Shown here one piece after another: positions 1 to 60,046 of a stretch of 60,046 nt of DNA. The DNA lies in NCBI GenBank assembly GCA_024508855.1, contig JANINJ010000011.1, positions 1 to 60,046 on the forward strand, given 5' to 3'. The DNA is from Xanthobacteraceae bacterium. Lineage in GTDB: Bacteria; Pseudomonadota; Alphaproteobacteria; Rhizobiales; Xanthobacteraceae. The position numbers were made by a program, and so were the translations under genes. Below the pieces are notes generated by a model. It worked only from the letters and a program-made list of their open reading frames with translations, ran no database searches and was not told the DNA's origin. Numbering within the stretch: the stretch's first letter is position 1; every line of letters starts with the position of its first letter.

Positions 1-2
1 AT

Positions 3-602
3 GAGTCTGGTCACAACTGGATGATGATGTTCGCCGACGAGGCCCAGCGCCTGGGGACAATTGAATACGAGTGGCTGCGGGATGTGCACGATTGCCTCGA
101 GCGCAAGGGTATCAGGATGATCACGCTGCTGGTCGGGCAGCCGCAGTTGTTGAACCAGAAGTCGGCGTTCAGGCAGAGTAGCCAGAGCCAGATCATCCTG
201 CGATTCATGGTTGGCGAATTGCGGTTTGACGGCTTGAGCGACGCCGACAGTATCGCCACGTGTCTGCAAGGTTATGACGAAGCGACTTTTCCGGAGGACA
301 GTGACTGGACGTATACCCGCTTCTTTTTTCCACGCGCATACGCAAACGGATTTCGTCTGGTCGACCAGGCGCTTGCCGTATGGCAGGCCTTCCAGCGCGC
401 TCATTTGAAGGCGCTGCCTAACGTCCCCATCGAAATACCGATGCAGTACTTCGCCCATACGGTCGAAATCGCATTGGAAGAGAGTATGCATCGGGATGCC
501 GCCAACTTCGCTTTCACGCCAGCGATGTGGGACCAGGCGGTGGCTGACTCCTTCTATTGCAGTGCATTGGAAGAACTGCACTTGGGCCTGCCAACAAACT
601 GA
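3..602 (+). CDS. TniB/TnsC-like AAA+ ATPase, 5' part outside window
   Basis: Partial gene; the reading frame is open from the window edge, so the Walker A part is not visible. The visible part starts with a Walker B-like stretch (MMMFADEAQRL) followed by a sensor-1-like stretch (MITLLVGQPQLL), the order seen in AAA+ ATPases of the TniB/TnsC transposition regulators. These proteins use ATP to join the target selector to the DDE transposase. The stop lies 9 bases before a TniQ/TnsD-like gene in the same direction, which supports the assignment strongly. The transposase subunit would be expected upstream, outside the window. A generic AAA ATPase is the alternative. Confidence 0.75.
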   Translation, partial: ESGHNWMMMFADEAQRLGTIEYEWLRDVHDCLERKGIRMITLLVGQPQLLNQKSAFRQSSQSQIILRFMVGELRFDGLSDADSIATCLQGYDEATFPEDSDWTYTRFFFPRAYANGFRLVDQALAVWQAFQRAHLKALPNVPIEIPMQYFAHTVEIALEESMHRDAANFAFTPAMWDQAVADSFYCSALEELHLGLPTN

Positions 603-611
603 GGACGGGCC

Positions 612-2159
612 ATGCGTCCCGGGCAGATCATTCTCGACACCTTTGTGCCGCAGCCCCGGCAGTGGTGCTGGCGGCGGGACTGGCACGTGAAGTGGGAGTC
701 GGCCTGGACGCTTTTATGGAAGTTCGCGTACCTCAACCAGATAGCCACGAGTGACCTGGCACGCCTGGTCATCAGCCGCCAGTGCGGCAAACGCTCTGCC
801 ATTCTCGCCAAGCCACAAGTCGATCTGCGCGACAGCGCCGTATTCGATATTGCGGTGCTCGCTTCGCTCTTGCGCGTCTCGCAGGCGGCCGTGCGCGAAG
901 CGTTTCTCTTCGATATCGCGCCGGGCAGCGTGCTCGACTCCAGCGATTGCCTGAGGTGGTGCGTAACGTGCATGCGCTCGGGCTTTCACAGTCCACTGTT
1001 CCAGCTGCGTCCTACCCGTTCCTGTCCGATTCATGGGCACACGCTGGTCGACCGCTGCCCGGCTTGCAGCAGGACGATTCCATACAAGCTGACGAAAGCG
1101 TTCAGTCAGCAACCCTTCACGTGCCCGCACTGCGGCGTCGACATGGCACCGACCATCCGGGACGATCGGCCAAAGATATTACGACTTCAGGCGCATGAGG
1201 CGGCATTGCTGGCGATCCCACTGCGCGCTCATCGCGTCGCCGCAGACGCCGAACTGATCAATGCAACGGATGCCCGGCATCTCTTCAAGCAGGTCGCCAG
1301 GTTTGGAATCGCCGCCGTCCGGCACGACGAAGTGGACGTCACATTGAGCTATACGGGATTCCTCACCCAGGTATTGAAGGATGCGGTTCCGGGAGCGAAG
1401 GTCAAACGATTCGGAGGACGAACGCAGCCCATCACCAGGCATGAGTGCGGGTGTAGTCATCTTGGCGACTTCCACGACGACGGGGATGGTGATGAGACGA
1501 AGGACACAACGTGGCCGAAGACCAAGTCCACGATAACGTCCGATTCGACAGAGCTTCTTGTGCGTTTGCTGGACACTTATAAAGCCATTCGCCGGCACTT
1601 GTGGCGACATGTCCTCAAGGAGCACCAGCGCTGTATTCGCAGCGCGGCAAATTCCCTCTGGTGGAACATGCATGGAAAATCGACAGCCAGGTTCTGTCCA
1701 TGTGCGATGGCATTCCTCCGCTGGCGCATGTTCTGGGAAGGTCGCTGTGCGCCCCGGTATCTATATGTGGCGTCCCTATATGTGGCGTCCACAAAGGAGC
1801 TGTATGGCATCGTTGGATGGCACCTCGCCAGACCCGAGACTATCCCATCGCACTGGTCAAGAGCAACCAGGAACTGGGTTGCCTGCCATGTTTTCGCCAC
1901 CTCCGCCATGGATTGCTTTGGCGGCCTGATGCGCTGGTCGGAAAAGGCGGGCAGCAAGGCCAACGTACGCTGGGATCAGCCGAGGAGCCCCGTCAACTAT
2001 GCAAGCCTCTGGGCCGTGTCCGGTCGCGATTGCAACGACAAGCCAGCCGTGGTCTACGTACGCAGCCCGCCTGTCGAGCGCCTGCGTACGCTACCTACGA
2101 CGTCAACGCGATCGCACTGGCAATCGCATCAGGCGCAAATCGCGCAAATTGCGCCGTAG
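612..2159 (+). CDS. TniQ/TnsD-family target-selection protein
   Basis: 515 residues, closer in length to TnsD than to the shorter TniQ of Tn402. The N-terminal half carries a zinc-ribbon array typical of TniQ: C117-x2-C120, C138-x2-H141, C149-x2-C152 and C171-x2-C174. TniQ/TnsD proteins bind the target site and recruit the AAA+ regulator, consistent with the adjacent TniB/TnsC-like gene. The ATG at 612 follows a purine-rich GAGGACGG. The C-terminal third is poorly recognisable and contains a perfect 15-bp tandem duplication that adds a repeated LYVAS, so some drift there is possible. The DNA target it recognises cannot be told from the sequence. Confidence 0.75.
   Translation: MRPGQIILDTFVPQPRQWCWRRDWHVKWESAWTLLWKFAYLNQIATSDLARLVISRQCGKRSAILAKPQVDLRDSAVFDIAVLASLLRVSQAAVREAFLFDIAPGSVLDSSDCLRWCVTCMRSGFHSPLFQLRPTRSCPIHGHTLVDRCPACSRTIPYKLTKAFSQQPFTCPHCGVDMAPTIRDDRPKILRLQAHEAALLAIPLRAHRVAADAELINATDARHLFKQVARFGIAAVRHDEVDVTLSYTGFLTQVLKDAVPGAKVKRFGGRTQPITRHECGCSHLGDFHDDGDGDETKDTTWPKTKSTITSDSTELLVRLLDTYKAIRRHLWRHVLKEHQRCIRSAANSLWWNMHGKSTARFCPCAMAFLRWRMFWEGRCAPRYLYVASLYVASTKELYGIVGWHLARPETIPSHWSRATRNWVACHVFATSAMDCFGGLMRWSEKAGSKANVRWDQPRSPVNYASLWAVSGRDCNDKPAVVYVRSPPVERLRTLPTTSTRSHWQSHQAQIAQIAP
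1761..1790 (+). repeat. perfect 15-bp tandem duplication in the TniQ-like gene
   Basis: The unit CTATATGTGGCGTCC occurs twice head to tail. It is in frame and adds five residues to the C-terminal part of the TniQ/TnsD-like protein. It looks like a slippage duplication. Confidence 0.9.
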
Positions 2160-2234
2160 GTTGTCGGGCGACTTGTAAGCCGCAAGGTAGTCGCCCGCAG
2201 CGCACGATCCCCGCACCTCGGGATCCGGTCGCAC

Positions 2235-3488
2235 CTATAGCGGCGGACTCCACTGTGCTTCAAACGCCAGGGCATCGGGCCGGACCTGTTCGGTTTGCCG
2301 GATCAGGTCAAGCGCCTCCTGCTCGGTATAGACCATCGTCGTTCCGATATCGCGGTGGCCGAGCCAGGCAGCAACGCTGCGCATGTCTTCCCCCTGCATC
2401 AGCGCGGCTTTGGCAAACGTATGACGCAGCCAGTGGGGCGACGCCTGATCCAGTTGCGCCTTCCGATCGTGATCCCCGATCGACTCGAGGAACGTCGCCG
2501 CGGCACCCAGGCGCTGCTTCACAACATAGTACAAACCATGGCGTGAGGTGATCGCGCGCCATTTGCCGAAGTCCCGTCGCGTCGACACGCTTTTCAGTGG
2601 CACGCCACGCGAGGTTGTCGCGCTTCGGTGCGTCCTTGGCGACAATAGCAGGGGCGTTGTGTCCGCGGGGCCTGGGAGCGCTTGCAGGCCGAAGGCCTCG
2701 CGGTACGCCACCAGGGCCTCGAACGCCTGCCGGGTAACCGGGATCTTCCGTTCAAGGCCGCCTTTCGCTGTTTCCACGGTGACGTGCATGATCCAGTAGG
2801 TCCGTCCGGATTTCGGATCAGACAGTCGCCGGAATGCCCCCATGCTCGCCTTGACCAGCTCGCTCGAACGCAGGCCGAGCTCCCGCAAGGCGATCAGGAG
2901 GAAACGGTCACGCACATGCCGCTGCCGCGCTTCGAACGTGTCTTTCGGCTGTTCTTCCATGGTCTCGAGCACCAGGTCGAACAGGTCAAGCGATACGGCG
3001 CGGTTGGCGTTGATTTTTCTTTCCGTGCCCGCGCCGTGGAAACCCATCGGGTTGGCCTGGATATAGCCGACTTCACGCCACGCGCGAAACAGTGCGTGCA
3101 CGCACTTCTGGATATCGGAACGGCTGCTTGCCGAAGGCACGCATCTGAACGGGGTGTACCCGGCCTCGCCAAGTTCGGCATAGCGGCCGGCGTAGTCCCG
3201 CTCGCACACGGCGTACTCCGGTAACTCTTTTAGAAAACGATAGAAGGCGTCGACGTCCTGGACGGTCCACCTGGACGGCTGGTTCATGCTGACGTTTTCA
3301 CAGTACCAGCGCAGCTTGGCCAGGTGCTGCCGGTAGGCCGTCACGGTCAGGGGAGAGTTACGGCGTGGGCGGTTCGCGATCGCCTGCAGCCAGACTTCAG
3401 CGGCGTGCCAGTCATCGGCGACCGGACCCAGCGTGTGGCTGACTTCCCGGCCTGAAGCGGGGCTAAGCGGTCCTGATACATTTGTCAT
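2235..3488 (-). CDS. tyrosine recombinase (phage-integrase family)
   Basis: 417 residues. The N-terminal part (about 25-150) looks like a SAM-like core-binding domain. The C-terminal catalytic domain shows the first arginine in LRELGLRSSEL, the box-II motif HWLRHTFA with H352 and R355, LGHRD with H378, and the nucleophile Y387 in TTMVYT. It would carry out site-specific recombination or cointegrate resolution through a 3'-phosphotyrosine. Its start overlaps the stop of the upstream KfrA-like gene by a few bases, so the two are translationally coupled. Candidate sites are the 34-bp palindrome at 4318-4351 and the cores of repeats A, B and C. The pair recalls TnpS/TnpT of Tn4651-type elements in concept only; sequence homology was not tested. 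Confidence 0.9.
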   Translation of the reverse strand: MTNVSGPLSPASGREVSHTLGPVADDWHAAEVWLQAIANRPRRNSPLTVTAYRQHLAKLRWYCENVSMNQPSRWTVQDVDAFYRFLKELPEYAVCERDYAGRYAELGEAGYTPFRCVPSASSRSDIQKCVHALFRAWREVGYIQANPMGFHGAGTERKINANRAVSLDLFDLVLETMEEQPKDTFEARQRHVRDRFLLIALRELGLRSSELVKASMGAFRRLSDPKSGRTYWIMHVTVETAKGGLERKIPVTRQAFEALVAYREAFGLQALPGPADTTPLLLSPRTHRSATTSRGVPLKSVSTRRDFGKWRAITSRHGLYYVVKQRLGAAATFLESIGDHDRKAQLDQASPHWLRHTFAKAALMQGEDMRSVAAWLGHRDIGTTMVYTEQEALDLIRQTEQVRPDALAFEAQWSPPL

Positions 3489-4255
3489 CGCAATCCTTTA
3501 TTTCCTGCCTTGTCTTGTGCACTGACCAGCCGACGCATGGCATCGAGCTGCTGGAAGTCGCGCTGACGCTGCAGTTCAAGGTCTGCACAACGGTCCTTCC
3601 AGTGGCGCACCTCGCCACGTACCTCGTCGATCGCCATCAGGGCAAACCTGCGGTTGCCGTCGGCGCTTTCCTGGATGGCGCGTAGCTGTTCGACGAGTTT
3701 ATTGTTGGCCTCGCGCTGTTCACCGAGCGCACGATCGGCGATCTCGGCGCGTTGCGTGCTGAGCGCCAGGTCGGTCACCAGCTGCGCCGCGGTGGCACGC
3801 AAGGTCCGCAATTCGCTTTCGCACTCTGCCAGTCGATTCTTGAAAAATTCGACCTGCGCGGATCCGGTCGACATATCGGCCGCTGGCAAGCCGGCCAGTC
3901 GCTGTTCCAGCTCATCGGCGATCACGCTCCGGATCGCCTCCGTAAATCGCTCGCGCTGGACGTCATCGAGTCCGGCGGCCCGTTCCAGTTGCTCGGCAGT
4001 ATCCATGATACGCGCGCGTTCGCTGGCGATGGTGGCTGTCGATGGGCGCCGCGCCGGCGCATAGGCACGCAGCAGGCGCTGGTAGATCATTGGACTGAAA
4101 TAATTTCCGGTCGCGTCACGGACAGCCTGGATGAAAGCGCCGACGAAAGGGCGATGGTTGCTGGTGTCGAGCGGAATGTCCTGGTCGAGCACGGCGACCT
4201 TTTGCGCGATGCGACGGGCCTGGTCGTCGGGGAGGCGGAAAGCGGGGCGGCTCAT
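3485..4255 (-). CDS. KfrA-like coiled-coil DNA-binding protein, recombinase partner
   Basis: About 256 residues from the ATG at 4255 (MSRPAFRLP); an in-frame ATG at 4312 would add 19 residues. The N-terminal 110 residues look like the helix-turn-helix region of plasmid KfrA-type proteins. The rest (about 110-245) is a long charged heptad-rich coiled coil (repeated E, R, Q, L). It is the first gene of the operon with the tyrosine recombinase. KfrA proteins bind palindromes near their own promoters, and a 34-bp palindrome sits about 60 bases upstream. A role as recombinase accessory factor, autoregulator or both is inferred. The family call rests on architecture, not a database match. Confidence 0.6.
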   Translation of the reverse strand: MSRPAFRLPDDQARRIAQKVAVLDQDIPLDTSNHRPFVGAFIQAVRDATGNYFSPMIYQRLLRAYAPARRPSTATIASERARIMDTAEQLERAAGLDDVQRERFTEAIRSVIADELEQRLAGLPAADMSTGSAQVEFFKNRLAECESELRTLRATAAQLVTDLALSTQRAEIADRALGEQREANNKLVEQLRAIQESADGNRRFALMAIDEVRGEVRHWKDRCADLELQRQRDFQQLDAMRRLVSAQDKAGNKGLR

Positions 4256-4317
4256 CGGGTCCTGGTCAACATAATGTACAGGTATCTTAACAGGTATATT
4301 TATGACTTTCAAATTAC

Positions 4318-4351
4318 ACTACTCAACATAGCTCGCGTTATGTTGAGTAGT
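4318..4351. repeat. loxP-like 34-bp palindrome (13-8-13)
   Basis: Left arm ACTACTCAACATA (4318-4330), spacer GCTCGCGT (4331-4338), right arm TATGTTGAGTAGT (4339-4351). The arms are perfect inverted repeats and the spacer is asymmetric, the geometry of Cre/loxP-type recombination sites. The arm core TCAACATA recurs at 4266-4273, so there are at least three half-sites within 90 bp. It lies directly upstream of the KfrA-like/recombinase operon. It could be the recombination site, an operator, or both. Confidence 0.7.
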
Positions 4352-4823
4352 TTTGCCGGATGGTTGCGGCGTTTCACGCACGGTTTTTCGCGACCGGGAA
4401 CGGACGGGATAGCCCCAGCGGCCAAGGCAAATGATTGCAACAAGGAAATAATATATGATGGGTCGGGAATGATATGTAAGCCAGCTGACGCAGCCGACCT
4501 GGCGCAGCGACAGAGTGACGTCAACCTCGAAGCCAGGCGGCTGGGCGCGATGTTGGCGATGATTTGGAGGGCCAACGATTAGTTCCGCAGGTACAGAGAC
4601 TAGCGGCTCGAACCGATGGATTTTCCGTGACACATCACGGCATCGCAGGCAGCCGCTGTCGTGGAAGAATGCTCAGGCTCTATGCCGGCATTCCAATCGT
4701 CTGGCCGGACTCTGTCGGAAGAACTAAACGACGGGCCGCGCAAACTGGGCGGCTTCGAAAAATTGTCGAGAGACCAGCAGCAAACACACGTTGATGTGTG
4801 GACGACCGGGTTCTGCCTGGCCA
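4352..4823. other. non-coding spacer with one possible 37-codon ORF
   Basis: No recognisable gene. A short plus-strand ORF at 4469-4582 (MICKPADAADLAQRQSDV...) has an amphipathic C-terminal half but no convincing ribosome binding site and no known relatives; I would not call it a gene without comparative support. Base composition around 4380-4470 is more AT-rich than the flanks. Confidence 0.4.
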
Positions 4824-4926
4824 AGCGCAGGCGTTCTCCCTGGGGTTGTGCAAGTCCGGTACCCCTGACGCCAAAGTGAATCGCGAACGCTGGACGCTGC
4901 CGTCTTGATACAGGAGAGAAACGGGC

Positions 4927-4952
4927 AAAAAAATACCCGCCAGGAGGCGGGT
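4927..4952 (-). terminator. rho-independent terminator in repeat A
   Basis: On the minus strand, a 7-bp GC stem (ACCCGCC/GGCGGGT, loop of 4) is followed by a run of seven T. It would stop transcripts leaving the GH43-GH2 operon of module 1. The same structure is kept in copies B and C. Confidence 0.85.
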
Positions 4953-5082
4953 TGAATCTATTTTCTTGGAGAAAGATAGAGGAGACATAAGCATCATGCT
5001 GCATCGCACAAGAACTGTCCAATGACGGTTCGTGATACCTCAAATGCGCCCAACCCATATCTCATAAGACTAGGTTTCAAAC

Positions 5083-5107
5083 TCGACATTACCGAAAATA
5101 TTGTCGA
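5083..5107. other. candidate recombination core, copy A
   Basis: Arms TCGACATTA and TATTGTCGA (8 of 9 positions symmetric) around the 7-bp spacer CCGAAAA. Arms and spacing are kept in copies B and C, while the spacer differs by one or two bases. The layout matches tyrosine-recombinase core sites. Function is inferred. Confidence 0.5.
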
Positions 5108-5367
5108 TTTAAGAACACCATCATGGTATTTTGCTGATAATCAATCGTTTCGAGCAAAACTATGCTCTATACGATAGTTGCTTACCACCTGCGACGGCTT
5201 TGCTGGCGCTTTGGCTCTTACGAATCAAGGAGTTAGCTCAGCACCACAGTTTGCACCACATGAGTCCGCCGCTGCAGTACTGGGTGCGTCAATTAGCTAT
5301 CTCCAGCAAGGTACCGGCAGTGGCGCGGTAATCGGAGCCACTGCCGTCAAATTGAGCCAATTCAGCT

Positions 5368-7845
5368 CTACGGTTTGTCGTCGACCGGCGGCGCCGCCAC
5401 AGGCACGTACGCTACCGGCGCGACGGCCCTGACCGGAATCGTCAGGTGTGCGGCCCGTAACCCGGGAGCGCTGGCGTCGACTTCGATCGAACCACTGCTA
5501 TCCCAGTTGCTCTGCACGAGCAACTGGGCCAGGCCGTTGAACAGTTTGCGCGTACTGCCTTTCTCGTCTTCGTGTGAATTCGGGTCGCCATTGCCATGAC
5601 CAATCGACTGGCCCGCGCCAGCGATGGTAAACCGCACTTCGTCCTGCGCGAGCGGAACCGCCCTGCCCTGTGCATCAAGCGCGCGGACGGTGATCGGCAT
5701 GGCGTCGCGCCCGTCGCCATCGAGGGCGGCCCGATCCGGCACCAATTCCAGCGCGACGGCCGGGCCGGTGGTCTCGACCCGCGCGCGCGCGACTTCCTTG
5801 CCGCCTGTGTAGGCGATTGCTTCCAGCGCGCCTGGCGCATAAGCGACCTTGAAGTCGTTCATCCGGTAATGGTCGACCTTCTGCTCCCCGATTTCCTGAC
5901 CGTTCAGCAGGAGCTTGACGCGTTCGGCGTTGGACATCACCCTGACGACAATCTGCTGGCCCTCCTTGCCGGCCCAGTTCCAGTGCGGCGCGATGTAGAC
6001 GAGCGGGCGATCCTTGATCCACTGGACCTGGTGCATGTAGTACGCCGTCTTCGGAAAGCCGTTCAAGTCCATGATGCCGAAGAACGAACTGACCGAGGGC
6101 CACGATGCGTAGGGCCAGGATTCGCCGTGATAGTCGAAGCCCGTCCAGACGAAGCCGCCGGCGACGAAATCACGTGTGCCGATCGCTTGCCAGGCGTCGC
6201 GATGGGTATTGCCCCAGGCCGGCGCCTCGGTGTCGTAGCTGGTTTCAATATGACGCGCCTTGTCGGTCGCGAATTCGCCGCGTGTCATGAATGCCGACGT
6301 ATCCTCCGAACTCGTAAAAGGTTTATCGGGACGGACCGCATGGAACTTGTCGTACTCGGGAATCTGATAATTGGCACCGACCACGTCCACCGCGTGCGAC
6401 ACGTTCAGCGGCGTCAGCAGACCGTTGCTCATGGCCGCAGTGGTTGGCCGCGTCCCGTCGAGTGCCTTGGCAACGGCCACCATGCGCCGCGCCATTTCGT
6501 AACCAACCTCGGTCGCCTGCACGGGTTCTTCATTGAACACCGACCACAGGATCACCGAGGGATGATGGCGATCGCGCTTGAGCATCCACTCGAACTGCTT
6601 CATGTAATCCGGCGACGGATTGAAATTGCGGTTCTCGGCCATCACCAGGAAGCCCATGCGGTCGGCCATGTCCAGCACCTCGGACGCGATCGCATTGTGC
6701 GAGAAGCGGATCGCATTGACGCCGAGTTCCTTGAGGCGGCGCAGGCGATATTCCCAGATCGCATCCGGCACGGCGACGCCCACGCCGGCATGATCCTGAT
6801 GCAGGCAAACGCCTTGCAGCTTGACGTGCTTGCCGTTCAGGAAGAAGCCTTTTGCGGCGTCGAAGCGCAGCGTGCGAAAGCCGGTATCGAGGGCAAGCCG
6901 GTCCACCACCTTGCCATCGCGCCGCACGGTCGTGGTGACGCGGTAGAGCGTGGTCCTGTCGAGAGACCACGGCATCGGATCGCGTATCGTCATGGGCAGC
7001 GACGCGGTCACCTGCGTCAGCACCGGAACGTCGACCGACGTGCGGCTGCGGGCCACCTGCTTGCCATCCGGGCCGGTCACCACCATTTCGACCTCGACGC
7101 GCGCGGCCTGCTTGCCGTCGTTGTCGAGCGTGACCGTAGCCGGAATTTCCCAGGTGCCGCCATCGGTCTTGCGCGGCGTGACGCGCACCCCGTCGGGCAC
7201 CACGTGCACGGCATCGGTCTTGACCAGCCAGGTGTGCCGATACATGCCAGCCCCCTCGTACCACCAGCCTTCCATCGCATCCGCATCGACGCGGACCGCG
7301 ACGACGTTGGCGTGCTGGTCGCCATAATGCAGGTACGGCGTAATGTCGATGCGCACCTCGTTATAGCCCGACCAGTTATGGTTGACGAGGTTACCGTTCA
7401 CCCACACCGTGGCATGCGTGGCGATGGCGCCGAATTCGAGTTCGACGTGCCGGCCACGATCGCTTTCGGGCAGCGCGATATAGCGTCGGTACCAGCCGAT
7501 GCCGCGTGGGCGAAAGCCCTGGGCCATATTCGCTTTCGGATCGAATGGCTGTTCGACCTGCCAGTCATGCGGCAGGTCGAGCTTGCGCCAGGCGGTGTCA
7601 TCGAATTTCACGGCTGCCGCACCCGACGCCATGCCGGCCTTGGTGGCGTAATACGTTTCATCCTGCGTGGCGGGCACGTGGAATGGCACATCCCCAAGGT
7701 GAAACAGCCAGCCGCGATCGAGCGACAGCCGTTCGCGTCCGGCGTCGGCGTACGCCGGCATGACGAACAGCCCGCCGAGCAGTGCGAACAAAACATGACG
7801 AACCAAAAAACGCCAACCAGGAAAAACAGACTTGTCCAGCTTCAT
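5368..7845 (-). CDS. GH2 beta-galactosidase-like glycoside hydrolase, secreted
   Basis: About 825 residues from the ATG at 7845 (MKLDKSVFPG); the longer upstream reading frame is not needed. A signal peptide (residues about 12-33, ending MPAYADA) points to the periplasm or outside. The GH2 order is visible: jelly-roll (GWYRRYIALP), immunoglobulin-like domain, then the TIM barrel with acid/base E439 in WSVFNEE and probable nucleophile E514 in TSSEDTSAFMTRGEF, then WTGFDYHGE. C-terminal beta domains follow. It should remove non-reducing beta-galactosyl (or related) units. It is the second gene after the GH43 enzyme, 34 bases downstream, and is followed by the repeat A terminator. Exact substrate is unknown. 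Confidence 0.9.
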   Translation of the reverse strand: MKLDKSVFPGWRFLVRHVLFALLGGLFVMPAYADAGRERLSLDRGWLFHLGDVPFHVPATQDETYYATKAGMASGAAAVKFDDTAWRKLDLPHDWQVEQPFDPKANMAQGFRPRGIGWYRRYIALPESDRGRHVELEFGAIATHATVWVNGNLVNHNWSGYNEVRIDITPYLHYGDQHANVVAVRVDADAMEGWWYEGAGMYRHTWLVKTDAVHVVPDGVRVTPRKTDGGTWEIPATVTLDNDGKQAARVEVEMVVTGPDGKQVARSRTSVDVPVLTQVTASLPMTIRDPMPWSLDRTTLYRVTTTVRRDGKVVDRLALDTGFRTLRFDAAKGFFLNGKHVKLQGVCLHQDHAGVGVAVPDAIWEYRLRRLKELGVNAIRFSHNAIASEVLDMADRMGFLVMAENRNFNPSPDYMKQFEWMLKRDRHHPSVILWSVFNEEPVQATEVGYEMARRMVAVAKALDGTRPTTAAMSNGLLTPLNVSHAVDVVGANYQIPEYDKFHAVRPDKPFTSSEDTSAFMTRGEFATDKARHIETSYDTEAPAWGNTHRDAWQAIGTRDFVAGGFVWTGFDYHGESWPYASWPSVSSFFGIMDLNGFPKTAYYMHQVQWIKDRPLVYIAPHWNWAGKEGQQIVVRVMSNAERVKLLLNGQEIGEQKVDHYRMNDFKVAYAPGALEAIAYTGGKEVARARVETTGPAVALELVPDRAALDGDGRDAMPITVRALDAQGRAVPLAQDEVRFTIAGAGQSIGHGNGDPNSHEDEKGSTRKLFNGLAQLLVQSNWDSSGSIEVDASAPGLRAAHLTIPVRAVAPVAYVPVAAPPVDDKP

Positions 7846-7879
7846 TGCGTCGTTCCAATTCAAGTAAAAAATCAGCCGA

Positions 7880-9271
7880 TCAATACACGTAGGGCCAGCC
7901 ATCCGCCGTGAAACCGATCCGGTTGATACCCAGCGTCGGATTGCCATTGTTATTGGCATCGTAGTAGTGGTAGACCATCAAAGGGCCGTCGCTGTCGGTC
8001 ATGAGGCTCTGGCCGCCGGGTCCCTTGATGTTGCCGTGCGCGCTCAGGACGATCGTGCCGCCGCCGCTCAGCAAATTGACACCGCCGCGGTCCAGGTAGG
8101 GGCCCGTCACCGAGCTCGAACGGCCAACGATGATGCGATAGGTACTGTTCACACCGCTGCAGCAGTTATTGATGGACGCGAAGAGGTAGTAATACCCGTT
8201 GTAATAGTAGAGATACGAACCCTCCAGTCCCTTTGGACGCTGGGCCAGGTGGTAGTTCGTCGTATTGGCCGTCGATTGCTTGCCGGTGGCCGGGTCCAGC
8301 TTGATCAGGTAAATGCCGTTCCACCACGATCCGTAGGACATCCACCAGCCGCCCGCCTGGTCCTGGATGATGCTGGGGTCGATGGCATTGTAGGGCGTCG
8401 ATGCGCTCGACGTGACCACGGTCCCCAGGTCCGTCCACGCCGTGCTGTTCGGCGTGGACGCGCTGGCGACACCGATGGCCGAGGTCTGCGATCCGTAGCT
8501 GGATGCGGAATAGTATTGGTAGTACGTGTTGTTCATCCGCACCACATTCGGCGCCCACAGCGTGCCGCCCTTGGTATAGGTGCTCGTCCAGGCAGGTATC
8601 GGCGCCAGTGCACTGCCCGCATTCGTGAAATTGATCCGGTCGCTCGACGACGCCAACGTATTGTTGGTACCGTACAGCCAATAGGTCCCGCTGCCGTCGC
8701 GCAGCATGAACGGATCGTGTACGCCCGTCCCGTTGCCGCTCACGGCGCCCGGCGCCGGATACGGATCGGTGCCGGTGCTCACCAGCTGCCATTCCTGGCA
8801 CAGGCAACCGGACGCACTCCATTGATCAATGACGGCGCTCGTCGACGTATTCCCTTGGTAGACGTCGAGGTACAGGCCACTGTTGACGTTCTTGATCAGA
8901 TAATTGCCATCGGACGCCTGGGTGACCGTCCACAGGTGGTCCGCCGTGCCGTTATCGGCCCACTGGACGATTTGCGCGCCCTCCGATTTCGATCCGCTCG
9001 ACACGCCCAGCAGCTGATGGGTCGCCATGTTTTCGATGTTGTACTGGCCGCTGCCCATCGAAATGAAATGCCACAGCTGTTCGCTGCCGCCGGTGTCGCT
9101 CCATTGAATCACGTTGCTGCCCGCAGCCTGGCTGGCGCCGGGAATCGCGAGCATCAGTCCACTATTGACGTTTTTGATCTTGAATTGCACGCTGTCGCTT
9201 ACCGCTACTTGCGCGCGCGCCTGGGTTGCCAATGCCGTCAGTAATACCAGTCCTACTACGAATCTTTTCAT
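7880..9271 (-). CDS. RICIN-type CBM plus GH43 arabinanase-like enzyme
   Basis: 463 residues. The start is set at 9271 by a GGAGG six bases upstream (MKRFVVGLVLL). Signal peptide 1-21. Residues about 22-165 are a beta-trefoil with three repeats of the form NVNSGLMLAI...VIQW, a carbohydrate-binding RICIN fold. The GH43 five-blade propeller follows with general base D186 (VHDPFML), pKa-modulating D298 (AIDPSII) and acid E350 (GLEGSY), plus the vicinal cysteines NNCCSG seen in endo-arabinanase-like members. It probably cuts alpha-1,5-arabinan. First gene of the operon with the GH2 enzyme. Its leader contains a strong terminator hairpin at 9419-9444. Confidence 0.9.
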   Translation of the reverse strand: MKRFVVGLVLLTALATQARAQVAVSDSVQFKIKNVNSGLMLAIPGASQAAGSNVIQWSDTGGSEQLWHFISMGSGQYNIENMATHQLLGVSSGSKSEGAQIVQWADNGTADHLWTVTQASDGNYLIKNVNSGLYLDVYQGNTSTSAVIDQWSASGCLCQEWQLVSTGTDPYPAPGAVSGNGTGVHDPFMLRDGSGTYWLYGTNNTLASSSDRINFTNAGSALAPIPAWTSTYTKGGTLWAPNVVRMNNTYYQYYSASSYGSQTSAIGVASASTPNSTAWTDLGTVVTSSASTPYNAIDPSIIQDQAGGWWMSYGSWWNGIYLIKLDPATGKQSTANTTNYHLAQRPKGLEGSYLYYYNGYYYLFASINNCCSGVNSTYRIIVGRSSSVTGPYLDRGGVNLLSGGGTIVLSAHGNIKGPGGQSLMTDSDGPLMVYHYYDANNNGNPTLGINRIGFTADGWPYVY

Positions 9272-9418
9272 AACCATCCTCCAGTGAGTGTCGGCGCCAT
9301 ATAAAGCAGGGAAAAAGCCACCCCAATCGCTTTTCCGCAGCCTGCGATACCGCTTTTGCGATGCCGACGTGTAATCGTCCAAAAGCGGAAAAAACGTACG
9401 TTAGGCAGATCCTCCAGC

Positions 9419-9444
9419 AAAAAAGTGGCAGCCGAAGCTGCCAC
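9419..9444 (-). terminator. intrinsic terminator or attenuator in the GH43 leader
   Basis: Perfect 8-bp stem GTGGCAGC/GCTGCCAC with a 4-base loop, followed on the minus strand by six T. It lies about 150 bases upstream of the GH43 start and downstream of the operator pair, a position that suggests attenuation rather than simple 3' termination. Confidence 0.8.
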
Positions 9445-9629
9445 AAAGGCCACTATGGCCAAGGAGACGAAAACGGTTTATTTGTTTTTCAGGAGCCGAC
9501 CGGTGTGCCGCCGCTAGACCGGGCCCGATCGGCTGCATCGAGTGTGTACCAGCGCGCCAGCGCATCCCGACTTTCATGGCTCGCAACCGAGGAGGATCGA
9601 TGTGGCATGGTCAATAGTTCCGCGTTTGC

Positions 9630-9641
9630 TTTAACGTTAAA
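9630..9641. promoter_or_regulatory. LacI-type operator O1
   Basis: Perfect palindrome TTTAACGTTAAA with a central CG, typical of LacI-family operators. It shares its core with five other sites in module 1. Confidence 0.75.
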
Positions 9642-9659
9642 TCAAATGTCAGACAATAC

Positions 9660-9677
9660 TAGTTGAACGTAAAACTA
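9660..9677. promoter_or_regulatory. LacI-type operator O2
   Basis: TAGTTGAACGTAAAACTA, an imperfect palindrome centred on CG, 33 bp from the O1 centre and about 55 bp before the LacI-type gene. Confidence 0.65.
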
Positions 9678-9730
9678 ATTTCAAGGAAAATCCTGACATT
9701 AATTCACATGCAGGATTTTCGGATTTACCT

Positions 9731-10753
9731 ATGGCAACCATCAAGGAAGTAGCGGCCCTTGCGGGCGTCACGCCGACCACCGTTACCAACGTTCTGCGCG
9801 GACGCGGCAGGACTGGCGAATCGACCCGGCAGCGCGTGCTGGATGCTGTCGCGCACCTGGGCTACCGCCCCAACCTTGCCGCGCGGGCGCTGGTCGAACG
9901 CAAGGCCCCCACCTTCGCCCTGGTACTCACCTGCATCACGAATCCCTTCTATCCGGAATTCATGCTGTACGTGGACCAGGCCACCCGCAAGCACCAGCGC
10001 TACCTCATCGTTTGCAATACCGACTACGAAGCCGACAAGGAAACCCGCTTCCTCGACGAAGTGGCGGGCTCCTTGTCCGACGGTGTCATCGTCGCCAACA
10101 ATCCGGGCCTGAACGTCGAGCATCTCAAGCAGGTGGTAGCCCAGGGCACGCCCGTCGTCGTCAACCTCTGGGAAGACGCGGACACGCATCCGGGACTCCC
10201 CTGCCTCGCCTTCGACGGCCGCGAAGCGGGTCGCATGGCGACAAGACACCTGGTCGAACTCGGCCACCGGCAGATCGGCGCGGTCATCGCCAGCCCGAAA
10301 GACGGCATCCACAACCTGCGCTACCTGGGCTTTCGTGACGTCATGCGCAAAGCCCGTCTTTCCTGCCCTGCTTCGGCGGTGCGGTTTTGCGCCGACACCT
10401 TCGAAGCCGGAAAAGAGGCGGCGCTCGACTTGCTGTCCGTCAGGGCCGACCTGACCGCGATCTTCGTCTCGAACGACCTCGCCGCGCTGGGCGTCCTCGA
10501 AGCCGCCGCCCACCTGGGACGTCCGGTCCCCGCCGACCTTTCTGTGGTAAGCATCACCAACATCATGGCGTCGAGCCAGTCGCGTCCGGCACTGACGACG
10601 GTGGCCATCCCAACTGCCGCGATGGCCGTGCGCGGCGTGGAGTTGCTGATGGAAATCCAGGCGCGCAAGCACGACGCGCCGCCGATGGAGTGCATTCCCG
10701 GACTGGAATTGATCGTCAGGGAATCGACGGCGGCGCCGCGCCTGCGCGCGTGA
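9731..10753 (+). CDS. LacI-family transcriptional regulator
   Basis: 340 residues. The N-terminal helix-turn-helix with hinge helix is clear (ATIKEVAALAGVTPTTVTNV, then GYRPNLAARALVERK). The rest is a periplasmic-binding-protein-like effector domain (about 60-335). It is divergent from the GH43-GH2 operon and convergent with the TonB receptor. Paired CG-centred palindromes occur here and at the two other promoter regions of module 1, so it very probably controls the whole cassette as a repressor relieved by an arabinose- or galactose-derived sugar. The effector is inferred from the neighbouring enzymes only. Confidence 0.93.
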   Translation: MATIKEVAALAGVTPTTVTNVLRGRGRTGESTRQRVLDAVAHLGYRPNLAARALVERKAPTFALVLTCITNPFYPEFMLYVDQATRKHQRYLIVCNTDYEADKETRFLDEVAGSLSDGVIVANNPGLNVEHLKQVVAQGTPVVVNLWEDADTHPGLPCLAFDGREAGRMATRHLVELGHRQIGAVIASPKDGIHNLRYLGFRDVMRKARLSCPASAVRFCADTFEAGKEAALDLLSVRADLTAIFVSNDLAALGVLEAAAHLGRPVPADLSVVSITNIMASSQSRPALTTVAIPTAAMAVRGVELLMEIQARKHDAPPMECIPGLELIVRESTAAPRLRA

Positions 10754-10768
10754 AACATCAACGTGCGA

Positions 10769-13393
10769 TCAGTTCTTCCAGTTCAGCGCCAGCCCGAACG
10801 TGCGGTCATAACGGCGGGTATCGCGTGGATACAGCCGCTGGTCGGTCCAGTAATCGACATACTGGAAGTTCAGCAGGTTGGTGCCGGTCAGGGTTACCGA
10901 CAGGTTCGGCGTGAACTTGTAGCTCAGTGAACCATCCAGCGTGGACATCGGTGCAGCGATCAGATCGCGCGCCGGCGCGCTGCCCGAATTGCTCGGGTGA
11001 TCTCCATAGACCTCCACGAATTTCGAACGCCAGTTATAAGCGAGGCGCGCCGATACGCCGGCCCTTTCATACAGCGCGACCAGGTTGTACGAATTCTTCG
11101 ACATGCCACTGAACGGCTTGCCCTGCAATCCCGGCACGATGGACGACGTCAGGCCGCCTTCCATATAGCTGACATTCGCCTCCATGCCGAAGCCGCCCAG
11201 CCAGCCCGGCAGCCTGTCGTAGAACTGGCGGTACGACATTTCCAGGCCTTGCAAATGGCCATTGTCGGTGTTGAACGGACGGCTGGTGTCGTACTTGAGG
11301 CCCTGGAACATTTCGGGCACCGATTTGTTGATGATGTAGCCGTCGAAGTTATGCCGGAACACGGTCGCGCTAAGCATGCCGGTCGGTGCGAAATACCATT
11401 CCAGCGCCGCATCCAGGTTCTGGCCAGTGAACGGCTTCAGGTTTGGATTGCCGCCACTGGCCGTCGCCTGCACTGTCGTGCCGTTCGCCGCGACGTAGGC
11501 CGTGCCGGGATTGAGCTGTGCAAAATTCGGACGCGTCAACGTCTTTGCGTAGGCAAAGCGCGCAATCACGTCATGCGGCAGCTTGGCCTTGAAGTTTGCA
11601 CTCGGCAGCACGTCGGTGCCGCTCGCGCTGACCGGCGTCTCCACGTACTGGCCGTTGACCTGGCTCTTGCCGATCAGGTCGGAATCGGTCCGCGTCACGC
11701 GCACGCCCAGCAGACCGTCAACGGGAATGGTGCCGACATCGAAGCCGATCTTGCTCGACACGTACATCGACATGTTCTTTTCGACGTCCTTGAAGAACGA
11801 ACCTGGATCGAGTCCCTTGGCGGCCGGGTTGCCCGTCACCGCCTGCCGCACCGTTGCAGTATCGTCCAGCAGGTAGCCGGCGCATGGCGTGTACCAGCTC
11901 TGCGTGCCGTAATCGCGCGACAGCGTCGGCGTGTTGCAGGTCATGCCGGGCAGCGTCGATGCCTTGACGTTTTTCGGCGCAGAAGCGCTGCCCTCGAACG
12001 ACTTGATCGACTCCGCCGTGCGGTGGTTGGCGCGCACGCCGGCCAGGAATTCCTTGAACAAGCCGTCGTTCTCCGGGGTAAAGGCGGCGTCCGAGCGGAA
12101 GTCGGTCGAACTCCCCTTGTCGTTGCCGTAACGGTCGAACAGCTGCAACAGGTTGATATTGGCCGCATTGCCGATATCGAAGCCGCTGTATTTCACATAC
12201 GCGCCGCCGTCGACATTGGTCTTGCCGTACGCGTTCGGAACGTTGGTAATCACGTCCAGAATCGGATTGCGCCAGACGTATTTCGAGTCGGTATGCGCCA
12301 GTTCGGAGGTCAGGCGCAAGCCAGGCGTGACCCGCCACTTCGCACCAAGGGCGATCTGGGACGTCTTGTTGTCCGCGTTGCGCGCCTGCGTCGACAGGAT
12401 CGTGTTGGCGTTCTGCGAAGTCACCGTATCGACTTCCTTGGTGCCCGGAATCATGGTGGCGCTGCTGCTGCTGGCCCAGAAGGGAAAGCCCACCAGCAGG
12501 TCGGTCTGGTCGTTACCCTGGAAATGGGAAGCCAGGCCCTCGGCGTAGAATTCCAGGTCGGCGTTGGGTTTGTACTGCGTGGCGAAATTGGCGGCCGTGC
12601 GTTTGCGCTTGCCGTAAATCGCCTGCAGGCCCAGCACGTCCGGACCGGTCGAGCCCGCTCCGAGCCAATCCTTCGAGATCGGGAAAGACTGGAAACTGCG
12701 CTCTTCCCAGTAATCGCTCTTCACGTACGACAGGCCGACCAGCGCGCCGAACTCGCCGGCTTCCGTCTTCCAGCGATTCGAGAACAGGGCGTTCGCTTCT
12801 GGGTTGGTACGGTGCGCCTTGTCCAGGCGGCGTGCGCCCGCGTTCACGCTGACGGTGGCGCCCTTGAAGTCGAACGGGCGATTGGTGCGCACGTCGATCA
12901 CGCCGGCGATACCGCCTTCAAGCAATTCGGCGCTCTGCGATTTGTACACATCGACGCGCTTCAGCATCGTCGACGGAATGTCTGCCAGCTGGATATAGCG
13001 GCCGGTCGTCGTGAACATTTCACGGCCGTTGAGCAACGTCGAAATGCCCGGCAGGCCGCGGATCAGCACCGAATTGGCTTCGCCGGCATCGCGCCGTACC
13101 TGGATGCCGGTAACGCGCGCGAGCGTCTCGGCCACGTTCGTATCCGGGAATTTGCCGATATCGTCGGCGACGATCGAATCGACGACGTTGTCGGCATCCT
13201 GCTTGATTTTCTGCGCCGTCTGCGCGGCCCGGCGCACGCCGGTGACCACCACGACGGTGTTCCCGTCCGCTTGTGCCGTATCGGCCGGGGCGGCTTCCTG
13301 TGACCACGCCGGAGCGCTGCCCAGGGCGCCGGCCGACGCGAGTGCGACCACCGTGACCTTGAGCGCGAATGGCGCCGTTGTGCTTCTTTTCAT
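10769..13393 (-). CDS. TonB-dependent receptor, carbohydrate type
   Basis: About 874 residues from the ATG at 13393, which has GAGGAG upstream. Signal peptide about 1-31 (ending SAPAWSQ). The plug domain begins with VVVVTGVRRAAQTAQKIK and DDIGKFPDTNVAETLARVTG, the pattern of the Caulobacter/Xanthomonas carbohydrate receptors. A long 22-strand barrel follows, ending in an aromatic C-terminus (LALNWKN). It would import oligosaccharides released by the GH43 enzymes across the outer membrane using TonB energy. Transcribed alone; two operator-like palindromes lie 58-139 bases upstream of the start, fitting control by the neighbouring LacI-type protein. Confidence 0.93.
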   Translation of the reverse strand: MKRSTTAPFALKVTVVALASAGALGSAPAWSQEAAPADTAQADGNTVVVVTGVRRAAQTAQKIKQDADNVVDSIVADDIGKFPDTNVAETLARVTGIQVRRDAGEANSVLIRGLPGISTLLNGREMFTTTGRYIQLADIPSTMLKRVDVYKSQSAELLEGGIAGVIDVRTNRPFDFKGATVSVNAGARRLDKAHRTNPEANALFSNRWKTEAGEFGALVGLSYVKSDYWEERSFQSFPISKDWLGAGSTGPDVLGLQAIYGKRKRTAANFATQYKPNADLEFYAEGLASHFQGNDQTDLLVGFPFWASSSSATMIPGTKEVDTVTSQNANTILSTQARNADNKTSQIALGAKWRVTPGLRLTSELAHTDSKYVWRNPILDVITNVPNAYGKTNVDGGAYVKYSGFDIGNAANINLLQLFDRYGNDKGSSTDFRSDAAFTPENDGLFKEFLAGVRANHRTAESIKSFEGSASAPKNVKASTLPGMTCNTPTLSRDYGTQSWYTPCAGYLLDDTATVRQAVTGNPAAKGLDPGSFFKDVEKNMSMYVSSKIGFDVGTIPVDGLLGVRVTRTDSDLIGKSQVNGQYVETPVSASGTDVLPSANFKAKLPHDVIARFAYAKTLTRPNFAQLNPGTAYVAANGTTVQATASGGNPNLKPFTGQNLDAALEWYFAPTGMLSATVFRHNFDGYIINKSVPEMFQGLKYDTSRPFNTDNGHLQGLEMSYRQFYDRLPGWLGGFGMEANVSYMEGGLTSSIVPGLQGKPFSGMSKNSYNLVALYERAGVSARLAYNWRSKFVEVYGDHPSNSGSAPARDLIAAPMSTLDGSLSYKFTPNLSVTLTGTNLLNFQYVDYWTDQRLYPRDTRRYDRTFGLALNWKN

Positions 13394-13450
13394 CTTATGT
13401 CTCCTCAAGATTTTTACTGTTATTGATGGAACCTGGACAATCACGCAGCA

Positions 13451-13468
13451 TGGTTTATCGTTAAACCA
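13451..13468. promoter_or_regulatory. LacI-type operator O3
   Basis: TGGTTTATCGTTAAACCA, near-perfect 18-bp palindrome centred on CG, upstream of the TonB receptor. Confidence 0.78.
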
Positions 13469-13514
13469 AACGACGAAAAAAAATGGACGTTGCATGTCCG
13501 GTCGGAACGGATTT

Positions 13515-13532
13515 TAGTTTAACGTAAAACCA
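13515..13532. promoter_or_regulatory. LacI-type operator O4
   Basis: TAGTTTAACGTAAAACCA, 64 bp from O3 (centre to centre), between the TonB receptor and GH43 genes. Confidence 0.75.
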
Positions 13533-13600
13533 AAGCGCAAGAAAAATCGCGGCGGCGTCCACCCGCCGTGGTTTTTTTGGCACCGGCGTCTTTGATCTAC

Positions 13601-14701
13601 TCACTTGCCCGCGAAGACTTTCTGCTCGAACGGCTCCATCTGGAATTTGGTCTTGGTCGGCGTGACGGTCGGCCAGCCGTCGGCGTCCATGTAGAGAGGC
13701 TTGATGTTGAGTACCGAGTTGTAATCGAAAACCTTGGTATAGGCGTGATAGACCAGGTAGGTGGTGTCGCCTTCCGAGTAGATGCCGTTATGCCCGCGAC
13801 CGGGTTCGTTTTCGTCGCCCGCAAGCAGCAGCGAATACTTGTCGTCGACCCAACTGCCGCCATCCTTGGCCAGATAGGGCCCGGTGATCGTCCTGGAGCG
13901 GCCCATCACGATCTGGTAGGTGCTCTTCGCGCCGCTGCAGCAGATGCCGCGCGAGGCAAAGATATAGTAGTACTGCGGATCCTTGATCAGGAATACGCCT
14001 TCGCCGAGGGACTTCGTGAGGACGGTGGGCGTGGGCGTTTCGGACAGCAGTTTGCCGGTTTTACGATCGAGTTCGACCATCCGCAAGCCGGCCTTGAAGG
14101 AACCGTACAGCAGGAACTCCCTGCCATCCTTGTCGATGAACGCGTTCGGATCGATGACGTTGACGCCTTCGCCGCCATTTTTGTACGAAATGACCTGGCC
14201 CTGGTCTTCCCATTTATAGGCCGGGTCTGACGGATCCAGCGTGGTATTGGTGGCGAGGCCAATGCTGGAATTAAAGTTCATCCAGGCCGATACGGCGTAG
14301 TACATCCAGTACTTGCCGTCGTGCCAGGAGATATCGGGGGCCCAGATTTGCGCGCCTTGTGGGATATCCTTACTCCACCAATCGAGCTTGAAGCCCTCCG
14401 GGAAGACTGCGCCGGCATTCTTCCAGGTGGTCATGTCCTTCGAGGTTTTGATGCCGGTGAAAGTGCCGAACACGTAGTAGGTATCGCGCCCCTTGATCAT
14501 GACTGGATCATGCACGCCAAGGGCACCTTTGAGGCCCCCGCTTTCGATGTAGTCTGGCAATGGTTTATCGGCCACGACAGGGACGGCATCTGCCGTCGGC
14601 ATGGGCACGGCGCCGCTCGTGCCGCCACCGCAGGCAGCGAGGAGGAGTACGGGGAACAAGCGGACCGTCAAACGGCGTGTATTGGAGGAATTTTTCGTCA
14701 T
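13601..14701 (-). CDS. GH43 arabinanase-like lipoprotein
   Basis: 366 residues. A lipobox (LLLAAC, about 18-23) marks it as a lipoprotein, probably anchored in the outer membrane. GH43 landmarks: GVHDPVMIKG (general base), NVIDPNAFID, and GEGVFL/ICCSG, again the double cysteine of endo-arabinanase-like members. It likely produces arabino-oligosaccharides close to the TonB receptor. It has its own promoter region with operators O5 and O6. It runs toward the TonB receptor in the same direction, but the 200-base gap with its own operators argues for separate transcription. Confidence 0.9.
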   Translation of the reverse strand: MTKNSSNTRRLTVRLFPVLLLAACGGGTSGAVPMPTADAVPVVADKPLPDYIESGGLKGALGVHDPVMIKGRDTYYVFGTFTGIKTSKDMTTWKNAGAVFPEGFKLDWWSKDIPQGAQIWAPDISWHDGKYWMYYAVSAWMNFNSSIGLATNTTLDPSDPAYKWEDQGQVISYKNGGEGVNVIDPNAFIDKDGREFLLYGSFKAGLRMVELDRKTGKLLSETPTPTVLTKSLGEGVFLIKDPQYYYIFASRGICCSGAKSTYQIVMGRSRTITGPYLAKDGGSWVDDKYSLLLAGDENEPGRGHNGIYSEGDTTYLVYHAYTKVFDYNSVLNIKPLYMDADGWPTVTPTKTKFQMEPFEQKVFAGK

Positions 14702-14762
14702 TCGCGTGAATCTTTCTCAAGCGTGGGGAAGTGAAGGCAGCAAACCAAGGCTGGCTCGCCAC

Positions 14763-14780
14763 AGATTTAACGTTAAACCT
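14763..14780. promoter_or_regulatory. LacI-type operator O5
   Basis: AGATTTAACGTTAAACCT, palindrome centred on CG, about 60 bases upstream of the lipoprotein GH43 gene. Confidence 0.75.
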
Positions 14781-14786
14781 GACGTT

Positions 14787-14804
14787 TAGTTTAACGTAAA
14801 ACTG
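14787..14804. promoter_or_regulatory. LacI-type operator O6
   Basis: TAGTTTAACGTAAAACTG, 24 bp from O5 centre to centre, nearly identical to O4. Confidence 0.75.
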
Positions 14805-15104
14805 CGTCCAAGAAACTCCAACTCCTATGTAAAAATCAACCGCGGCATCGGCATGAGTGAAGGCGCGGGCACTGCGACGAATGACCCGCCGGGCAGTGGA
14901 ATGAACGCTGTACGCCACAGTGGCATTGGATCGCCCTCGCACTGACTATTCTTCAGCTTCTTCTGACCGTGGCTGTGGTCTTCCGATCATTCATCCAAAA
15001 ATTGGATGGCGTGCTTGAGGAACCGCGCTGGATACTGAAACTGCGCACCATGACCAGCATCCGGATATGTTAAAGGAGCGACCGATCGAGTGCCGCCTCG
15101 CTAC
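14805..15104. other. non-coding spacer before repeat B
   Basis: About 300 bp with no gene that I can support. The last part (15,040-15,104) has weak similarity to the DNA just before repeat A, so the repeat may be longer but diverged here. Confidence 0.5.
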
Positions 15105-15204
15105 GCGCAGGCGTTCTCTGTAAGGTTGTGCGAGTCCAGTACCTTGGCGCCGAAGCGAACCCAAATGCTGGACGCTGCCGTCTTGAGACAGGGGAGAAAC
15201 GGGT

Positions 15205-15230
15205 AAAAAAATACCCGCCGGGAGGCGGGT
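15205..15230 (-). terminator. rho-independent terminator in repeat B
   Basis: Stem ACCCGCC/GGCGGGT with seven T following on the minus strand; the loop differs from copy A by one base. Confidence 0.8.
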
Positions 15231-15360
15231 TGAATCTATTTTCTTGGAGGAAGATAGAGGAGACATATGCATCATGCTGCATCGCACAAGAACTGTCCAA
15301 TGACTGTTCGTGATACCTCAAATGCGTCCGACCCATATCTCATAAGACTACATTTAAAGC

Positions 15361-15385
15361 TCGACATTACCAAAAATATTGTCGA
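15361..15385. other. candidate recombination core, copy B
   Basis: Arms TCGACATTA and TATTGTCGA with spacer CCAAAAA. Arms identical to A and C. Confidence 0.5.
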
Positions 15386-15704
15386 CTTAATACGATTCGC
15401 GGCGCCTATTGTATGTACTACTTGCGTCAATCGGAATATGCTGCTGGAAACAATTGTTCACCACCTTCAGCAGCTTTGCAGGCCGTTTCGGCGCTTACGA
15501 GTCAAAGAGTTAGCTCTGCACCGCATCAGATCGCTGACGTAGTCGCCGCCGACTCCGTATCGCCCCAGCTGCGCCGTAGCCCGACGACCTACGCGGCGTC
15601 TGCTCACTTCGCGCCGCGCACGGGAATGACGGAGGAAATGCTCAAAGCATTCGCTTGCCGAAGCCATCCATACGGCGTAATACGAACAGGCGGCAGCGTC
15701 CGTC

Positions 15705-15915
15705 CTGAGTTTCAACCTGTGCCGACCCCGCTCATCGATAAGTTTCAGCACCAACCACAACAACAGGGAGACGGCAACCTTGGCCGCGCCAGTGACCGCC
15801 CCACACAACCTATGTACCCGGGTGTTCCCTCCACATCGAGTGCGCGAGCAACGTTAGGAACGGATAGTGCACGATGTACAGCGGATAGCTGCCTCGCCCG
15901 CTGACATCCGCGACA
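15705..15915 (-). pseudogene. acyltransferase-3 (OafA-like) C-terminal remnant, frameshifted
   Basis: The minus strand reads SGRGSYPLYIVHYPFLTLL, a hallmark of acyltransferase-3 membrane proteins, then meets a stop after WREHPGT. The homologous continuation VTGAAKVAVSLLLWLVLKLIDE follows in another frame. The N-terminal two thirds are absent. It is therefore a broken remnant, lying between repeat B and the GH106 gene. Confidence 0.7.
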
Positions 15916-16260
15916 GCGACGCGCCTTTGCCTAACGGCATGGATGGGATATTGGTGGACAGGTTCAGCTTGGGTTGCAGGCATTCCTCGCAAATGATGAG
16001 AAAGTTACGTCGCCGCGGGCGCGACTCGATGCATGAATAATAATCTACGCGTAGTTCTCAATTGAATAAATAGTTCCGTTCAAGCGGTTTCCGGGAACGC
16101 ACACTCGACCATATTTGCGGTCGGTTGCCGGACCGGCGATAGCCCGTCCGAACGGACGATGCCTGCGCATGCCTGAGCAGTCCACAATGGAATCCCGGAT
16201 GCTGCGGGTACGCCTCCCGGCTGTCGCGAATCCGGCCAACCCATTCCACCGGAGACCCAA
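15916..16260. other. upstream region of the GH106 gene
   Basis: No gene recognised. It contains the CGTCCG palindrome at 16,145-16,158, about 100 bases before the GH106 start, and an AT-rich segment near 16,035-16,080. Confidence 0.5.
16145..16158. promoter_or_regulatory. CGTCCG-AA-CGGACG palindrome, site S1
   Basis: Six-base arms CGTCCG/CGGACG around AA. The same site occurs at 22,476, 45,389 and 50,325, each time upstream of module 2 operons. Probable operator; binding protein unknown. Confidence 0.7.
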
Positions 16261-19140
16261 ATGGCTTTGACTCGCCGAAACTTCCTATCATCGCTGACGG
16301 CCATGGCCGGAGCGTCAGCGCTGCCGTTGGGCGTGGCGAAGACGGCTGACGCCGGCAAAACTTATCGACGGTTGTTTGCACATCCACCGGCGCTTGCGAA
16401 ACCATGGGTGCGCTGGTGGTGGCCAGGCGGCGCTGTCGAGGACGGCGAACTGCGTCGCGAGATCAAGCTCTTGAATCTGGCCGGCTTCGGCGGTGCGGAA
16501 ATCCAGGCGTTCAATCCCGGCATTCCTAGTCTGAGCAAGGACGAACGTGCACACGTCAATGACTACGCCAACGCCGCATTTTTCTCTCATGTGAACACGT
16601 GTGCCGACGAGGCGGATCGACAAGGCCTGCACATTGATCTGACGTTCGGTTCGGCCTGGCCGTCGGGCGGCGGCTTCGCGATTACCCCGGAGCTCGCGCT
16701 GCTCGAACTGACGCCTGCCGTTACGAGCGTGCAGACGCCACTTGCCGCTCCAATCCGGGTAAGAATCCCGGGAAACACCCGTAAAATGGGCGCGCTTTCG
16801 CCACTCGATGCACGCGCAAAGGATCCCCGCGCACAGGGCTGGCGCGACCGCATCGCAGCACGCGAAAAGCTCGTAGCCATCGTTGCCATCCGGAGCGGCG
16901 CGCCGGTGCTTGAGAACGACAAGACCTTCCGTGCATCCGTAGTCAAGGCGGCCGGCAGGGTCGTAGACGGCAACGTCGAAGGCATTGTCGTGACCGAGAA
17001 ACTGCGGCCGGACGGCATTCTCGACTGGGTCCCACCGAGCGACGGCGAATGGCAGATCGTCGTGTTCAAGCAGTTCGTTGTGGACAGCCCCGTATTGGCC
17101 GGAGTGGGCGAAGGGCCGCAACTGGTCCTCGACCATTTCAAGCGTGCCGCCTTCGAGGCGCACGCGCGCCGCGTCGGCGACCCGCTGGCGCCAGACGGAA
17201 GACCGGGGCATGCACTGCGTGCCACGTTCATCGACAGTTTGGAACTCATGCCAGATCTGTACTGGTCCGAAGACCTGCTGGCCCAGTTCGCGGCACGGCG
17301 CGGCTACGACGTCACTCCTTACCTGCCCCATCTGCTGCAGCCCGGCTGGATGGAGTCGTGGAATCCGCACGTGTCTCTACCTTATTTCGACGCGGGCGAT
17401 GCGGGTGATCGGATCCGGGCGGACTATCGCCTTACCCTCTCCGAACTGATCATCGAGAACTTTTACCAGCCGTTCGTTGAGTGGAACCACAGCCACGGCC
17501 TGCTGGCACGAGTCCAGGCACACGGTGCGCCCGCCGACCTGCTGAAGACGTACGGACTGGCCGACATTCCGGAGACCGAGGACCTGGAGGGCACTGGAAA
17601 CCCGCATTTCCTGCGGATGGCACGTGCTGCCGCAAACCTGTACGGGCGCAAACTGGTGAGTTGCGAAAGCCTGTGCTGGCCCCTGAAGTCGTTCGAGATC
17701 ACGCCAGCCCAATGGCAAGCGCGCGTGAACCTGTTGTTCGCAAGTGGCGTTAACGCGATCGTCATGCACGGCTTTCCGTATGCACTGCACAAGGATACCT
17801 GGCCAGGCTGGTATCCGTTCGCACCCAGCCCCTTCCTGCCGGGGTTCAGCAGCATGATCAACGAAGCGAATCCTCTCTGGAATGCCATCGGCGCACTCAA
17901 TCGCTACATCAGCAGCATTCAAGCGATCCTGCAAAACGGCGTCAACGTCGTGCCACTAGCCGTATACTTGGCGGACAGCACCTATTTCCACGGCATCGAA
18001 CCCGAGACGACCGATGCGTTGCTGGAGCATGTGCTGGGCATCGGTTACGACTACGACCGGATCAACGACGACAGCATTGCGAAGAGCCACGTGGCCGGAC
18101 GCACGCTCGTGACGACCGGCGGCGCCAGGTACGGGGCGCTCATCCTGCCCGCGCGGCCAGCGCTCACGACAACATCGGCGGCCCAACTGGCGCGATTTGC
18201 CGAGGCCGGGCTGCCGATCTTCTTCATCGACCGGCCGCCATCGCACGCGGCAGGCTATTTCGACCACGCGGCGCAAGACCGCATCGTGAGGGACGCCGTG
18301 CAGGCCGCACTGAATGCGGGCGCCCGCATTACCCGCACCGATGCGCTTGCTGGTGCGCTACGCCAGGCGCGGGTCCGGGCCAACCTGACGTTCACCAGCG
18401 CACCCTGCCTGTTCATCGAAAAGGCGCTGGATGGCCGCGCTGCGTATTTTCTGCACAACCCGAAGGCGGAAGCGCAGACCGTCAGTTTTACTACGCGCGC
18501 CTCTGGCTTTCCGGAACTATGGAACGCGTACACCGGTGAACGGACCGGATTGCACACAAAGAGCAGGAACGGAGAAAGCGAGATCCAGGTCGATCTCGCT
18601 GCCGGCGCCGCCGCCCTGGTCGTCTTCGCCGATCATCGCCTGCCCGCGGCGGCGTCCTGGATACGGACGGATGCGACCGACCTGACCGCCGAACGATGGA
18701 CGCTAGACGTCGATGGCCATGGACAGCACGGACGTGTTGTACGCCACCGGATGACGCTCGATCGTCTGCGCGACTGGCAGGCCGTCCCCGAGCTTGCTGA
18801 CGTCTCCGGCCACGCCACTTATCGCATCAACGTGACTCTGCCCGCCACGTGGCTCGAGCCCGGCAACAAGGTCGTGCTCGATCTTGGCGCTGTACACGAT
18901 ATGGCGGTCGTGACGGTGCTGGGCAAGCAACAGCTCACGCTCATCGCGCCTCCGTTCGACGCCGACATCACGGCTATGCTGCGTCCCGGACTGAACCAGC
19001 TGCAGATCGGCATCTTCAACAGTCCCAATAATGCAATGATCGATTCGAAGAAGCCTGGCCTGAAGAACCTCAAGCCACAGCCCGCGGGTTTGCTGGGTCC
19101 GGTGAAACTGATACGCAAACAGCGCCGGCCCACACCATAA
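16261..19140 (+). CDS. GH106-like alpha-L-rhamnosidase, Tat-exported
   Basis: 959 residues. A twin-arginine signal (TRRNFLSSLTAMAGASA) leads the protein. The segment KPWVRWWWPGGAVEDGELRREIKLL followed by GGAEIQ is characteristic of the GH106 rhamnosidase group; length and a C-terminal jelly-roll-like domain (TYRINVTLPATWLEPGNKVVLDLG) also fit. It would remove terminal rhamnose from pectin side chains or from plant glycosides. Single gene with site S1 upstream. Catalytic residues were not assigned. A related, uncharacterised family of similar architecture is possible. Confidence 0.8.
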   Translation: MALTRRNFLSSLTAMAGASALPLGVAKTADAGKTYRRLFAHPPALAKPWVRWWWPGGAVEDGELRREIKLLNLAGFGGAEIQAFNPGIPSLSKDERAHVNDYANAAFFSHVNTCADEADRQGLHIDLTFGSAWPSGGGFAITPELALLELTPAVTSVQTPLAAPIRVRIPGNTRKMGALSPLDARAKDPRAQGWRDRIAAREKLVAIVAIRSGAPVLENDKTFRASVVKAAGRVVDGNVEGIVVTEKLRPDGILDWVPPSDGEWQIVVFKQFVVDSPVLAGVGEGPQLVLDHFKRAAFEAHARRVGDPLAPDGRPGHALRATFIDSLELMPDLYWSEDLLAQFAARRGYDVTPYLPHLLQPGWMESWNPHVSLPYFDAGDAGDRIRADYRLTLSELIIENFYQPFVEWNHSHGLLARVQAHGAPADLLKTYGLADIPETEDLEGTGNPHFLRMARAAANLYGRKLVSCESLCWPLKSFEITPAQWQARVNLLFASGVNAIVMHGFPYALHKDTWPGWYPFAPSPFLPGFSSMINEANPLWNAIGALNRYISSIQAILQNGVNVVPLAVYLADSTYFHGIEPETTDALLEHVLGIGYDYDRINDDSIAKSHVAGRTLVTTGGARYGALILPARPALTTTSAAQLARFAEAGLPIFFIDRPPSHAAGYFDHAAQDRIVRDAVQAALNAGARITRTDALAGALRQARVRANLTFTSAPCLFIEKALDGRAAYFLHNPKAEAQTVSFTTRASGFPELWNAYTGERTGLHTKSRNGESEIQVDLAAGAAALVVFADHRLPAAASWIRTDATDLTAERWTLDVDGHGQHGRVVRHRMTLDRLRDWQAVPELADVSGHATYRINVTLPATWLEPGNKVVLDLGAVHDMAVVTVLGKQQLTLIAPPFDADITAMLRPGLNQLQIGIFNSPNNAMIDSKKPGLKNLKPQPAGLLGPVKLIRKQRRPTP

Positions 19141-19193
19141 CTGGCCGGGTGCCGGCGCACCGCAACGGTCGTCGGCACCACGATTCAACGTCA

Positions 19194-19430
19194 TCACGCT
19201 TCGGCATGGAGCCTGATCGGATCGTGCAGCACGATACGAGCGTCGAACCTTCTGTCGAACCAGATGACACCTAGGCCAAGGACGTTTAACAACGCGGGAA
19301 CTACGGAGAGCGCAAGAATGATGCCTCCGTGGTCAGCACCGGGGCAGCGCCGAAAGGTGTCGCGGTGTTGACCGCCAGATAGCCTGGACTGGCGACACCG
19401 GTGAGGAAGAATGCGGCCCGACCGCGCCCG
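19194..19430 (-). pseudogene. C-terminal remnant of a membrane transporter (GPH/MFS-like)
   Basis: On the minus strand a hydrophobic stretch (AFFLTGVASPGYLAVNTATP) is followed, after a frame change, by GGIILALSVVPALLNVLGLG, VIWFDRRFDARIVLHDPIRL and a stop. This resembles the last transmembrane helix and tail of glycoside-pentoside-hexuronide symporters. No intact start or N-terminal domain is present. It lies downstream of the GH43-CBM32 gene, so the operon may once have carried its own symporter. The family assignment is tentative. Confidence 0.5.
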
Positions 19431-19663
19431 ACTTGCCTATCTTTTTCCCGATGGACAACCGCACTGAAGCGATCGACTCGTAGTACCTCGGGCCTCCGAC
19501 AGCGCAGTCAGCGTGCCACGCACATCATCTGGACGACCGGTGGCGTGTTCGTTCAGGATGACGAACCTCGATCGTTCATGGGATGCGGCGCCAACCAGAT
19601 GCTCCGGCATGAATAGTGCGAGGTTGCCGAGAAACGGCCGTCGCCGGCGACAGGTCCACCGTC
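19431..19663. other. gap between GH43-CBM32 and transporter remnant
   Basis: No intact gene. The minus strand keeps an open stretch (LFMPEHLVGAASHERSRFVI) that might be part of another eroded gene; not assigned. Confidence 0.35.
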
Positions 19664-21358
19664 TCAACGAACAAGGACCTGGGCACGCCCTTTTGTCACG
19701 CCCTGTTCGTTGACGGCATCCACCGCCACGTAATACTTCTGCCCGACGTTCAGGCTGCCTACATCCGCCGAATGGACGCCGTCATAGACCTGGAAATTCT
19801 GGTTCATGAGCTCGGGGCGTACGCCAAGCCGCACGATGTAAAACTCGGCGTTGCTGGTGGGCTTCCAGGAAATCGTCGCGCGCCGTGCATCGCTATTCTG
19901 ACGCGCGGCCGTCACCCCGGTCACCGCACCTGGGCGCGGGCCCGATCCGTGTCCGAACACACGCAGGTCGTACAGGGAGAACTTGCCGTTGTCCGGCATG
20001 TGGACATTCCGCACACGGACGTAACGTGCACGCTCGGGCCGGGCCAGAACACGGTAGTCGTGCGGCGCGTCACGCCCGCCGGTGGACTGATCGACGAAGG
20101 TCCGCCAATTCGAGTCGTCATCCGAGCCTTCCACGACGTAACGATAGACGTCGCGGCTGATGCCCTTGCCCGCGCTGTCCTGGTCGGCGAAATTGAGCTG
20201 GACCGCTTCGATGGTCTTGGTGGCGCCGAGGTCCATCTTTAGCCATTCCGTCGCCCCCCCCGTCTGCGCGGACCACCACGTCCGGATGTCTTCGTCCGCC
20301 GCGTTCCCGGCCGGGTAACCATCCAGCGTCGACGACGCGGTGACGGCCTTGCGGCGCGACAGCAGCATCCAGCCCGTCAGCTCGCGCTTGCCGTCGAGGT
20401 AGCGTGGATAGTCACCCAGGTAAGTGTCGACCATCAGCGCGCCGTCGTTCGAAAATGCGGCCGGGAAAAGCCCGAGACGACGCTCGAACTTGAAGCGCTT
20501 CGAGATCGTCATGGTCCCCATGTGCCACCACTGGCCGTCAATTCCCTGAAAGGTGCTGCTGTGTCCGGCGCCTGCCACGAAGCCTGTCGGCTTGAACGAA
20601 AACGGACTGTATGGCGCGTACTTGAAAGGGCCCATCGGGTTCGTCGAGGTCAGCACGCCGTCCGCATACGTCTTGTATTCGGTCCCGGGCGATGCGTATT
20701 GGAGGTAGTAGATACCCTTGTGCTTCGTCATCCACGAGCCCTCCACGAAGCTCTCGGCACGCTCGATCTCGTTGTTGTCGCCGACGACCTCCCAGCCGCG
20801 GTTCGCCTTGTCACGCGACGCCGGCACGTCAGCCCTGCGCAAGGGCTGGAAGGTGGCCGGATCAAGTTCGAAGACCCGCAGCGTGTCCGTGCCGCTCAGT
20901 CCCTCGTACATGTAAAGCCGGCCGTCGTCGTCGAGGAACAGGCACGGATCGTTGTAGCCGGGCCGGATGTCGGCCGCTTTCGTCCAGGTGCCCGTCAATG
21001 GATCGTCCGTCGTCCACACGTCCGGCGTGTTCTCGCTCGACGTCATGTACAGCTTGCCGTTCATGACGAGGGCGGTCGGCGCATACCGGTTCACGGGATA
21101 GCCGGTCGGCTCCACGAACTCCCATTTCTGGAGATCGTACGACCACCAATATCCTTTCGAATGCGACGCGAACAGCCAGTACCGGTCCTTGAACCGGACG
21201 ACGGTCGGATCGGCCGCTTCCCGCAAGGACCGGAACTGGTATCGATAAGGCAGGTCCACGGGGTTCGCATATGTGGCGAACCGGTCGCGTGCGACAGCCG
21301 GTAACGTAACGGAAGCACCGATGACGACGGCGAACAATGCGTTTCTGACTTGATGCAT
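19664..21358 (-). CDS. GH43 enzyme with CBM32-like (F5/8 type C) and Fn3 domains
   Basis: About 564 residues from the ATG at 21358, which has AGGGA six bases upstream; the ATG at 21364 overlaps the kinase stop. Signal peptide about 1-24. The GH43 catalytic propeller spans about 25-330: AADPTVVRFKDRYWLF (general base), GYNDPCLFLDDDG and ERAESFVEGSWM (acid). A discoidin-like module (about 335-465; TASSTLDGYPAGNAADEDIR, WLKMDLGATKTIEAVQLNF) binds galactose-type sugars in this family, and a fibronectin-III-like tail follows. Probably an exo-acting galactanase, arabinofuranosidase or xylosidase. Translationally coupled to the upstream LytS-type kinase. Confidence 0.88.
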   Translation of the reverse strand: MHQVRNALFAVVIGASVTLPAVARDRFATYANPVDLPYRYQFRSLREAADPTVVRFKDRYWLFASHSKGYWWSYDLQKWEFVEPTGYPVNRYAPTALVMNGKLYMTSSENTPDVWTTDDPLTGTWTKAADIRPGYNDPCLFLDDDGRLYMYEGLSGTDTLRVFELDPATFQPLRRADVPASRDKANRGWEVVGDNNEIERAESFVEGSWMTKHKGIYYLQYASPGTEYKTYADGVLTSTNPMGPFKYAPYSPFSFKPTGFVAGAGHSSTFQGIDGQWWHMGTMTISKRFKFERRLGLFPAAFSNDGALMVDTYLGDYPRYLDGKRELTGWMLLSRRKAVTASSTLDGYPAGNAADEDIRTWWSAQTGGATEWLKMDLGATKTIEAVQLNFADQDSAGKGISRDVYRYVVEGSDDDSNWRTFVDQSTGGRDAPHDYRVLARPERARYVRVRNVHMPDNGKFSLYDLRVFGHGSGPRPGAVTGVTAARQNSDARRATISWKPTSNAEFYIVRLGVRPELMNQNFQVYDGVHSADVGSLNVGQKYYVAVDAVNEQGVTKGRAQVLVR

Positions 21359-21360
21359 TC

Positions 21361-22440
21361 TCATTCCCTAATCAGTTTAAATTCATCTTCCGCGAGCGGA
21401 ATCGACATCGTGACGACAAATCCCGCGCCAGGCGCCGTCTGGACGCTCAAGGTACCGCGCACTCCATGTTGGAGTTCCAGCCGGCGTACCAGCGTGCGAA
21501 TTCCCAGTCCACGCGACGCCTTGAATGCGTCAGGGTCGGCGCCTGGGCCGTTGTCGCCCACCGTCAGCGTCAGCGTCCCGGCCCGTTCGTCGAGGTTCGA
21601 GCGGATCACGATCTGGCCCGGCCGGCGATATGGATTGATCGCGTGCTTGATACTGTTTTCGACGAGCGGCTGCAACGACAGCGCCGGCAACGGGCAATGT
21701 CCAGCCTTCTCGTCCAGTTCCCAGTCGACCTGCAGCCGGGGGCCGAGACGCAGGCTTTCGAGGTCGAGGTAGTCGCGCACGAATTGCAATTCGTCGTCCA
21801 GTGTCACCAGGTCGACCCCATTCTTTTCGGTCCGGAGCACGTAACGCAGCATGTCCGAGCATTGAAACAGCGCCGCTTCGGCTGCCGCTGGACTGTTGCG
21901 CATCAGCGCGATGATCGAGTGCAGCGTGTTGAACAGGAAATGCGGATTCAGCTTGTTGCGCAGCGCGCTCATTTCCGACGTGACTAGCAGGTGGTGCGCC
22001 AGCCGCGCCGCCTCAGCCTGGCGCCGCCTGGCGTGGGCCATGCGGACGATGTGGAAAATGGCGGCGACGACACAGTAGGTCATCACCGCATAGAGGAGCG
22101 GCCAGAAATACCATGCCAGCGGCTGACGCACGCCGATGAAAAACCACAACAACAAATAGCACATGACGCCGTACAGCAACGCACCGCAGGCGTGAATCAG
22201 GACGACGGCCCACGCTGCCGGACGTCGACGCTCCAGGCAGCCGTTCAATGGCCACAACAACGCAAGGAAAACGGCGTGCGGCGTGCTCTTCAGTATTGCG
22301 GATACGACCCGCGTATCGAATCTTCCCTGGCGCAGGTCGTCGACCTGCAGACCGATCCCCATGAGCAGCAGGAATGCAACCCAGGCGCAAACATAGATTC
22401 GCCACATGCGGAAAGTTTTAGCCGGATCATCGGAGTACAT
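21361..22440 (-). CDS. LytS/YehU-type sensor histidine kinase
   Basis: About 359 residues from the ATG at 22440 (MYSDDPAKTFRMW); an ATG at 22524 would extend over operator site S2 and is less likely. Four hydrophobic segments (about 15-130) form the membrane sensor. The His_kinase domain shows H167 in LNPHFLFNTLHSI, and the ATPase domain has LVENSIKHAI and GDNGPG. It phosphorylates a response regulator, usually of LytTR type, but none is in the window. Its stop overlaps the GH43-CBM32 start, so kinase and enzyme are co-expressed. It is divergent from the symporter operon and shares the S2 site. Confidence 0.85.
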   Translation of the reverse strand: MYSDDPAKTFRMWRIYVCAWVAFLLLMGIGLQVDDLRQGRFDTRVVSAILKSTPHAVFLALLWPLNGCLERRRPAAWAVVLIHACGALLYGVMCYLLLWFFIGVRQPLAWYFWPLLYAVMTYCVVAAIFHIVRMAHARRRQAEAARLAHHLLVTSEMSALRNKLNPHFLFNTLHSIIALMRNSPAAAEAALFQCSDMLRYVLRTEKNGVDLVTLDDELQFVRDYLDLESLRLGPRLQVDWELDEKAGHCPLPALSLQPLVENSIKHAINPYRRPGQIVIRSNLDERAGTLTLTVGDNGPGADPDAFKASRGLGIRTLVRRLELQHGVRGTLSVQTAPGAGFVVTMSIPLAEDEFKLIRE

Positions 22441-22475
22441 GACGGCAGTGTGGCGCGTAATGAAGGCGGCCGTAA

Positions 22476-22489
22476 CGTCTGAACGGACG
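22476..22489. promoter_or_regulatory. CGTCTG-AA-CGGACG palindrome, site S2
   Basis: One mismatch from S1. Lies between the kinase start (36 bases) and the symporter start (about 114 bases), so it could control both divergent operons. Confidence 0.65.
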
Positions 22490-22602
22490 ATGAGCTTGCG
22501 CGTAAAACCAAGCAACATGCCCATACGGCTCTCGTCATTCGCCGCGCCTGTCTCGCCATCGCGTCATTCGCTCGCTCGTCGCCCTACTGCCTTTGCATCC
22601 AC

Positions 22603-24276
22603 ATGACTCTTTTCTCCTCCCTGGATTCGCTCGTCTTCCTCATCTACTTCGTCGTCGTCGCCGGCTACGGCCTGTGGGTGTATCGGCGCAAGAAATCCAC
22701 CGCGGGGTCGTCGGCCTCGCACGAATACTTCCTTGCCGAGGGCTCGTTGTCCTGGTGGGCTATCGGCGCCTCGCTGATCGCATCGAACATCTCGGCCGAG
22801 CAATTCATCGGCATGAGCGGTTCGGGCTTCCGCATCGGCATGGCCATCGCCGTGTATGAGTTGATGGCCGCCGTCACGCTCGTCATCGTCGCCGTGTTCT
22901 TCATGCCGGTCTACCTGAAAAACCACATCTACACGATGCCCCAGTTCCTCGAGCAGCGCTACGGCAAGGCCGTCGCCACGACGATGGCGCTGTTCTGGCT
23001 CGGCCTGTACGTCGTCGTCAACCTGACCTCGATCCTGTACCTGGGCGCGCTGGCGATCGGCAGCATCGCCGGCCTGGGCGTCCTGCCCTGCATGCTGTTC
23101 CTGGCAGTCTTCGCGGCCGTGATCACGCTCGGGGGCATGAAGGTCATCGGCTACACCGACGTCATTCAGGTGACGTGCCTGGTGGTCGGCGGTCTCGTCA
23201 CGACCTGGATCGCGCTCGAGCTGGTCGCAAGGATCGGCGGCGACAGCGGTGCACTGTGTGGTGCGGCCATCCTGTTCGACAACGCACGTGACCACTTCAA
23301 CATGTTCTTGCCGCGCAATGATCCGAACTACATGGACCTTCCCGGTCTCTCGACGCTGATCGGCGGCATGTGGATCGTTAACCTGAATTATTGGGGCTGC
23401 AACCAGTACATCACCCAGCGCGCCCTCGGCGCCGACCTGCCGACGGCGCGCAAGGGCCTGTTGTTCGCCGCATTTCTGAAGCTGTTGATGCCCGTGATCA
23501 TCGTCCTGCCGGGCATCGCCGCGTTCGCACTGGACAAATCCGGTGCGCTGGGTGAAGCGATGCGCCCCGGCGGCGAGCTGAATCCGGACCGTGCCTACCC
23601 CACCCTGCTTGCCCTGCTACCCCCGGGCCTGAAGGGCGTCGCCTTCGCGGCGCTGACTGCGGCTGTCGTCGCATCGCTAGCCGGCAAAGCCAACAGCATC
23701 GCGACGATCTTCACCCTCGACATCTACAAGAAGACCTTCAACCAGGGCGCAAGCGAGCTCAGGATGGTCTGGATCGGCCGCGTTACCGTTGTGGTCGCGC
23801 TGCTACTGGCCGTGGTGATCGCCCCGCTACTGGGCATCGACAAGAAAGGCGGCTTCCAGTACATCCAGGAATACACCGGTTTCGTCTCGCCTGGCATCCT
23901 GGCGATGTTCCTGCTCGGCTTCTTCTGGAAACGAACCACCCCGGCGGCGGCGATGTTCGCCACGGTCGGCGGTCTCGTGTTCTCGATCGTGTTGAAGTTC
24001 CTGCCGCAGATGACGAACCTTGCTTTCCTGGCGCCTTACGGTTTCGCCGTCGACAACGGTCACGGTGTGTACGAGATGCCATTCCTTGACCGTATGTTCA
24101 TCGTGTTCTGGGTCGTGATCGCGGGCATGGTCCTGCTCAGCACACTTGGCGCGCGCGGCAACGCCCTGCGTACGCTGCACGTTGAAAGCAAGCTGTTCCA
24201 CGTGGACGGGGCCTTCGCCTTCGGTTCTGCCGTGGTCTGCCTGCTGGTCGGCGCGATCTACGGCGTATGGTGGTGA
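22603..24276 (+). CDS. sodium/solute symporter family sugar transporter (SGLT-like)
   Basis: 557 residues with about 14 hydrophobic helices. The N-terminal part (YFLAEGSLSWWAIGASLIASNISAEQ) and YWGCNQYITQRALGA are hallmarks of the SSS family branch that moves sugars (vSGLT/SglT-like). It would carry a mono- or disaccharide across the inner membrane with sodium. First gene of a six-gene operon that continues with GH3, glucokinase and an EmrAB-type pump. The start ATG at 22603 is taken because hydrophobic residues follow at once. Substrate not determinable; glucose or a glucoside fits the downstream glucokinase. Confidence 0.9.
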   Translation: MTLFSSLDSLVFLIYFVVVAGYGLWVYRRKKSTAGSSASHEYFLAEGSLSWWAIGASLIASNISAEQFIGMSGSGFRIGMAIAVYELMAAVTLVIVAVFFMPVYLKNHIYTMPQFLEQRYGKAVATTMALFWLGLYVVVNLTSILYLGALAIGSIAGLGVLPCMLFLAVFAAVITLGGMKVIGYTDVIQVTCLVVGGLVTTWIALELVARIGGDSGALCGAAILFDNARDHFNMFLPRNDPNYMDLPGLSTLIGGMWIVNLNYWGCNQYITQRALGADLPTARKGLLFAAFLKLLMPVIIVLPGIAAFALDKSGALGEAMRPGGELNPDRAYPTLLALLPPGLKGVAFAALTAAVVASLAGKANSIATIFTLDIYKKTFNQGASELRMVWIGRVTVVVALLLAVVIAPLLGIDKKGGFQYIQEYTGFVSPGILAMFLLGFFWKRTTPAAAMFATVGGLVFSIVLKFLPQMTNLAFLAPYGFAVDNGHGVYEMPFLDRMFIVFWVVIAGMVLLSTLGARGNALRTLHVESKLFHVDGAFAFGSAVVCLLVGAIYGVWW

Positions 24277-24343
24277 TCCCTTCGCCCCGCCCGTGACCAC
24301 CCAAACCGTTCTACACCTGCCCAATCCACATAAGGCCTGAAGC

Positions 24344-26686
24344 ATGTTCGCCTGCTCGAAGCACCACCATGGCAGCCATGCGCTGCGCAGATCCCTGGCC
24401 AAAGTCGCCTGTTGGTCCATCGCAGGCGCGCTGGCCGCCGGCCCGGCAAGCGCAGCCGCAGTTCCACCCTCCACAGGGCCCCACGCCCCCGCGATTTTCT
24501 CGGCCGAGACGGTGGCACGCACCGACGCCCTCCTGCGCAAGATGACGGTCGACGAAAAACTCGGGCAACTCAGCCAGCTGTTTCAGTTCCGGAAGTCGTC
24601 CAAGCTCGACGGCATGGTGCGCGAAGGTAAGCTCGGGTCAGTGCTGTTCGTGACCGACCCGGCGGAGATCAACCGCCTGCAGCACTTGGCCGTCGAAGGA
24701 TCGCGCTTCGGCATCCCGCTTCTGTTCGGCAGCGACGTGGTGCATGGTTATCGGACCATCTTCCCAGTGCCCATCGCAATGGCCGCGTCCTGGGATCCCG
24801 CCCTCGTCGAACGCGCCAGCGCGATCGGCGCGATCGAGGCCCGTGCCGGCGGCATCGGCTGGACGTTCGCACCGATGGTCGACGTCGCGCGAGACCCGCG
24901 CTGGGGCCGCATCGTGGAAGGTGCTGGCGAAGACCCTTACCTCAATGCCGCGATGGCGACCGCGCAGGTTCGCGGCATCCAGGGCCCCAGCCTGGGCACG
25001 CCGGGCCGGCTGCTGGCGACCGTCAAGCACTTCGCCGGCTACGGCGCGAGCGAAGGTGGCCGTGACCACGACGCGGCGAACCTGTCGGACGCCCAGCTGC
25101 AGAACGTCTACCTGCCGCCGTTCCGGGCGGCAATCCAGGCCGGCGCGGGCACCATCATGAGCGCGTACATGGACTTGAACGACGTTCCGGCCACCGGCAA
25201 CCGCTGGCTGCTGCACGACGTCCTGCGCGGTCAATGGGGTTTCAAAGGGTTCGTCGTCAGCGACAACAACGCCGTGAACGACCTTGTACCGCACGGGTAT
25301 GCGAGCGACAAGCGCGATGCCGCGCTCCGCGCGTTCAAGTCCGGCGTCAACATGGAAATGGCCAGCTATTCCAACGCCTATGCCGCCCTGCGCGAAGCAG
25401 TCGACCAGCACGCCATCGATGTGGCGGAGGTGGACGCCGCAGTGCGCCCCATTGTCGCCACGAAGTTCCAGCTGGGGCTTTTTGAGCATCCCTACGTCGA
25501 CGAAGCGAAGGCGCGCGCGGCGCTACAACGCGCGCCGGAATACCAGGCCGAAGCGCGTCTCGCGGCGGAGCGGTCGGCGGTGCTGCTGCGCAACGAAGGC
25601 AAACTGCTGCCACTCGACCCTGCGGCCTACAAGCGCATCGCGCTCATCGGTCCGTTGGCGGACTCGCGCCAGGACACGCTGGGCCCATGGGTATTCGCCC
25701 ACGATCTGGACGACACCGTCACCATCGCGCAGGGGCTGCGCACCAGGCTCGGTGCCGGCCTGACACTCGACGTCGCACCCGGCGTCCAGATTCGCAGGAC
25801 GACGCCGTCGCCGTTCGAATCGATTTTCAAGGAGAAGACGCCGCCCGTCTGGGATGCCGCCCATGCCAGCGAAGAATTCGAAAAAGCGCTGGCGATGGCG
25901 GGCAAAGCGGATATCGTCATCCTCGCGCTTGGCGAAAAACAGGACATGATCGGCGAATCCGCATCCCGCTCGACGCTCGCGCTGCCCGGCGACCAGCAAC
26001 GGCTCATGGAACGTGTGGTCGCGTTGGGCAAGCCGGTGGTGCTCCTGCTGATGAACGGCCGGCCGCTCGACATCGGCTGGGCCAATGCGCACGTACCTGC
26101 GATCCTGGAACTGTGGTACCCCGGCGCACAGGGCGGCACTGCGGCAGCGAACCTGCTGTTCGGTGCGGCGAGTCCAGGCGGAAAGCTGCCGTTCACGTGG
26201 CCACGCAACGTGGGGCAAGTTCCGCTCTACTACGGACACAACCTGACCCAGGATCCGTCCGAGCAGGACCGGCGCTACTGGAACGAACCGGGCAGTCCAT
26301 TGTTCCCGTTCGGGTATGGGCTGAGCTATTCGACGTTCAAGGTCGGCGAGCTGCACCTGAGCAAAACAAAGATCCGCGCCGGGGAATCGATTGAGGCGAC
26401 GGCCGTCGTCGAGAACACAGGTCCGGTGACTGCCGACCAGGTCGTCCAGCTCTACATCCATCAACGGTACGGCGGTGCCTCGCGGCCAGTACGCGAGCTC
26501 AAGGGGTTCGAACGCGTCACCCTGCGCCCTGCCGAGAAAAAGACGGTCCGTTTCAAGCTCGGTCCCGACCAGCTTCGATACTGGAGCGCATCCGCGCACG
26601 ACTGGGTCAACGAGGCCAGCACGTTCGACGTGTGGGTCGGTACCGACTCCAGGGCAACCCTCACGACGACGTTTATCCAACAATGA
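24344..26686 (+). CDS. GH3 beta-glucosidase/beta-xylosidase (BglX-like)
   Basis: 780 residues, signal sequence in the first 40. The GH3 TIM barrel begins at MTVDEKLGQLSQLFQ. TVKHFAGYG carries the substrate-binding KH, and the nucleophile is D307 in VVSDNNAV. The alpha/beta sandwich domain (about 400-650) and a C-terminal Fn3-like domain follow (SYSTFKVGELHLSK...). It releases non-reducing beta-glucose or xylose from oligosaccharides or aryl glycosides in the periplasm. Its stop overlaps the glucokinase start (ATGA), which suggests that the product is glucose. Confidence 0.92.
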   Translation: MFACSKHHHGSHALRRSLAKVACWSIAGALAAGPASAAAVPPSTGPHAPAIFSAETVARTDALLRKMTVDEKLGQLSQLFQFRKSSKLDGMVREGKLGSVLFVTDPAEINRLQHLAVEGSRFGIPLLFGSDVVHGYRTIFPVPIAMAASWDPALVERASAIGAIEARAGGIGWTFAPMVDVARDPRWGRIVEGAGEDPYLNAAMATAQVRGIQGPSLGTPGRLLATVKHFAGYGASEGGRDHDAANLSDAQLQNVYLPPFRAAIQAGAGTIMSAYMDLNDVPATGNRWLLHDVLRGQWGFKGFVVSDNNAVNDLVPHGYASDKRDAALRAFKSGVNMEMASYSNAYAALREAVDQHAIDVAEVDAAVRPIVATKFQLGLFEHPYVDEAKARAALQRAPEYQAEARLAAERSAVLLRNEGKLLPLDPAAYKRIALIGPLADSRQDTLGPWVFAHDLDDTVTIAQGLRTRLGAGLTLDVAPGVQIRRTTPSPFESIFKEKTPPVWDAAHASEEFEKALAMAGKADIVILALGEKQDMIGESASRSTLALPGDQQRLMERVVALGKPVVLLLMNGRPLDIGWANAHVPAILELWYPGAQGGTAAANLLFGAASPGGKLPFTWPRNVGQVPLYYGHNLTQDPSEQDRRYWNEPGSPLFPFGYGLSYSTFKVGELHLSKTKIRAGESIEATAVVENTGPVTADQVVQLYIHQRYGGASRPVRELKGFERVTLRPAEKKTVRFKLGPDQLRYWSASAHDWVNEASTFDVWVGTDSRATLTTTFIQQ

Positions 26687-27720
26687 TCGAAACCCGAGTT
26701 CCCTCCGCGCCATGGTCGCCGTACCATGACGGTCCGCGCCTGTTGGCCGACATCGGCGGCACCAACGCCCGCTTCGCACTGGAATTCGGTCCCGGCCGGA
26801 TTGGACTGATCGAGGTGCTGCGCTGCGCCGACCATGCAGTCCTCGAAAGCGCGCTTCGTGCCTACCTGTCCCTCCCGCACGTCGCGGCCGAAGGCGCTGT
26901 CCGGCACGCGGCGATCGCCATCGCCAATCCGGTAGTCGGCGATCTGGTACGCATGACGAATCACCATTGGGAATTTTCCATCTCCGCCGTACGCCACAAC
27001 ATGGGGTTCGCTACCTTCGTCGTGGTGAACGACTTCACCGCATTGGCGATGGCACTCCCGCACCTGGGCGACGGCGACAAGCGGCAACTCGGCGGACGCG
27101 CCCCCGTGGGGGACGAGCCGATTGGTCTCCTTGGCGCCGGCACGGGTCTGGGCGTCTCCAGCCTCGTGCCCGTTCCCGACACCGGCGACGGGTCGACGCG
27201 CTGGGCTTCGCTGCGCAGCGAAGGTGGTCATGCGACCTTTGCGCCGGCCGACGAGATCGAGGTCGACATCCTTCAGTTCGCCTGGCGCGAGTTCCGCCAC
27301 GTGTCGGCCGAGCGGTTGCTCTCCGGCGCTGGCCTCGAACTGATCTACCGTGCACTCTGCCACCGCCAGGGCCGGACGGCGGAAGCTCTGGTTGCGGCGG
27401 ACATCATGCAACAGGGTTTGTCCGGCGCGTGTCCGCTCTGCGACGAAGTCCTTGAGACCTTCTGTGGCGTCCTGGGCACGGTGGCCGGCAACCTGGCGCT
27501 GACACTGGGCGCACAGGGCGGCATCTATATCGGCGGCGGGATCGTGCCGCGCATGGGCGAGCGCTTCGACCGGTCCTGCTTCCGCAACCGGTTTGAGGAC
27601 AAGGGACGCCTTGGCGGCTATCTCGCTCACATCCCCTGCTACGTCATCACGGTCGCATACCCGGCGTTCACTGGCGTCTCCGCGATCCTTGCGCAACGCC
27701 TCAATGGAATATTTTTATGA
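26683..27720 (+). CDS. glk: glucokinase (Glk family)
   Basis: 345 residues from the ATG at 26683, which overlaps the GH3 stop. The phosphate-1 motif LADIGGTNARFALE, the GAGTGLG loop and the EGGHATFAP motif are those of proteobacterial ATP-glucokinase (Glk, not ROK). It phosphorylates intracellular glucose to glucose-6-phosphate. Its position between a sugar symporter/GH3 pair and a pump, with ATGA overlaps on both sides, shows tight coupling. The upstream in-frame codons back to 26632 belong to the GH3 coding region. Confidence 0.92.
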   Translation: MIETRVPSAPWSPYHDGPRLLADIGGTNARFALEFGPGRIGLIEVLRCADHAVLESALRAYLSLPHVAAEGAVRHAAIAIANPVVGDLVRMTNHHWEFSISAVRHNMGFATFVVVNDFTALAMALPHLGDGDKRQLGGRAPVGDEPIGLLGAGTGLGVSSLVPVPDTGDGSTRWASLRSEGGHATFAPADEIEVDILQFAWREFRHVSAERLLSGAGLELIYRALCHRQGRTAEALVAADIMQQGLSGACPLCDEVLETFCGVLGTVAGNLALTLGAQGGIYIGGGIVPRMGERFDRSCFRNRFEDKGRLGGYLAHIPCYVITVAYPAFTGVSAILAQRLNGIFL

Positions 27721-28823
27721 ACGACCATTCTTTCACCCCCGCTCCCTCCACCGCTATACAGCCCTCGCCCGACGCAGCGTCAGGGAAGCGCCGTGCCGGG
27801 CCCGGCCTGGCCGTGGCTGGCGCCGTTCTGGCTATTGCCGGCATTGTCTGGTTCACCTATCACATGCAGGTCGGCCGCTACCAGGAAGAGACCGACGACG
27901 CTTACCTGCAATCGGACACCGTGACCATTGCGCCCAAGGTAGGCGGTTACGTGCTGAAGGTCCTGGTCGAGGATAATCAACAAGTGCGGCCCGGTCAGCC
28001 GCTGGTGCGCATCGACCCGCGCGATTACCACGCCCAGGCGGAGCAATACGAAGCGCAGATCGCCATCGCCAGGGCCAATGCGGACGCGGTACGCGCGCAA
28101 ATCGCCGAGCAGGAGAGCGCGGTGGGGCAGGCGCGCATTCAGCTGGCGACGGCGCAATCAGATGCCGACTTCGCCGCCGCCGAGGAACGTCGCTATGCAC
28201 CGCTCGCGGAGATTGGCGCCGAGACGGCCGAACAGCTCGCCAACCGGCGCAACCAGGCGCGGCAAAGCAGCCAGCGCGTCGGCATCCAGCGCGCCGCGCT
28301 GGCGAACGCGGAAAACCGCATCGCTTCGCTGCGTGCACAGGTACGGCAGGCCGAGGCGCAGGCGGGCAGCGCCGAGGCCCAGCTCAAGGCGGCAAAATTG
28401 AACCTGGAATCGACGACGATCGTTGCCACGGTCGATGGCCGAATCGGCGACCGGACCGTACGCGAGGGCCAGTTTGTCCAGCCGGGCACGCGCCTGATGT
28501 CGCTGGTGCCGTCGAGCAGCCTGTACGTCGTGGCGAACTTCAAGGAAACGCAGATTCGCCGCATGCGGGTCGGCCAGGACGCCGACGTCAGGATCGACGC
28601 CCTGCCCGGCCAGACGTTCCACGGCCGTATTGACAGCATCGCACCCGGCACTGGCGCCCAGTTTTCCCTGCTGCCGCCGCAGAACGCCACGGGTAACTTC
28701 ACCAAGATCGTACAGCGCGTCCCTGTGCGCATTGCGCTCGATGCCGCCCCCGAAGCCCGCCAGGTGCTTGTCGCCGGTCTGTCCGCGAAGGTAGAGATCT
28801 CGACGGTCGGAGCAAACAAGTGA
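27717..28823 (+). CDS. HlyD/EmrA-type membrane fusion protein
   Basis: 368 residues. One N-terminal transmembrane helix (about 25-45), then a split lipoyl domain (SDTVTIAPKVGGYVLKVLVE and STTIVATVDGRIGDRTVREG) around a long alpha-helical hairpin rich in A, Q, E and R (about 100-225), then a beta-barrel domain (SLYVVANFKETQIRRMRVGQ). It bridges the inner-membrane exporter and the outer-membrane channel of an EmrAB-type pump. Start overlaps the glucokinase stop and its stop overlaps the MFS start, so the unit is translationally coupled. Confidence 0.9.
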   Translation: MNDHSFTPAPSTAIQPSPDAASGKRRAGPGLAVAGAVLAIAGIVWFTYHMQVGRYQEETDDAYLQSDTVTIAPKVGGYVLKVLVEDNQQVRPGQPLVRIDPRDYHAQAEQYEAQIAIARANADAVRAQIAEQESAVGQARIQLATAQSDADFAAAEERRYAPLAEIGAETAEQLANRRNQARQSSQRVGIQRAALANAENRIASLRAQVRQAEAQAGSAEAQLKAAKLNLESTTIVATVDGRIGDRTVREGQFVQPGTRLMSLVPSSSLYVVANFKETQIRRMRVGQDADVRIDALPGQTFHGRIDSIAPGTGAQFSLLPPQNATGNFTKIVQRVPVRIALDAAPEARQVLVAGLSAKVEISTVGANK

Positions 28824-30355
28824 CGGCGACGGCAGAACCGCGGGCAGATGCCGCCGCATGGCTGGCCGTCGCCGCAGGCACACTGGGCGCGCTGATGGCG
28901 ACGCTGGACATCTCCATCGTCAACTCCTCGCTGCCCACGATCCAGGGCGAGATCGGTGCCAGTGGCACCGAAGGCACCTGGATCGCAACCGGCTACCTTG
29001 TCGCGGAAATCGTCATCATTCCGCTGTGCGGCTGGCTGGAGCGCATGCTCGGGCTGAGAACGTTCCTGCTGGTCGTGGCCGCACTGTTCACGCTGTTCTC
29101 TGTCTTGTGTGGCGTGTCGACGTCACTGAGCATGATGATCATCGGCCGCGTGGGCCAGGGCCTTACCGGCGGCGCCATGATCCCGACCGCACAGACGATC
29201 ATCGCCACGCGCCTGCCGCGCAGCCAGCAGCCGGTCGGCACCGCGATGTTCGGGGCGACGGCGATCCTGGGTCCCGTGCTCGGCCCCGTCATCGGTGGCT
29301 GGCTGACGGAAAACCTCAGCTGGCACTATGCATTCTTCCTGAATGTGCCGATCTGCGTCGCCCTCATGGCGCTGCTCTGGATCGGCCTGCCCCACCAGAA
29401 ACCGCGGGCGGGCCAACTCGCGGAGGCCGACTGGCTCGGCATCGTCGGCCTCGCCGCCTTCCTCGGCGGCCTTACCGTCGTACTCGAGGAAGGCGAGCGC
29501 GAACAATGGTTCGAATCGAGCCATATCGTATGGTTGACCGTCCTGTCCTTGGCTGGTCTGCTGGCGTTGCTGGTCGGCCAGTTTACAGCGAAGCGGCCCG
29601 TGATCCGGCTGCGTATCCTGCTGGACCGCCAGTTCGGCGCCGTCGTTGTGATGGGCACGATGGTGGGCATGGTGATCTACGGGACGTCGTACGTCATCCC
29701 TCAGTTCCTGGCATACATTGCCAACTATAATGCCCAGCAGTCGGGCGGCGTCGTGGTGCTGTCGGGCATACCGAGCCTGCTGCTGATGCCCTTCGTGCCC
29801 CTGTTGATCCGCTACGTCGACATCCGCCTGGCCGTCGCCTTCGGCCTCGTGCTGCTGGGCGGCAGCGCCTGGATGGACACCGGATTGTCCGCGCAGACCA
29901 CCGGCCCGGAATTCCTGTATTCGCAACTACTTCGCGGCGTCGGCACCATTTTCGCGATGTTGTACCTGAACCAAGCTGCGATCCAGTCCGTCCCGTCCGA
30001 CTATGCGAGCGACGCCGCCGGCCTGTTCAACGCCGCCCGCAATCTCGGCGGATCGCTCGCACTCGCGGGCATCGCCGCCGTGCAGGATCAGCGCATGTGG
30101 CTGCACAACCGACGGCTCGAAGAGACGCTGAACGCCAACGCCCCCGGCCTGCACGACTACCTCGCCGCGCAGGCGCAGTCCATGGGCGGCATGCCGCAGG
30201 CACTGCGCGCGCTGTCCGGCACTCTGCAGATCCAGGCGTTGACCATGACCTATATTGACCTGTTCTGGATCCTGTCCGTGGGCGTGATCTGCACGCTGCC
30301 TCTCGTGCTGTTCCTGCGTCCGCTGGACAAGCATGCGCCCCTCGCGACGCATTAA
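28820..30355 (+). CDS. EmrB/QacA-family (DHA2) MFS drug exporter
   Basis: 511 residues with about 14 predicted helices. The start is a GTG at 28820, overlapping the stop of the fusion protein. DHA2 signatures are present: LDISIVNSSLPTIQGEIGAS (motif D1-like), GRVGQGLTGGAMIPTAQTII and the motif C region TAILGPVLGPVIGGWLTENL. It is a proton-driven exporter of hydrophobic or phenolic compounds, working with the adjacent fusion protein and outer-membrane factor. Placement behind symporter, GH3 and glucokinase genes suggests export of the aglycone, or of an inhibitory sugar derivative. Confidence 0.92.
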   Translation: MTATAEPRADAAAWLAVAAGTLGALMATLDISIVNSSLPTIQGEIGASGTEGTWIATGYLVAEIVIIPLCGWLERMLGLRTFLLVVAALFTLFSVLCGVSTSLSMMIIGRVGQGLTGGAMIPTAQTIIATRLPRSQQPVGTAMFGATAILGPVLGPVIGGWLTENLSWHYAFFLNVPICVALMALLWIGLPHQKPRAGQLAEADWLGIVGLAAFLGGLTVVLEEGEREQWFESSHIVWLTVLSLAGLLALLVGQFTAKRPVIRLRILLDRQFGAVVVMGTMVGMVIYGTSYVIPQFLAYIANYNAQQSGGVVVLSGIPSLLLMPFVPLLIRYVDIRLAVAFGLVLLGGSAWMDTGLSAQTTGPEFLYSQLLRGVGTIFAMLYLNQAAIQSVPSDYASDAAGLFNAARNLGGSLALAGIAAVQDQRMWLHNRRLEETLNANAPGLHDYLAAQAQSMGGMPQALRALSGTLQIQALTMTYIDLFWILSVGVICTLPLVLFLRPLDKHAPLATH

Positions 30356-30365
30356 AGGAGTCTTC

Positions 30366-31787
30366 GTGTACCAAAAACTGTTCTTGTCTTTCCTGCTGGG
30401 CGGCCTCGTGGCCGGATGCACTACCGTCGGCCCCGATTATGCAGGCCCACCCGCCACGCCGTTACCCGATGCGTTCGCGCGCGGCGCCGCGACGGCCGCG
30501 GCGCCGAACGAGGCCGCATGGTGGACCGCGTTGGGCGACCCCATGCTCGCCGGCCTCGTCGAACGCGCGTTCACCGCAAACCCCAACCTGGCGGCGGCGC
30601 AAGCGCGCCTTAGGCAAGCGCGCGCCGCGTCGCAGTCGGAACGCGCAAACCGGATGCCCAGAGGTGGCGCCGACCTGCTTTATGCCCATGCCCGCCTGCC
30701 GTCGATGGGAAGCGGGACCGACGACCGTTCGCAACTGCCGACGCGTCTTGATCTGTACAACGCCGGTTTCGACGCATCGTGGGAAATCGACCTGTTCGGC
30801 GGCCAGCGTCGCGCCGTCGAGGCCGCCGCTGCATCGGTGGATGCGGCCGGGGCGAACCTCGCGGACACGCGGGTCAGCCTGGCGGCGGAAGTCGTCCAGG
30901 TGTACGTCGATCTTCGCGGGTGCCAGCGCCGGCTGGCACTGAACGGCGATGCCATCGCACGCCAGCAGCAGGGGTTGGGCCTGACCGCTCGCCGTCGCGA
31001 GGCGGGTACCGCATCCGAGCTCGACTTGGCTCGGCTCCAAGGCCAGTTGGAAGCGACGCGCGCCGATACCGGACAGCTCGCCGCCGAGCTGGATGGTTAC
31101 CGCAACGCGCTGGCCGTGCTGCTCGGCGTGCCGCCGGGGACGCTGGACGACGAACTCGCGCAACCGGCGCCGGTTCCGCTTCCCCCCGGCGAGGTGGCCA
31201 TCGGCGACCCGGTAGCGCTCCTGAAGCGCCGCCCCGACATTCGCGCCGCCGAACGCACGCTGGCGGCACGCACGGCGCAGATCGGACAGGCGCAGGCCGC
31301 GCGATTTCCGCACTTGACCCTGATGGGCTTGATCGGCATCGGCGGTTCTCACCTGTCCGACCTGACTCGCCTGGATGACTTCACCGCTCTCGCCGCCCCC
31401 CGGCTGAGCTGGAACTTCCTGGACTTCGGCCGTAATGCCGCAAACGTCGACAAGGCCCAGGGGTTGCGCGACGAAGCGGAGGCGCGCTACCGCGCCACCG
31501 TGCTCGTTGCGTTGCGCGATGCGGAGGACGCGCTGGCACGCTTCCGCCAACGCCGTGTCACGGTCGCGACGCTAGCGCGCGCCGTCGACGCAGCCGGACG
31601 TGCTGCCGATCTCACGCGTGCACGCCAGCACGCCGGTACCGTCGCCTCCATGGACCTGCTGGACGCCGAGCGCACCCGGATCGGTGCCGAACAGAGGCTC
31701 GCGTCGGCGGAGGCCGCTCTCACCGGCGACTTCGTCTCGCTCCAGAAAGCATTGGGTCTGGGCTGGACGGAGTCGTCACGACCTTGA
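30366..31787 (+). CDS. NodT/TolC-family outer-membrane efflux lipoprotein
   Basis: About 473 residues. The start is set at the GTG 30366 by AAAGGAG five to six bases upstream; an upstream in-frame ATG lies inside the MFS gene. Lipobox LVAGC followed by TTVGPDYAGPP is typical of RND/MFS outer-membrane factors. Two outer-membrane-efflux repeats follow (about 60-260 and 265-465), with long coiled alpha-helices. It forms the trimeric exit channel of the pump. Last gene of the operon; it converges with the nuclease gene 13 bases away with no evident terminator between them. Confidence 0.9.
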   Translation: MYQKLFLSFLLGGLVAGCTTVGPDYAGPPATPLPDAFARGAATAAAPNEAAWWTALGDPMLAGLVERAFTANPNLAAAQARLRQARAASQSERANRMPRGGADLLYAHARLPSMGSGTDDRSQLPTRLDLYNAGFDASWEIDLFGGQRRAVEAAAASVDAAGANLADTRVSLAAEVVQVYVDLRGCQRRLALNGDAIARQQQGLGLTARRREAGTASELDLARLQGQLEATRADTGQLAAELDGYRNALAVLLGVPPGTLDDELAQPAPVPLPPGEVAIGDPVALLKRRPDIRAAERTLAARTAQIGQAQAARFPHLTLMGLIGIGGSHLSDLTRLDDFTALAAPRLSWNFLDFGRNAANVDKAQGLRDEAEARYRATVLVALRDAEDALARFRQRRVTVATLARAVDAAGRAADLTRARQHAGTVASMDLLDAERTRIGAEQRLASAEAALTGDFVSLQKALGLGWTESSRP

Positions 31788-31800
31788 CACACGTAGCGAT

Positions 31801-32988
31801 TCACTCGCTTTTGTCATCCAGCTTGCGGAGAACACCCGGAAAGTGTTCGATGCGGCCGTCCGACCTGTCACCAGGCTGGAACGAGCGCCGGTCCCACCGT
31901 CCTATGGTCTCGACCTGCGCGACAAATTTTTTGAATGGACCGTTCTCTCCTGGTGCAAACGCGACGTAGACGTGCGCCGCTTGCACATACTCGTCGCCGA
32001 GATCGTCGATGTCCAGGATCTGGTCGAATGGCACGACGCCGACAACTTCGAACCACGCCCGATTAAACTCCGGGATGTCATTCCAGAACTCGAAAATCGG
32101 CTGCCGCTTCTCGTCGTACCGGTCGTCGCCGGACCAGGGGTCATCTTGCAAATGGCTCTTGGCGTCGTTCACTGCCATTGCGGCGTCCCACAATTTTCCG
32201 TCGTCGGAAAGGTAAGCGAAATAGCGCTCCACGCAGAACTGCAGACCCTCATGCGACATGCCCCGGTACGCCCAGACTACCCACGACGGATTCTTCTTGA
32301 AATCGGCGAGGTCGTCCACATAAGGATAGTTTGTGGCATCTGGCGAGCGCAACAATAGCGACGCGCCGACGCGGTCTTTCAGCATGCGGTGCGCCTTCCT
32401 CTTCATCGCCAGCCTTGCCCGGAGGTCCGTTCGTTGCGAGCGGCGACGAATGGTGAGCGAGAATCCAAAGTATGCGAACAAGAGGTGGTCGTTTTCAGGG
32501 CGAAAAAGCCGGTCCTCGAGCTCAGCCTTGCCCCAGAGGTGCCACTCCGAGACGCCGATGTCGCGGCATTTTCGAGCGAATCCGTCACGTGACGCTTTGG
32601 AAAAGTCGCACGCGGCCGCGAATACCAGCCCATGAAGCGTCTCATCCGGCGACAGTACGGTGTCGTCCAGGTATTTCACGAGCACCTTCGGTCCGATCGC
32701 CCGCTCACGCTTGCATTGGATAAGCCACAGCCTGTCCCCGGCATCCTCATCGAAAACCGCTCTCTCCTCGACCGTTTCGCTATCGTCCGCTGCGTCCACA
32801 GGTTGGACGGAATTTGCAACAATTTCGTACCCGCGAGCGTCGAATCCGTGATCGGCGCCGGCGCGTCCGGTGGCCTCAAGGCGTCGCCATGGCTTGAATT
32901 CGTAAGCGAGCTGACGTACGAGGTCCTCGAACCGCTTGGGATCAAGATCTTCGAAATGCAGGGGTCCGATGGTGCGAGAAGTAACCAT
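31801..32988 (-). CDS. Mrr-like PD-(D/E)XK restriction endonuclease-domain protein
   Basis: 395 residues. The N-terminal 100 residues show a restriction-endonuclease-like fold: FEDLVRQL with E21, ADHGFDARG with D50, and WLIQCKRE giving the Q91-x-K93 variant of the catalytic motif. This matches Mrr-like nucleases that cut foreign or modified DNA. The C-terminal 270 residues are not recognised. No methyltransferase or helicase gene is adjacent, so it is a lone nuclease and may be a type IV-like defence enzyme. It is convergent with the efflux operon and separated from the flavin reductase gene by about 90 bases. Its link to sugar use is unclear. Confidence 0.65.
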   Translation of the reverse strand: MVTSRTIGPLHFEDLDPKRFEDLVRQLAYEFKPWRRLEATGRAGADHGFDARGYEIVANSVQPVDAADDSETVEERAVFDEDAGDRLWLIQCKRERAIGPKVLVKYLDDTVLSPDETLHGLVFAAACDFSKASRDGFARKCRDIGVSEWHLWGKAELEDRLFRPENDHLLFAYFGFSLTIRRRSQRTDLRARLAMKRKAHRMLKDRVGASLLLRSPDATNYPYVDDLADFKKNPSWVVWAYRGMSHEGLQFCVERYFAYLSDDGKLWDAAMAVNDAKSHLQDDPWSGDDRYDEKRQPIFEFWNDIPEFNRAWFEVVGVVPFDQILDIDDLGDEYVQAAHVYVAFAPGENGPFKKFVAQVETIGRWDRRSFQPGDRSDGRIEHFPGVLRKLDDKSE

Positions 32989-33075
32989 GCAGCATCATAA
33001 CAGTCGCAAACTTCATAAACACGCGTCCATTGTGGATACGCTTGACACCGTTTTATCGATCCGCATACGTACAAC

Positions 33076-34005
33076 CTACAGCCACGTAGCCGGTGAGCCA
33101 GTGTCGATCTTTTCGGCGAACCGGTAGAGCAGCGCGCGCAGGGCTACCGTCTCCGGTGCTCCCAGCAGGTTTTCCATGCCTGTTTGCACCTGCAAGCCTG
33201 CACGGCTGAACTGTTCAACGACATCCCGGCCGGCTTCGGTAAGATCGAACCTCGTGTCCGAGACGACGCCGTTGACCGGCTCGCGCGACACGATCAGGCC
33301 TCGCGCCTCCAGGTCGTCCATCGCTTCGAGGTTGGTGGGATGCGCGCTGTAGGCCAGCAGGGTCTCGATCTCGACACGCGTACGCCCGCCCCGTTCGCCG
33401 AGCGCCGTCAGCACGAACATCTCGATGTTGTTGTAACCCAGCCGGCCGCCGACGTCGCGCATTTTGCCGTAGAGGTAAAAGAATGCCGTCCCCAACAGAT
33501 AACCGAGTGAGGTGGCCGTCGTGGGTCGTGCTCCGTCCAAGGGCCTCCCATTGATGTCGATACCCACGGCCTCGGTGCCGTCGTGCCTGATCAATGGCGG
33601 TATGTCGCTGCGTGCGAAGCCGGTCACATGCCCGACGACGATCAGGCTGTCCGCGCACGTGAACGACGTGACGCGCCTGCAAGACAGGGTGGCCGCGCTG
33701 CCTGCCAGCACGGGAATACCGTCGGCGCCCGCGCACACGCGGACGTCGTCGGCCATGGCCCCAGCGCGCGACGCCAGCGCCGCCTGGTTGTACCCCAGCA
33801 CGTGAGCGGCCCAGTCCGTCGCCTGTTCAAGTTCCGTAGCGCAAGGGACGTGCCGGCTGACGGACCACATCACCAGCGCGCCTTCCGGCGACAGAACGCC
33901 GAAGGTCCGTGCCGTGGCGCAGATCCGGTCATCGCCGTGCCCGGCAGTCAGCAGCACGACGCCGCTCGGAAAGCATGCAAGTGGATCCTGTAAGTGGAAG
34001 TTCAT
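33076..34005 (-). CDS. flavin-reductase-like domain fused to MarR-like winged helix
   Basis: 309 residues from the ATG at 34005 (MNFHLQDPLACFPSG) with GAGGAC upstream. Residues about 1-150 resemble the FMN-binding split barrel of HpaC/RutF-type flavin reductases (FPSGVVLLTAGHGDDRICATA...). Residues about 170-300 read as a MarR-type winged helix (NIEMFVLTALGERGGRTRVEIETLL ... GRDVVEQF). Reductases of this kind supply reduced flavin to monooxygenases; the fusion suggests a flavin- or redox-responsive regulator. It is the last gene of the GH3-LuxR-GH35 operon. Which activity dominates is unknown. Confidence 0.65.
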   Translation of the reverse strand: MNFHLQDPLACFPSGVVLLTAGHGDDRICATARTFGVLSPEGALVMWSVSRHVPCATELEQATDWAAHVLGYNQAALASRAGAMADDVRVCAGADGIPVLAGSAATLSCRRVTSFTCADSLIVVGHVTGFARSDIPPLIRHDGTEAVGIDINGRPLDGARPTTATSLGYLLGTAFFYLYGKMRDVGGRLGYNNIEMFVLTALGERGGRTRVEIETLLAYSAHPTNLEAMDDLEARGLIVSREPVNGVVSDTRFDLTEAGRDVVEQFSRAGLQVQTGMENLLGAPETVALRALLYRFAEKIDTGSPATWL

Positions 34006-34063
34006 GGATGTCCTCGTCAACCCTGTTTCAAGCATTATGAAGACCGGGTTGGCGTTGACATCG

Positions 34064-35746
34064 TTAATGCGGACTAGACGAGCCAGGCTCCAGCAGTTTC
34101 ACGCGGACGACGCCGATGCTCGAGGCGGGGAGCAACGTCACGAGTTCGTCGCCGTTGAGACGGCGTCCTGCAATCCACCGGCCATCCTTGAATCGTCCCT
34201 CTTCCACGAAGTCGATCTCGGCGAGCTTGCCATTGCGCGCGAAGTCGACCATGAAATCCTGGCCGACCAGGTAGAACTCGCCCGGACCGCCCGCAATGAC
34301 GAAACCGAACGACGTCGGATCCTTCTTCGGCGCGCCCGGTTTGTCGCTCGCGCCCGCGCCGCCCCCGGGTCCTGCGACACCCGCGTCGAACATCATCTTC
34401 TTGAGCTGGGCCATCATGCCGCGGATCGTCATCGAATAGCCGGCAAGCGTCGCGGGCACCGGATCGTCGCGTTCGAGGAGGACGGTATGCAACCTACCGC
34501 GTTCCTGCGCGCGCAGGATCACGTCGGCCATCGAGCCGAGGACATCATAGGCGTGCGGCAGCTGCTTGGTCGACGCCAGGTCCTCGATGCCGAAGACCGA
34601 CCAGCCCAGCGCGTTGTATTCGCCGATGGCGCGGAACAGGTTCACGGCCTTGAAGCGCGACTCCGGAACGAAAATGGGGTTGTCGGCGCGATTGAAATCG
34701 GCCAGCGTACCCTTGACGTCGTCGACGTAGATGTCCGGCGCGACCAGGCCGATCGACGGCGCCGCCGCCTTCCACACGTCCATCATGCGTGCCACCGGGC
34801 CGCCGCTGGGATAGTCGCCTGGCTGCGGCTGGCCCGGCTGCGGTCCGAGCCAGGCATTCACGTACATCGGGAGCGGCAGGGTCTTGTTCGCGGCCTGCGC
34901 GACACTTTCGACATAGGTACCGTAGGCCCAGGCCATGAAGATTTCCTCGGCCAGCGCATCCCTGCCGAACACCTGTTCCCAGGTCCCGTTGCGACGGAAC
35001 TTCTGGCGTCCCCACACGTCCAGCAGCTCGGGGCGCAGGGAAGCGCGGTGGCGCTCGAGGTAAGCCATCAACTGCGGGGGCACCTGCGCATCCCACGCTG
35101 CCTGCGCGACCTTCGAACGATCGCGGCTGTCACCGAGCAGCCCCACTTCGTTATCGACCTGCAGCATGATGACGGTGTGATCCGGATCGACGGCCTTCAG
35201 GTGCGCCAGGAACGCGGCGAACGCGCGCCGCTCCGCGGCCTGCAACTGCGTCGAGAACGGCGACAGCACCGGCATGGGCATCGCGCCCGGGTAGCTCATG
35301 AATTCGGGCTTGGCGCCGCTCGTGGCGGCGCGCGGGAAACGGGCGGTGTCACGCCGAACCCAGCCTGGCGCGTATGTCGAGCGCGCATTCTTGTAGGCGC
35401 CGAACCAGACGATCCCCAGACGCAGGCCCTGGGCGCGCGCGGCGTCCAGCTGGCGGTCGACGTTCGAGAAGTCATACTTGCCCTCCTCCGGTTCGACCAT
35501 GTCCCAGCTCACCGTGCTCAGCACCGTGTTCAGGTTCATCTGTTTCAGGCGCGGCCAGATTGGCGCCATGTACTCGATCGACGACGCGCTCGAGTTATGG
35601 AGTTCGCCGCCCAGCACGAGGAAGGGTTTGCCATCGACGATCAACTGGGTCGCGTTGCCGCGCTTTTCGATGATGGGCAGCGGCGCGGCGTACGCGTGCA
35701 GGCACACCGCCGCCAACGCGGCCGCGCATGCAAATGGTTTGTGCAT
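34064..35746 (-). CDS. GH35-type beta-galactosidase-like enzyme, DUF5597 tail
   Basis: 560 residues, signal peptide 1-20. TIM barrel typical of the GH35/GH42 clan: FLVLGGELHNSSASS, WDMVEPEEGKYDF, acid/base E200 in MLQVDNEVG and likely nucleophile E362 in FVPESRF. The C-terminal region (about 430-555) matches the domain that follows the barrel in DUF5597-type members. A glycine/proline-rich linker (GPGGGAGASDKPGAPKK) lies near 455. Likely a periplasmic exo-beta-galactosidase. It is third in the operon, 20 bases after the LuxR-type gene. A paralogue lies at 40,921-42,585. Confidence 0.82.
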   Translation of the reverse strand: MHKPFACAAALAAVCLHAYAAPLPIIEKRGNATQLIVDGKPFLVLGGELHNSSASSIEYMAPIWPRLKQMNLNTVLSTVSWDMVEPEEGKYDFSNVDRQLDAARAQGLRLGIVWFGAYKNARSTYAPGWVRRDTARFPRAATSGAKPEFMSYPGAMPMPVLSPFSTQLQAAERRAFAAFLAHLKAVDPDHTVIMLQVDNEVGLLGDSRDRSKVAQAAWDAQVPPQLMAYLERHRASLRPELLDVWGRQKFRRNGTWEQVFGRDALAEEIFMAWAYGTYVESVAQAANKTLPLPMYVNAWLGPQPGQPQPGDYPSGGPVARMMDVWKAAAPSIGLVAPDIYVDDVKGTLADFNRADNPIFVPESRFKAVNLFRAIGEYNALGWSVFGIEDLASTKQLPHAYDVLGSMADVILRAQERGRLHTVLLERDDPVPATLAGYSMTIRGMMAQLKKMMFDAGVAGPGGGAGASDKPGAPKKDPTSFGFVIAGGPGEFYLVGQDFMVDFARNGKLAEIDFVEEGRFKDGRWIAGRRLNGDELVTLLPASSIGVVRVKLLEPGSSSPH

Positions 35747-35766
35747 ATTGTTTTCCTTGTTGTCGT

Positions 35767-36936
35767 TCAGTTGCGCTGTACGTCCAGGCCCAGCACGGCG
35801 TTCAGCAAAACCCTGACGAGTTCACTCTGCCGGGTGACGTCGGCCTTCATGAAAATCGAGCGGAGATGCGCGCGTGCCGTGTTGCGGCGGATGCCGAGCT
35901 TGATCGCCGCCTCGTCCAGGCTCAGGCCATTCACCAGTTCGACGGCGAAATTGGCCTCGGCCGGCGTGAAGTCGAACAGCTGGCGGGCCATGTCCTGGGC
36001 CGGCCGGGCAGGCGCATCCGGGTCGCGCAGGAAGATGGCGCACGCCGGCCGGGCCTTGCCTTCGGATTCCTCGACCATCGGAATCCTGCGCACGACGGCA
36101 GCCAGCTTGCGGCGCCCCGACGGCCGGCTCAGCGACATGGCCGCCACGCCGCTCGAATCAGCTGTCGCGTCACTGAGGAGACGCCGCAACTCGCGCGTTT
36201 CGGACGGTATGCACGCCTCCAGTTCGCGCCCGGACCGGCGCAGTCCATCGCCGGCCGTCAACAGGCGGCAGGCAACGGGATTTGCCCTCAGAAGCTGGCC
36301 GCGCTCGTCGAGCACCACGACGCCGATATTCAGCCCGTCCAGTCCCTCTTCGTAAATCTCGCGCTCCGCCTCGTTGCGCGTCGCCTGCGCGGCGAGCGTC
36401 AGCGCCTGCTTGATGTGGGGGACGAGGTTGGCCAGTCGGGCCTTGTCTTCGACGTCGAACGGTGGCAACTCCGGATAACGGAACAGGCGCAGCCGGCAAA
36501 TCGCGCCGGCGCTGGTAACGATATCGACGCCCATGCCATGATGCGCGTCCGCCGGCATGGCGCCTTGCAGGAATTCCCTGAAATACACACTGTCCTGCCA
36601 CTCGCGGTTCGACATGACGTCCGCGATCAGGACGGCGCGCTCCGGCGGCAGGTTCACGAACGGGTCCGACTTGTACCACGTCGTCTTGTAGGCGGCCTCG
36701 AGCTCTTTGCCGTTCTCCGGATGGACCACCAGGTAACCCAGGTCAGTCCCGTTGCTTTCCCGGACGACGATGGTCACACTGGTGCAGCCGATGTATTCGG
36801 ACATCAATGCCACGCTTGCTCGCCATGGCTCGGCTTCAAGGACGGATTGGTAGATCGCGTGGATAACCTCGTTCATCAGTCCTCGACGATCCACCGGGAC
36901 TTGCGCGAAAGGAGTAGCTAATGAACCCATGATCAT
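35767..36936 (-). CDS. LuxR-family transcriptional regulator with PAS-like sensor
   Basis: 389 residues. GGAGGG lies just upstream; the start may be the ATG at 36936 or 36930. The N-terminal 190 residues look like a GAF-like sensor region, the middle part (about 200-310, LDGLNIGVVVLDERGQLLRANP) is PAS-like, and the C-terminal 65 residues form a LuxR/GerE helix-turn-helix (FTPAEANFAVELVNGLSLDE, LGIRRNTARAHLRSIFMKAD). Encoded between a GH3 and a GH35 gene in one operon, so it probably controls that operon in response to a sugar or a released aglycone. No acyl-homoserine-lactone domain is seen. Confidence 0.85.
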   Translation of the reverse strand: MIMGSLATPFAQVPVDRRGLMNEVIHAIYQSVLEAEPWRASVALMSEYIGCTSVTIVVRESNGTDLGYLVVHPENGKELEAAYKTTWYKSDPFVNLPPERAVLIADVMSNREWQDSVYFREFLQGAMPADAHHGMGVDIVTSAGAICRLRLFRYPELPPFDVEDKARLANLVPHIKQALTLAAQATRNEAEREIYEEGLDGLNIGVVVLDERGQLLRANPVACRLLTAGDGLRRSGRELEACIPSETRELRRLLSDATADSSGVAAMSLSRPSGRRKLAAVVRRIPMVEESEGKARPACAIFLRDPDAPARPAQDMARQLFDFTPAEANFAVELVNGLSLDEAAIKLGIRRNTARAHLRSIFMKADVTRQSELVRVLLNAVLGLDVQRN

Positions 36937-36955
36937 GACCCTCCAGGCAACGACG

Positions 36956-39307
36956 TCAGACGACGACCAATTTTGTCGATTTGAGACGGTCCGAGCTGTT
37001 GCCGGCGCTGATGACGAACGTGCCCGGTTCGACCACCCACTTCAATGCGCGGTCCCAGAACGCCAGAGCGTCCGGGCCGAGGTCGAACCGCACCGTCATT
37101 CGACCGCCCGCTGGCACCGAAACGCGCCGGAACGCCTTCAGTTCCAGCACCGGGCGCGGGACCGAACTCACCGTATCGCGCACGTAGATCTGCACGACCT
37201 CGTCGCCGTCGCGCTTGCCCGTGTTGGCAACGTCGACCTCGATCGCAAACGTGTCGTTGCGTCCGATCCGGTCTTTCGACAGGCGCGGAGCGGACACGTC
37301 GAACGTCGTGTAGCTCAAGCCGTAACCGAACGGATACAGCGCCGTGCGCTTGCCCTCGACGTACGGCACCCGGTCCGCGGACGGATGCCGGTTGTAGAAG
37401 GCCGGCACCTCGCCGACGGAGCGGGGGAAGGTCACCGCCAGCTTGCCACCCGGGTTCACTTTGCCGAATAACACGTCGGCGATCGCATTGCCACCCTGTT
37501 CGCCCAGGTACCAGCCTTCGACGAGGGCATTGGACTTTTCTGCGAGCCGGTTCACCGCCAGCGGACGGCCGTTCAGCAGGACGGTCACGACCGGCTTGCC
37601 GCAGGCGAGCATGGCTTCAACCAGCGCATCCTGGTCGCCGTACAGGTTGAGGGAATTTCGGTCGCCGGGAACGATCGCCGCCACCGCTTCGCGAGTCACC
37701 TGCTCGTTGTCGCCCACGACGAGGACGACGACGTCGGCGCGCTTCGCGACCTCGACCGCCGCGGCAATACGCGCCTGGTTGTCGGCGGCCGGAACCTTGC
37801 GGATGACAGGTACTTCCGGACGTACGCCTTCGGCGACAGGCGGCGTGATCCATACGCCGTCGGACTGCTCAATGGTCACGTTGCCCCCGGCCTGGCGCAG
37901 GCCTTCCAGCACCCCGACTGCGGCCTTCGGCCAACCCGAGTAGCCGCCGAGCATGGGCTTCACCGAGTTCGGCCCGATCAGCGCGATACGCATGCCGCGA
38001 GATGCATCCAGCGGCAGCACGCCGTCATTCCTCAGGAGGACCACGGCCTTCTGCGCGGCTGTGCGCGCCAACGCCACCGCCTGCGGGTCGTTCAGCACAT
38101 CGGCGGCATGCTGAGGATCGACGTAGGGGTTCTCGAACAGCCCCGCTTCGAACTTCAGCGCCAGGATGCGGCCCACGGCGGCATCGACGCTTGCCTGCGG
38201 TACGCGGCCGGCCTGCACGAGCTTTGCCAGTTTCTGATAGGTGCTGCCTTCCGGCAGGTCGGCGTCCACCCCCGCACGCATCGCCAGGATCGCGGCGCCA
38301 TCGGCGTCGTCCGCCATGCCGTGCAGTTCCGCGATTTCGCCCACGCCGCCGTAGTCGCTGAAATAGGCGCCTTGGAAGCCGAGCAGGCCGCGCCCCGTCT
38401 GCTGCAACAACTGCTCATTCGCATGCGACGGCACGCCGCCCACTTCGTTATAGGACGGCATCACGATGGCGGCCTTCGCGCCGATGGCCGCCTTGAACGG
38501 CGGCAGGTAAGTTTCGCGCAGCATGCGCTCCGACATGTCGGACGGACCGATATTCAGGCCGTTCTGCGGCATCCCATGGACGAAATGCTTGAGCGTGGCG
38601 AACACGCTGTCCGGGCCGATCGGCCGGACCGGGCCTTGCAGGCCCCGCACGGCCGCGGCCCCCATCACGCCGACATGGTACGGGTCCTCGCCGAAAAACT
38701 CTTCACTGCGGCCCCAGCGCGGATCGCGCACGAGATCGAGTACGGGGCTCAGGCCGACCGTCACACCGCGGCGGCGCGCCTGGCGCCCCGCGACGACGAA
38801 GCACTGTTCCACCAGCGCCGGATCCCACGTGCTGCCCAGCGCGGGCGGGATCGGGAACGACGTGGCGCCCTTGACGGCCAAGCCGTGCGCTGTCTCTTCG
38901 TGGAACAGCACCGGGATGCCGAGCCGGGTCTTCTCGACGGCATAACGCTGGACGGCGTTGACAAATGCAACCGCGTCCTCGGGTTCGCGGAACGACTTCG
39001 TCTGGAAACGGCCACTACCCGCGAGATCCGACGGGCGCGCAATTTGTCCGATCCCGTGCGGGATCGCTTTCGCCGCTTTCTCGGGCGAGAAAGCGAAGGT
39101 TTCCCTGTCCACGATGGACACCTTGGTCATCCACATGGAACACAGCTGGGCGACCTTCTCGTCGAGCGTCATGCGGCCGAGCAGGTCGCGCACGCGTTCG
39201 GCGACCGGCGCGCTGGCTCGCCGGTAAGTCGGAAGGGCCGCGCCCAGCGCCGGTAGTGCCAGGGCGAGACCGGTGGTGGCCAGCAGCGTACGCCGGGTCA
39301 TTTTCAT
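36956..39307 (-). CDS. GH3 beta-glucosidase/xylosidase, Tat-exported
   Basis: 783 residues. Twin-arginine signal MKMTRRTLLATTGLALALPA; AGGAGAC precedes the start. GH3 barrel: MTLDEKVAQLCSMW, TLKHFVHG (KH) and nucleophile D318 in YFSDYGGV. The alpha/beta sandwich (about 400-640) and Fn3-like domain (about 665-780) complete the standard layout. Expected to release glucose, xylose or galactose from short chains. First gene of an operon with the LuxR-type regulator, the GH35-type enzyme and the flavin-reductase fusion. An AAGTATAC-type motif lies about 40 bases upstream. Confidence 0.92.
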   Translation of the reverse strand: MKMTRRTLLATTGLALALPALGAALPTYRRASAPVAERVRDLLGRMTLDEKVAQLCSMWMTKVSIVDRETFAFSPEKAAKAIPHGIGQIARPSDLAGSGRFQTKSFREPEDAVAFVNAVQRYAVEKTRLGIPVLFHEETAHGLAVKGATSFPIPPALGSTWDPALVEQCFVVAGRQARRRGVTVGLSPVLDLVRDPRWGRSEEFFGEDPYHVGVMGAAAVRGLQGPVRPIGPDSVFATLKHFVHGMPQNGLNIGPSDMSERMLRETYLPPFKAAIGAKAAIVMPSYNEVGGVPSHANEQLLQQTGRGLLGFQGAYFSDYGGVGEIAELHGMADDADGAAILAMRAGVDADLPEGSTYQKLAKLVQAGRVPQASVDAAVGRILALKFEAGLFENPYVDPQHAADVLNDPQAVALARTAAQKAVVLLRNDGVLPLDASRGMRIALIGPNSVKPMLGGYSGWPKAAVGVLEGLRQAGGNVTIEQSDGVWITPPVAEGVRPEVPVIRKVPAADNQARIAAAVEVAKRADVVVLVVGDNEQVTREAVAAIVPGDRNSLNLYGDQDALVEAMLACGKPVVTVLLNGRPLAVNRLAEKSNALVEGWYLGEQGGNAIADVLFGKVNPGGKLAVTFPRSVGEVPAFYNRHPSADRVPYVEGKRTALYPFGYGLSYTTFDVSAPRLSKDRIGRNDTFAIEVDVANTGKRDGDEVVQIYVRDTVSSVPRPVLELKAFRRVSVPAGGRMTVRFDLGPDALAFWDRALKWVVEPGTFVISAGNSSDRLKSTKLVVV

Positions 39308-39344
39308 TGCTTGTCTCCTGGTAATTGTTCTTGATGCCGAAAAT

Positions 39345-39364
39345 AAGTATACACCGCCGTTTAA
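39345..39364. promoter_or_regulatory. AAGTATAC motif, site T1
   Basis: AAGTATACACCGCCGTTTAA upstream of the GH3-LuxR-GH35 operon. It shares AAGTATAC-NN-C-N-CCGT with the site before the second GH35-type gene. Possible operator; it may overlap promoter elements. Confidence 0.4.
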
Positions 39365-39511
39365 TTATTGCAATCGACTTTGGCTGTTGAACAACGGAAA
39401 TCCAGAAAACCAACGCGGGCGGTGGCAGGGCGGCCGCGTGCGCCGGGGCCGGGATGATCCGGCCTGCGGTCTACGCGGCGTTACAGAGGGAGGGAAATTA
39501 GCGGGAGATCG

Positions 39512-40204
39512 TCAGGATGACGCGTTGGGATCGGCGGCGCAATCCGCCTGCATGCCGGCCAATAACAGATTGACGATGCGGGTGGAAGCCACCTGCGCGG
39601 GCGGGATACCGACGGTCGTCCCCAGCGCGCGAAGACGTTGGTAGTGGGCCATGGCCAGATCCAGCAGGGACGCGGCGTAGAAATCGGGGGCATCGACGCG
39701 CATGCCCGTCCTGCCCGCGGTGTCGACGATGGTCTGTACGATGTGCCGGACGCCCAGCTCGTACGTCATTTCCTGCCCCATCGGAGCGAGCTCCCGCATG
39801 ACCTGGGAGGACTTGTCGCCCATCGCCATCAGCACACGCATCCCCCGATCGTTGCAGATCATGAAGAAATTTTCGATGTGGAACATCAGGCAACTGCGCA
39901 TGTCCATGAATGCAGGCGGATCGGGATTGCGCGCGCTGCCTACGATCGAGGTGATGACCGCCTTGATGAGGGCTTTCTTGTCCGGGTAACGCATGTACAG
40001 CGTGCGTTTCGAAATGCCGGCGCGGGCCGCGACCGCTTCCATGGCGGAGCCGTCGAACCCTACCTCGTCGAAGAGTGCGATTGCCGCGCTGAGGATGTCC
40101 GCATCGATGTTGCCGGCGTATTCCTTGCGCGGACGGCCACGCAGCTTCGGCCGCTCTGCGCTTGGCTGCTGGGAATTATCGGAAGACGGCAGGGCTTCGG
40201 TCAT
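39512..40204 (-). CDS. TetR-family transcriptional regulator
   Basis: About 230 residues from the ATG at 40204 (MTEALPSSDN); an ATG at 40234 is an alternative. A basic lead (KLRGRPRKEY) precedes the TetR helix-turn-helix (ILSAAIALFDEVGFDGSAME, AVAARAGISKRTLYMRYPDK). The C-terminal ligand domain is all-helical with no telling motif. It sits between the GH3-LuxR operon and the small periplasmic protein plus GH35-type gene, both with AAGTATAC-like sites in their promoter regions, so it is a candidate to bind them. Ligand unknown. Confidence 0.88.
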   Translation of the reverse strand: MTEALPSSDNSQQPSAERPKLRGRPRKEYAGNIDADILSAAIALFDEVGFDGSAMEAVAARAGISKRTLYMRYPDKKALIKAVITSIVGSARNPDPPAFMDMRSCLMFHIENFFMICNDRGMRVLMAMGDKSSQVMRELAPMGQEMTYELGVRHIVQTIVDTAGRTGMRVDAPDFYAASLLDLAMAHYQRLRALGTTVGIPPAQVASTRIVNLLLAGMQADCAADPNASS

Positions 40205-40262
40205 GAATGGATGTGTCCCGGAGTATGCGTGCATGCATATTGGAAATGTGTCGCATCATAGC

Positions 40263-40291
40263 AAAAAAGGGCGCCACATTAGCGGCACCCT
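40263..40291 (-). terminator. rho-independent terminator after the small periplasmic protein gene
   Basis: Minus-strand stem AGGGTGCC/GGCGCCCT (one G-U pair) followed by six T. Confidence 0.8.
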
Positions 40292-40334
40292 GGAAGGCCA
40301 GGAGAACGCCTGGCACGTAGGAGACGAGCGTGAA

Positions 40335-40673
40335 TTATTTGCAAATCGGCAGTTTTGCCAAGTCGGCGTCGATAGCATCCAGAACTTTGTCCGTGAACGT
40401 TTCTTCGGCATACGGCTGAATGGCGCGCAGCGGCATCGAACGCGCCATGTCGAACTGGTCGCTGCCCTTCAGCGCAGGCACATGCTTGTACAGCACTTCC
40501 CTGGCGGCCGGCTCGTCAAGCAGTTCCGACACGAGCGACTCGGAGCTCAGTTTTTGTTTGACACAGGTGGCGCTCGCTTGTTGCGCGGCGGGAGCGGGTG
40601 CTGGTGCTTGCGCGGCGACGGTGCAGGCGATCACGGACAGCATGGTAGCGAGCGAGATGTTGCGGAGTTTCAT
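40335..40673 (-). CDS. small secreted protein of unknown function
   Basis: 112 residues from the ATG at 40673 (MKLRNISLATM). Signal peptide about 1-21 (ending CTVAAQ), then an alanine/proline linker and a helical part: two cysteines (ATCVKQK and LPICK) could form a disulfide, and EVLYKHVPAL...MARSMPLRAIQPYAEETFTD is a compact helical repeat. I do not recognise a named family. It is divergent from the GH35-type gene at 40,921 and ends at a clear terminator. A role in periplasmic carbohydrate handling is guessed from position only. Confidence 0.7.
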   Translation of the reverse strand: MKLRNISLATMLSVIACTVAAQAPAPAPAAQQASATCVKQKLSSESLVSELLDEPAAREVLYKHVPALKGSDQFDMARSMPLRAIQPYAEETFTDKVLDAIDADLAKLPICK

Positions 40674-40779
40674 GAGGTGTCCCCAGACTAGGAATAATGG
40701 CAGCAATCTTCGTCCGATCCGCCGCCGGCTTGTACGGCAACTGATCAGCGTGAAGCCACTATACGCCAGAAATCGCCGA

Positions 40780-40799
40780 AAGTATACGGCACCGTAAAT
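40780..40799. promoter_or_regulatory. AAGTATAC motif, site T2
   Basis: AAGTATACGGCACCGTAAAT, in the divergent region between the small secreted protein and the GH35-type gene. It includes the palindrome ACGG-CA-CCGT. Shares 13 of 20 positions with T1. Confidence 0.4.
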
Positions 40800-40920
40800 T
40801 TATTTTGACGGCGAGCGCGGCTGTATTACACTGGCAACAGCCGGCTCCCGGCACTCTTCCAAATCACCAGACGGCACGCGATCGATCGCGCCACCCCGTC
40901 TGCTTAAGTCCAGGACAACC

Positions 40921-42585
40921 ATGACTGTCGCTTCCCTGCAGCGTCGACGCTGCGCTTCTCTCGTCGCCTCGGTACTCCTTGCATGCACGCCCGTCGTGCA
41001 TGCTGCTGCCGACCAGATGCCGCACTTGGTGCAAAAGAACGGAAAGTTCGCCCTGATGGTCGACGGCGCCCCTTACCTGATCCTCGGGGGCCAGGCGAAT
41101 AACTCGAGCAATTACCCTGACGTGCTGCCGCAGGTCTGGCCAGCGATCCGCGACCTCAAGGCGAACACGCTGGCCATGCCCGTAGCCTGGGAACAGATCG
41201 AGCCTGTCGAAGGCAAATTCGATTTCCGGTGGGTGGATGAACTCATTCGCCAGGCACGGCAGAACGACGTACGCCTGTGCCTGCTGTGGTTCGGCACGTG
41301 GAAGAACACGAACCCAAACTATGCGCCGGCATGGGTCAAGCTCGACAACAAGCGCTTCCCGCGGCTGATCAAGAAGGACGGCAGCACGTCCAATGCCCTG
41401 TCGCCGCACGCGAAGACGACGCTCGACGCGGACATCAAGGCGTATTCGGCCCTGATGAAGCACCTGAAGGAAGTCGACGGCAAGCGCCATACCGTCATCC
41501 TGATGCAGCCGGAAAACGAATCCGGCGTGTTCGGCAGCGTTCGCGACTACTCGCCGGCCGCCAACGCGATGTTCGCGCAGCCTGTTCCACAAGCGCTGTT
41601 GACCCGTCTGAACAGGCAGCCGGGCTCCTGGGAGGAAGTGTTCGGCGCCGACGCGGACGAATTTTTCCACGCCTGGTCGATCGCGTCATACATCGAGCTG
41701 GTGGCCGCAGCCGGCAAGGCCATCTATCCACTGCCGACCTACCTGAACGCTTCGCCGCGCGATCCCGATCCGAAGAAGAAATCGGTGCCCGGCCTGTTCT
41801 ACGGCAGCGGCGGCGCCACCTGGAACGTCATCGACATCTACAAGGTCGCGGCACCGCACATCGACTTCCTGTCCCCCGACATGTACATGGCCGAGTCCGA
41901 CCTCTACGAAGCGCAGGTCAAACATTACCGCCGCCCCGACAATGCCCTCTACATCGCCGAAAGCGGCAGCAAGGACGTGTACGCGCGCTACATCTTCACG
42001 ATCCTGGGCCAGGGAGGCATCGGGTTCGACCCGTTCGGCTTCGACTACACGGGCTACAGCAACTACCCCTTGGGCGCAAAAGACTGGGGGCCGGATGGCG
42101 TCAAGCCGTTCACACGCGTGTATTCCCTGTTCGCGCCGATGGCCCGCGAATGGGCACGGCTGAGCTTCGAGTCCGAGGTCTACGGTGTATCGGAGCCGGA
42201 CGATCACCGTAGCCAGGACATCGACCTCGGCCCGCTGTGGGCGGCGAAAGTCAGCTACCGGCAATGGCAGATGGGCGAGACGTACTGGCTGCGCAAGAAA
42301 GATGACCTGCCGAAGGGATCGGAAGTGCCCAGCGGCGGCGTCGCGCTGGCGAAGCTGGCCGACAACGAATATCTGGTCACCGGCCAGAACGCGCGCCTCA
42401 CGTTCAGCGTCAACAAAAATGTGAAGGACCGTGCCCCGATCTTCGAACGGGTCGAGGAAGGCCGCTTCGTGAACGGCAAATGGGTCATGTCGCGCGTGTG
42501 GAATGGCGACCAGACCGACTACGGTCTGAACTTCACGGACCGCCCGGTGGTGCTGAAGGTGAAGCTCGGCGCCTATCTCTTCTGA
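40921..42585 (+). CDS. GH35-type beta-galactosidase-like enzyme, second copy
   Basis: 554 residues, signal peptide about 1-29. Same architecture as the enzyme at 34,064: YLILGGQANNSSNYP, WEQIEPVEGKFDF, acid/base E200 in MQPENESG and likely nucleophile E347 in YIAESGSK, then a C-terminal beta domain ending FTDRPVVLKVKLGAYLF. Identity to the paralogue is moderate by eye, so this is an older duplication or a separate acquisition, with probably a different substrate. Single gene with site T2 upstream. Confidence 0.82.
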   Translation: MTVASLQRRRCASLVASVLLACTPVVHAAADQMPHLVQKNGKFALMVDGAPYLILGGQANNSSNYPDVLPQVWPAIRDLKANTLAMPVAWEQIEPVEGKFDFRWVDELIRQARQNDVRLCLLWFGTWKNTNPNYAPAWVKLDNKRFPRLIKKDGSTSNALSPHAKTTLDADIKAYSALMKHLKEVDGKRHTVILMQPENESGVFGSVRDYSPAANAMFAQPVPQALLTRLNRQPGSWEEVFGADADEFFHAWSIASYIELVAAAGKAIYPLPTYLNASPRDPDPKKKSVPGLFYGSGGATWNVIDIYKVAAPHIDFLSPDMYMAESDLYEAQVKHYRRPDNALYIAESGSKDVYARYIFTILGQGGIGFDPFGFDYTGYSNYPLGAKDWGPDGVKPFTRVYSLFAPMAREWARLSFESEVYGVSEPDDHRSQDIDLGPLWAAKVSYRQWQMGETYWLRKKDDLPKGSEVPSGGVALAKLADNEYLVTGQNARLTFSVNKNVKDRAPIFERVEEGRFVNGKWVMSRVWNGDQTDYGLNFTDRPVVLKVKLGAYLF

Positions 42586-42635
42586 ACGAACGATCGTCGC
42601 CTGCGGCCCCGTGCCGCGGGCACCCACAGGCCGGC

Positions 42636-42899
42636 CTAGCGCCTGCGCCCGCCCTTGCTCCAATATCCGAACTCTTCTTCGTAGCAGGCGACGTCGACGG
42701 CATCAATCCTGTCCCGCATCTCGGCTTGCGCGTCCCTGACCGCCTGGTTGTACACGCATGGACCGATCTCGCGAAGGCAGAAGTCGAGCAGCATGCCGGC
42801 CTTGAGACCTCCGACTTCTTCATCGAAATTCTCCGCACAGTAGCGCTGAAGGGACGCCTGCAGGCGCTGCCTGGCGTCGTCATCCAAATTGATTGCCAT
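42636..42899 (-). CDS. DUF2164 family protein
   Basis: 87 residues, small and acidic with a basic tail. The motif pattern DDDARQRLQASLQRYCAENF, EEVGGLKAGMLLDFCLREIG and YNQAVRDAQAEM is that of DUF2164, common in beta- and gammaproteobacteria. No biochemical role is known. It is a lone gene between the GH35-type gene and the TonB receptor terminator. Confidence 0.85.
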   Translation of the reverse strand: MAINLDDDARQRLQASLQRYCAENFDEEVGGLKAGMLLDFCLREIGPCVYNQAVRDAQAEMRDRIDAVDVACYEEEFGYWSKGGRRR

Positions 42900-42920
42900 T
42901 AGTTATTTCTCCGACTCCGA

Positions 42921-42951
42921 AAAGAAAAGGCCAGGACACGAAGTCCTGGCC
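42921..42951 (-). terminator. rho-independent terminator after the TonB receptor
   Basis: Perfect 9-bp stem GGCCAGGAC/GTCCTGGCC with a 5-base loop, followed on the minus strand by TTTTCTTT. Confidence 0.9.
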
Positions 42952-42974
42952 CCAACGTTAAAGCGACGTGGCTA

Positions 42975-45299
42975 TCAGAATTCGTATCGTACCGTCACAC
43001 CGACCTTGCGGCGCGGCGGCGGCACGCTCGCACTGTAGCCACCCGCGACACCCTGGTAGGTCACGCCCTCCATCAGGAACGGCGCAGGCGAACGGTCAAA
43101 CAGGTTCTGCGCCCACAGGCTGACTTCCCAATCCTGGCCCGGATCACGCACGCCGACGAAGACGTCGACCGGTGTGAACGAGGCGATGTGCTGGTCGAAC
43201 GGGACGTTGTACTTCGACGGGTTGTAACGGACGAGGCCACGGACGAAGCCATCCACATTGCCGATCGGACGCGAATACTCCGACTGCACCGTGGCGTTGA
43301 ACTTGCCGGCTTCGGTCCCGAACTGGTCGGCCAACGGGCGGCTGGAGCGGCAAACCGACACCTGGCGTCCCGGCTGGACGAACGCGCCGACGTTGTCCGG
43401 CAGGCCGTCGTTGTTCCCGTCATTGCAATACAACGCCGCGTTCGCATAGTGCGAGTTCACGTAGCTTGCCGATGCCTGCGCGCGCCAGTTCGGCAGGATG
43501 CTCCAGATCGCAGTCGCCTCGATACCGCGGCTCACCAGGTCGCCGTTCGTGTTCAGGTTGATCGTGCCGCTTGCGTCCGCCGCATAGCTGCCGCCCGGAC
43601 CGGGGCCGGCTAGCTCGCCGGGGACGGCGGCGGTGCGGACACGCAGCGCGTTGGCGCGGCCGATATAGTTCTTGATGTTCTGCTGGAAGATATCGGCATT
43701 CAGCACGAGACGGCGATCCATCAGGGTCGACTTGAAACCCAGTTCGATGGCGCGCGACTTCTCCGGACGGTAAGTCATCAGGTCGGCTGCCAGGCCGGGC
43801 GCCGACACGAACGCCGTCGTGCCGCCCGGACGGAAGCCCGTGCCCGCGCTGACGTAACCCATGATGTCCTTGGTGAAGTTGTGACGGAAGCTGGCCGAGC
43901 CGGTCCATGCCTTCTCATCCGTGTGCGCGCGGTCTTCCGGCAGCGCGTTGATCTTCTGCCCGAAGACCTCGAGGTACTGCTGGCCGTAGCCCTTGTTCTT
44001 CTGCACGCGCAGGCCGAGCTGCAGCTGGTCGACGTCCGTCAACGCGAAACGATGGTCAGTAAACAGCGCGGACCCTTCGCCGTACCCGCCGGGCGCCGTC
44101 GAGCCTTTCAGGATCGCTTCCTGCGGCGGGGTGAACGGCGTCGGGAAGTAGTACGGGAATTTCTGCGTGAATTCTGCCGGTCCGCCGGTCCACGAATAGT
44201 ACGCGCCGACCATGTAGTTCCAGCGGCGGGCACCGGTCGACTCGAAGCGCAGTTCGTGGGTACGCTGCAGCGTGTGGAACCTGACCGTCTGCTGATTGCT
44301 CCAGCCCGGAATCACGTTGAAGATGTCCGTGTCGCGATCGGTGTTTTCCGCGCTCTGCTGGAAGCCGCCGACGTAGCTGAGCTTGTGGCCGCCGAGGTCC
44401 CAGCCAATGTTCAGCGACGTCAGCTTGCTCTTGTTGTAGAACTGGTAGGGACCTTCGACGACGGTCTTGCGGTCGTTGTAACTCAGCGTCGGCCCGCTCA
44501 GGCCCGGGAACGGGCTGTTGATCGCGAGCGGCGGGTTGACCATGTCGGACTTCAGCTGCTGGTGCACGAGAAGGAATTCGAGCGTCTTGGTCGGCTGGTA
44601 AAGCACCGAGATGCGTGCGCCCTTGCCGCGGTCGTAGTCGGGCTTACCGGTGTACAGGTTGTGCACGCCGTTCTCGCTGTAGTTGTACAGCCCTGCGACA
44701 CGGACGGCGAGGACGTTCGGGATCAACGGCACGTTGACCGCCGCCTGGGTATTGCGGAGGGAATCCGATCCGAACGTCTGGACGATGCGGCCGGCGACGC
44801 CGCTGGTGTCCGGCCGTTCGGTCGCCAGAGTGATGGAACCCGCCGGCGACGTCTGGCCGCGCAGGGTGCCCTGCGGACCGCGCAGGACCTCGATGCGGCC
44901 CAGGTCGAACATGGCCCGGAACGCATCCGATGCCGAGATCGGCGTCTCGTTCCAGTAGATCTGGACCGTCGGGCTCGTCCCCGTGTCCGGATCGAAGCTG
45001 ATGCCGCGCAGCGTCACCGTCTGGCCGCGGCCGTCGGCCGGGTCGAGCACGAGGCCCGGCACCAGCTTCTCGACGTCCTCGAACTTCTGGATGTTCATCT
45101 TCTGCAGGGTGCTGCCGGTCACTGCGTCGACGGACATCGGCACGGACTGGATGCTCTCCTTGCGCTTGGAAGCTGTTACGACGACTTCGGGAATCTTGCC
45201 ATCGTCCTTAGGTGCCGCCTGCTGGGCCACGGCGGGAAATGCGAGCGCCAGCGCAGTAGCGCAAACTGTCAACCTGATTACAGGATTGTTACTTTTCAT
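42975..45299 (-). CDS. TonB-dependent receptor, module 2
   Basis: About 774 residues from the ATG at 45299 with GGAGA upstream. Signal peptide about 1-26 (ending AFPAVAQ). The plug begins IPEVVVTASKRKESIQSVPM (TonB box region) and KFEDVEKLVPGLVL; the barrel runs to a terminal aromatic residue (GVTVRYEF). This branch resembles receptors found near catabolic clusters in sphingomonads and Oxalobacteraceae and differs from the module 1 receptor. It would take up oligosaccharides or glycosides. Site S3 lies 90 bases upstream, linking it to the operons with S1, S2 and S4. Confidence 0.92.
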   Translation of the reverse strand: MKSNNPVIRLTVCATALALAFPAVAQQAAPKDDGKIPEVVVTASKRKESIQSVPMSVDAVTGSTLQKMNIQKFEDVEKLVPGLVLDPADGRGQTVTLRGISFDPDTGTSPTVQIYWNETPISASDAFRAMFDLGRIEVLRGPQGTLRGQTSPAGSITLATERPDTSGVAGRIVQTFGSDSLRNTQAAVNVPLIPNVLAVRVAGLYNYSENGVHNLYTGKPDYDRGKGARISVLYQPTKTLEFLLVHQQLKSDMVNPPLAINSPFPGLSGPTLSYNDRKTVVEGPYQFYNKSKLTSLNIGWDLGGHKLSYVGGFQQSAENTDRDTDIFNVIPGWSNQQTVRFHTLQRTHELRFESTGARRWNYMVGAYYSWTGGPAEFTQKFPYYFPTPFTPPQEAILKGSTAPGGYGEGSALFTDHRFALTDVDQLQLGLRVQKNKGYGQQYLEVFGQKINALPEDRAHTDEKAWTGSASFRHNFTKDIMGYVSAGTGFRPGGTTAFVSAPGLAADLMTYRPEKSRAIELGFKSTLMDRRLVLNADIFQQNIKNYIGRANALRVRTAAVPGELAGPGPGGSYAADASGTINLNTNGDLVSRGIEATAIWSILPNWRAQASASYVNSHYANAALYCNDGNNDGLPDNVGAFVQPGRQVSVCRSSRPLADQFGTEAGKFNATVQSEYSRPIGNVDGFVRGLVRYNPSKYNVPFDQHIASFTPVDVFVGVRDPGQDWEVSLWAQNLFDRSPAPFLMEGVTYQGVAGGYSASVPPPRRKVGVTVRYEF

Positions 45300-45388
45300 T
45301 TCGTCTCCAAATATTCCGCGTTGTGCTGGTGCAGGCCCGGTCACGGTGACTGCACCAGCATCTTGCTGGCTTTGTTTTCCAGCGACAT

Positions 45389-45402
45389 CGTCCGTTCAGA
45401 CG
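45389..45402. promoter_or_regulatory. CGTCCG-TT-CAGACG palindrome, site S3
   Basis: One mismatch from the perfect palindrome, 90 bases before the TonB receptor start. Confidence 0.68.
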
Positions 45403-45479
45403 GTAAACACGCCACCCAGTATCTGGAAGTACAAAAAAAACACACATGGAGTGGTCAGTTCGTCCTCAGAATGAGGCGT

Positions 45480-45724
45480 CGGTAGCTGGTCAGTCAGCCG
45501 ATCGCCGTCCGGATCGGACGACGTCGACGCATCGAGCGTCACGCACTGCCCGTTGATGACCGGAATGACGATGGGCGCCGTGCCGCCGATGCCATTGACG
45601 ACAGCGACCGGCTGATGGTTCGCCTTCGCACGGGGCCGGTATCCGGTTCGGAGGCCGGCGCCGGCTGCGCCAGCAACAGGGTCTGGATGGCCAAGGCAAG
45701 GAGCGGCGATTTCAGATCTGGCAT
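45480..45724 (-). pseudogene. 5' remnant of a DUF1593/Sde182-like secreted protein
   Basis: An ATG at 45724, seven bases after the GH3 stop, begins a good signal peptide (MPDLKSPLLALAIQTLLLAQ, then PAPASEP). A frame change follows, after which another frame reads ANHQPVAVVNGIGGTAPIVI and then QCVTLDASTSSDPDGDRL, a PKD-like stretch known from DUF1593 (cellulose-binding Sde182-like) proteins. It then runs out near the TonB promoter. The gene is truncated and frameshifted; it was probably third in the GH3-GH3 operon. Family assignment is moderately sure. Confidence 0.6.
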
Positions 45725-45730
45725 GATCGA

Positions 45731-48022
45731 TTACACGGCGGCCAGCACGAACGGTACCGGCGTGCCCGCCACCGAGTCCGGCGCGATCACGACTTCGAAC
45801 ACACCGGGATCGGTCCGCGTCTTCGTATCTGCATGCACGTAAGCGAGATCCTGTGCGGTCAGCGTGAACTCGACGTCCGCGCTCGCGCCGGGCTCGAGGT
45901 CGACGTGCCGGACACCCTTCAGCGCGCGGATCGGCTGGACGACCTCCGCCACGCGGATCCGGATGTAGAGCTGCGCGACTTCATGATGCTTCGCCGTCCC
46001 GGTATTGGTGATCCGCGCCTTGACCGACAGCGACTCGCCTATGCGGATGCGCGGTCGTCCGATCTCGGTCGCGCCATAGGCGACCGTCGAATATCCGAGT
46101 CCGTGACCGAACGGATACAGTGCACTGGTCGACACTTCGCGGTAGCGCGCACCGACGGGCGGTCCTTCCACGAGGCTTGGCCGGCCGGTCGACCGGTGGT
46201 TGTAGTAGAACGGCTCCTGGCCGGCGCGACGAGGAAAACTCACCGGCAAGCGACCTTGCGGTGCGAAGTCGCCGAACAGCACGTCGGCGATCGCGTTGCC
46301 CGACTCCGAACCGAGGAACCACGTGCACACGATGGCCTGGGCGTTCTTCACCGAGTTGGGCAGTTCCAGCGCCCGGCCGTGTTTCAGCAGGATCACCATC
46401 GGCTTGCCAACCGCGGCGACCGCATCGATCAGGTCGACCTGCGCCTTCGGGATCGTGATGTCCGCGCGCGACGCGCCTTCGCCGGACATATTGGTCGCCT
46501 CGCCCACGTAGAGCACGACCACGTCAGCGGCACGGGCGGCGGCGACCGCCGCGCCGATGCCGCCATCGAGCGGCCTCTCGATGCCGCAGCCGGGAACAAC
46601 AGCGAGAGCCGCATTGGCGCCCAGGGCATCCCGTACACCCCGTTCGAGCGTCACGGCCGACTTCATGTCCGGGAACACCATCCAGGGTCCCAGCGCATTG
46701 TTCTTGTCCGTGACGAACGGGCCAATCAATGCGAGCGCCTTGCCCGACTTCGGCAGCGGCAGGACGTTGCGCTCGTTCTTCAGCAGGACGATCGACTTGC
46801 GCCCCGCTTCACGCGCGAGGGCGACGGCCTCCGGCCGGCGGATGTCCGTCCCCATGCGCGCCGGATCGAGCGAGCGGTAGGGATTCTCGAACAGGCCCAG
46901 CGCCTTCTTCACGCGCAGCACGCGCCGCACCGCCTCGTCGACGACCGCCATCTTCAATCGGCCCGACTGGACCAGTGCCGGAATGTGCTTGAGGTACAGG
47001 CCACCCTGGATCGACATGTCGCAACCGGCGGTGACGGCCTTGAGGACGGCGTCCGCCTCGTCGGCCGCGTAACCGTGGTCGACCAGTTCCTTCTCCGAAT
47101 TGAAGTCCGAGACGACGAGGCCGCGGAACGCCCATTCGCCGCGCAGGATGTCGGTGAGCAGGTGGTGGTTGCCGGTCGACGGCACGCCGCCCGTGTCGTT
47201 GAAGCTGGCCATCGTCGTCAACGCGCCCGCGTCGAACGACGCCTTGAACGGGGGTAGGTGCACTTCACGCAGCGTGGTTTCGGGAATGTCGGCCGTGTTG
47301 TAGTCCATGCCGCCCTGCACGGCGCCGTAGCCGGCAAAGTGCTTCGGGCAGGCCAGCAGCGAATCGTTCGCTCGCAGGTCGGCGCCCTGGAAGCCGCGCA
47401 CGCGCGCTTCGGCGAGGCGGCTGCCCAACCATGGATCCTCGCCCGCGCCCTCCACGACACGGCCCCAGCGCTGGTCACGGGCGATGTCGACGGCGGGCGC
47501 GAACGTCCACTGCACGCCGAACGCCGTCGCCTCGATGGCCGTGGCCCTGGCCGTGCGCTCGCACAGGCCGGCGTCGAAACTGGCCGACTCGCCCAGCGGG
47601 ACGGGAAACGCGGTCTTCAGGCCGTGGATGATGTCGGCCGCAAAGATCAGCGGGATGCCGAGCCGGGACTTCTCGACCGCGATCTGCTGCATGGTGCGGC
47701 CCAGCTTCACGTCGTCGGCGTTGAACAGGCCGGTGAGGCGACCTTGCGCGATCTGGTCGAGCGTCGTCTGCAGAGCGGGCTCCGGTCCCGTCGTGGGATT
47801 CACGAGGCGCCCGATGCCCAGCGCACCGTTCATCGTCAGCTGGCCCGCCTTTTCCTCGACCGTCATGCGCTTCAGCAGCCGCTCGATGAACGGATCGGTG
47901 GCGGGCGCGCGCATGGCGGCGAAGGCCGGCATGCCGAAGCCGATGGTCGTGACGGCCATGGAACCGGCCAGGAACGTCCGGCGCGATGCGCTGAACTGGG
48001 GATTGTCGTTCGTCGTTTCCAT
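45731..48022 (-). CDS. GH3 beta-glucosidase/xylosidase, Tat-type signal
   Basis: 763 residues from the ATG at 48022 (METTNDNPQFSASRRTFLAG), with a twin-arginine-like signal ending near PAFAA. GH3 barrel: MTVEEKAGQLTMNG, CPKHFAGYG (KH) and nucleophile D306 in VVSDFNSEK. The alpha/beta sandwich and Fn3-like C-terminal domain are present, so the length is normal for a BglX-type enzyme. Second gene of the operon, seven bases after the upstream GH3 stop, followed by the DUF1593-like remnant. Confidence 0.92.
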   Translation of the reverse strand: METTNDNPQFSASRRTFLAGSMAVTTIGFGMPAFAAMRAPATDPFIERLLKRMTVEEKAGQLTMNGALGIGRLVNPTTGPEPALQTTLDQIAQGRLTGLFNADDVKLGRTMQQIAVEKSRLGIPLIFAADIIHGLKTAFPVPLGESASFDAGLCERTARATAIEATAFGVQWTFAPAVDIARDQRWGRVVEGAGEDPWLGSRLAEARVRGFQGADLRANDSLLACPKHFAGYGAVQGGMDYNTADIPETTLREVHLPPFKASFDAGALTTMASFNDTGGVPSTGNHHLLTDILRGEWAFRGLVVSDFNSEKELVDHGYAADEADAVLKAVTAGCDMSIQGGLYLKHIPALVQSGRLKMAVVDEAVRRVLRVKKALGLFENPYRSLDPARMGTDIRRPEAVALAREAGRKSIVLLKNERNVLPLPKSGKALALIGPFVTDKNNALGPWMVFPDMKSAVTLERGVRDALGANAALAVVPGCGIERPLDGGIGAAVAAARAADVVVLYVGEATNMSGEGASRADITIPKAQVDLIDAVAAVGKPMVILLKHGRALELPNSVKNAQAIVCTWFLGSESGNAIADVLFGDFAPQGRLPVSFPRRAGQEPFYYNHRSTGRPSLVEGPPVGARYREVSTSALYPFGHGLGYSTVAYGATEIGRPRIRIGESLSVKARITNTGTAKHHEVAQLYIRIRVAEVVQPIRALKGVRHVDLEPGASADVEFTLTAQDLAYVHADTKTRTDPGVFEVVIAPDSVAGTPVPFVLAAV

Positions 48023-48029
48023 AGTCTCG

Positions 48030-50264
48030 TCAGGGTTTGATCCGTTGCTCGTCCAGGCGCACCTTCGCCTTGAGGACGTGTTGGCCGGCATCTTCGCCGA
48101 CCTCGATGTCGTAGGTGCCCCCCGCCACGTGCCAGTTGCGAGCCGCGACGTCGAAGCGCGCGATCACGCGCGGATCGACGTCGACCGACACCTGCCGGCT
48201 TTCTCCCGGCTTCAGGTCGACGCGGCTCCAGCCGACGAGGCGCTTGGCACCGTCCACGCGGGCATAGACCTGGGCGACGTCGGCGCCCGGGCGCTTGCCG
48301 GTGTTCGCAATCGTGAACGACATGCGCGGTGTCGCGCCGCCGGTCACGCGCAGGTTCTTGTACGAGAAGCGGGTGTAACTTAGTCCGTGACCGAACGGGA
48401 ACAGCGGCTTCGCCCCCGTCTTGTCGAACCAGCGGTAGCCGGCATTCGCACCCTCCGGATAGGTCACGGAAAACGGTTTCATGTCCTTCGGCAGCCCGTA
48501 GAGGTCGCGCTGTACCGTTTCCCCGGCCATCTCGTAGCCGGGAATCGTCGGATTCGGGAGCTGCTGTTCGCTGGCCGGGAACGTCATCGCCAGATGGCCC
48601 GACGGGTTCACTGCGCCCGTCAGGACCCGCGCAATCGCTTCGCCACCCCGCTGTCCCGGATACCAGGCTTCGAGCACGGCGCCGGCCTTGTCCAGCCACG
48701 GCATGAGGACTGGGCCGCCCGTGACGAGTACGACGACTGTCGCGGGATTCGCACCGGCGACCGCGGCGATCACGTCGTTCTGGTTGTCGGGCAGGTTCAG
48801 GTCCTTCACGTCCATGGTCTCGGTTGTGAACTGCTCACCGATGACGACGACGAGATCCGCCTTCCGAGCGGCATCCGCCGCACGTTGAGGATCGGTGCCG
48901 TCGTCGAAGGACACGGTCGCCTTCGGCAGGGCATTGCGCAAGGCGGCGACAGGGGACGAGTTGCTGTACAGCTTACGGCCAAACGCGGCCGGAATCTTCA
49001 GCACGGCGCCGCCCACGGGATTCACTTGCGACGACCCGCCTCCGCCCGCAAGGATGCCGACGTCGGCATGGCCGCCCACGACGAGGATGGTGCGTGCAGA
49101 CGCCGCGATCGGCAGCAGATTGCGCGCGTTCTTCAGAAGGACGATGCCGCCCTCCGCGACCTCCTGGGCGATGCGCCCGTTCGCGTCGTAATCGATGTCC
49201 CTGTGCGCGGGCGGATGGGTGTCCAGGCCGACGGCATGGATCGAGCGCAGGATGCGCCGCACCGACCTGTCCACGTCTGCTTCCGTGACGGTCCCGGCAG
49301 CCAGCGCCGCGCGCAGCTGTGAGCCGAAATAACCCGCGTCGGCGGGCGTGGTGCCGGATTCCTGGTCGAGGCCCGCGCGAATCGTCGGGCCATGCACGGC
49401 ACCCCAGTCGGACATCACGAAGCCCTTGTACCCCCAGTCGCGGCGCAGGACGTCGTTCAGCAGGAACGAGTTCTCGCATCCGAACGTGCCGTTGATCTTG
49501 TTGTAAGCACACATCACGGAGCCAGGCTGGCCGATCTCGATGCCGATCTCGAACGCCAGCAGGTCGCTCTCGCGCAGGGGGGCTTCCTCCATGTCCGCGC
49601 TAAGGATAGTCCGGCCGGTCTCCTGCGTGTTCAGGGCGAAGTGCTTGATGGTCGACATGACGTGGTTCGACTGCACCCCGCGGATGGCATGTCCGGCCAG
49701 CGTACCAGCCAGCAGAGGATCCTCGCCAAAGTATTCGAAATTGCGACCGTTCCTCGGTTCGCGCGCCAGGTTGACGCCGCCCGCCAGAAGGACGTTGAAA
49801 CCCTTGTCGCGCGCCTCCGCGCCGATCATGGCGCTGCCACGTTCCACAAGTGGCGCATTCCAGGTCGATGCCAGCAGGACGGTCGAAGGCAGCGCAGTGG
49901 CGACGTCGCCCGGCCGCAGCCCGCCCATCATGTTGGCAACGCCGACGCTCGCGTCGCTCTCCGTCAGGTAGGGCACACCAAGGCGCGGGACGCCTTTGAC
50001 ATAGCCCGCGCCCTTGGCGACGTCGGGCGAAAGCTTCGGTTTCGCGGCGAACGGGTTGCTGCCACGGACGAGATCGAGTTTTTCGTCCAGCGTCATCTGT
50101 TTCAGGACCGACTCGGCCCAGACGTCGTCCGCGTCCTGCGCCATGGCCGGCAGCGGGGCAACGCCCGCCGAGTACAACGCCGCCAGGCACGCCGAGACGA
50201 CCAGCCTGTTTCGGTGCCTGTTCTTCCCTGCCCTCATAGAGCCCGCGATCGCTTCCAGTTTCAT
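48030..50264 (-). CDS. GH3 beta-glucosidase (thermostable BglB-like branch)
   Basis: 744 residues from the ATG at 50264 with AAAGGAC upstream. Signal region about 15-42. This GH3 lacks BglX-type N-terminal features and instead reads MTLDEKLDLVRGSN, then STIKHFALNTQETGR (KH) and nucleophile D286 in VMSDWGAVHG. The sandwich domain has VVLVTGGPVLMPWL and the Fn3-like tail begins near GLSYTRFSYKNL. Homologues often act on flavonoid or terpenoid glucosides as well as cellobiose; the substrate here is not shown by the sequence. First gene of the GH3-GH3 operon; site S4 lies 61 bases upstream. Confidence 0.92.
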   Translation of the reverse strand: MKLEAIAGSMRAGKNRHRNRLVVSACLAALYSAGVAPLPAMAQDADDVWAESVLKQMTLDEKLDLVRGSNPFAAKPKLSPDVAKGAGYVKGVPRLGVPYLTESDASVGVANMMGGLRPGDVATALPSTVLLASTWNAPLVERGSAMIGAEARDKGFNVLLAGGVNLAREPRNGRNFEYFGEDPLLAGTLAGHAIRGVQSNHVMSTIKHFALNTQETGRTILSADMEEAPLRESDLLAFEIGIEIGQPGSVMCAYNKINGTFGCENSFLLNDVLRRDWGYKGFVMSDWGAVHGPTIRAGLDQESGTTPADAGYFGSQLRAALAAGTVTEADVDRSVRRILRSIHAVGLDTHPPAHRDIDYDANGRIAQEVAEGGIVLLKNARNLLPIAASARTILVVGGHADVGILAGGGGSSQVNPVGGAVLKIPAAFGRKLYSNSSPVAALRNALPKATVSFDDGTDPQRAADAARKADLVVVIGEQFTTETMDVKDLNLPDNQNDVIAAVAGANPATVVVLVTGGPVLMPWLDKAGAVLEAWYPGQRGGEAIARVLTGAVNPSGHLAMTFPASEQQLPNPTIPGYEMAGETVQRDLYGLPKDMKPFSVTYPEGANAGYRWFDKTGAKPLFPFGHGLSYTRFSYKNLRVTGGATPRMSFTIANTGKRPGADVAQVYARVDGAKRLVGWSRVDLKPGESRQVSVDVDPRVIARFDVAARNWHVAGGTYDIEVGEDAGQHVLKAKVRLDEQRIKP

Positions 50265-50324
50265 GCTTGTCCTTTCCGAGACTTTTTCTTCGATCATAAT
50301 CGGTCGATCAGGCCGTCAGGGCAT

Positions 50325-50338
50325 CGTCCGTTCGGACG
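50325..50338. promoter_or_regulatory. CGTCCG-TT-CGGACG palindrome, site S4
   Basis: Arms identical to S1, in the divergent region between the GH3-GH3 operon and the isomerase-like gene; could serve both. Confidence 0.72.
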
Positions 50339-50416
50339 GTGCAGGGCAGTGCCCCCATCTTCACAATCGCCAAGGTCAGAGAACCATGATGAACTATGTT
50401 CGCGCACAAAGAAGAT

Positions 50417-51283
50417 ATGAAAACGACACGAGCCATACTAGCCCTGCTCCTCACCCTGTTCGGGGTACCGGCACTTGCCGCGACGCCAAAAACGGCACCG
50501 CTCCTCGCCCTGCAATTGTGGTCAGTTAAGGATGAGATCAGGCGAGATTTTGACGGGATGCTCGGACGGATAGCCAAGGTGGGCTTCCAAGGCGTGGAAT
50601 TCGCCGGCCAGTTCGGCCCGTACAGGGGCAATCCAGCTGGATTGAAGGCTGTCCTCGACAAGAACGGCTTGCAATGCGCCGGTGCGCACGTGATGCTGCC
50701 CCAGCTCGCGCAGCAACATTTCGTGGCGACGACGGACTTCTACCGGACACTGGGCTGCGCCAACCTCGTGGTATCGGTTGACCCGCGTGGCGCCACGATG
50801 GCGCGAAGCGCGGAACTGGCCAGCGACCTCGCCGCACTCTCTGCGAAGCTGGCGACCTTGGGCATGCGCATCGGCTACCACAACCATGCGCCGGAGATGT
50901 TCGGTCCCGTAGGCGGTACGCCATGGGACGTTATCGCGCAAAACACCCCTCGGGAAATGATCCTGCAACAAGATGTGGGCTGGACACTGTCTGCGGGCAA
51001 TGACCCGGCTGCATACGTACGACGCTATCCGGGTCGCACCATTACCACGCATTTCAAGGCCAAACCGACTGCAGACCCGACCAGCGTGCCGATCATCGGC
51101 AAGGACGGGGTGGACTGGACGGAACTGCTGCGCGCTGTACGCGAGACAGGCGGCACCCAGTGGATCATCGTCGAGCAGGAAGACTATCCGGACGGAATGG
51201 GGCGACTAGAGTCAGCCCAGGCGTCGCTGGAGGGATTGAAGGCATCGATGACGCTCGTTCTTGACCCCACCTCGCTGAAGTAG
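50417..51283 (+). CDS. secreted sugar phosphate isomerase/epimerase-like TIM barrel
   Basis: 288 residues from the ATG at 50417 (MKTTRAILALLLTLFGVPAL), with a signal peptide. The xylose-isomerase-like TIM barrel shows LALQLWSVKDEIRRDF, VGFQGVEFAG, IGYHNHAPEMF and QQDVGWTLSAG, with conserved H and E/D metal ligands. Secreted members of this family are often found with polysaccharide genes; some act as 3-keto-sugar hydratases or epimerases on glycosides. The exact reaction cannot be told. Divergent from the GH3-GH3 operon with site S4 between them. Confidence 0.82.
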   Translation: MKTTRAILALLLTLFGVPALAATPKTAPLLALQLWSVKDEIRRDFDGMLGRIAKVGFQGVEFAGQFGPYRGNPAGLKAVLDKNGLQCAGAHVMLPQLAQQHFVATTDFYRTLGCANLVVSVDPRGATMARSAELASDLAALSAKLATLGMRIGYHNHAPEMFGPVGGTPWDVIAQNTPREMILQQDVGWTLSAGNDPAAYVRRYPGRTITTHFKAKPTADPTSVPIIGKDGVDWTELLRAVRETGGTQWIIVEQEDYPDGMGRLESAQASLEGLKASMTLVLDPTSLK

Positions 51284-51406
51284 CACGGTACGAAAAGCAG
51301 CCATACGAAATCGGCGGCGCACACAACTTTCGAAGTCTGCGCTGACCGGCACGCTTACCAAAACAAGCTGAAATCCGCGCCAAATTTAGATCCTCATGCT
51401 TATCCT

Positions 51407-52504
51407 ATGAAACGAAATCCCCTTATCTTGACGTTAACGCTATTAACCCTGCGCTTTTTCTTGAGTGCCAATCTCGCCTGGGCGGCTACTAAGGTACCTG
51501 CGAGTGACAGCCATCTCCAGTATTCCGGACGCATTGACTTCTCGTCACCGTCCGCACCGGTGCTGTCCTGGCCACAGTCCAGCGTCGCGGCCAACTTTAC
51601 TGGCAGCTCATTGGCGATCACTCTGGATGACAAGAGCGGTGCTAACTACTTTAACGTCATTCTGGACGGTGACGATGCCCACCCCGTAATTGTCCGTGCC
51701 CGCCAGGGCAGCAAAACATATGAGATTGCAAGCGGTTTGGCCCCGGGCAAGCACAGCTTTTTGATAACCAAGCGTACCGAAGGCCAAGAAGGTGAGACGG
51801 TATTTTTAGGCGTCGAGCTCGCGGACAATGGCCGATTGTTGCGACCGTCGCCAAGGCCGTTGCGTCGCATCGAATTCTTTGGTGACTCCGTGACCAGTGG
51901 CATGGGCAACGAAGCGCCAATCAATGGCGTGGACGCTCTAGCACGAGAAAAGAACAGCTACTTATCCTATGCTGCGATCACCGCGCGGGCATTGAATGCG
52001 GAGCTTCATATGACCTCGCAGAGCGGCATCGGCATCATGGCAAGCTATGTCCCGTTCACGATCTGGGATTTTTACGACCAGTTGAACGCTGTAGGGAACA
52101 ACGACAGTCGCTGGGATTTCTCGGCATGGACACCTGACGTGGTTGTCATCAACCTCATGCAGAACGATTCGTCGCTAATCGGTCAGCTTCATAAACTGCA
52201 GCCTGAGCCCGACGACGAACAGCGCATAGCGAGTTACATGAAATTTGTAAGGCGCATCCGGCAACTTTATCCGAGGGCGTATATTGTCTGTGCGCTAGGC
52301 AGCATGGATGCAACCAAGACCGGTTCGCCTTGGCCCGGATATGTCAAAAGTGCGGTAGACCAGATCCGTATCGAGGACAACGACGCCCGTGTCGATACAC
52401 TTTTCTTTCCGTTCACTGGGTATAGCCAGCACCCACGCCTCATGCAGCACAAGATGAACGCCGATCGTTTGACCAGCTTTATCAAAATGAAACTAGGTTG
52501 GTGA
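51407..52504 (+). CDS. CE2-family acetyl-xylan esterase-like protein
   Basis: 365 residues, signal peptide about 1-27. The N-terminal jelly-roll (about 35-145) precedes an SGNH hydrolase domain with the catalytic serine S161 in FFGDSVTSGMG and the histidine H342 in YSQHPRL; together these define family CE2. It removes O-acetyl groups from xylan, glucomannan or other sugars. Codon use is visibly more AT-rich than in the neighbouring GH3 genes, suggesting a separate origin. Last intact gene of module 2. No CGTCCG site upstream. Confidence 0.87.
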   Translation: MKRNPLILTLTLLTLRFFLSANLAWAATKVPASDSHLQYSGRIDFSSPSAPVLSWPQSSVAANFTGSSLAITLDDKSGANYFNVILDGDDAHPVIVRARQGSKTYEIASGLAPGKHSFLITKRTEGQEGETVFLGVELADNGRLLRPSPRPLRRIEFFGDSVTSGMGNEAPINGVDALAREKNSYLSYAAITARALNAELHMTSQSGIGIMASYVPFTIWDFYDQLNAVGNNDSRWDFSAWTPDVVVINLMQNDSSLIGQLHKLQPEPDDEQRIASYMKFVRRIRQLYPRAYIVCALGSMDATKTGSPWPGYVKSAVDQIRIEDNDARVDTLFFPFTGYSQHPRLMQHKMNADRLTSFIKMKLGW

Positions 52505-52992
52505 ACAGTAGGGTACCGTCTAGAGTATCCATTGCATTTCGTGCAACTCTACGCGAGTGCGAGGGCAACGTAGCGACACGATCTGCAACTCGAGTTGCGC
52601 ATCGAAAAGACACCGGCGACAACAGATACCGCGAACAGCCTGAGGATCGGTACCTAGCGAAACCGGCGACTGCGAAAGAAGTCTCGCTGGGGGAACTGGG
52701 TGGCCACCGTCTGAATTGACGATGTACCCACTCCCCCAAAGCGCTCAACATCTGTGCATGTCCGTGCTGCTCGTTTCTGTCCATTCGCAGCTTTCGAGGC
52801 GACGCCTGCATAGCGGGTGACTGTTGGCCGACGTCAGCGGGACTGACGTTCGCTTCGTGCCAAGGGTCGGTCCGAAACGGTGACCTTGATCAAGGTCTTG
52901 CAATGCTCGGACAATGCCGAGCCGCACTCGAGTTTCTACCCGCCTACGCGAGCGCTTTATTGCCGTATACTCAATGTCAACCGCACAGATGG

Positions 52993-53033
52993 AAACGATA
53001 CCAAAACTTCTTTATTTTTAATTGGTATCGTTT
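52993..53033. repeat. 12-bp perfect inverted repeat, possible operator or hairpin
   Basis: AAACGATACCAA (52,993-53,004) and TTGGTATCGTTT (53,022-53,033) around a 17-bp AT-rich spacer. No gene in the immediate vicinity explains it. Confidence 0.75.
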
Positions 53034-53470
53034 TCAAAAAATATTTTGTCGTGAATGACGAGTCGGAAACCCAGGGCAGGATGCACTACCGTTTGATGTC
53101 AGCGCACAGTCCTCGCATGCGTACGCTCGACGGACCATCGGTTTGGCAAGACTATGCAGATGGCGACACGGCTTGTCTGGCCGCGTCCGCACTATGTGAC
53201 CGATACATGGAGTACGCGATGGACCGAAGGCCATCACGTCGGCACAGGCTGAAAACCGGTAATCATCGTGGCGTATGGCATACAACTGATCGGGGACATC
53301 ACACCGCGCCGCCCGTGCTGTGTCGCTCTAGCGCCCAGTTCGCTTTAGGCCAGCAAAGTCTGGACTGGCATGACCGCTCCATCGAGATGCACGACAAGAC
53401 ACGCTGGACGAAGTGGCGAACCGGGGAAGTAACTGTCCTGCCGAGCTGATGGCATGCTGCGCGTCAACAG

Positions 53471-53539
53471 TTCCACTTTTACTTCATTTCTCCAAGAAGT
53501 CTCACTTTTACTTCATAAACCGTTCCAGTTTTACTTCAT
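53471..53539 (+). repeat. three 17-bp direct repeats, probably an IS terminus
   Basis: TTCCACTTTTACTTCAT (53,471), TCTCACTTTTACTTCAT (53,500) and TTCCAGTTTTACTTCAT (53,523), starts 29 and 23 bp apart. Clusters of this kind occur at the ends of multi-site insertion sequences such as the IS21 family. They abut repeat C, whose homology to A and B begins only five bases later. Confidence 0.6.
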
Positions 53540-53561
53540 CGGACGACAGGAGAGAAACGGG

Positions 53562-53588
53562 CAAAAAAATACCCGCCAGGAGGCGGGT
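53562..53588 (-). terminator. rho-independent terminator in repeat C
   Basis: Same stem as copies A and B (ACCCGCC/GGCGGGT) with seven T following on the minus strand. Confidence 0.8.
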
Positions 53589-53718
53589 TGAATCTATTCT
53601 CTTGCAGGAAGATAGAGGAGACACGAGCGTCATGCTGCATCGCACAAGAACTGTCCAATGACGGTTCGTGATACCTGAAATGCGTTCAGTCCATGTCTCA
53701 TAAGATTACTTTGCAAAA

Positions 53719-53743
53719 TCGACATTAGCAAAAATATTGTCGA
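53719..53743. other. candidate recombination core, copy C
   Basis: Arms TCGACATTA and TATTGTCGA with spacer GCAAAAA. Confidence 0.5.
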
Positions 53744-53825
53744 GTTTTATATAATAATTGGACTTGCTCACTTTTAGACTAAAGCCTGCGCATCTAGTAC
53801 GGCGAGCCCATCAAATTTTCGCAAC

Positions 53826-54339
53826 CTACCTAGCCGTGGCGGGATACACATTGCTCCGCACGAGCCGAAAGAGCTCTGCTTGATAGCGCGCGTCCTGTAG
53901 AGCGTCGTGCGTGCCTTCCGATGTGGCTAAGAGTGTGCGCTTTATGTTGCTCGAGCGAGTGTCATGCCAGCTGCAGCCTTGTGCACCCATAAACAGCGAC
54001 TTTATATCTAGCGCTGCAAAGCCAAAGGGATTGTTGCCAACGAACTTGTGAAAGTAATAATTTACAAATGACCAGTCGAAGGCGGCATTTAGTCCAACGA
54101 ATACTGGAGTCGAGCCAACGCTTACGTCTTGGACCCATTGTGCAAAATCCTTCATTGCCGCTTGGGGCGCCAGGCCCGTCACAATCAGTTGTTCAAGGCT
54201 TAAGCCCGTCACCTCGAGTGCTTGCGGATCCGCATTCATGGAGATCGGCTTGACCAGACAGTTGAAGTTGGCATCCGGCTCGTACACAGAGCAGGCGCCT
54301 ATTGATAGAAGACTGTATTCCCCTGGTATTGGTCCTGAC
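53826..54339 (-). pseudogene. DEDDh 3'-5' exonuclease, N-terminus removed by an IS
   Basis: The frame reads SGPIPGEYSLLSIGACSVYE at its start and continues through GLNAAFDWSFVNYYF (Exo II) to GTHDALQDARYQAELF (Exo III, DEDDh histidine), so it is a DnaQ/RNase T-like exonuclease. The Exo I aspartate-glutamate segment and the start codon are missing because IS5-like DNA begins at 54,340. The remaining 160 or so residues are undamaged, which suggests a recent insertion. Confidence 0.8.
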
Positions 54340-54776
54340 GGGCTTTGTTGCGTAAATCAGGCTCGGCCAGCGTAGAGACTAGGGGTCTGGTAGCCTGAAC
54401 GCATGAAACCAGCTCCACAGAAGTACCGTACGACCAACTGGAAGACGTACAACGAAGCATTGAAGTCACGCGGTTCGCTACTCATCTGGCTCGACCCGAC
54501 GATGAACTGGCATGGGCAACCGAGCGGCAAGCGCGGACGCAGCCAGGCGTTCAGCGACGAGGCGATCCAGTGCTGCCTGAGCATCAAGTGCCTCTTCAAT
54601 TTACCGCTACGCCAGGCCATGGGCATGACGCAAAGCCTGCTGCGCCTGGCCGGGCTCGACTGGCCGGTGCCCGACTACAGCACAGTCAGCCGGCGGCAGA
54701 AGACGCTGCAGGTCGCCATCGGCGCCGTACCGACCACGACGGGTTTGCATCTGCTGGTGGACAGCACGGGCATCAA
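54340..54776 (+). mobile_element. IS5-family element, left part only
   Basis: Begins with GGGCTTTGTTGCGTAAATCA, a terminal sequence typical of IS5-family members in proteobacteria. It contains the 5' third of the transposase gene and is cut by the Tn3-type inverted repeat at 54,777. Confidence 0.8.
54403..54776 (+). pseudogene. IS5-family transposase, truncated
   Basis: About 125 codons (MKPAPQKYRTTNWKTYNEAL...) ending at LLVDSTGIK, the region of the first catalytic aspartate of IS5-type DDE transposases. The rest is lost where the Tn3-type repeat starts. Confidence 0.85.
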
Positions 54777-54814
54777 GGGGTGAAGAGGGAAAACGGAAAA
54801 AATCAGGCGCTAAG
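54777..54814 (+). repeat. 38-bp terminal inverted repeat of a Tn3-family transposon
   Basis: Starts GGGGTGAAGAG and contains GAAAACGGAAAAAATCAGGC followed by GCTAAG, close to the Tn21/Tn5393-type end (GGGG...GAAAACGGAAAAT...GCTAAG). The length is exactly 38 bp. It interrupts the IS5 transposase, so this transposon inserted later than the IS. Confidence 0.85.
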
Positions 54815-55049
54815 ACATAATGAGGGGTCGAGGTGCAGCGGAACGGCAAACCAGGTTAAGGCCACTCCTGACTTTTTCGTTGCTTGCTGGGTTATGCAGT
54901 GGCCGCAGCCAGCCCTTGGCTACTGCTTCCAACACAGAGTAGGAATACTGGCCAAGCATGTTGATGTGCTCATGCAGTAACGGCGGCAGCCTGGCCATGT
55001 CATCATCTCGAACATCAGAGCTGACATAAAACAGCAGCGGTATCCCAGT
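54810..55049 (-). pseudogene. tnpA: 3' stub of a Tn3-family transposase gene (tnpA)
   Basis: The minus strand reads PLLFYVSSDVRDDDMARLPP followed by LLHEHINMLGQYSYSV and LRPL, the conserved C-terminus of Tn3-type TnpA, and its TAG stop overlaps the 38-bp repeat as in intact elements. Only about 75 residues remain; the rest is replaced by the sulfur genes, which begin immediately upstream. Confidence 0.8.
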
Positions 55050-55051
55050 GC

Positions 55052-55864
55052 TCAGCGAGAGCCGAAGAAGCTGTCGATTTTCTCGGTTAGTGTTGCGCGC
55101 GAAAGCTCACCCATATGCCGCTTGTATAGCCGGCCTTGAGCATCATAGAACAGCGTTGTGGGGTAACCAGACGAACCAGTTCGGGCACTTACCTGCTTGG
55201 CCGGATCGAGAACGATATTTGGCATTTGTAACCCATTCGCGTCGAGGTAGCTTTGTACGGTTGCTGCTGATTCTCCTTGATTCGCAAACACGAAGTGGAT
55301 TTCTGGATGGGCTAGCTGTGCAGCCTTTAATACAGGCATCTCACGTCGGCACGGCGGACACCAAGTTGCCCAAAGATTGATAATCAAGGGGCGGCCCACA
55401 AAGGCACTGAGCGGCACAGTTGTGTTGTCGAGGCGGCGTACCTCAATTGTCGGGACAGGCACACCCACCGGCGTAAGGGCATGATTCAGCGCACTTCCTC
55501 CGAAAAAGACAAAGCAACCCGTCAAGGTTGCAGTCAGAAGCGGCCTACGTAGTGTCGTCGAGCGCCGTGACAATTCCATGCCAACCAAAACGGCCGTCGC
55601 GAAACCGGCCAGGTTGTCGAAGCCTCCATCACGAAAGTCGATGATCGACAATGGAGCATTGGAATAAATCTCATGATGTCTTAATACGAAGATCGAGCGT
55701 CCGGCGAGGAAACCGAACACGATCATCTTCCAAAGAACGGGGCCCGGATCGACACCGCGCCTCGTGCGGAACCACGCGGCAACAGAATGGGCAAGCGTTA
55801 TGCCTGCTAAGAGTAGTGCTACTTGTACAGGGACGACGAGCGGCCCAAATCGTACAGCATCCAA
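55052..55864 (-). CDS. Lgt-like membrane domain fused to TlpA-type thioredoxin
   Basis: 270 residues. The N-terminal 130 have four hydrophobic segments and the pattern of a prolipoprotein diacylglyceryl transferase-like membrane part (FGFLAGRSIFVLRHHEIYSN, GGFDNLAGFATAVLVGMELS). Residues 140-270 are a periplasmic TlpA/ResA thioredoxin with the redox motif C169-P-P-C172 in WATWCPPCRREMP. It probably reduces thiols or persulfides at the membrane. Last gene of the minus-strand sulfur group. The Lgt-like part is too short to be a full transferase. Confidence 0.8.
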   Translation of the reverse strand: MDAVRFGPLVVPVQVALLLAGITLAHSVAAWFRTRRGVDPGPVLWKMIVFGFLAGRSIFVLRHHEIYSNAPLSIIDFRDGGFDNLAGFATAVLVGMELSRRSTTLRRPLLTATLTGCFVFFGGSALNHALTPVGVPVPTIEVRRLDNTTVPLSAFVGRPLIINLWATWCPPCRREMPVLKAAQLAHPEIHFVFANQGESAATVQSYLDANGLQMPNIVLDPAKQVSARTGSSGYPTTLFYDAQGRLYKRHMGELSRATLTEKIDSFFGSR

Positions 55865-55927
55865 AAAGTGGCTCCCTGAATCGAAATTTGTGAACTTTAA
55901 CTTGCAGTTCTAGTTGCGAATGAACAT

Positions 55928-56356
55928 CTATTTGGCCGTGACTTGCCTGACGAAGCTGGCGAAATCAGCGGAACCCTGAAGGTTGAACCCCATGGTTTGC
56001 GCTTCCTCGAACGTGCGTTCCGCTGTCCACCCATTCTGCTTTGCACGACTAAGCGCGAGCAGCAACGCGGCCCTCGTGCCAGTGGCGCAATGCAGTAAAT
56101 GCGGCCCTTGTGTTCTCTGCATTACTTGACTTAACTCGTCAATCTGCTGCTCTGACAGGGCTGTCTTGTTGACTGGTACATTGAAGTAATCCAGTCCACT
56201 GTTCCTGACCAACTCGGCGTTCGAGGTGGCCGTTTCCCCAGGCGTACGCATGTCAATTACGGTGTGAATGCCTTGCTGCTTCGCCTCCACCAAATCCTGC
56301 CCCGAAGGCTGGGGACCGATGAACAGGCCATCCCCTATTTGCTTGAAGTTTGTCAT
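55928..56356 (-). CDS. blh: Blh-type phosphatase/sulfurtransferase-like protein (DUF442)
   Basis: 142 residues from the ATG at 56356 (MTNFKQIG). Cysteine-phosphatase signature HCATGTRAA (HCxxGxR), the fold of the small domain that in Blh (beta-lactamase-like hydrolase) is joined to an ETHE1-type dioxygenase. Here it is a separate gene 28 bases downstream of the dioxygenase gene. In sulfide-detoxifying operons Blh helps to turn persulfide sulfur into sulfite. No signal peptide. Confidence 0.82.
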   Translation of the reverse strand: MTNFKQIGDGLFIGPQPSGQDLVEAKQQGIHTVIDMRTPGETATSNAELVRNSGLDYFNVPVNKTALSEQQIDELSQVMQRTQGPHLLHCATGTRAALLLALSRAKQNGWTAERTFEEAQTMGFNLQGSADFASFVRQVTAK

Positions 56357-56384
56357 TTCAATTTCTCCGTTGGTTAGCGGCACG

Positions 56385-57134
56385 TCAGCCCTGCGGGCTC
56401 TGGGTCATCTGGCGGCAATAGCTGGCCAAGTTCTCTGGCAGGTCTGGGGGACAGACGCCACATTGCTTATTCCCCGGGACAGCGTAGTCAATGAACTTAG
56501 GGTATGGAAGGTTCAGCTTGGCCATGATGTCCCTGAACTCTTCGAGCGTCTTTTCCCCGCCCAGGCGGGGATTACGCTTCTTTTCCTGCGCGATCGAGGA
56601 GACAAAACGCTGCTGGTAGTCGTGCGCCGGGTAGACCAAGGTTTCGTCGGGCAAAGCAAACAGCTTCTCTCGCACGCTTTTGTAGAGCGCATCGGCATCA
56701 CCGTTTTGAAAGTCAGTCCTGCCACACCCCTCGATAAGTAAGGCGTCGCCTGTGAATACGCGGTCATTTAAAAGATAGGCAAAGTGCCCGTCGGTATGGC
56801 CGGGGGTATGCAGGGGCTGCAAAGTAATACCCCCGACCTGAAATGGCCTGCCTTCTTCGATGCCGACATCGGCACATGACAACTGATCGTAGGCAGGCGC
56901 GGCAATCTTGCTACCCACGGCACGCTTCATTTCCAAAGCTGCGGTGATGTGGTCGGCATGGATATGGGTATCGACCGTGTAAGCCAAGGTCAGACCTAAC
57001 CTGTGCACCTCGGCCAGATCCCGATCCATGGTCGCAATCACGGGATCGATGAGGACTGCCTGTCCCGTGTCCTCGTCCCCCAGCAGATAGGTATAAGTGC
57101 TCGACAGGGGTTCGTACAGTTGTCTAAAAATCAT
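56385..57134 (-). CDS. ETHE1-like persulfide dioxygenase (metallo-beta-lactamase fold)
   Basis: 249 residues. Metal-binding motif THIHADH, then HTPGHTDGH, GDALLIEGCGRTDFQ and YPAHDYQQR, the signature set of ETHE1/Blh dioxygenases. It oxidises glutathione persulfide to sulfite with iron and oxygen. First gene of the minus-strand group, divergent from the BigR-type repressor. The product sulfite would be exported by the TauE-type protein encoded on the other strand. Confidence 0.9.
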   Translation of the reverse strand: MIFRQLYEPLSSTYTYLLGDEDTGQAVLIDPVIATMDRDLAEVHRLGLTLAYTVDTHIHADHITAALEMKRAVGSKIAAPAYDQLSCADVGIEEGRPFQVGGITLQPLHTPGHTDGHFAYLLNDRVFTGDALLIEGCGRTDFQNGDADALYKSVREKLFALPDETLVYPAHDYQQRFVSSIAQEKKRNPRLGGEKTLEEFRDIMAKLNLPYPKFIDYAVPGNKQCGVCPPDLPENLASYCRQMTQSPQG

Positions 57135-57252
57135 GAGCGCTCCTTAATAGTCGTCGTGATCAGAGTTCGACACATGGATCATCGTCTCTACGTTTAATAT
57201 ATTATGTTATGGTATAATGTTCGTGTAAAGTGTTACTTTTAAACGGATCTAC
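57135..57252. promoter_or_regulatory. AT-rich divergent promoter of the sulfur cassette
   Basis: A 40-bp AT-rich stretch (about 57,190-57,225) with imperfect palindromic repeats (ATTAT...ATAAT) lies between the dioxygenase and repressor genes, as BigR operators do. Confidence 0.6.
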
Positions 57253-57567
57253 GTGGCCATGCCAAAGCAAATTGATTTAGTGAAACTGCATGCCGCAGCT
57301 GGGGAGGCTAGCAAGCTTCTGAAGGTACTGTCCAACCCCGACCGTATGCTCTTGCTATGCCAGATGACGCAGGGCGAGTTCTCGGTCAAAGAGCTGGAAA
57401 CCATCACTGGGATCTTGCAGCCTACGCTTTCACAGCAGCTGACCGTGCTCCGCGAAGAGCGACTAGTGAATACGCGCCGTGAGGGCAAGCAGATCTTCTA
57501 CAGCATCTCCAGTAGTGAGGCACTGGCAGTGCTACAGGTGTTGTACCAACTTTACTGCCCAACGTAA
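57253..57567 (+). CDS. bigR: BigR/SqrR-type ArsR-family persulfide-sensing repressor
   Basis: 104 residues from the GTG at 57253; an ATG at 57259 is possible. ArsR winged helix (LKVLSNPDRMLLLCQMTQGE, LQPTLSQQLTVLREERLV). Two cysteines, C36 and C102, are 66 residues apart, as are C42 and C108 of BigR, which form a disulfide or polysulfide bridge on exposure to persulfide. It would repress both divergent arms of the cassette until sulfide appears. Confidence 0.9.
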   Translation: MAMPKQIDLVKLHAAAGEASKLLKVLSNPDRMLLLCQMTQGEFSVKELETITGILQPTLSQQLTVLREERLVNTRREGKQIFYSISSSEALAVLQVLYQLYCPT

Positions 57568-57579
57568 TAGGAGGCTGTA

Positions 57580-58011
57580 ATGATGATTGACTGGAACAAT
57601 TTCACGCCCTGGACGTCGCTGGCGGGTGGGCTGATGATCGGAATAGCCACGGCACTGTTCTTGGTATTTAACGGAAGAATTGCGGGCATCAGTGGCATCG
57701 TGGGTGGCCTGTTAACGCCCGCAAGGGGCGATATCGCCTGGCGTCTTGCGTTCGTGGGCGGCCTAGTGCTTTCTCCTCTCGTGTTTTCAAGCATCGCTCC
57801 CCTGCCCCAAGTGCACATCGAGGCCGGTTACCCGGTCTTGATCCTGGCCGGACTGCTGGTAGGGATCGGTACCCGTTACGGTTCGGGCTGCACTAGCGGA
57901 CATGGCGTGTGCGGGCTGTCGCGTCGCTCCCCGCGTTCGATGGTGGCTACCGTAGCCTTTATGTCCGCCGGATTCGTGACCGTCTACGTTGTTCGCCATC
58001 TTGTCGGCTAA
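57580..58011 (+). CDS. YeeE/YedE-family (DUF395) sulfur transport protein, first half
   Basis: 143 residues, about four transmembrane helices. Typical motifs: [20 protein letters not shown] and the sulfur-relay signature [20 protein letters not shown] with two cysteines. Members bring thiosulfate or sulfide-type sulfur across the inner membrane. GGAGG precedes the start. Paired with the next gene, which supplies the second half of the fold. Confidence 0.9.
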
Positions 58012-58021
58012 GGGAGCAAAA

Positions 58022-58459
58022 ATGAAAATCTTCATGTCGCTGTTGGTCGGCCTGTTGTTCGGCTTGGGGCTTATTTTGTCCGGCATGAGCGACCCCGCGA
58101 AGGTGCTCGGCTTTTTGGACCTGGCCGGAAACTGGGACCCGTCGCTTGCGTTCGTGATGGGCGGCGCTGTAGTCGTCGGCGCGCTGGTGTTTCCGTTCGC
58201 GGCCAAACGTCCGAGATCGATCCTGGGCGACGCCATGCGCTTGCCGACGGCTACGCAAATTGACCGCCGTCTCGTGCTCGGCGGACTCGCGTTCGGCGTC
58301 GGCTGGGGCCTGGCCGGCTATTGTCCCGGTCCTGCGCTCGCATCGCTCGCACAAGGCGGCGCCAAACCCTTGCTGTTCTTCATCGCCATGCTGGTCGGAA
58401 TGGCGTTGTTTGAACTGCTCGAACGAGCAAACGCCAAAGCCGCATCACCGGCCGCGTAA
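58022..58459 (+). CDS. YeeE/YedE-family (DUF395) sulfur transport protein, second half
   Basis: 145 residues from the ATG at 58022 with GGGAGC upstream. About four helices and the motif GWGLAGYCPGPALASLAQGG with the conserved cysteine. Works with the preceding protein as a split YeeE pair, common in cassettes with BigR and ETHE1-type genes. Confidence 0.9.
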   Translation: MKIFMSLLVGLLFGLGLILSGMSDPAKVLGFLDLAGNWDPSLAFVMGGAVVVGALVFPFAAKRPRSILGDAMRLPTATQIDRRLVLGGLAFGVGWGLAGYCPGPALASLAQGGAKPLLFFIAMLVGMALFELLERANAKAASPAA

Positions 58460-58467
58460 CCGGGGCT

Positions 58468-59265
58468 GTGATGATTACGGGTCTTCTCTTGGGGGCGGTG
58501 GTAGGTATTGTCATGGGTCTGACAGGAGCTGGGGGAGGCATTCTCGCGGTCCCACTTCTTGTCTTCGGCATGCACTTAACGATCGCCGAAGCCGGCCCCG
58601 TTGGCCTGCTCGCCGTCGGTGTTTCTGCCGCAGCAGGTGCTTTGATGGGCTTAAAGGCTGGGATTGTGCGCTACCGCGCGACCGTGCTCATTGCCGGCAC
58701 TGGCATCCTGCTCGCGCCACTCGGTGTATGGTTGGCTCACCGTTTGGACACGCGACTGCTCAGCCTGTTGTTTGCCGCTATTCTCGCCTGGGTCGCATAT
58801 AAAACCTTCCGTGAAATCGTCGGCCGCAGTGTCGAGTCCACCTCTCTTACTCTGGATCGACCCTGCATTCGGGACGACATGAGTGGACGGTTTATCTGGA
58901 CGAGCAAGTGCGCCGGCGCCTTATCGATCGCAGGTGCCATTGCGGGCATTCTGTCCGGTTTGCTCGGGGTAGGCGGCGGGTTCGTCATGGTGCCGGCCTT
59001 GCAGCGTTTCACGGATTTAGCGGTGCAATCGGTCGTCGCTACCTCGCTCGGTGTTATCGCACTTGTTTCGCTAACTGGCGTAGCGGCCAGCCTATCTACA
59101 GGAAAATTTCCCCTTGGTGTCGCGCTCCCGTTCGCAGCAGGAAGCATAGTCGGGATGGGAGTCGGCAGTGTGCTCACCTCGCGGCTTCCGCAAAAGTATC
59201 TGAAAGCTGCTTTCGGGGTGATATGTCTCGGGGTCGCTGCAATGATGACTTTTAAATCACTGTAG
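58468..59265 (+). CDS. TauE/SafE-family sulfite exporter
   Basis: 265 residues with about eight helices; GTG at 58468 or ATG at 58471. Both halves carry the duplicated TauE motif (LTGAGGGILAVPLLVFGMHL, LLGVGGGFVMVPALQRF). It exports sulfite or a related anion, removing the product of the persulfide dioxygenase. Last gene of the plus-strand group, nine bases after the YeeE pair. Confidence 0.9.
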   Translation: MMITGLLLGAVVGIVMGLTGAGGGILAVPLLVFGMHLTIAEAGPVGLLAVGVSAAAGALMGLKAGIVRYRATVLIAGTGILLAPLGVWLAHRLDTRLLSLLFAAILAWVAYKTFREIVGRSVESTSLTLDRPCIRDDMSGRFIWTSKCAGALSIAGAIAGILSGLLGVGGGFVMVPALQRFTDLAVQSVVATSLGVIALVSLTGVAASLSTGKFPLGVALPFAAGSIVGMGVGSVLTSRLPQKYLKAAFGVICLGVAAMMTFKSL

Positions 59266-59520
59266 AGGAAACGATCGATAACACAACCCATATGCTCCTG
59301 CTGGCTCTCTTGGCCAGAGAATCACTCGTTCGTAGAACAGCATTAAGAAACCCCGTTCGCATTTTCGCCGTCACCTAAGCATGTGAGCTTAGGCTACACC
59401 CCAATTAGGCGTCAGGAGGGCCCTGCAAAATGCGTCAGGATAGAGTCATATAAACATTTTATTGACACCTGACCGGAAGGCTCATAGATTTCAGCCTGAC
59501 ATTCACAACAAGGAGGTTCC
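59266..59520. other. transposon res-like region upstream of tnpR
   Basis: Contains a hairpin CCTAAGC/GCTTAGG (59,374-59,393) and repeated GCGTCAGGA (about 59,407 and 59,430) with inverted CCTGAC copies near 59,467 and 59,494, a layout like the binding subsites of Tn3-family res. AAGGAGG lies just before the tnpR start. Confidence 0.6.
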
Positions 59521-59991
59521 TTGAAGGGCCAACGAATCGGTTACGTCAGGGTCAGTAGTTTCGACCAGAACCCGGACCGGCAGCTCGAACATGCACAAGT
59601 CGACAGGGTATTCACCGACAAGGCATCGGGCAAAGACACTCAACGGCCGCAGCTGGAAGCGCTGCTGGGCTTCGTGCGCGAGGGGGATACCGTGGTCGTG
59701 CACAGTATGGACCGCTTGGCCCGCAACCTGGATGACCTCCGGCGCCTTGTGCAGAGCCTGACCAGGCGCGGCGTACGCATCGAGTTCGCCAAGGAGTGTT
59801 TGGCCTTTACCGGTGAGGACTCGCCAATGGCGAACCTGATGCTGTCGGTCATGGGCGCCTTTGCCGAGTTCGAGCGCGCCCTGATCCGTGAACGGCAGCG
59901 CGAGGGGATCGCGCTGGCCAAGCAACGTGGGGCCTACCGTGGCCGCAAAAAAGCGCTCGCGCCCGAGCGTGTGACTGAGCTACGCACTCGG
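59521..59991 (+). pseudogene. tnpR: Tn3-family resolvase (serine recombinase), 3' end cut by IS
   Basis: The TTG at 59521 follows AAGGAGG. The protein starts KGQRIGYVRVSSFDQNPDRQ, with the catalytic serine in RVSS, and continues through HSMDRLARNLDDLRRLVQSL and GAFAEFERALIRERQREGIA to RGAYRGRKKALAPERVTELR. It then departs from known resolvases where IS-like DNA begins, so about the last 28 residues with most of the helix-turn-helix are lost. It would resolve cointegrates at the adjacent res site if intact. Confidence 0.88.
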
Positions 59992-60046
59992 TGGCCTTCC
60001 CCAAATTCCACGGACACATCCGTTAGGCGCATTGTAGATTTTCGAA
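59992..60046 (+). mobile_element. end of an IS (IS3-like), continuing beyond the window
   Basis: The sequence TGGCCTTCCCCAAATTCCAC followed by GGACACATCCGTTAGG resembles IS3-family termini. It marks the point where the resolvase reading frame is disrupted. Confidence 0.5.

Follow-up and report, generated by a model that had tools for sequence, protein, structure and literature searches.

In integrons, the recombinase gene is located at one end and the junctions have one conserved side, with other cargo on the other side; pdif sites are present in both orientations. Short recombinase-type sites delimit exchangeable blocks in the pdif/dif modules of Acinetobacter plasmids (PMC13141974). In the dif site, 6 bp separate the 11-bp arms for XerC and XerD, and ColE1 cer, a XerC/XerD dimer-resolution site, combines a 30-bp core (two 11-bp halves plus 8 bp) with about 180 bp of accessory DNA and the 70-nt Rcd, which is associated with quiescence (PMC5357621). 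In Burkholderia, a genome carries several homologous sRNAs of Rfam family RF02278 ("toxic"/double-hairpin) (PMC5688073), and four such RNAs were reported in Herbaspirillum (PMC7011215). In the parts of the publications available to us, the described copies are dispersed in the genome and are not reported on plasmids (PMC5688073, PMC4603805, PMC7011215, PMC11722255).

The window studied here is the whole stretch of 60,046 nucleotides analyzed from a Xanthobacteraceae bacterium, and its DNA is probably plasmid-borne sugar-degradation DNA. It carries three copies (A, B, and C) of a repeat in which an RF02278 sRNA gene adjoins a 25-bp core (site II), and two further copies (M1 and M2) are present on a plasmid of Massilia putida. 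As at cer, in so far as the available parts of the source describe it, the core is accompanied by roughly 180 bp of further DNA and an sRNA of roughly 60–70 nt lies inside the site; unlike cer, the center here is 7 bp long, a plasmid recombinase operon is located nearby, the RNA matches RF02278, and several sites delimit cargo. The delimitation of blocks by short recombinase-type sites recalls the pdif modules as presented in the parts of that source at hand, whereas all five copies here are direct, the arms measure 9 bp and the center 7 bp, an sRNA is attached, and one side is conserved and the other variable. A recombinase gene at the end and one conserved side per junction are shared with integron arrays; unlike the latter, the blocks here are multi-operon units of 10–105 kb, and the recombinase scores 44.9 bits with the IntI-type integrase model TIGR02249 vs. 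a cut-off of 265. The sRNA resembles the RF02278 members ncS03/05/27/62 and bdhR1 and the related S17S in its Rfam match, its CU-rich 5′ end, and its terminator hairpin, but each copy adjoins a recombination-like core on plasmid-type DNA, unlike the described copies as far as the available parts of the sources go. From comparative sequence analysis, we put at roughly 0.5 the probability that the repeat acts in site-specific recombination, with an sRNA of its own built into the site, and that catabolic blocks are accreted or exchanged there.

Direct Repeats and Core of Site II

When the window was compared with itself, copy A was located at 4886–5112, copy B at 15164–15390 (93%), and copy C at 53522–53748 (82%). 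As a previous sequence-only reading of this DNA had stated, the three repeats have one orientation and the sequence to the left of the core is common to all of them. The claim that A and B, and not C, are also alike to the right of the core holds: the likeness of C to A and B ends 3 bp beyond the core, and A and B form a single gapped alignment (81% over 452 bp) that crosses the core to about +140, but the first 70 bp of this right side are poorly alike and clear likeness starts at +71/+69 and covers 72 bp (79%). A plus-strand array of TTTTACTTCA repeats with three exact copies, insertion-element-like by eye, occupies 53461–53545; it adjoins copy C and accounts for the short left flank of that copy.

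A, B, and C are the only good copies in the genome of the organism; left out of this count were a further 19-bp DNA match (E 0.55) together with three Rfam matches of low score (19.6–26.1 bits). A genome-wide dispersed element was accordingly rejected. Judged by eye, one of the weak Rfam matches (L004) is a terminator, while L005 could represent an sRNA that is distantly related. Att sites of the tRNA type were rejected because the window carries no tRNA, and a coding function of the repeat was rejected because the minus-strand ORF across the sRNA, which measures 152 aa in A, 128 aa in M1, and 58 aa in M2, is not kept.

The core has the form TCGACATTA-N7-TATTGTCGA (25 bp) and is located at 5083–5107 in copy A (center CCGAAAA), at 15361–15385 in copy B (CCAAAAA), and at 53719–53743 in copy C (GCAAAAA), with spacings of 10,278 bp from A to B and 38,358 bp from B to C. 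All five copies show an inverted repeat with 9-bp arms and one mismatch around a 7-bp center, which is not constant and also takes the form TCAAAAA. When the arms are extended to 15 bp, 13 positions match in M1, 11 in C and M2, 10 in A, and 9 in B. The core pattern was found three times in the window vs. 0.13 times expected from shuffles, a comparison limited by the fact that the pattern was derived from these same copies. The geometry is that of a putative tyrosine-recombinase site (arms around a 6–8-bp center), and such geometry alone is not rare: inverted repeats reaching 11/13 are present at 11 other places in the window, and C is the only window core to reach this value. Judging from the flanking repeat and the strand of the sRNA, all five copies are direct in both replicons. 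Among 391 genomes searched, cores with 2–3 mismatches were detected in 18 other genomes, the reversed-pattern control showing one match, and no Rfam match at these 18 loci reaches the gathering score.

The sRNA Gene in Each Copy

Each of the five copies carries an RF02278 match (49.0–53.8 bits), and the gathering score of 50 bits is reached in four of them: sRNA A (4927–4987, minus strand, 50.1 bits), sRNA B (15205–15265, minus strand, 53.3 bits), M1 (53.8 bits), and M2 (51.2 bits). The match in copy C (53563–53623, minus strand, 49.0 bits) falls just below it. The 5′ end of the match is located 96 positions to the left of the core in all five copies and the gene is oriented away from the core, the site consisting in each case of the core plus about 175 bp carrying the sRNA match of roughly 61 nt. 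A two-hairpin fold with a terminator was obtained for A, B, M1, and M2, while the minimum-energy fold of C differs; the z-scores range from -3.85 to -4.47. The predicted promoter of sRNA A, a sigma-70-like TGGACA-17-CATGAT (4993–5021, minus strand), is a consensus match only, two such matches being found in the region vs. 0.8 expected, and the region is conserved in the five copies. The sequence-only reading mentioned neither the sRNA inside the repeats nor the recombinase operon next to copy A.

Breakpoints in the Five Copies

Comparison of the five copies gave ten pairs. The left flanks (150 bp) yielded local alignment scores of 205–251 in all ten, vs. a median of 17 and a maximum of 34 in 300 random pairs; the right flanks scored 12–18 in nine pairs and 67 in A/B. 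The blastn alignments end 3–10 bp beyond the core in nine pairs. In these nine pairs, the identity breakpoints coincide with the core, which is the check proposed in the sequence-only reading; the likeness of A/B continues to about +140, so that A and B do not count as two separate joints. In the right flank of M1, an IS3-type transposase remnant (Pfam rve_3) starts about 80 bp beyond the core and is followed by an IS21 element; since the breakpoint of M1 may therefore have been made by insertion, the clearly different right sides are those of A/B, C, and M2. C and M2, which would both be outer ends in the model previously proposed, have unrelated right flanks.

The mean pairwise identity amounts to 95.7% in the sRNA, 93.7% in the promoter, 70.0% in the linker between promoter and core, 95.6% in the core, and 35.5% in the first 20 bp to the right: the sRNA, the promoter, and the core are conserved and the linker is not. 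The high conservation of the sRNA and its promoter, which rank with the best-conserved parts, is consistent with an explanation in which ordinary rearrangement duplicated an sRNA gene and its upstream operator (the palindrome) and the copies were retained for dosage, the right edge reflecting the limit of selection together with insertion-sequence damage. The A/B likeness across the core, the remnant at M1, and the several homologues per Burkholderia genome (PMC5688073, in the part available) also fit this explanation, as does the presence at the promoter of the recombinase operon of a somewhat similar palindrome, site I, which the partner protein may use as its operator. We nevertheless regard duplication of an operator and its gene as rather unlikely, because left DNA without evident function is still about 83–84% identical over 529–906 bp (A vs. 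M2 and M1), so that an inherited right flank should be recognizable, whereas nine of the ten pairs end within 10 bp; moreover, the core is conserved as much as the sRNA despite the fast-changing linker between core and promoter.

The shared left length varies, from about 3 kb in A/M1 to more than 500 bp in M2, about 280–310 bp in B, and about 170–205 bp in C, while the right end is fixed in nine pairs. This could point to a mobile element, one-ended (rolling-circle, ISCR/IS91-like) or other, that terminates at the core and took along more or less of the left sequence when it was copied. Such an origin seems improbable given that no transposase was found in the Pfam matches (E up to 0.001) of the 27 larger ORFs that lie between cores A and C and were scanned, and that the short left side of copy C adjoins the TTTTACTTCA array.

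The Recombinase Operon and Its Plasmid Relatives

A XerC/D-like tyrosine recombinase of 417 aa (2235–3488, minus strand) is 95–97% identical to the plasmid recombinases of M. putida and Massilia sp. WG5. A partner ORF (3485–4312, minus strand) overlaps its start by 4 bp, and homologues occupy the position before the recombinase gene on the compared Massilia and Janthinobacterium plasmids; the product, which likely has an N-terminal domain and a coiled coil, looks KfrA-like by eye and showed no Pfam match (E 0.001) or NCBIfam match (E 0.01). Site I (4318–4351), a perfect 13-8-13 inverted repeat, is located upstream of this operon, and the palindrome is found again in M. putida, WG5, and Leaf139 with 11- to 12-bp arms and an 8-bp center. 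Since the recombinase has a palindrome of its own with an 8-bp center, site II with its 7-bp center may not be its substrate. The half-sites of site II show a moderate likeness to site I, with 8, 7, and 6 of 13 positions at the best offset, random 13-mers of the window reaching 8 in 0.5% and 7 in about 3.6% of cases. The operon begins about 0.8 kb (0.77 kb) from core A, the start of the recombinase gene being 1.6 kb away, and the arrangement is collinear at M1; A and M1 represent one inherited arrangement, so that the adjacency of the recombinase counts once.

Positions 2038–5110 of the window match the M. putida plasmid at 85% across the recombinase, the partner, site I, and the sRNA, and the match ends 3 bp beyond the core; positions 4557–5111 match the second M. 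putida copy, ending 4 bp beyond the core. The same end with other cargo, which the sequence-only reading had proposed to look for in other genomes, is thus present beside the same recombinase operon in M. putida, where the operon, sRNA, and core are followed by different, largely aromatic-catabolic cargo. The second copy lies 105 kb further; the interval from M1 to M2 is largely catabolic and the annotated replication and partition genes are located outside it. The WG5 plasmid carries the recombinase and no site II within 2 mismatches, and no site II was found in 21 kb of Leaf139.

Repeats of about 200 bp at such identity (88–93%) can be used by RecA, and homologous recombination between existing repeats might have shuffled the cargo, which differs between the replicons, without any enzymatic part being played by the core. 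This process would leave unexplained both the common right edge and the constraint on the core vs. the linker, and we consider it very unlikely.

Cargo Blocks

Block 1, between cores A and B (5108–15360), is a minus-strand operon encoding GH2, GH43+RicinB, an ORF product without Pfam match, a TonB receptor, and GH43; the left part of copy B also falls within it. The stretch from core B to core C (block 2, 15386–53718) encodes, among others, GH106, GH43, four GH3, two GH35/42-like proteins, a CE2-type esterase, a TonB receptor, an SSF symporter, a glucokinase, and a sensor kinase, and includes the left part of copy C. The description of both as glycan-utilization modules suits block 1; block 2 is mostly devoted to glycans but also carries an HlyD/MFS/OEP efflux set, a flavin reductase, and a TetR regulator. 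A megablast comparison of the cargo outside 40386–53718 with other plasmids recovered nothing beyond the B repeat and pieces of 44–129 bp.

Searches for Related Sites

Searches with the right flanks of A, B, C, and M2 yielded none of the empty sites, excised junctions, or circles that the sequence-only reading had proposed to look for. Those of A and B gave no match. The right flank of C gave 46 records, 45 of which match within an exonuclease gene from query base 112 and one of which (WG5) matches the last 45 bp; among the best 10 of 2216 records for M2, none but M2 itself comes nearer than base 575. Exact matches in viral contigs numbered 0. The DNA unit was found only in its own genome among 8 genomes of the genus and among 397 of the order and 385 of the class, two candidates being scored per genome in the latter two sets, where copy C was missed even in its own genome. 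RF02278 was likewise detected in the own genome only among 8, 61, and 297 genomes (17–150 candidates scored per genome, without positive control), and none of 8 chosen relatives exceeded the cut-off, one match reaching 29.1 bits. These are weak negatives, and chromosomal RF02278 copies may exist in the relatives, Herbaspirillum being reported to have four such RNAs (PMC7011215). The recombinase search of 391 genomes, with four candidates scored per genome, retrieved only the own genome, at two loci. In the literature, no work was found joining Massilia, plasmid, site-specific recombination, and tyrosine recombinase, and a single paper that names the sRNA as well as recombinase, plasmid, and Burkholderia is unrelated, judging by its title.

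Proposed Mechanism and Significance

The comparison suggests that catabolic gene blocks are swapped at a symmetric site by a site-specific recombinase. We infer cleavage at the core of site II, which would comprise 9-bp to about 13-bp arms and a 7-bp center and have an sRNA gene built in. The joining of circular catabolic blocks, or alternatively whole co-resident plasmids, at this point would be the work of a tyrosine recombinase, which may be the enzyme encoded next to copy A or one related to it. Each junction would retain the left side (sRNA, promoter, linker, and half-core) and acquire a new right side, which would result in arrays of cargo blocks each ending in a copy of the sRNA. The CU-rich RF02278 family is thought to pair with the ribosome-binding sites of transporter and carbon-use genes, and the sRNA, if expressed, might damp metabolism or growth according to its dosage, and might read the copy number of the site as Rcd does at cer. 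We regard as tentative and rather doubtful the proposal that all attachment sites come with an sRNA damping growth or metabolism, each acquired block adding one dose, and that the result is a large-cargo array with an RNA checkpoint that reads copy number and arose independently of cer/Rcd.

If site-specific exchange at site II is confirmed, it would link the gathering of large catabolic blocks by plasmids with the adjustment of carbon use by an sRNA, and would provide a concrete site for cargo exchange in Massilia-type plasmids. The presence of a second, unrelated sRNA inside a recombination site would then let the Rcd checkpoint of ColE1 appear as a general solution rather than an oddity.

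Repeats bounding the cargo blocks and their setting

The three repeats A, B and C, each carrying an RF02278 sRNA match and a 25-bp core (site II), are present as the sequence-only reading had claimed. All are direct repeats; 10,278 bp separate the cores of A and B, and 38,358 bp those of B and C. The window is a single complete contig of 60,046 bp belonging to a 5.16-Mb draft genome. Since the recombinase encoded near copy A shares 95-97% identity with its counterparts on plasmids from Massilia putida and Massilia sp. WG5, we infer that the window is plasmid-derived, from a Massilia-like host.

Right of copy C, a transposase fragment (DDE_Tnp_1_5; 54403-54783) matches an M. putida IS5 family element, and positions 59398-59985 match, at 87% identity, a stretch of M. 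putida DNA where a recombinase gene adjoins a Tn3-family transposase. Between them (55052-59265) lies a sulphur-metabolism-type cluster (thioredoxin-like, phosphatase-like, metallo-beta-lactamase-fold, YeeE/YedE-like and TauE genes), partly found on Cupriavidus and Pseudomonas plasmids. Arrays of TTTTACTTCA occur at 53461-53545 and in two comparison loci (L021, 18412-18646; L014, 9984-10068), and resemble an insertion-element end, IS21-type by eye.

A second replicon carrying the repeats

The repeat search of 72,556 plasmid records gave a sole match, the M. putida plasmid NZ_CP019037.1, in two places: M1 (318,894) and M2 (424,269), in the same orientation and 105,375 bp apart. Like A, M1 has a recombinase operon at its side, orthologous to that of the window, and the A/M1 homology (3 kb at 85%) ends 3 bp beyond the core. 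An IS3-type transposase remnant begins about 80 bp to the right of M1, followed by an IS21 element; the long stretch of cargo after M1 consists mainly of aromatic-compound genes, whereas the window carries glycan genes. The M1-M2 interval contains none of the annotated replication and partition genes, the gene table of this plasmid being incomplete.

Breakpoints at the core

When the five copies were compared pairwise, the 150-bp left flanks of the core gave alignment scores of 205-251 in all ten pairs, while the 150 bp to its right scored 12-18 in nine of them (300 random pairs: median 17, maximum 34), and blastn alignments stop 3-10 bp beyond the core in the same nine pairs. The core has a mean identity of 95.6%, the first 20 bp to its right one of 35.5%; the extra bases shared past the core number five in C/M1 and four in A/M2. 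In the exception, A/B, one alignment extends to about +140 at 81% overall, its clear part being 72 bp at 79% from +71/+69. This segment (5178-5248 at A, 15454-15525 at B) had no match among the plasmid records searched. Left flanks for which no function is apparent have kept 83-84% identity across hundreds of bases, so the loss of similarity on the right suggests a joint rather than drift. The clearly distinct right sides number three (A/B, C and M2), with M1 a doubtful fourth, because A and B have right-hand DNA in common and that of M1 is partly an insertion-sequence remnant.

The second replicon and the breakpoints at the core lend support to the proposal that the core is the crossover point delimiting the cargo blocks. 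Stepwise accretion, and with it the placing of C as the outer end, is conjectural.

An sRNA embedded in every junction

RF02278 matches were found on the minus strand in A (4987-4927, 50.1 bits), B (15265-15205, 53.3 bits) and C (53623-53563, 49.0 bits, below the Rfam gathering score of 50); the matches in M1 and M2 score 53.8 and 51.2 bits. The distance from the sRNA 5' end to the core start is 96 positions in all five copies. All five fold well, with z values from -3.85 to -4.47, and two hairpins are formed in four of the five copies, the minimum-energy fold of C differing from this form. A sigma-70-like promoter match lies ahead of the sRNA of A, 0.8 such matches being expected by chance in the region. 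The linker between the promoter region and the core (70.0% identity, 8 of 20 positions invariant) changes faster than both sides, which suggests that the sRNA and the core are each under their own constraint. Elsewhere in the genome, on contig C13, a weak RF02278 match (L005, 1501-1580; 26.0 bits) begins TGTCTCCTCTAG, has a terminator-like end and is possibly a distant relative.

The DNA unit was detected in no genome but its own among 8 of the genus, 397 of the order and 385 of the class; the order and class searches, in which two candidates were scored per genome, were insensitive, missing copy C in that genome. When 391 genomes of the family were searched with a relaxed core pattern, matches without mismatches were confined to the own genome; those with 2-3 mismatches occurred in 18 others, versus one with the reversed-pattern control, and none of these 18 loci (L029-L046) had an Rfam match reaching the gathering score.

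The recombinase and site I

The recombinase (2235-3488) falls below the XerC/XerD model cut-offs by a wide margin, yet with E values of 1e-20 or better; it matches XerC-like and XerD chains in the PDB, and its aligned relatives carry the motifs HW(L/F)RH (8/8) and LGH...Y (7/8). A second recombinase of this family, 70% identical, lies on contig C1 (7366 bp) of the same genome (L050, 5567-6820), where one motif similar to TTTTACTTCA occurs near the right end, at the truncated partner gene. In the Massilia and Janthinobacterium plasmids used for comparison, a homologue of the partner ORF comes directly before the recombinase; the Bordetella record has a different gene in this place.

Immediately upstream of the partner ORF is site I, a 13-8-13 palindrome without mismatches. 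The same arms recur in M. putida, WG5 and Leaf139; one Janthinobacterium plasmid (L024) has a diverged palindrome with an 8-bp centre, and none was found in comparison loci L023 or L025. Homology ends beyond site I at 14 bp (window/WG5), 15-16 bp (WG5/Leaf139), about 5 bp (WG5/M. putida) and 37 bp (window/Leaf139). Site I may serve the recombinase as its own site or the partner as an operator. Its half-sites are only moderately like those of site II, and no site II was found in the WG5 plasmid (within two mismatches) or in 21 kb of Leaf139. Site II may be acted on by this recombinase or by another enzyme.

Possible role of the sRNA

In Burkholderia cenocepacia, those RF02278 RNAs that were measured were more abundant in glucose medium; the RNAs have CU-rich stretches predicted to cover the ribosome-binding sites of genes for carbon use, and overexpression of one, ncS27, slowed growth (PMC5688073). 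Loss of the related Bordetella pertussis RNA S17S raised the expression of 92 genes, including transporters, with direct repression demonstrated for one regulator gene; its overexpression hardly harmed E. coli (PMC11722255). The literature search, which covered passages of papers citing the accession, yielded no published link between RF02278 and recombination sites. A precedent exists in ColE1 cer, a recombination site that encodes a quiescence-inducing RNA of 70 nt (PMC5357621). The presence of an sRNA within every junction is the more surprising feature. As a guess, one copy per junction could damp host metabolism in proportion to the number of sites.
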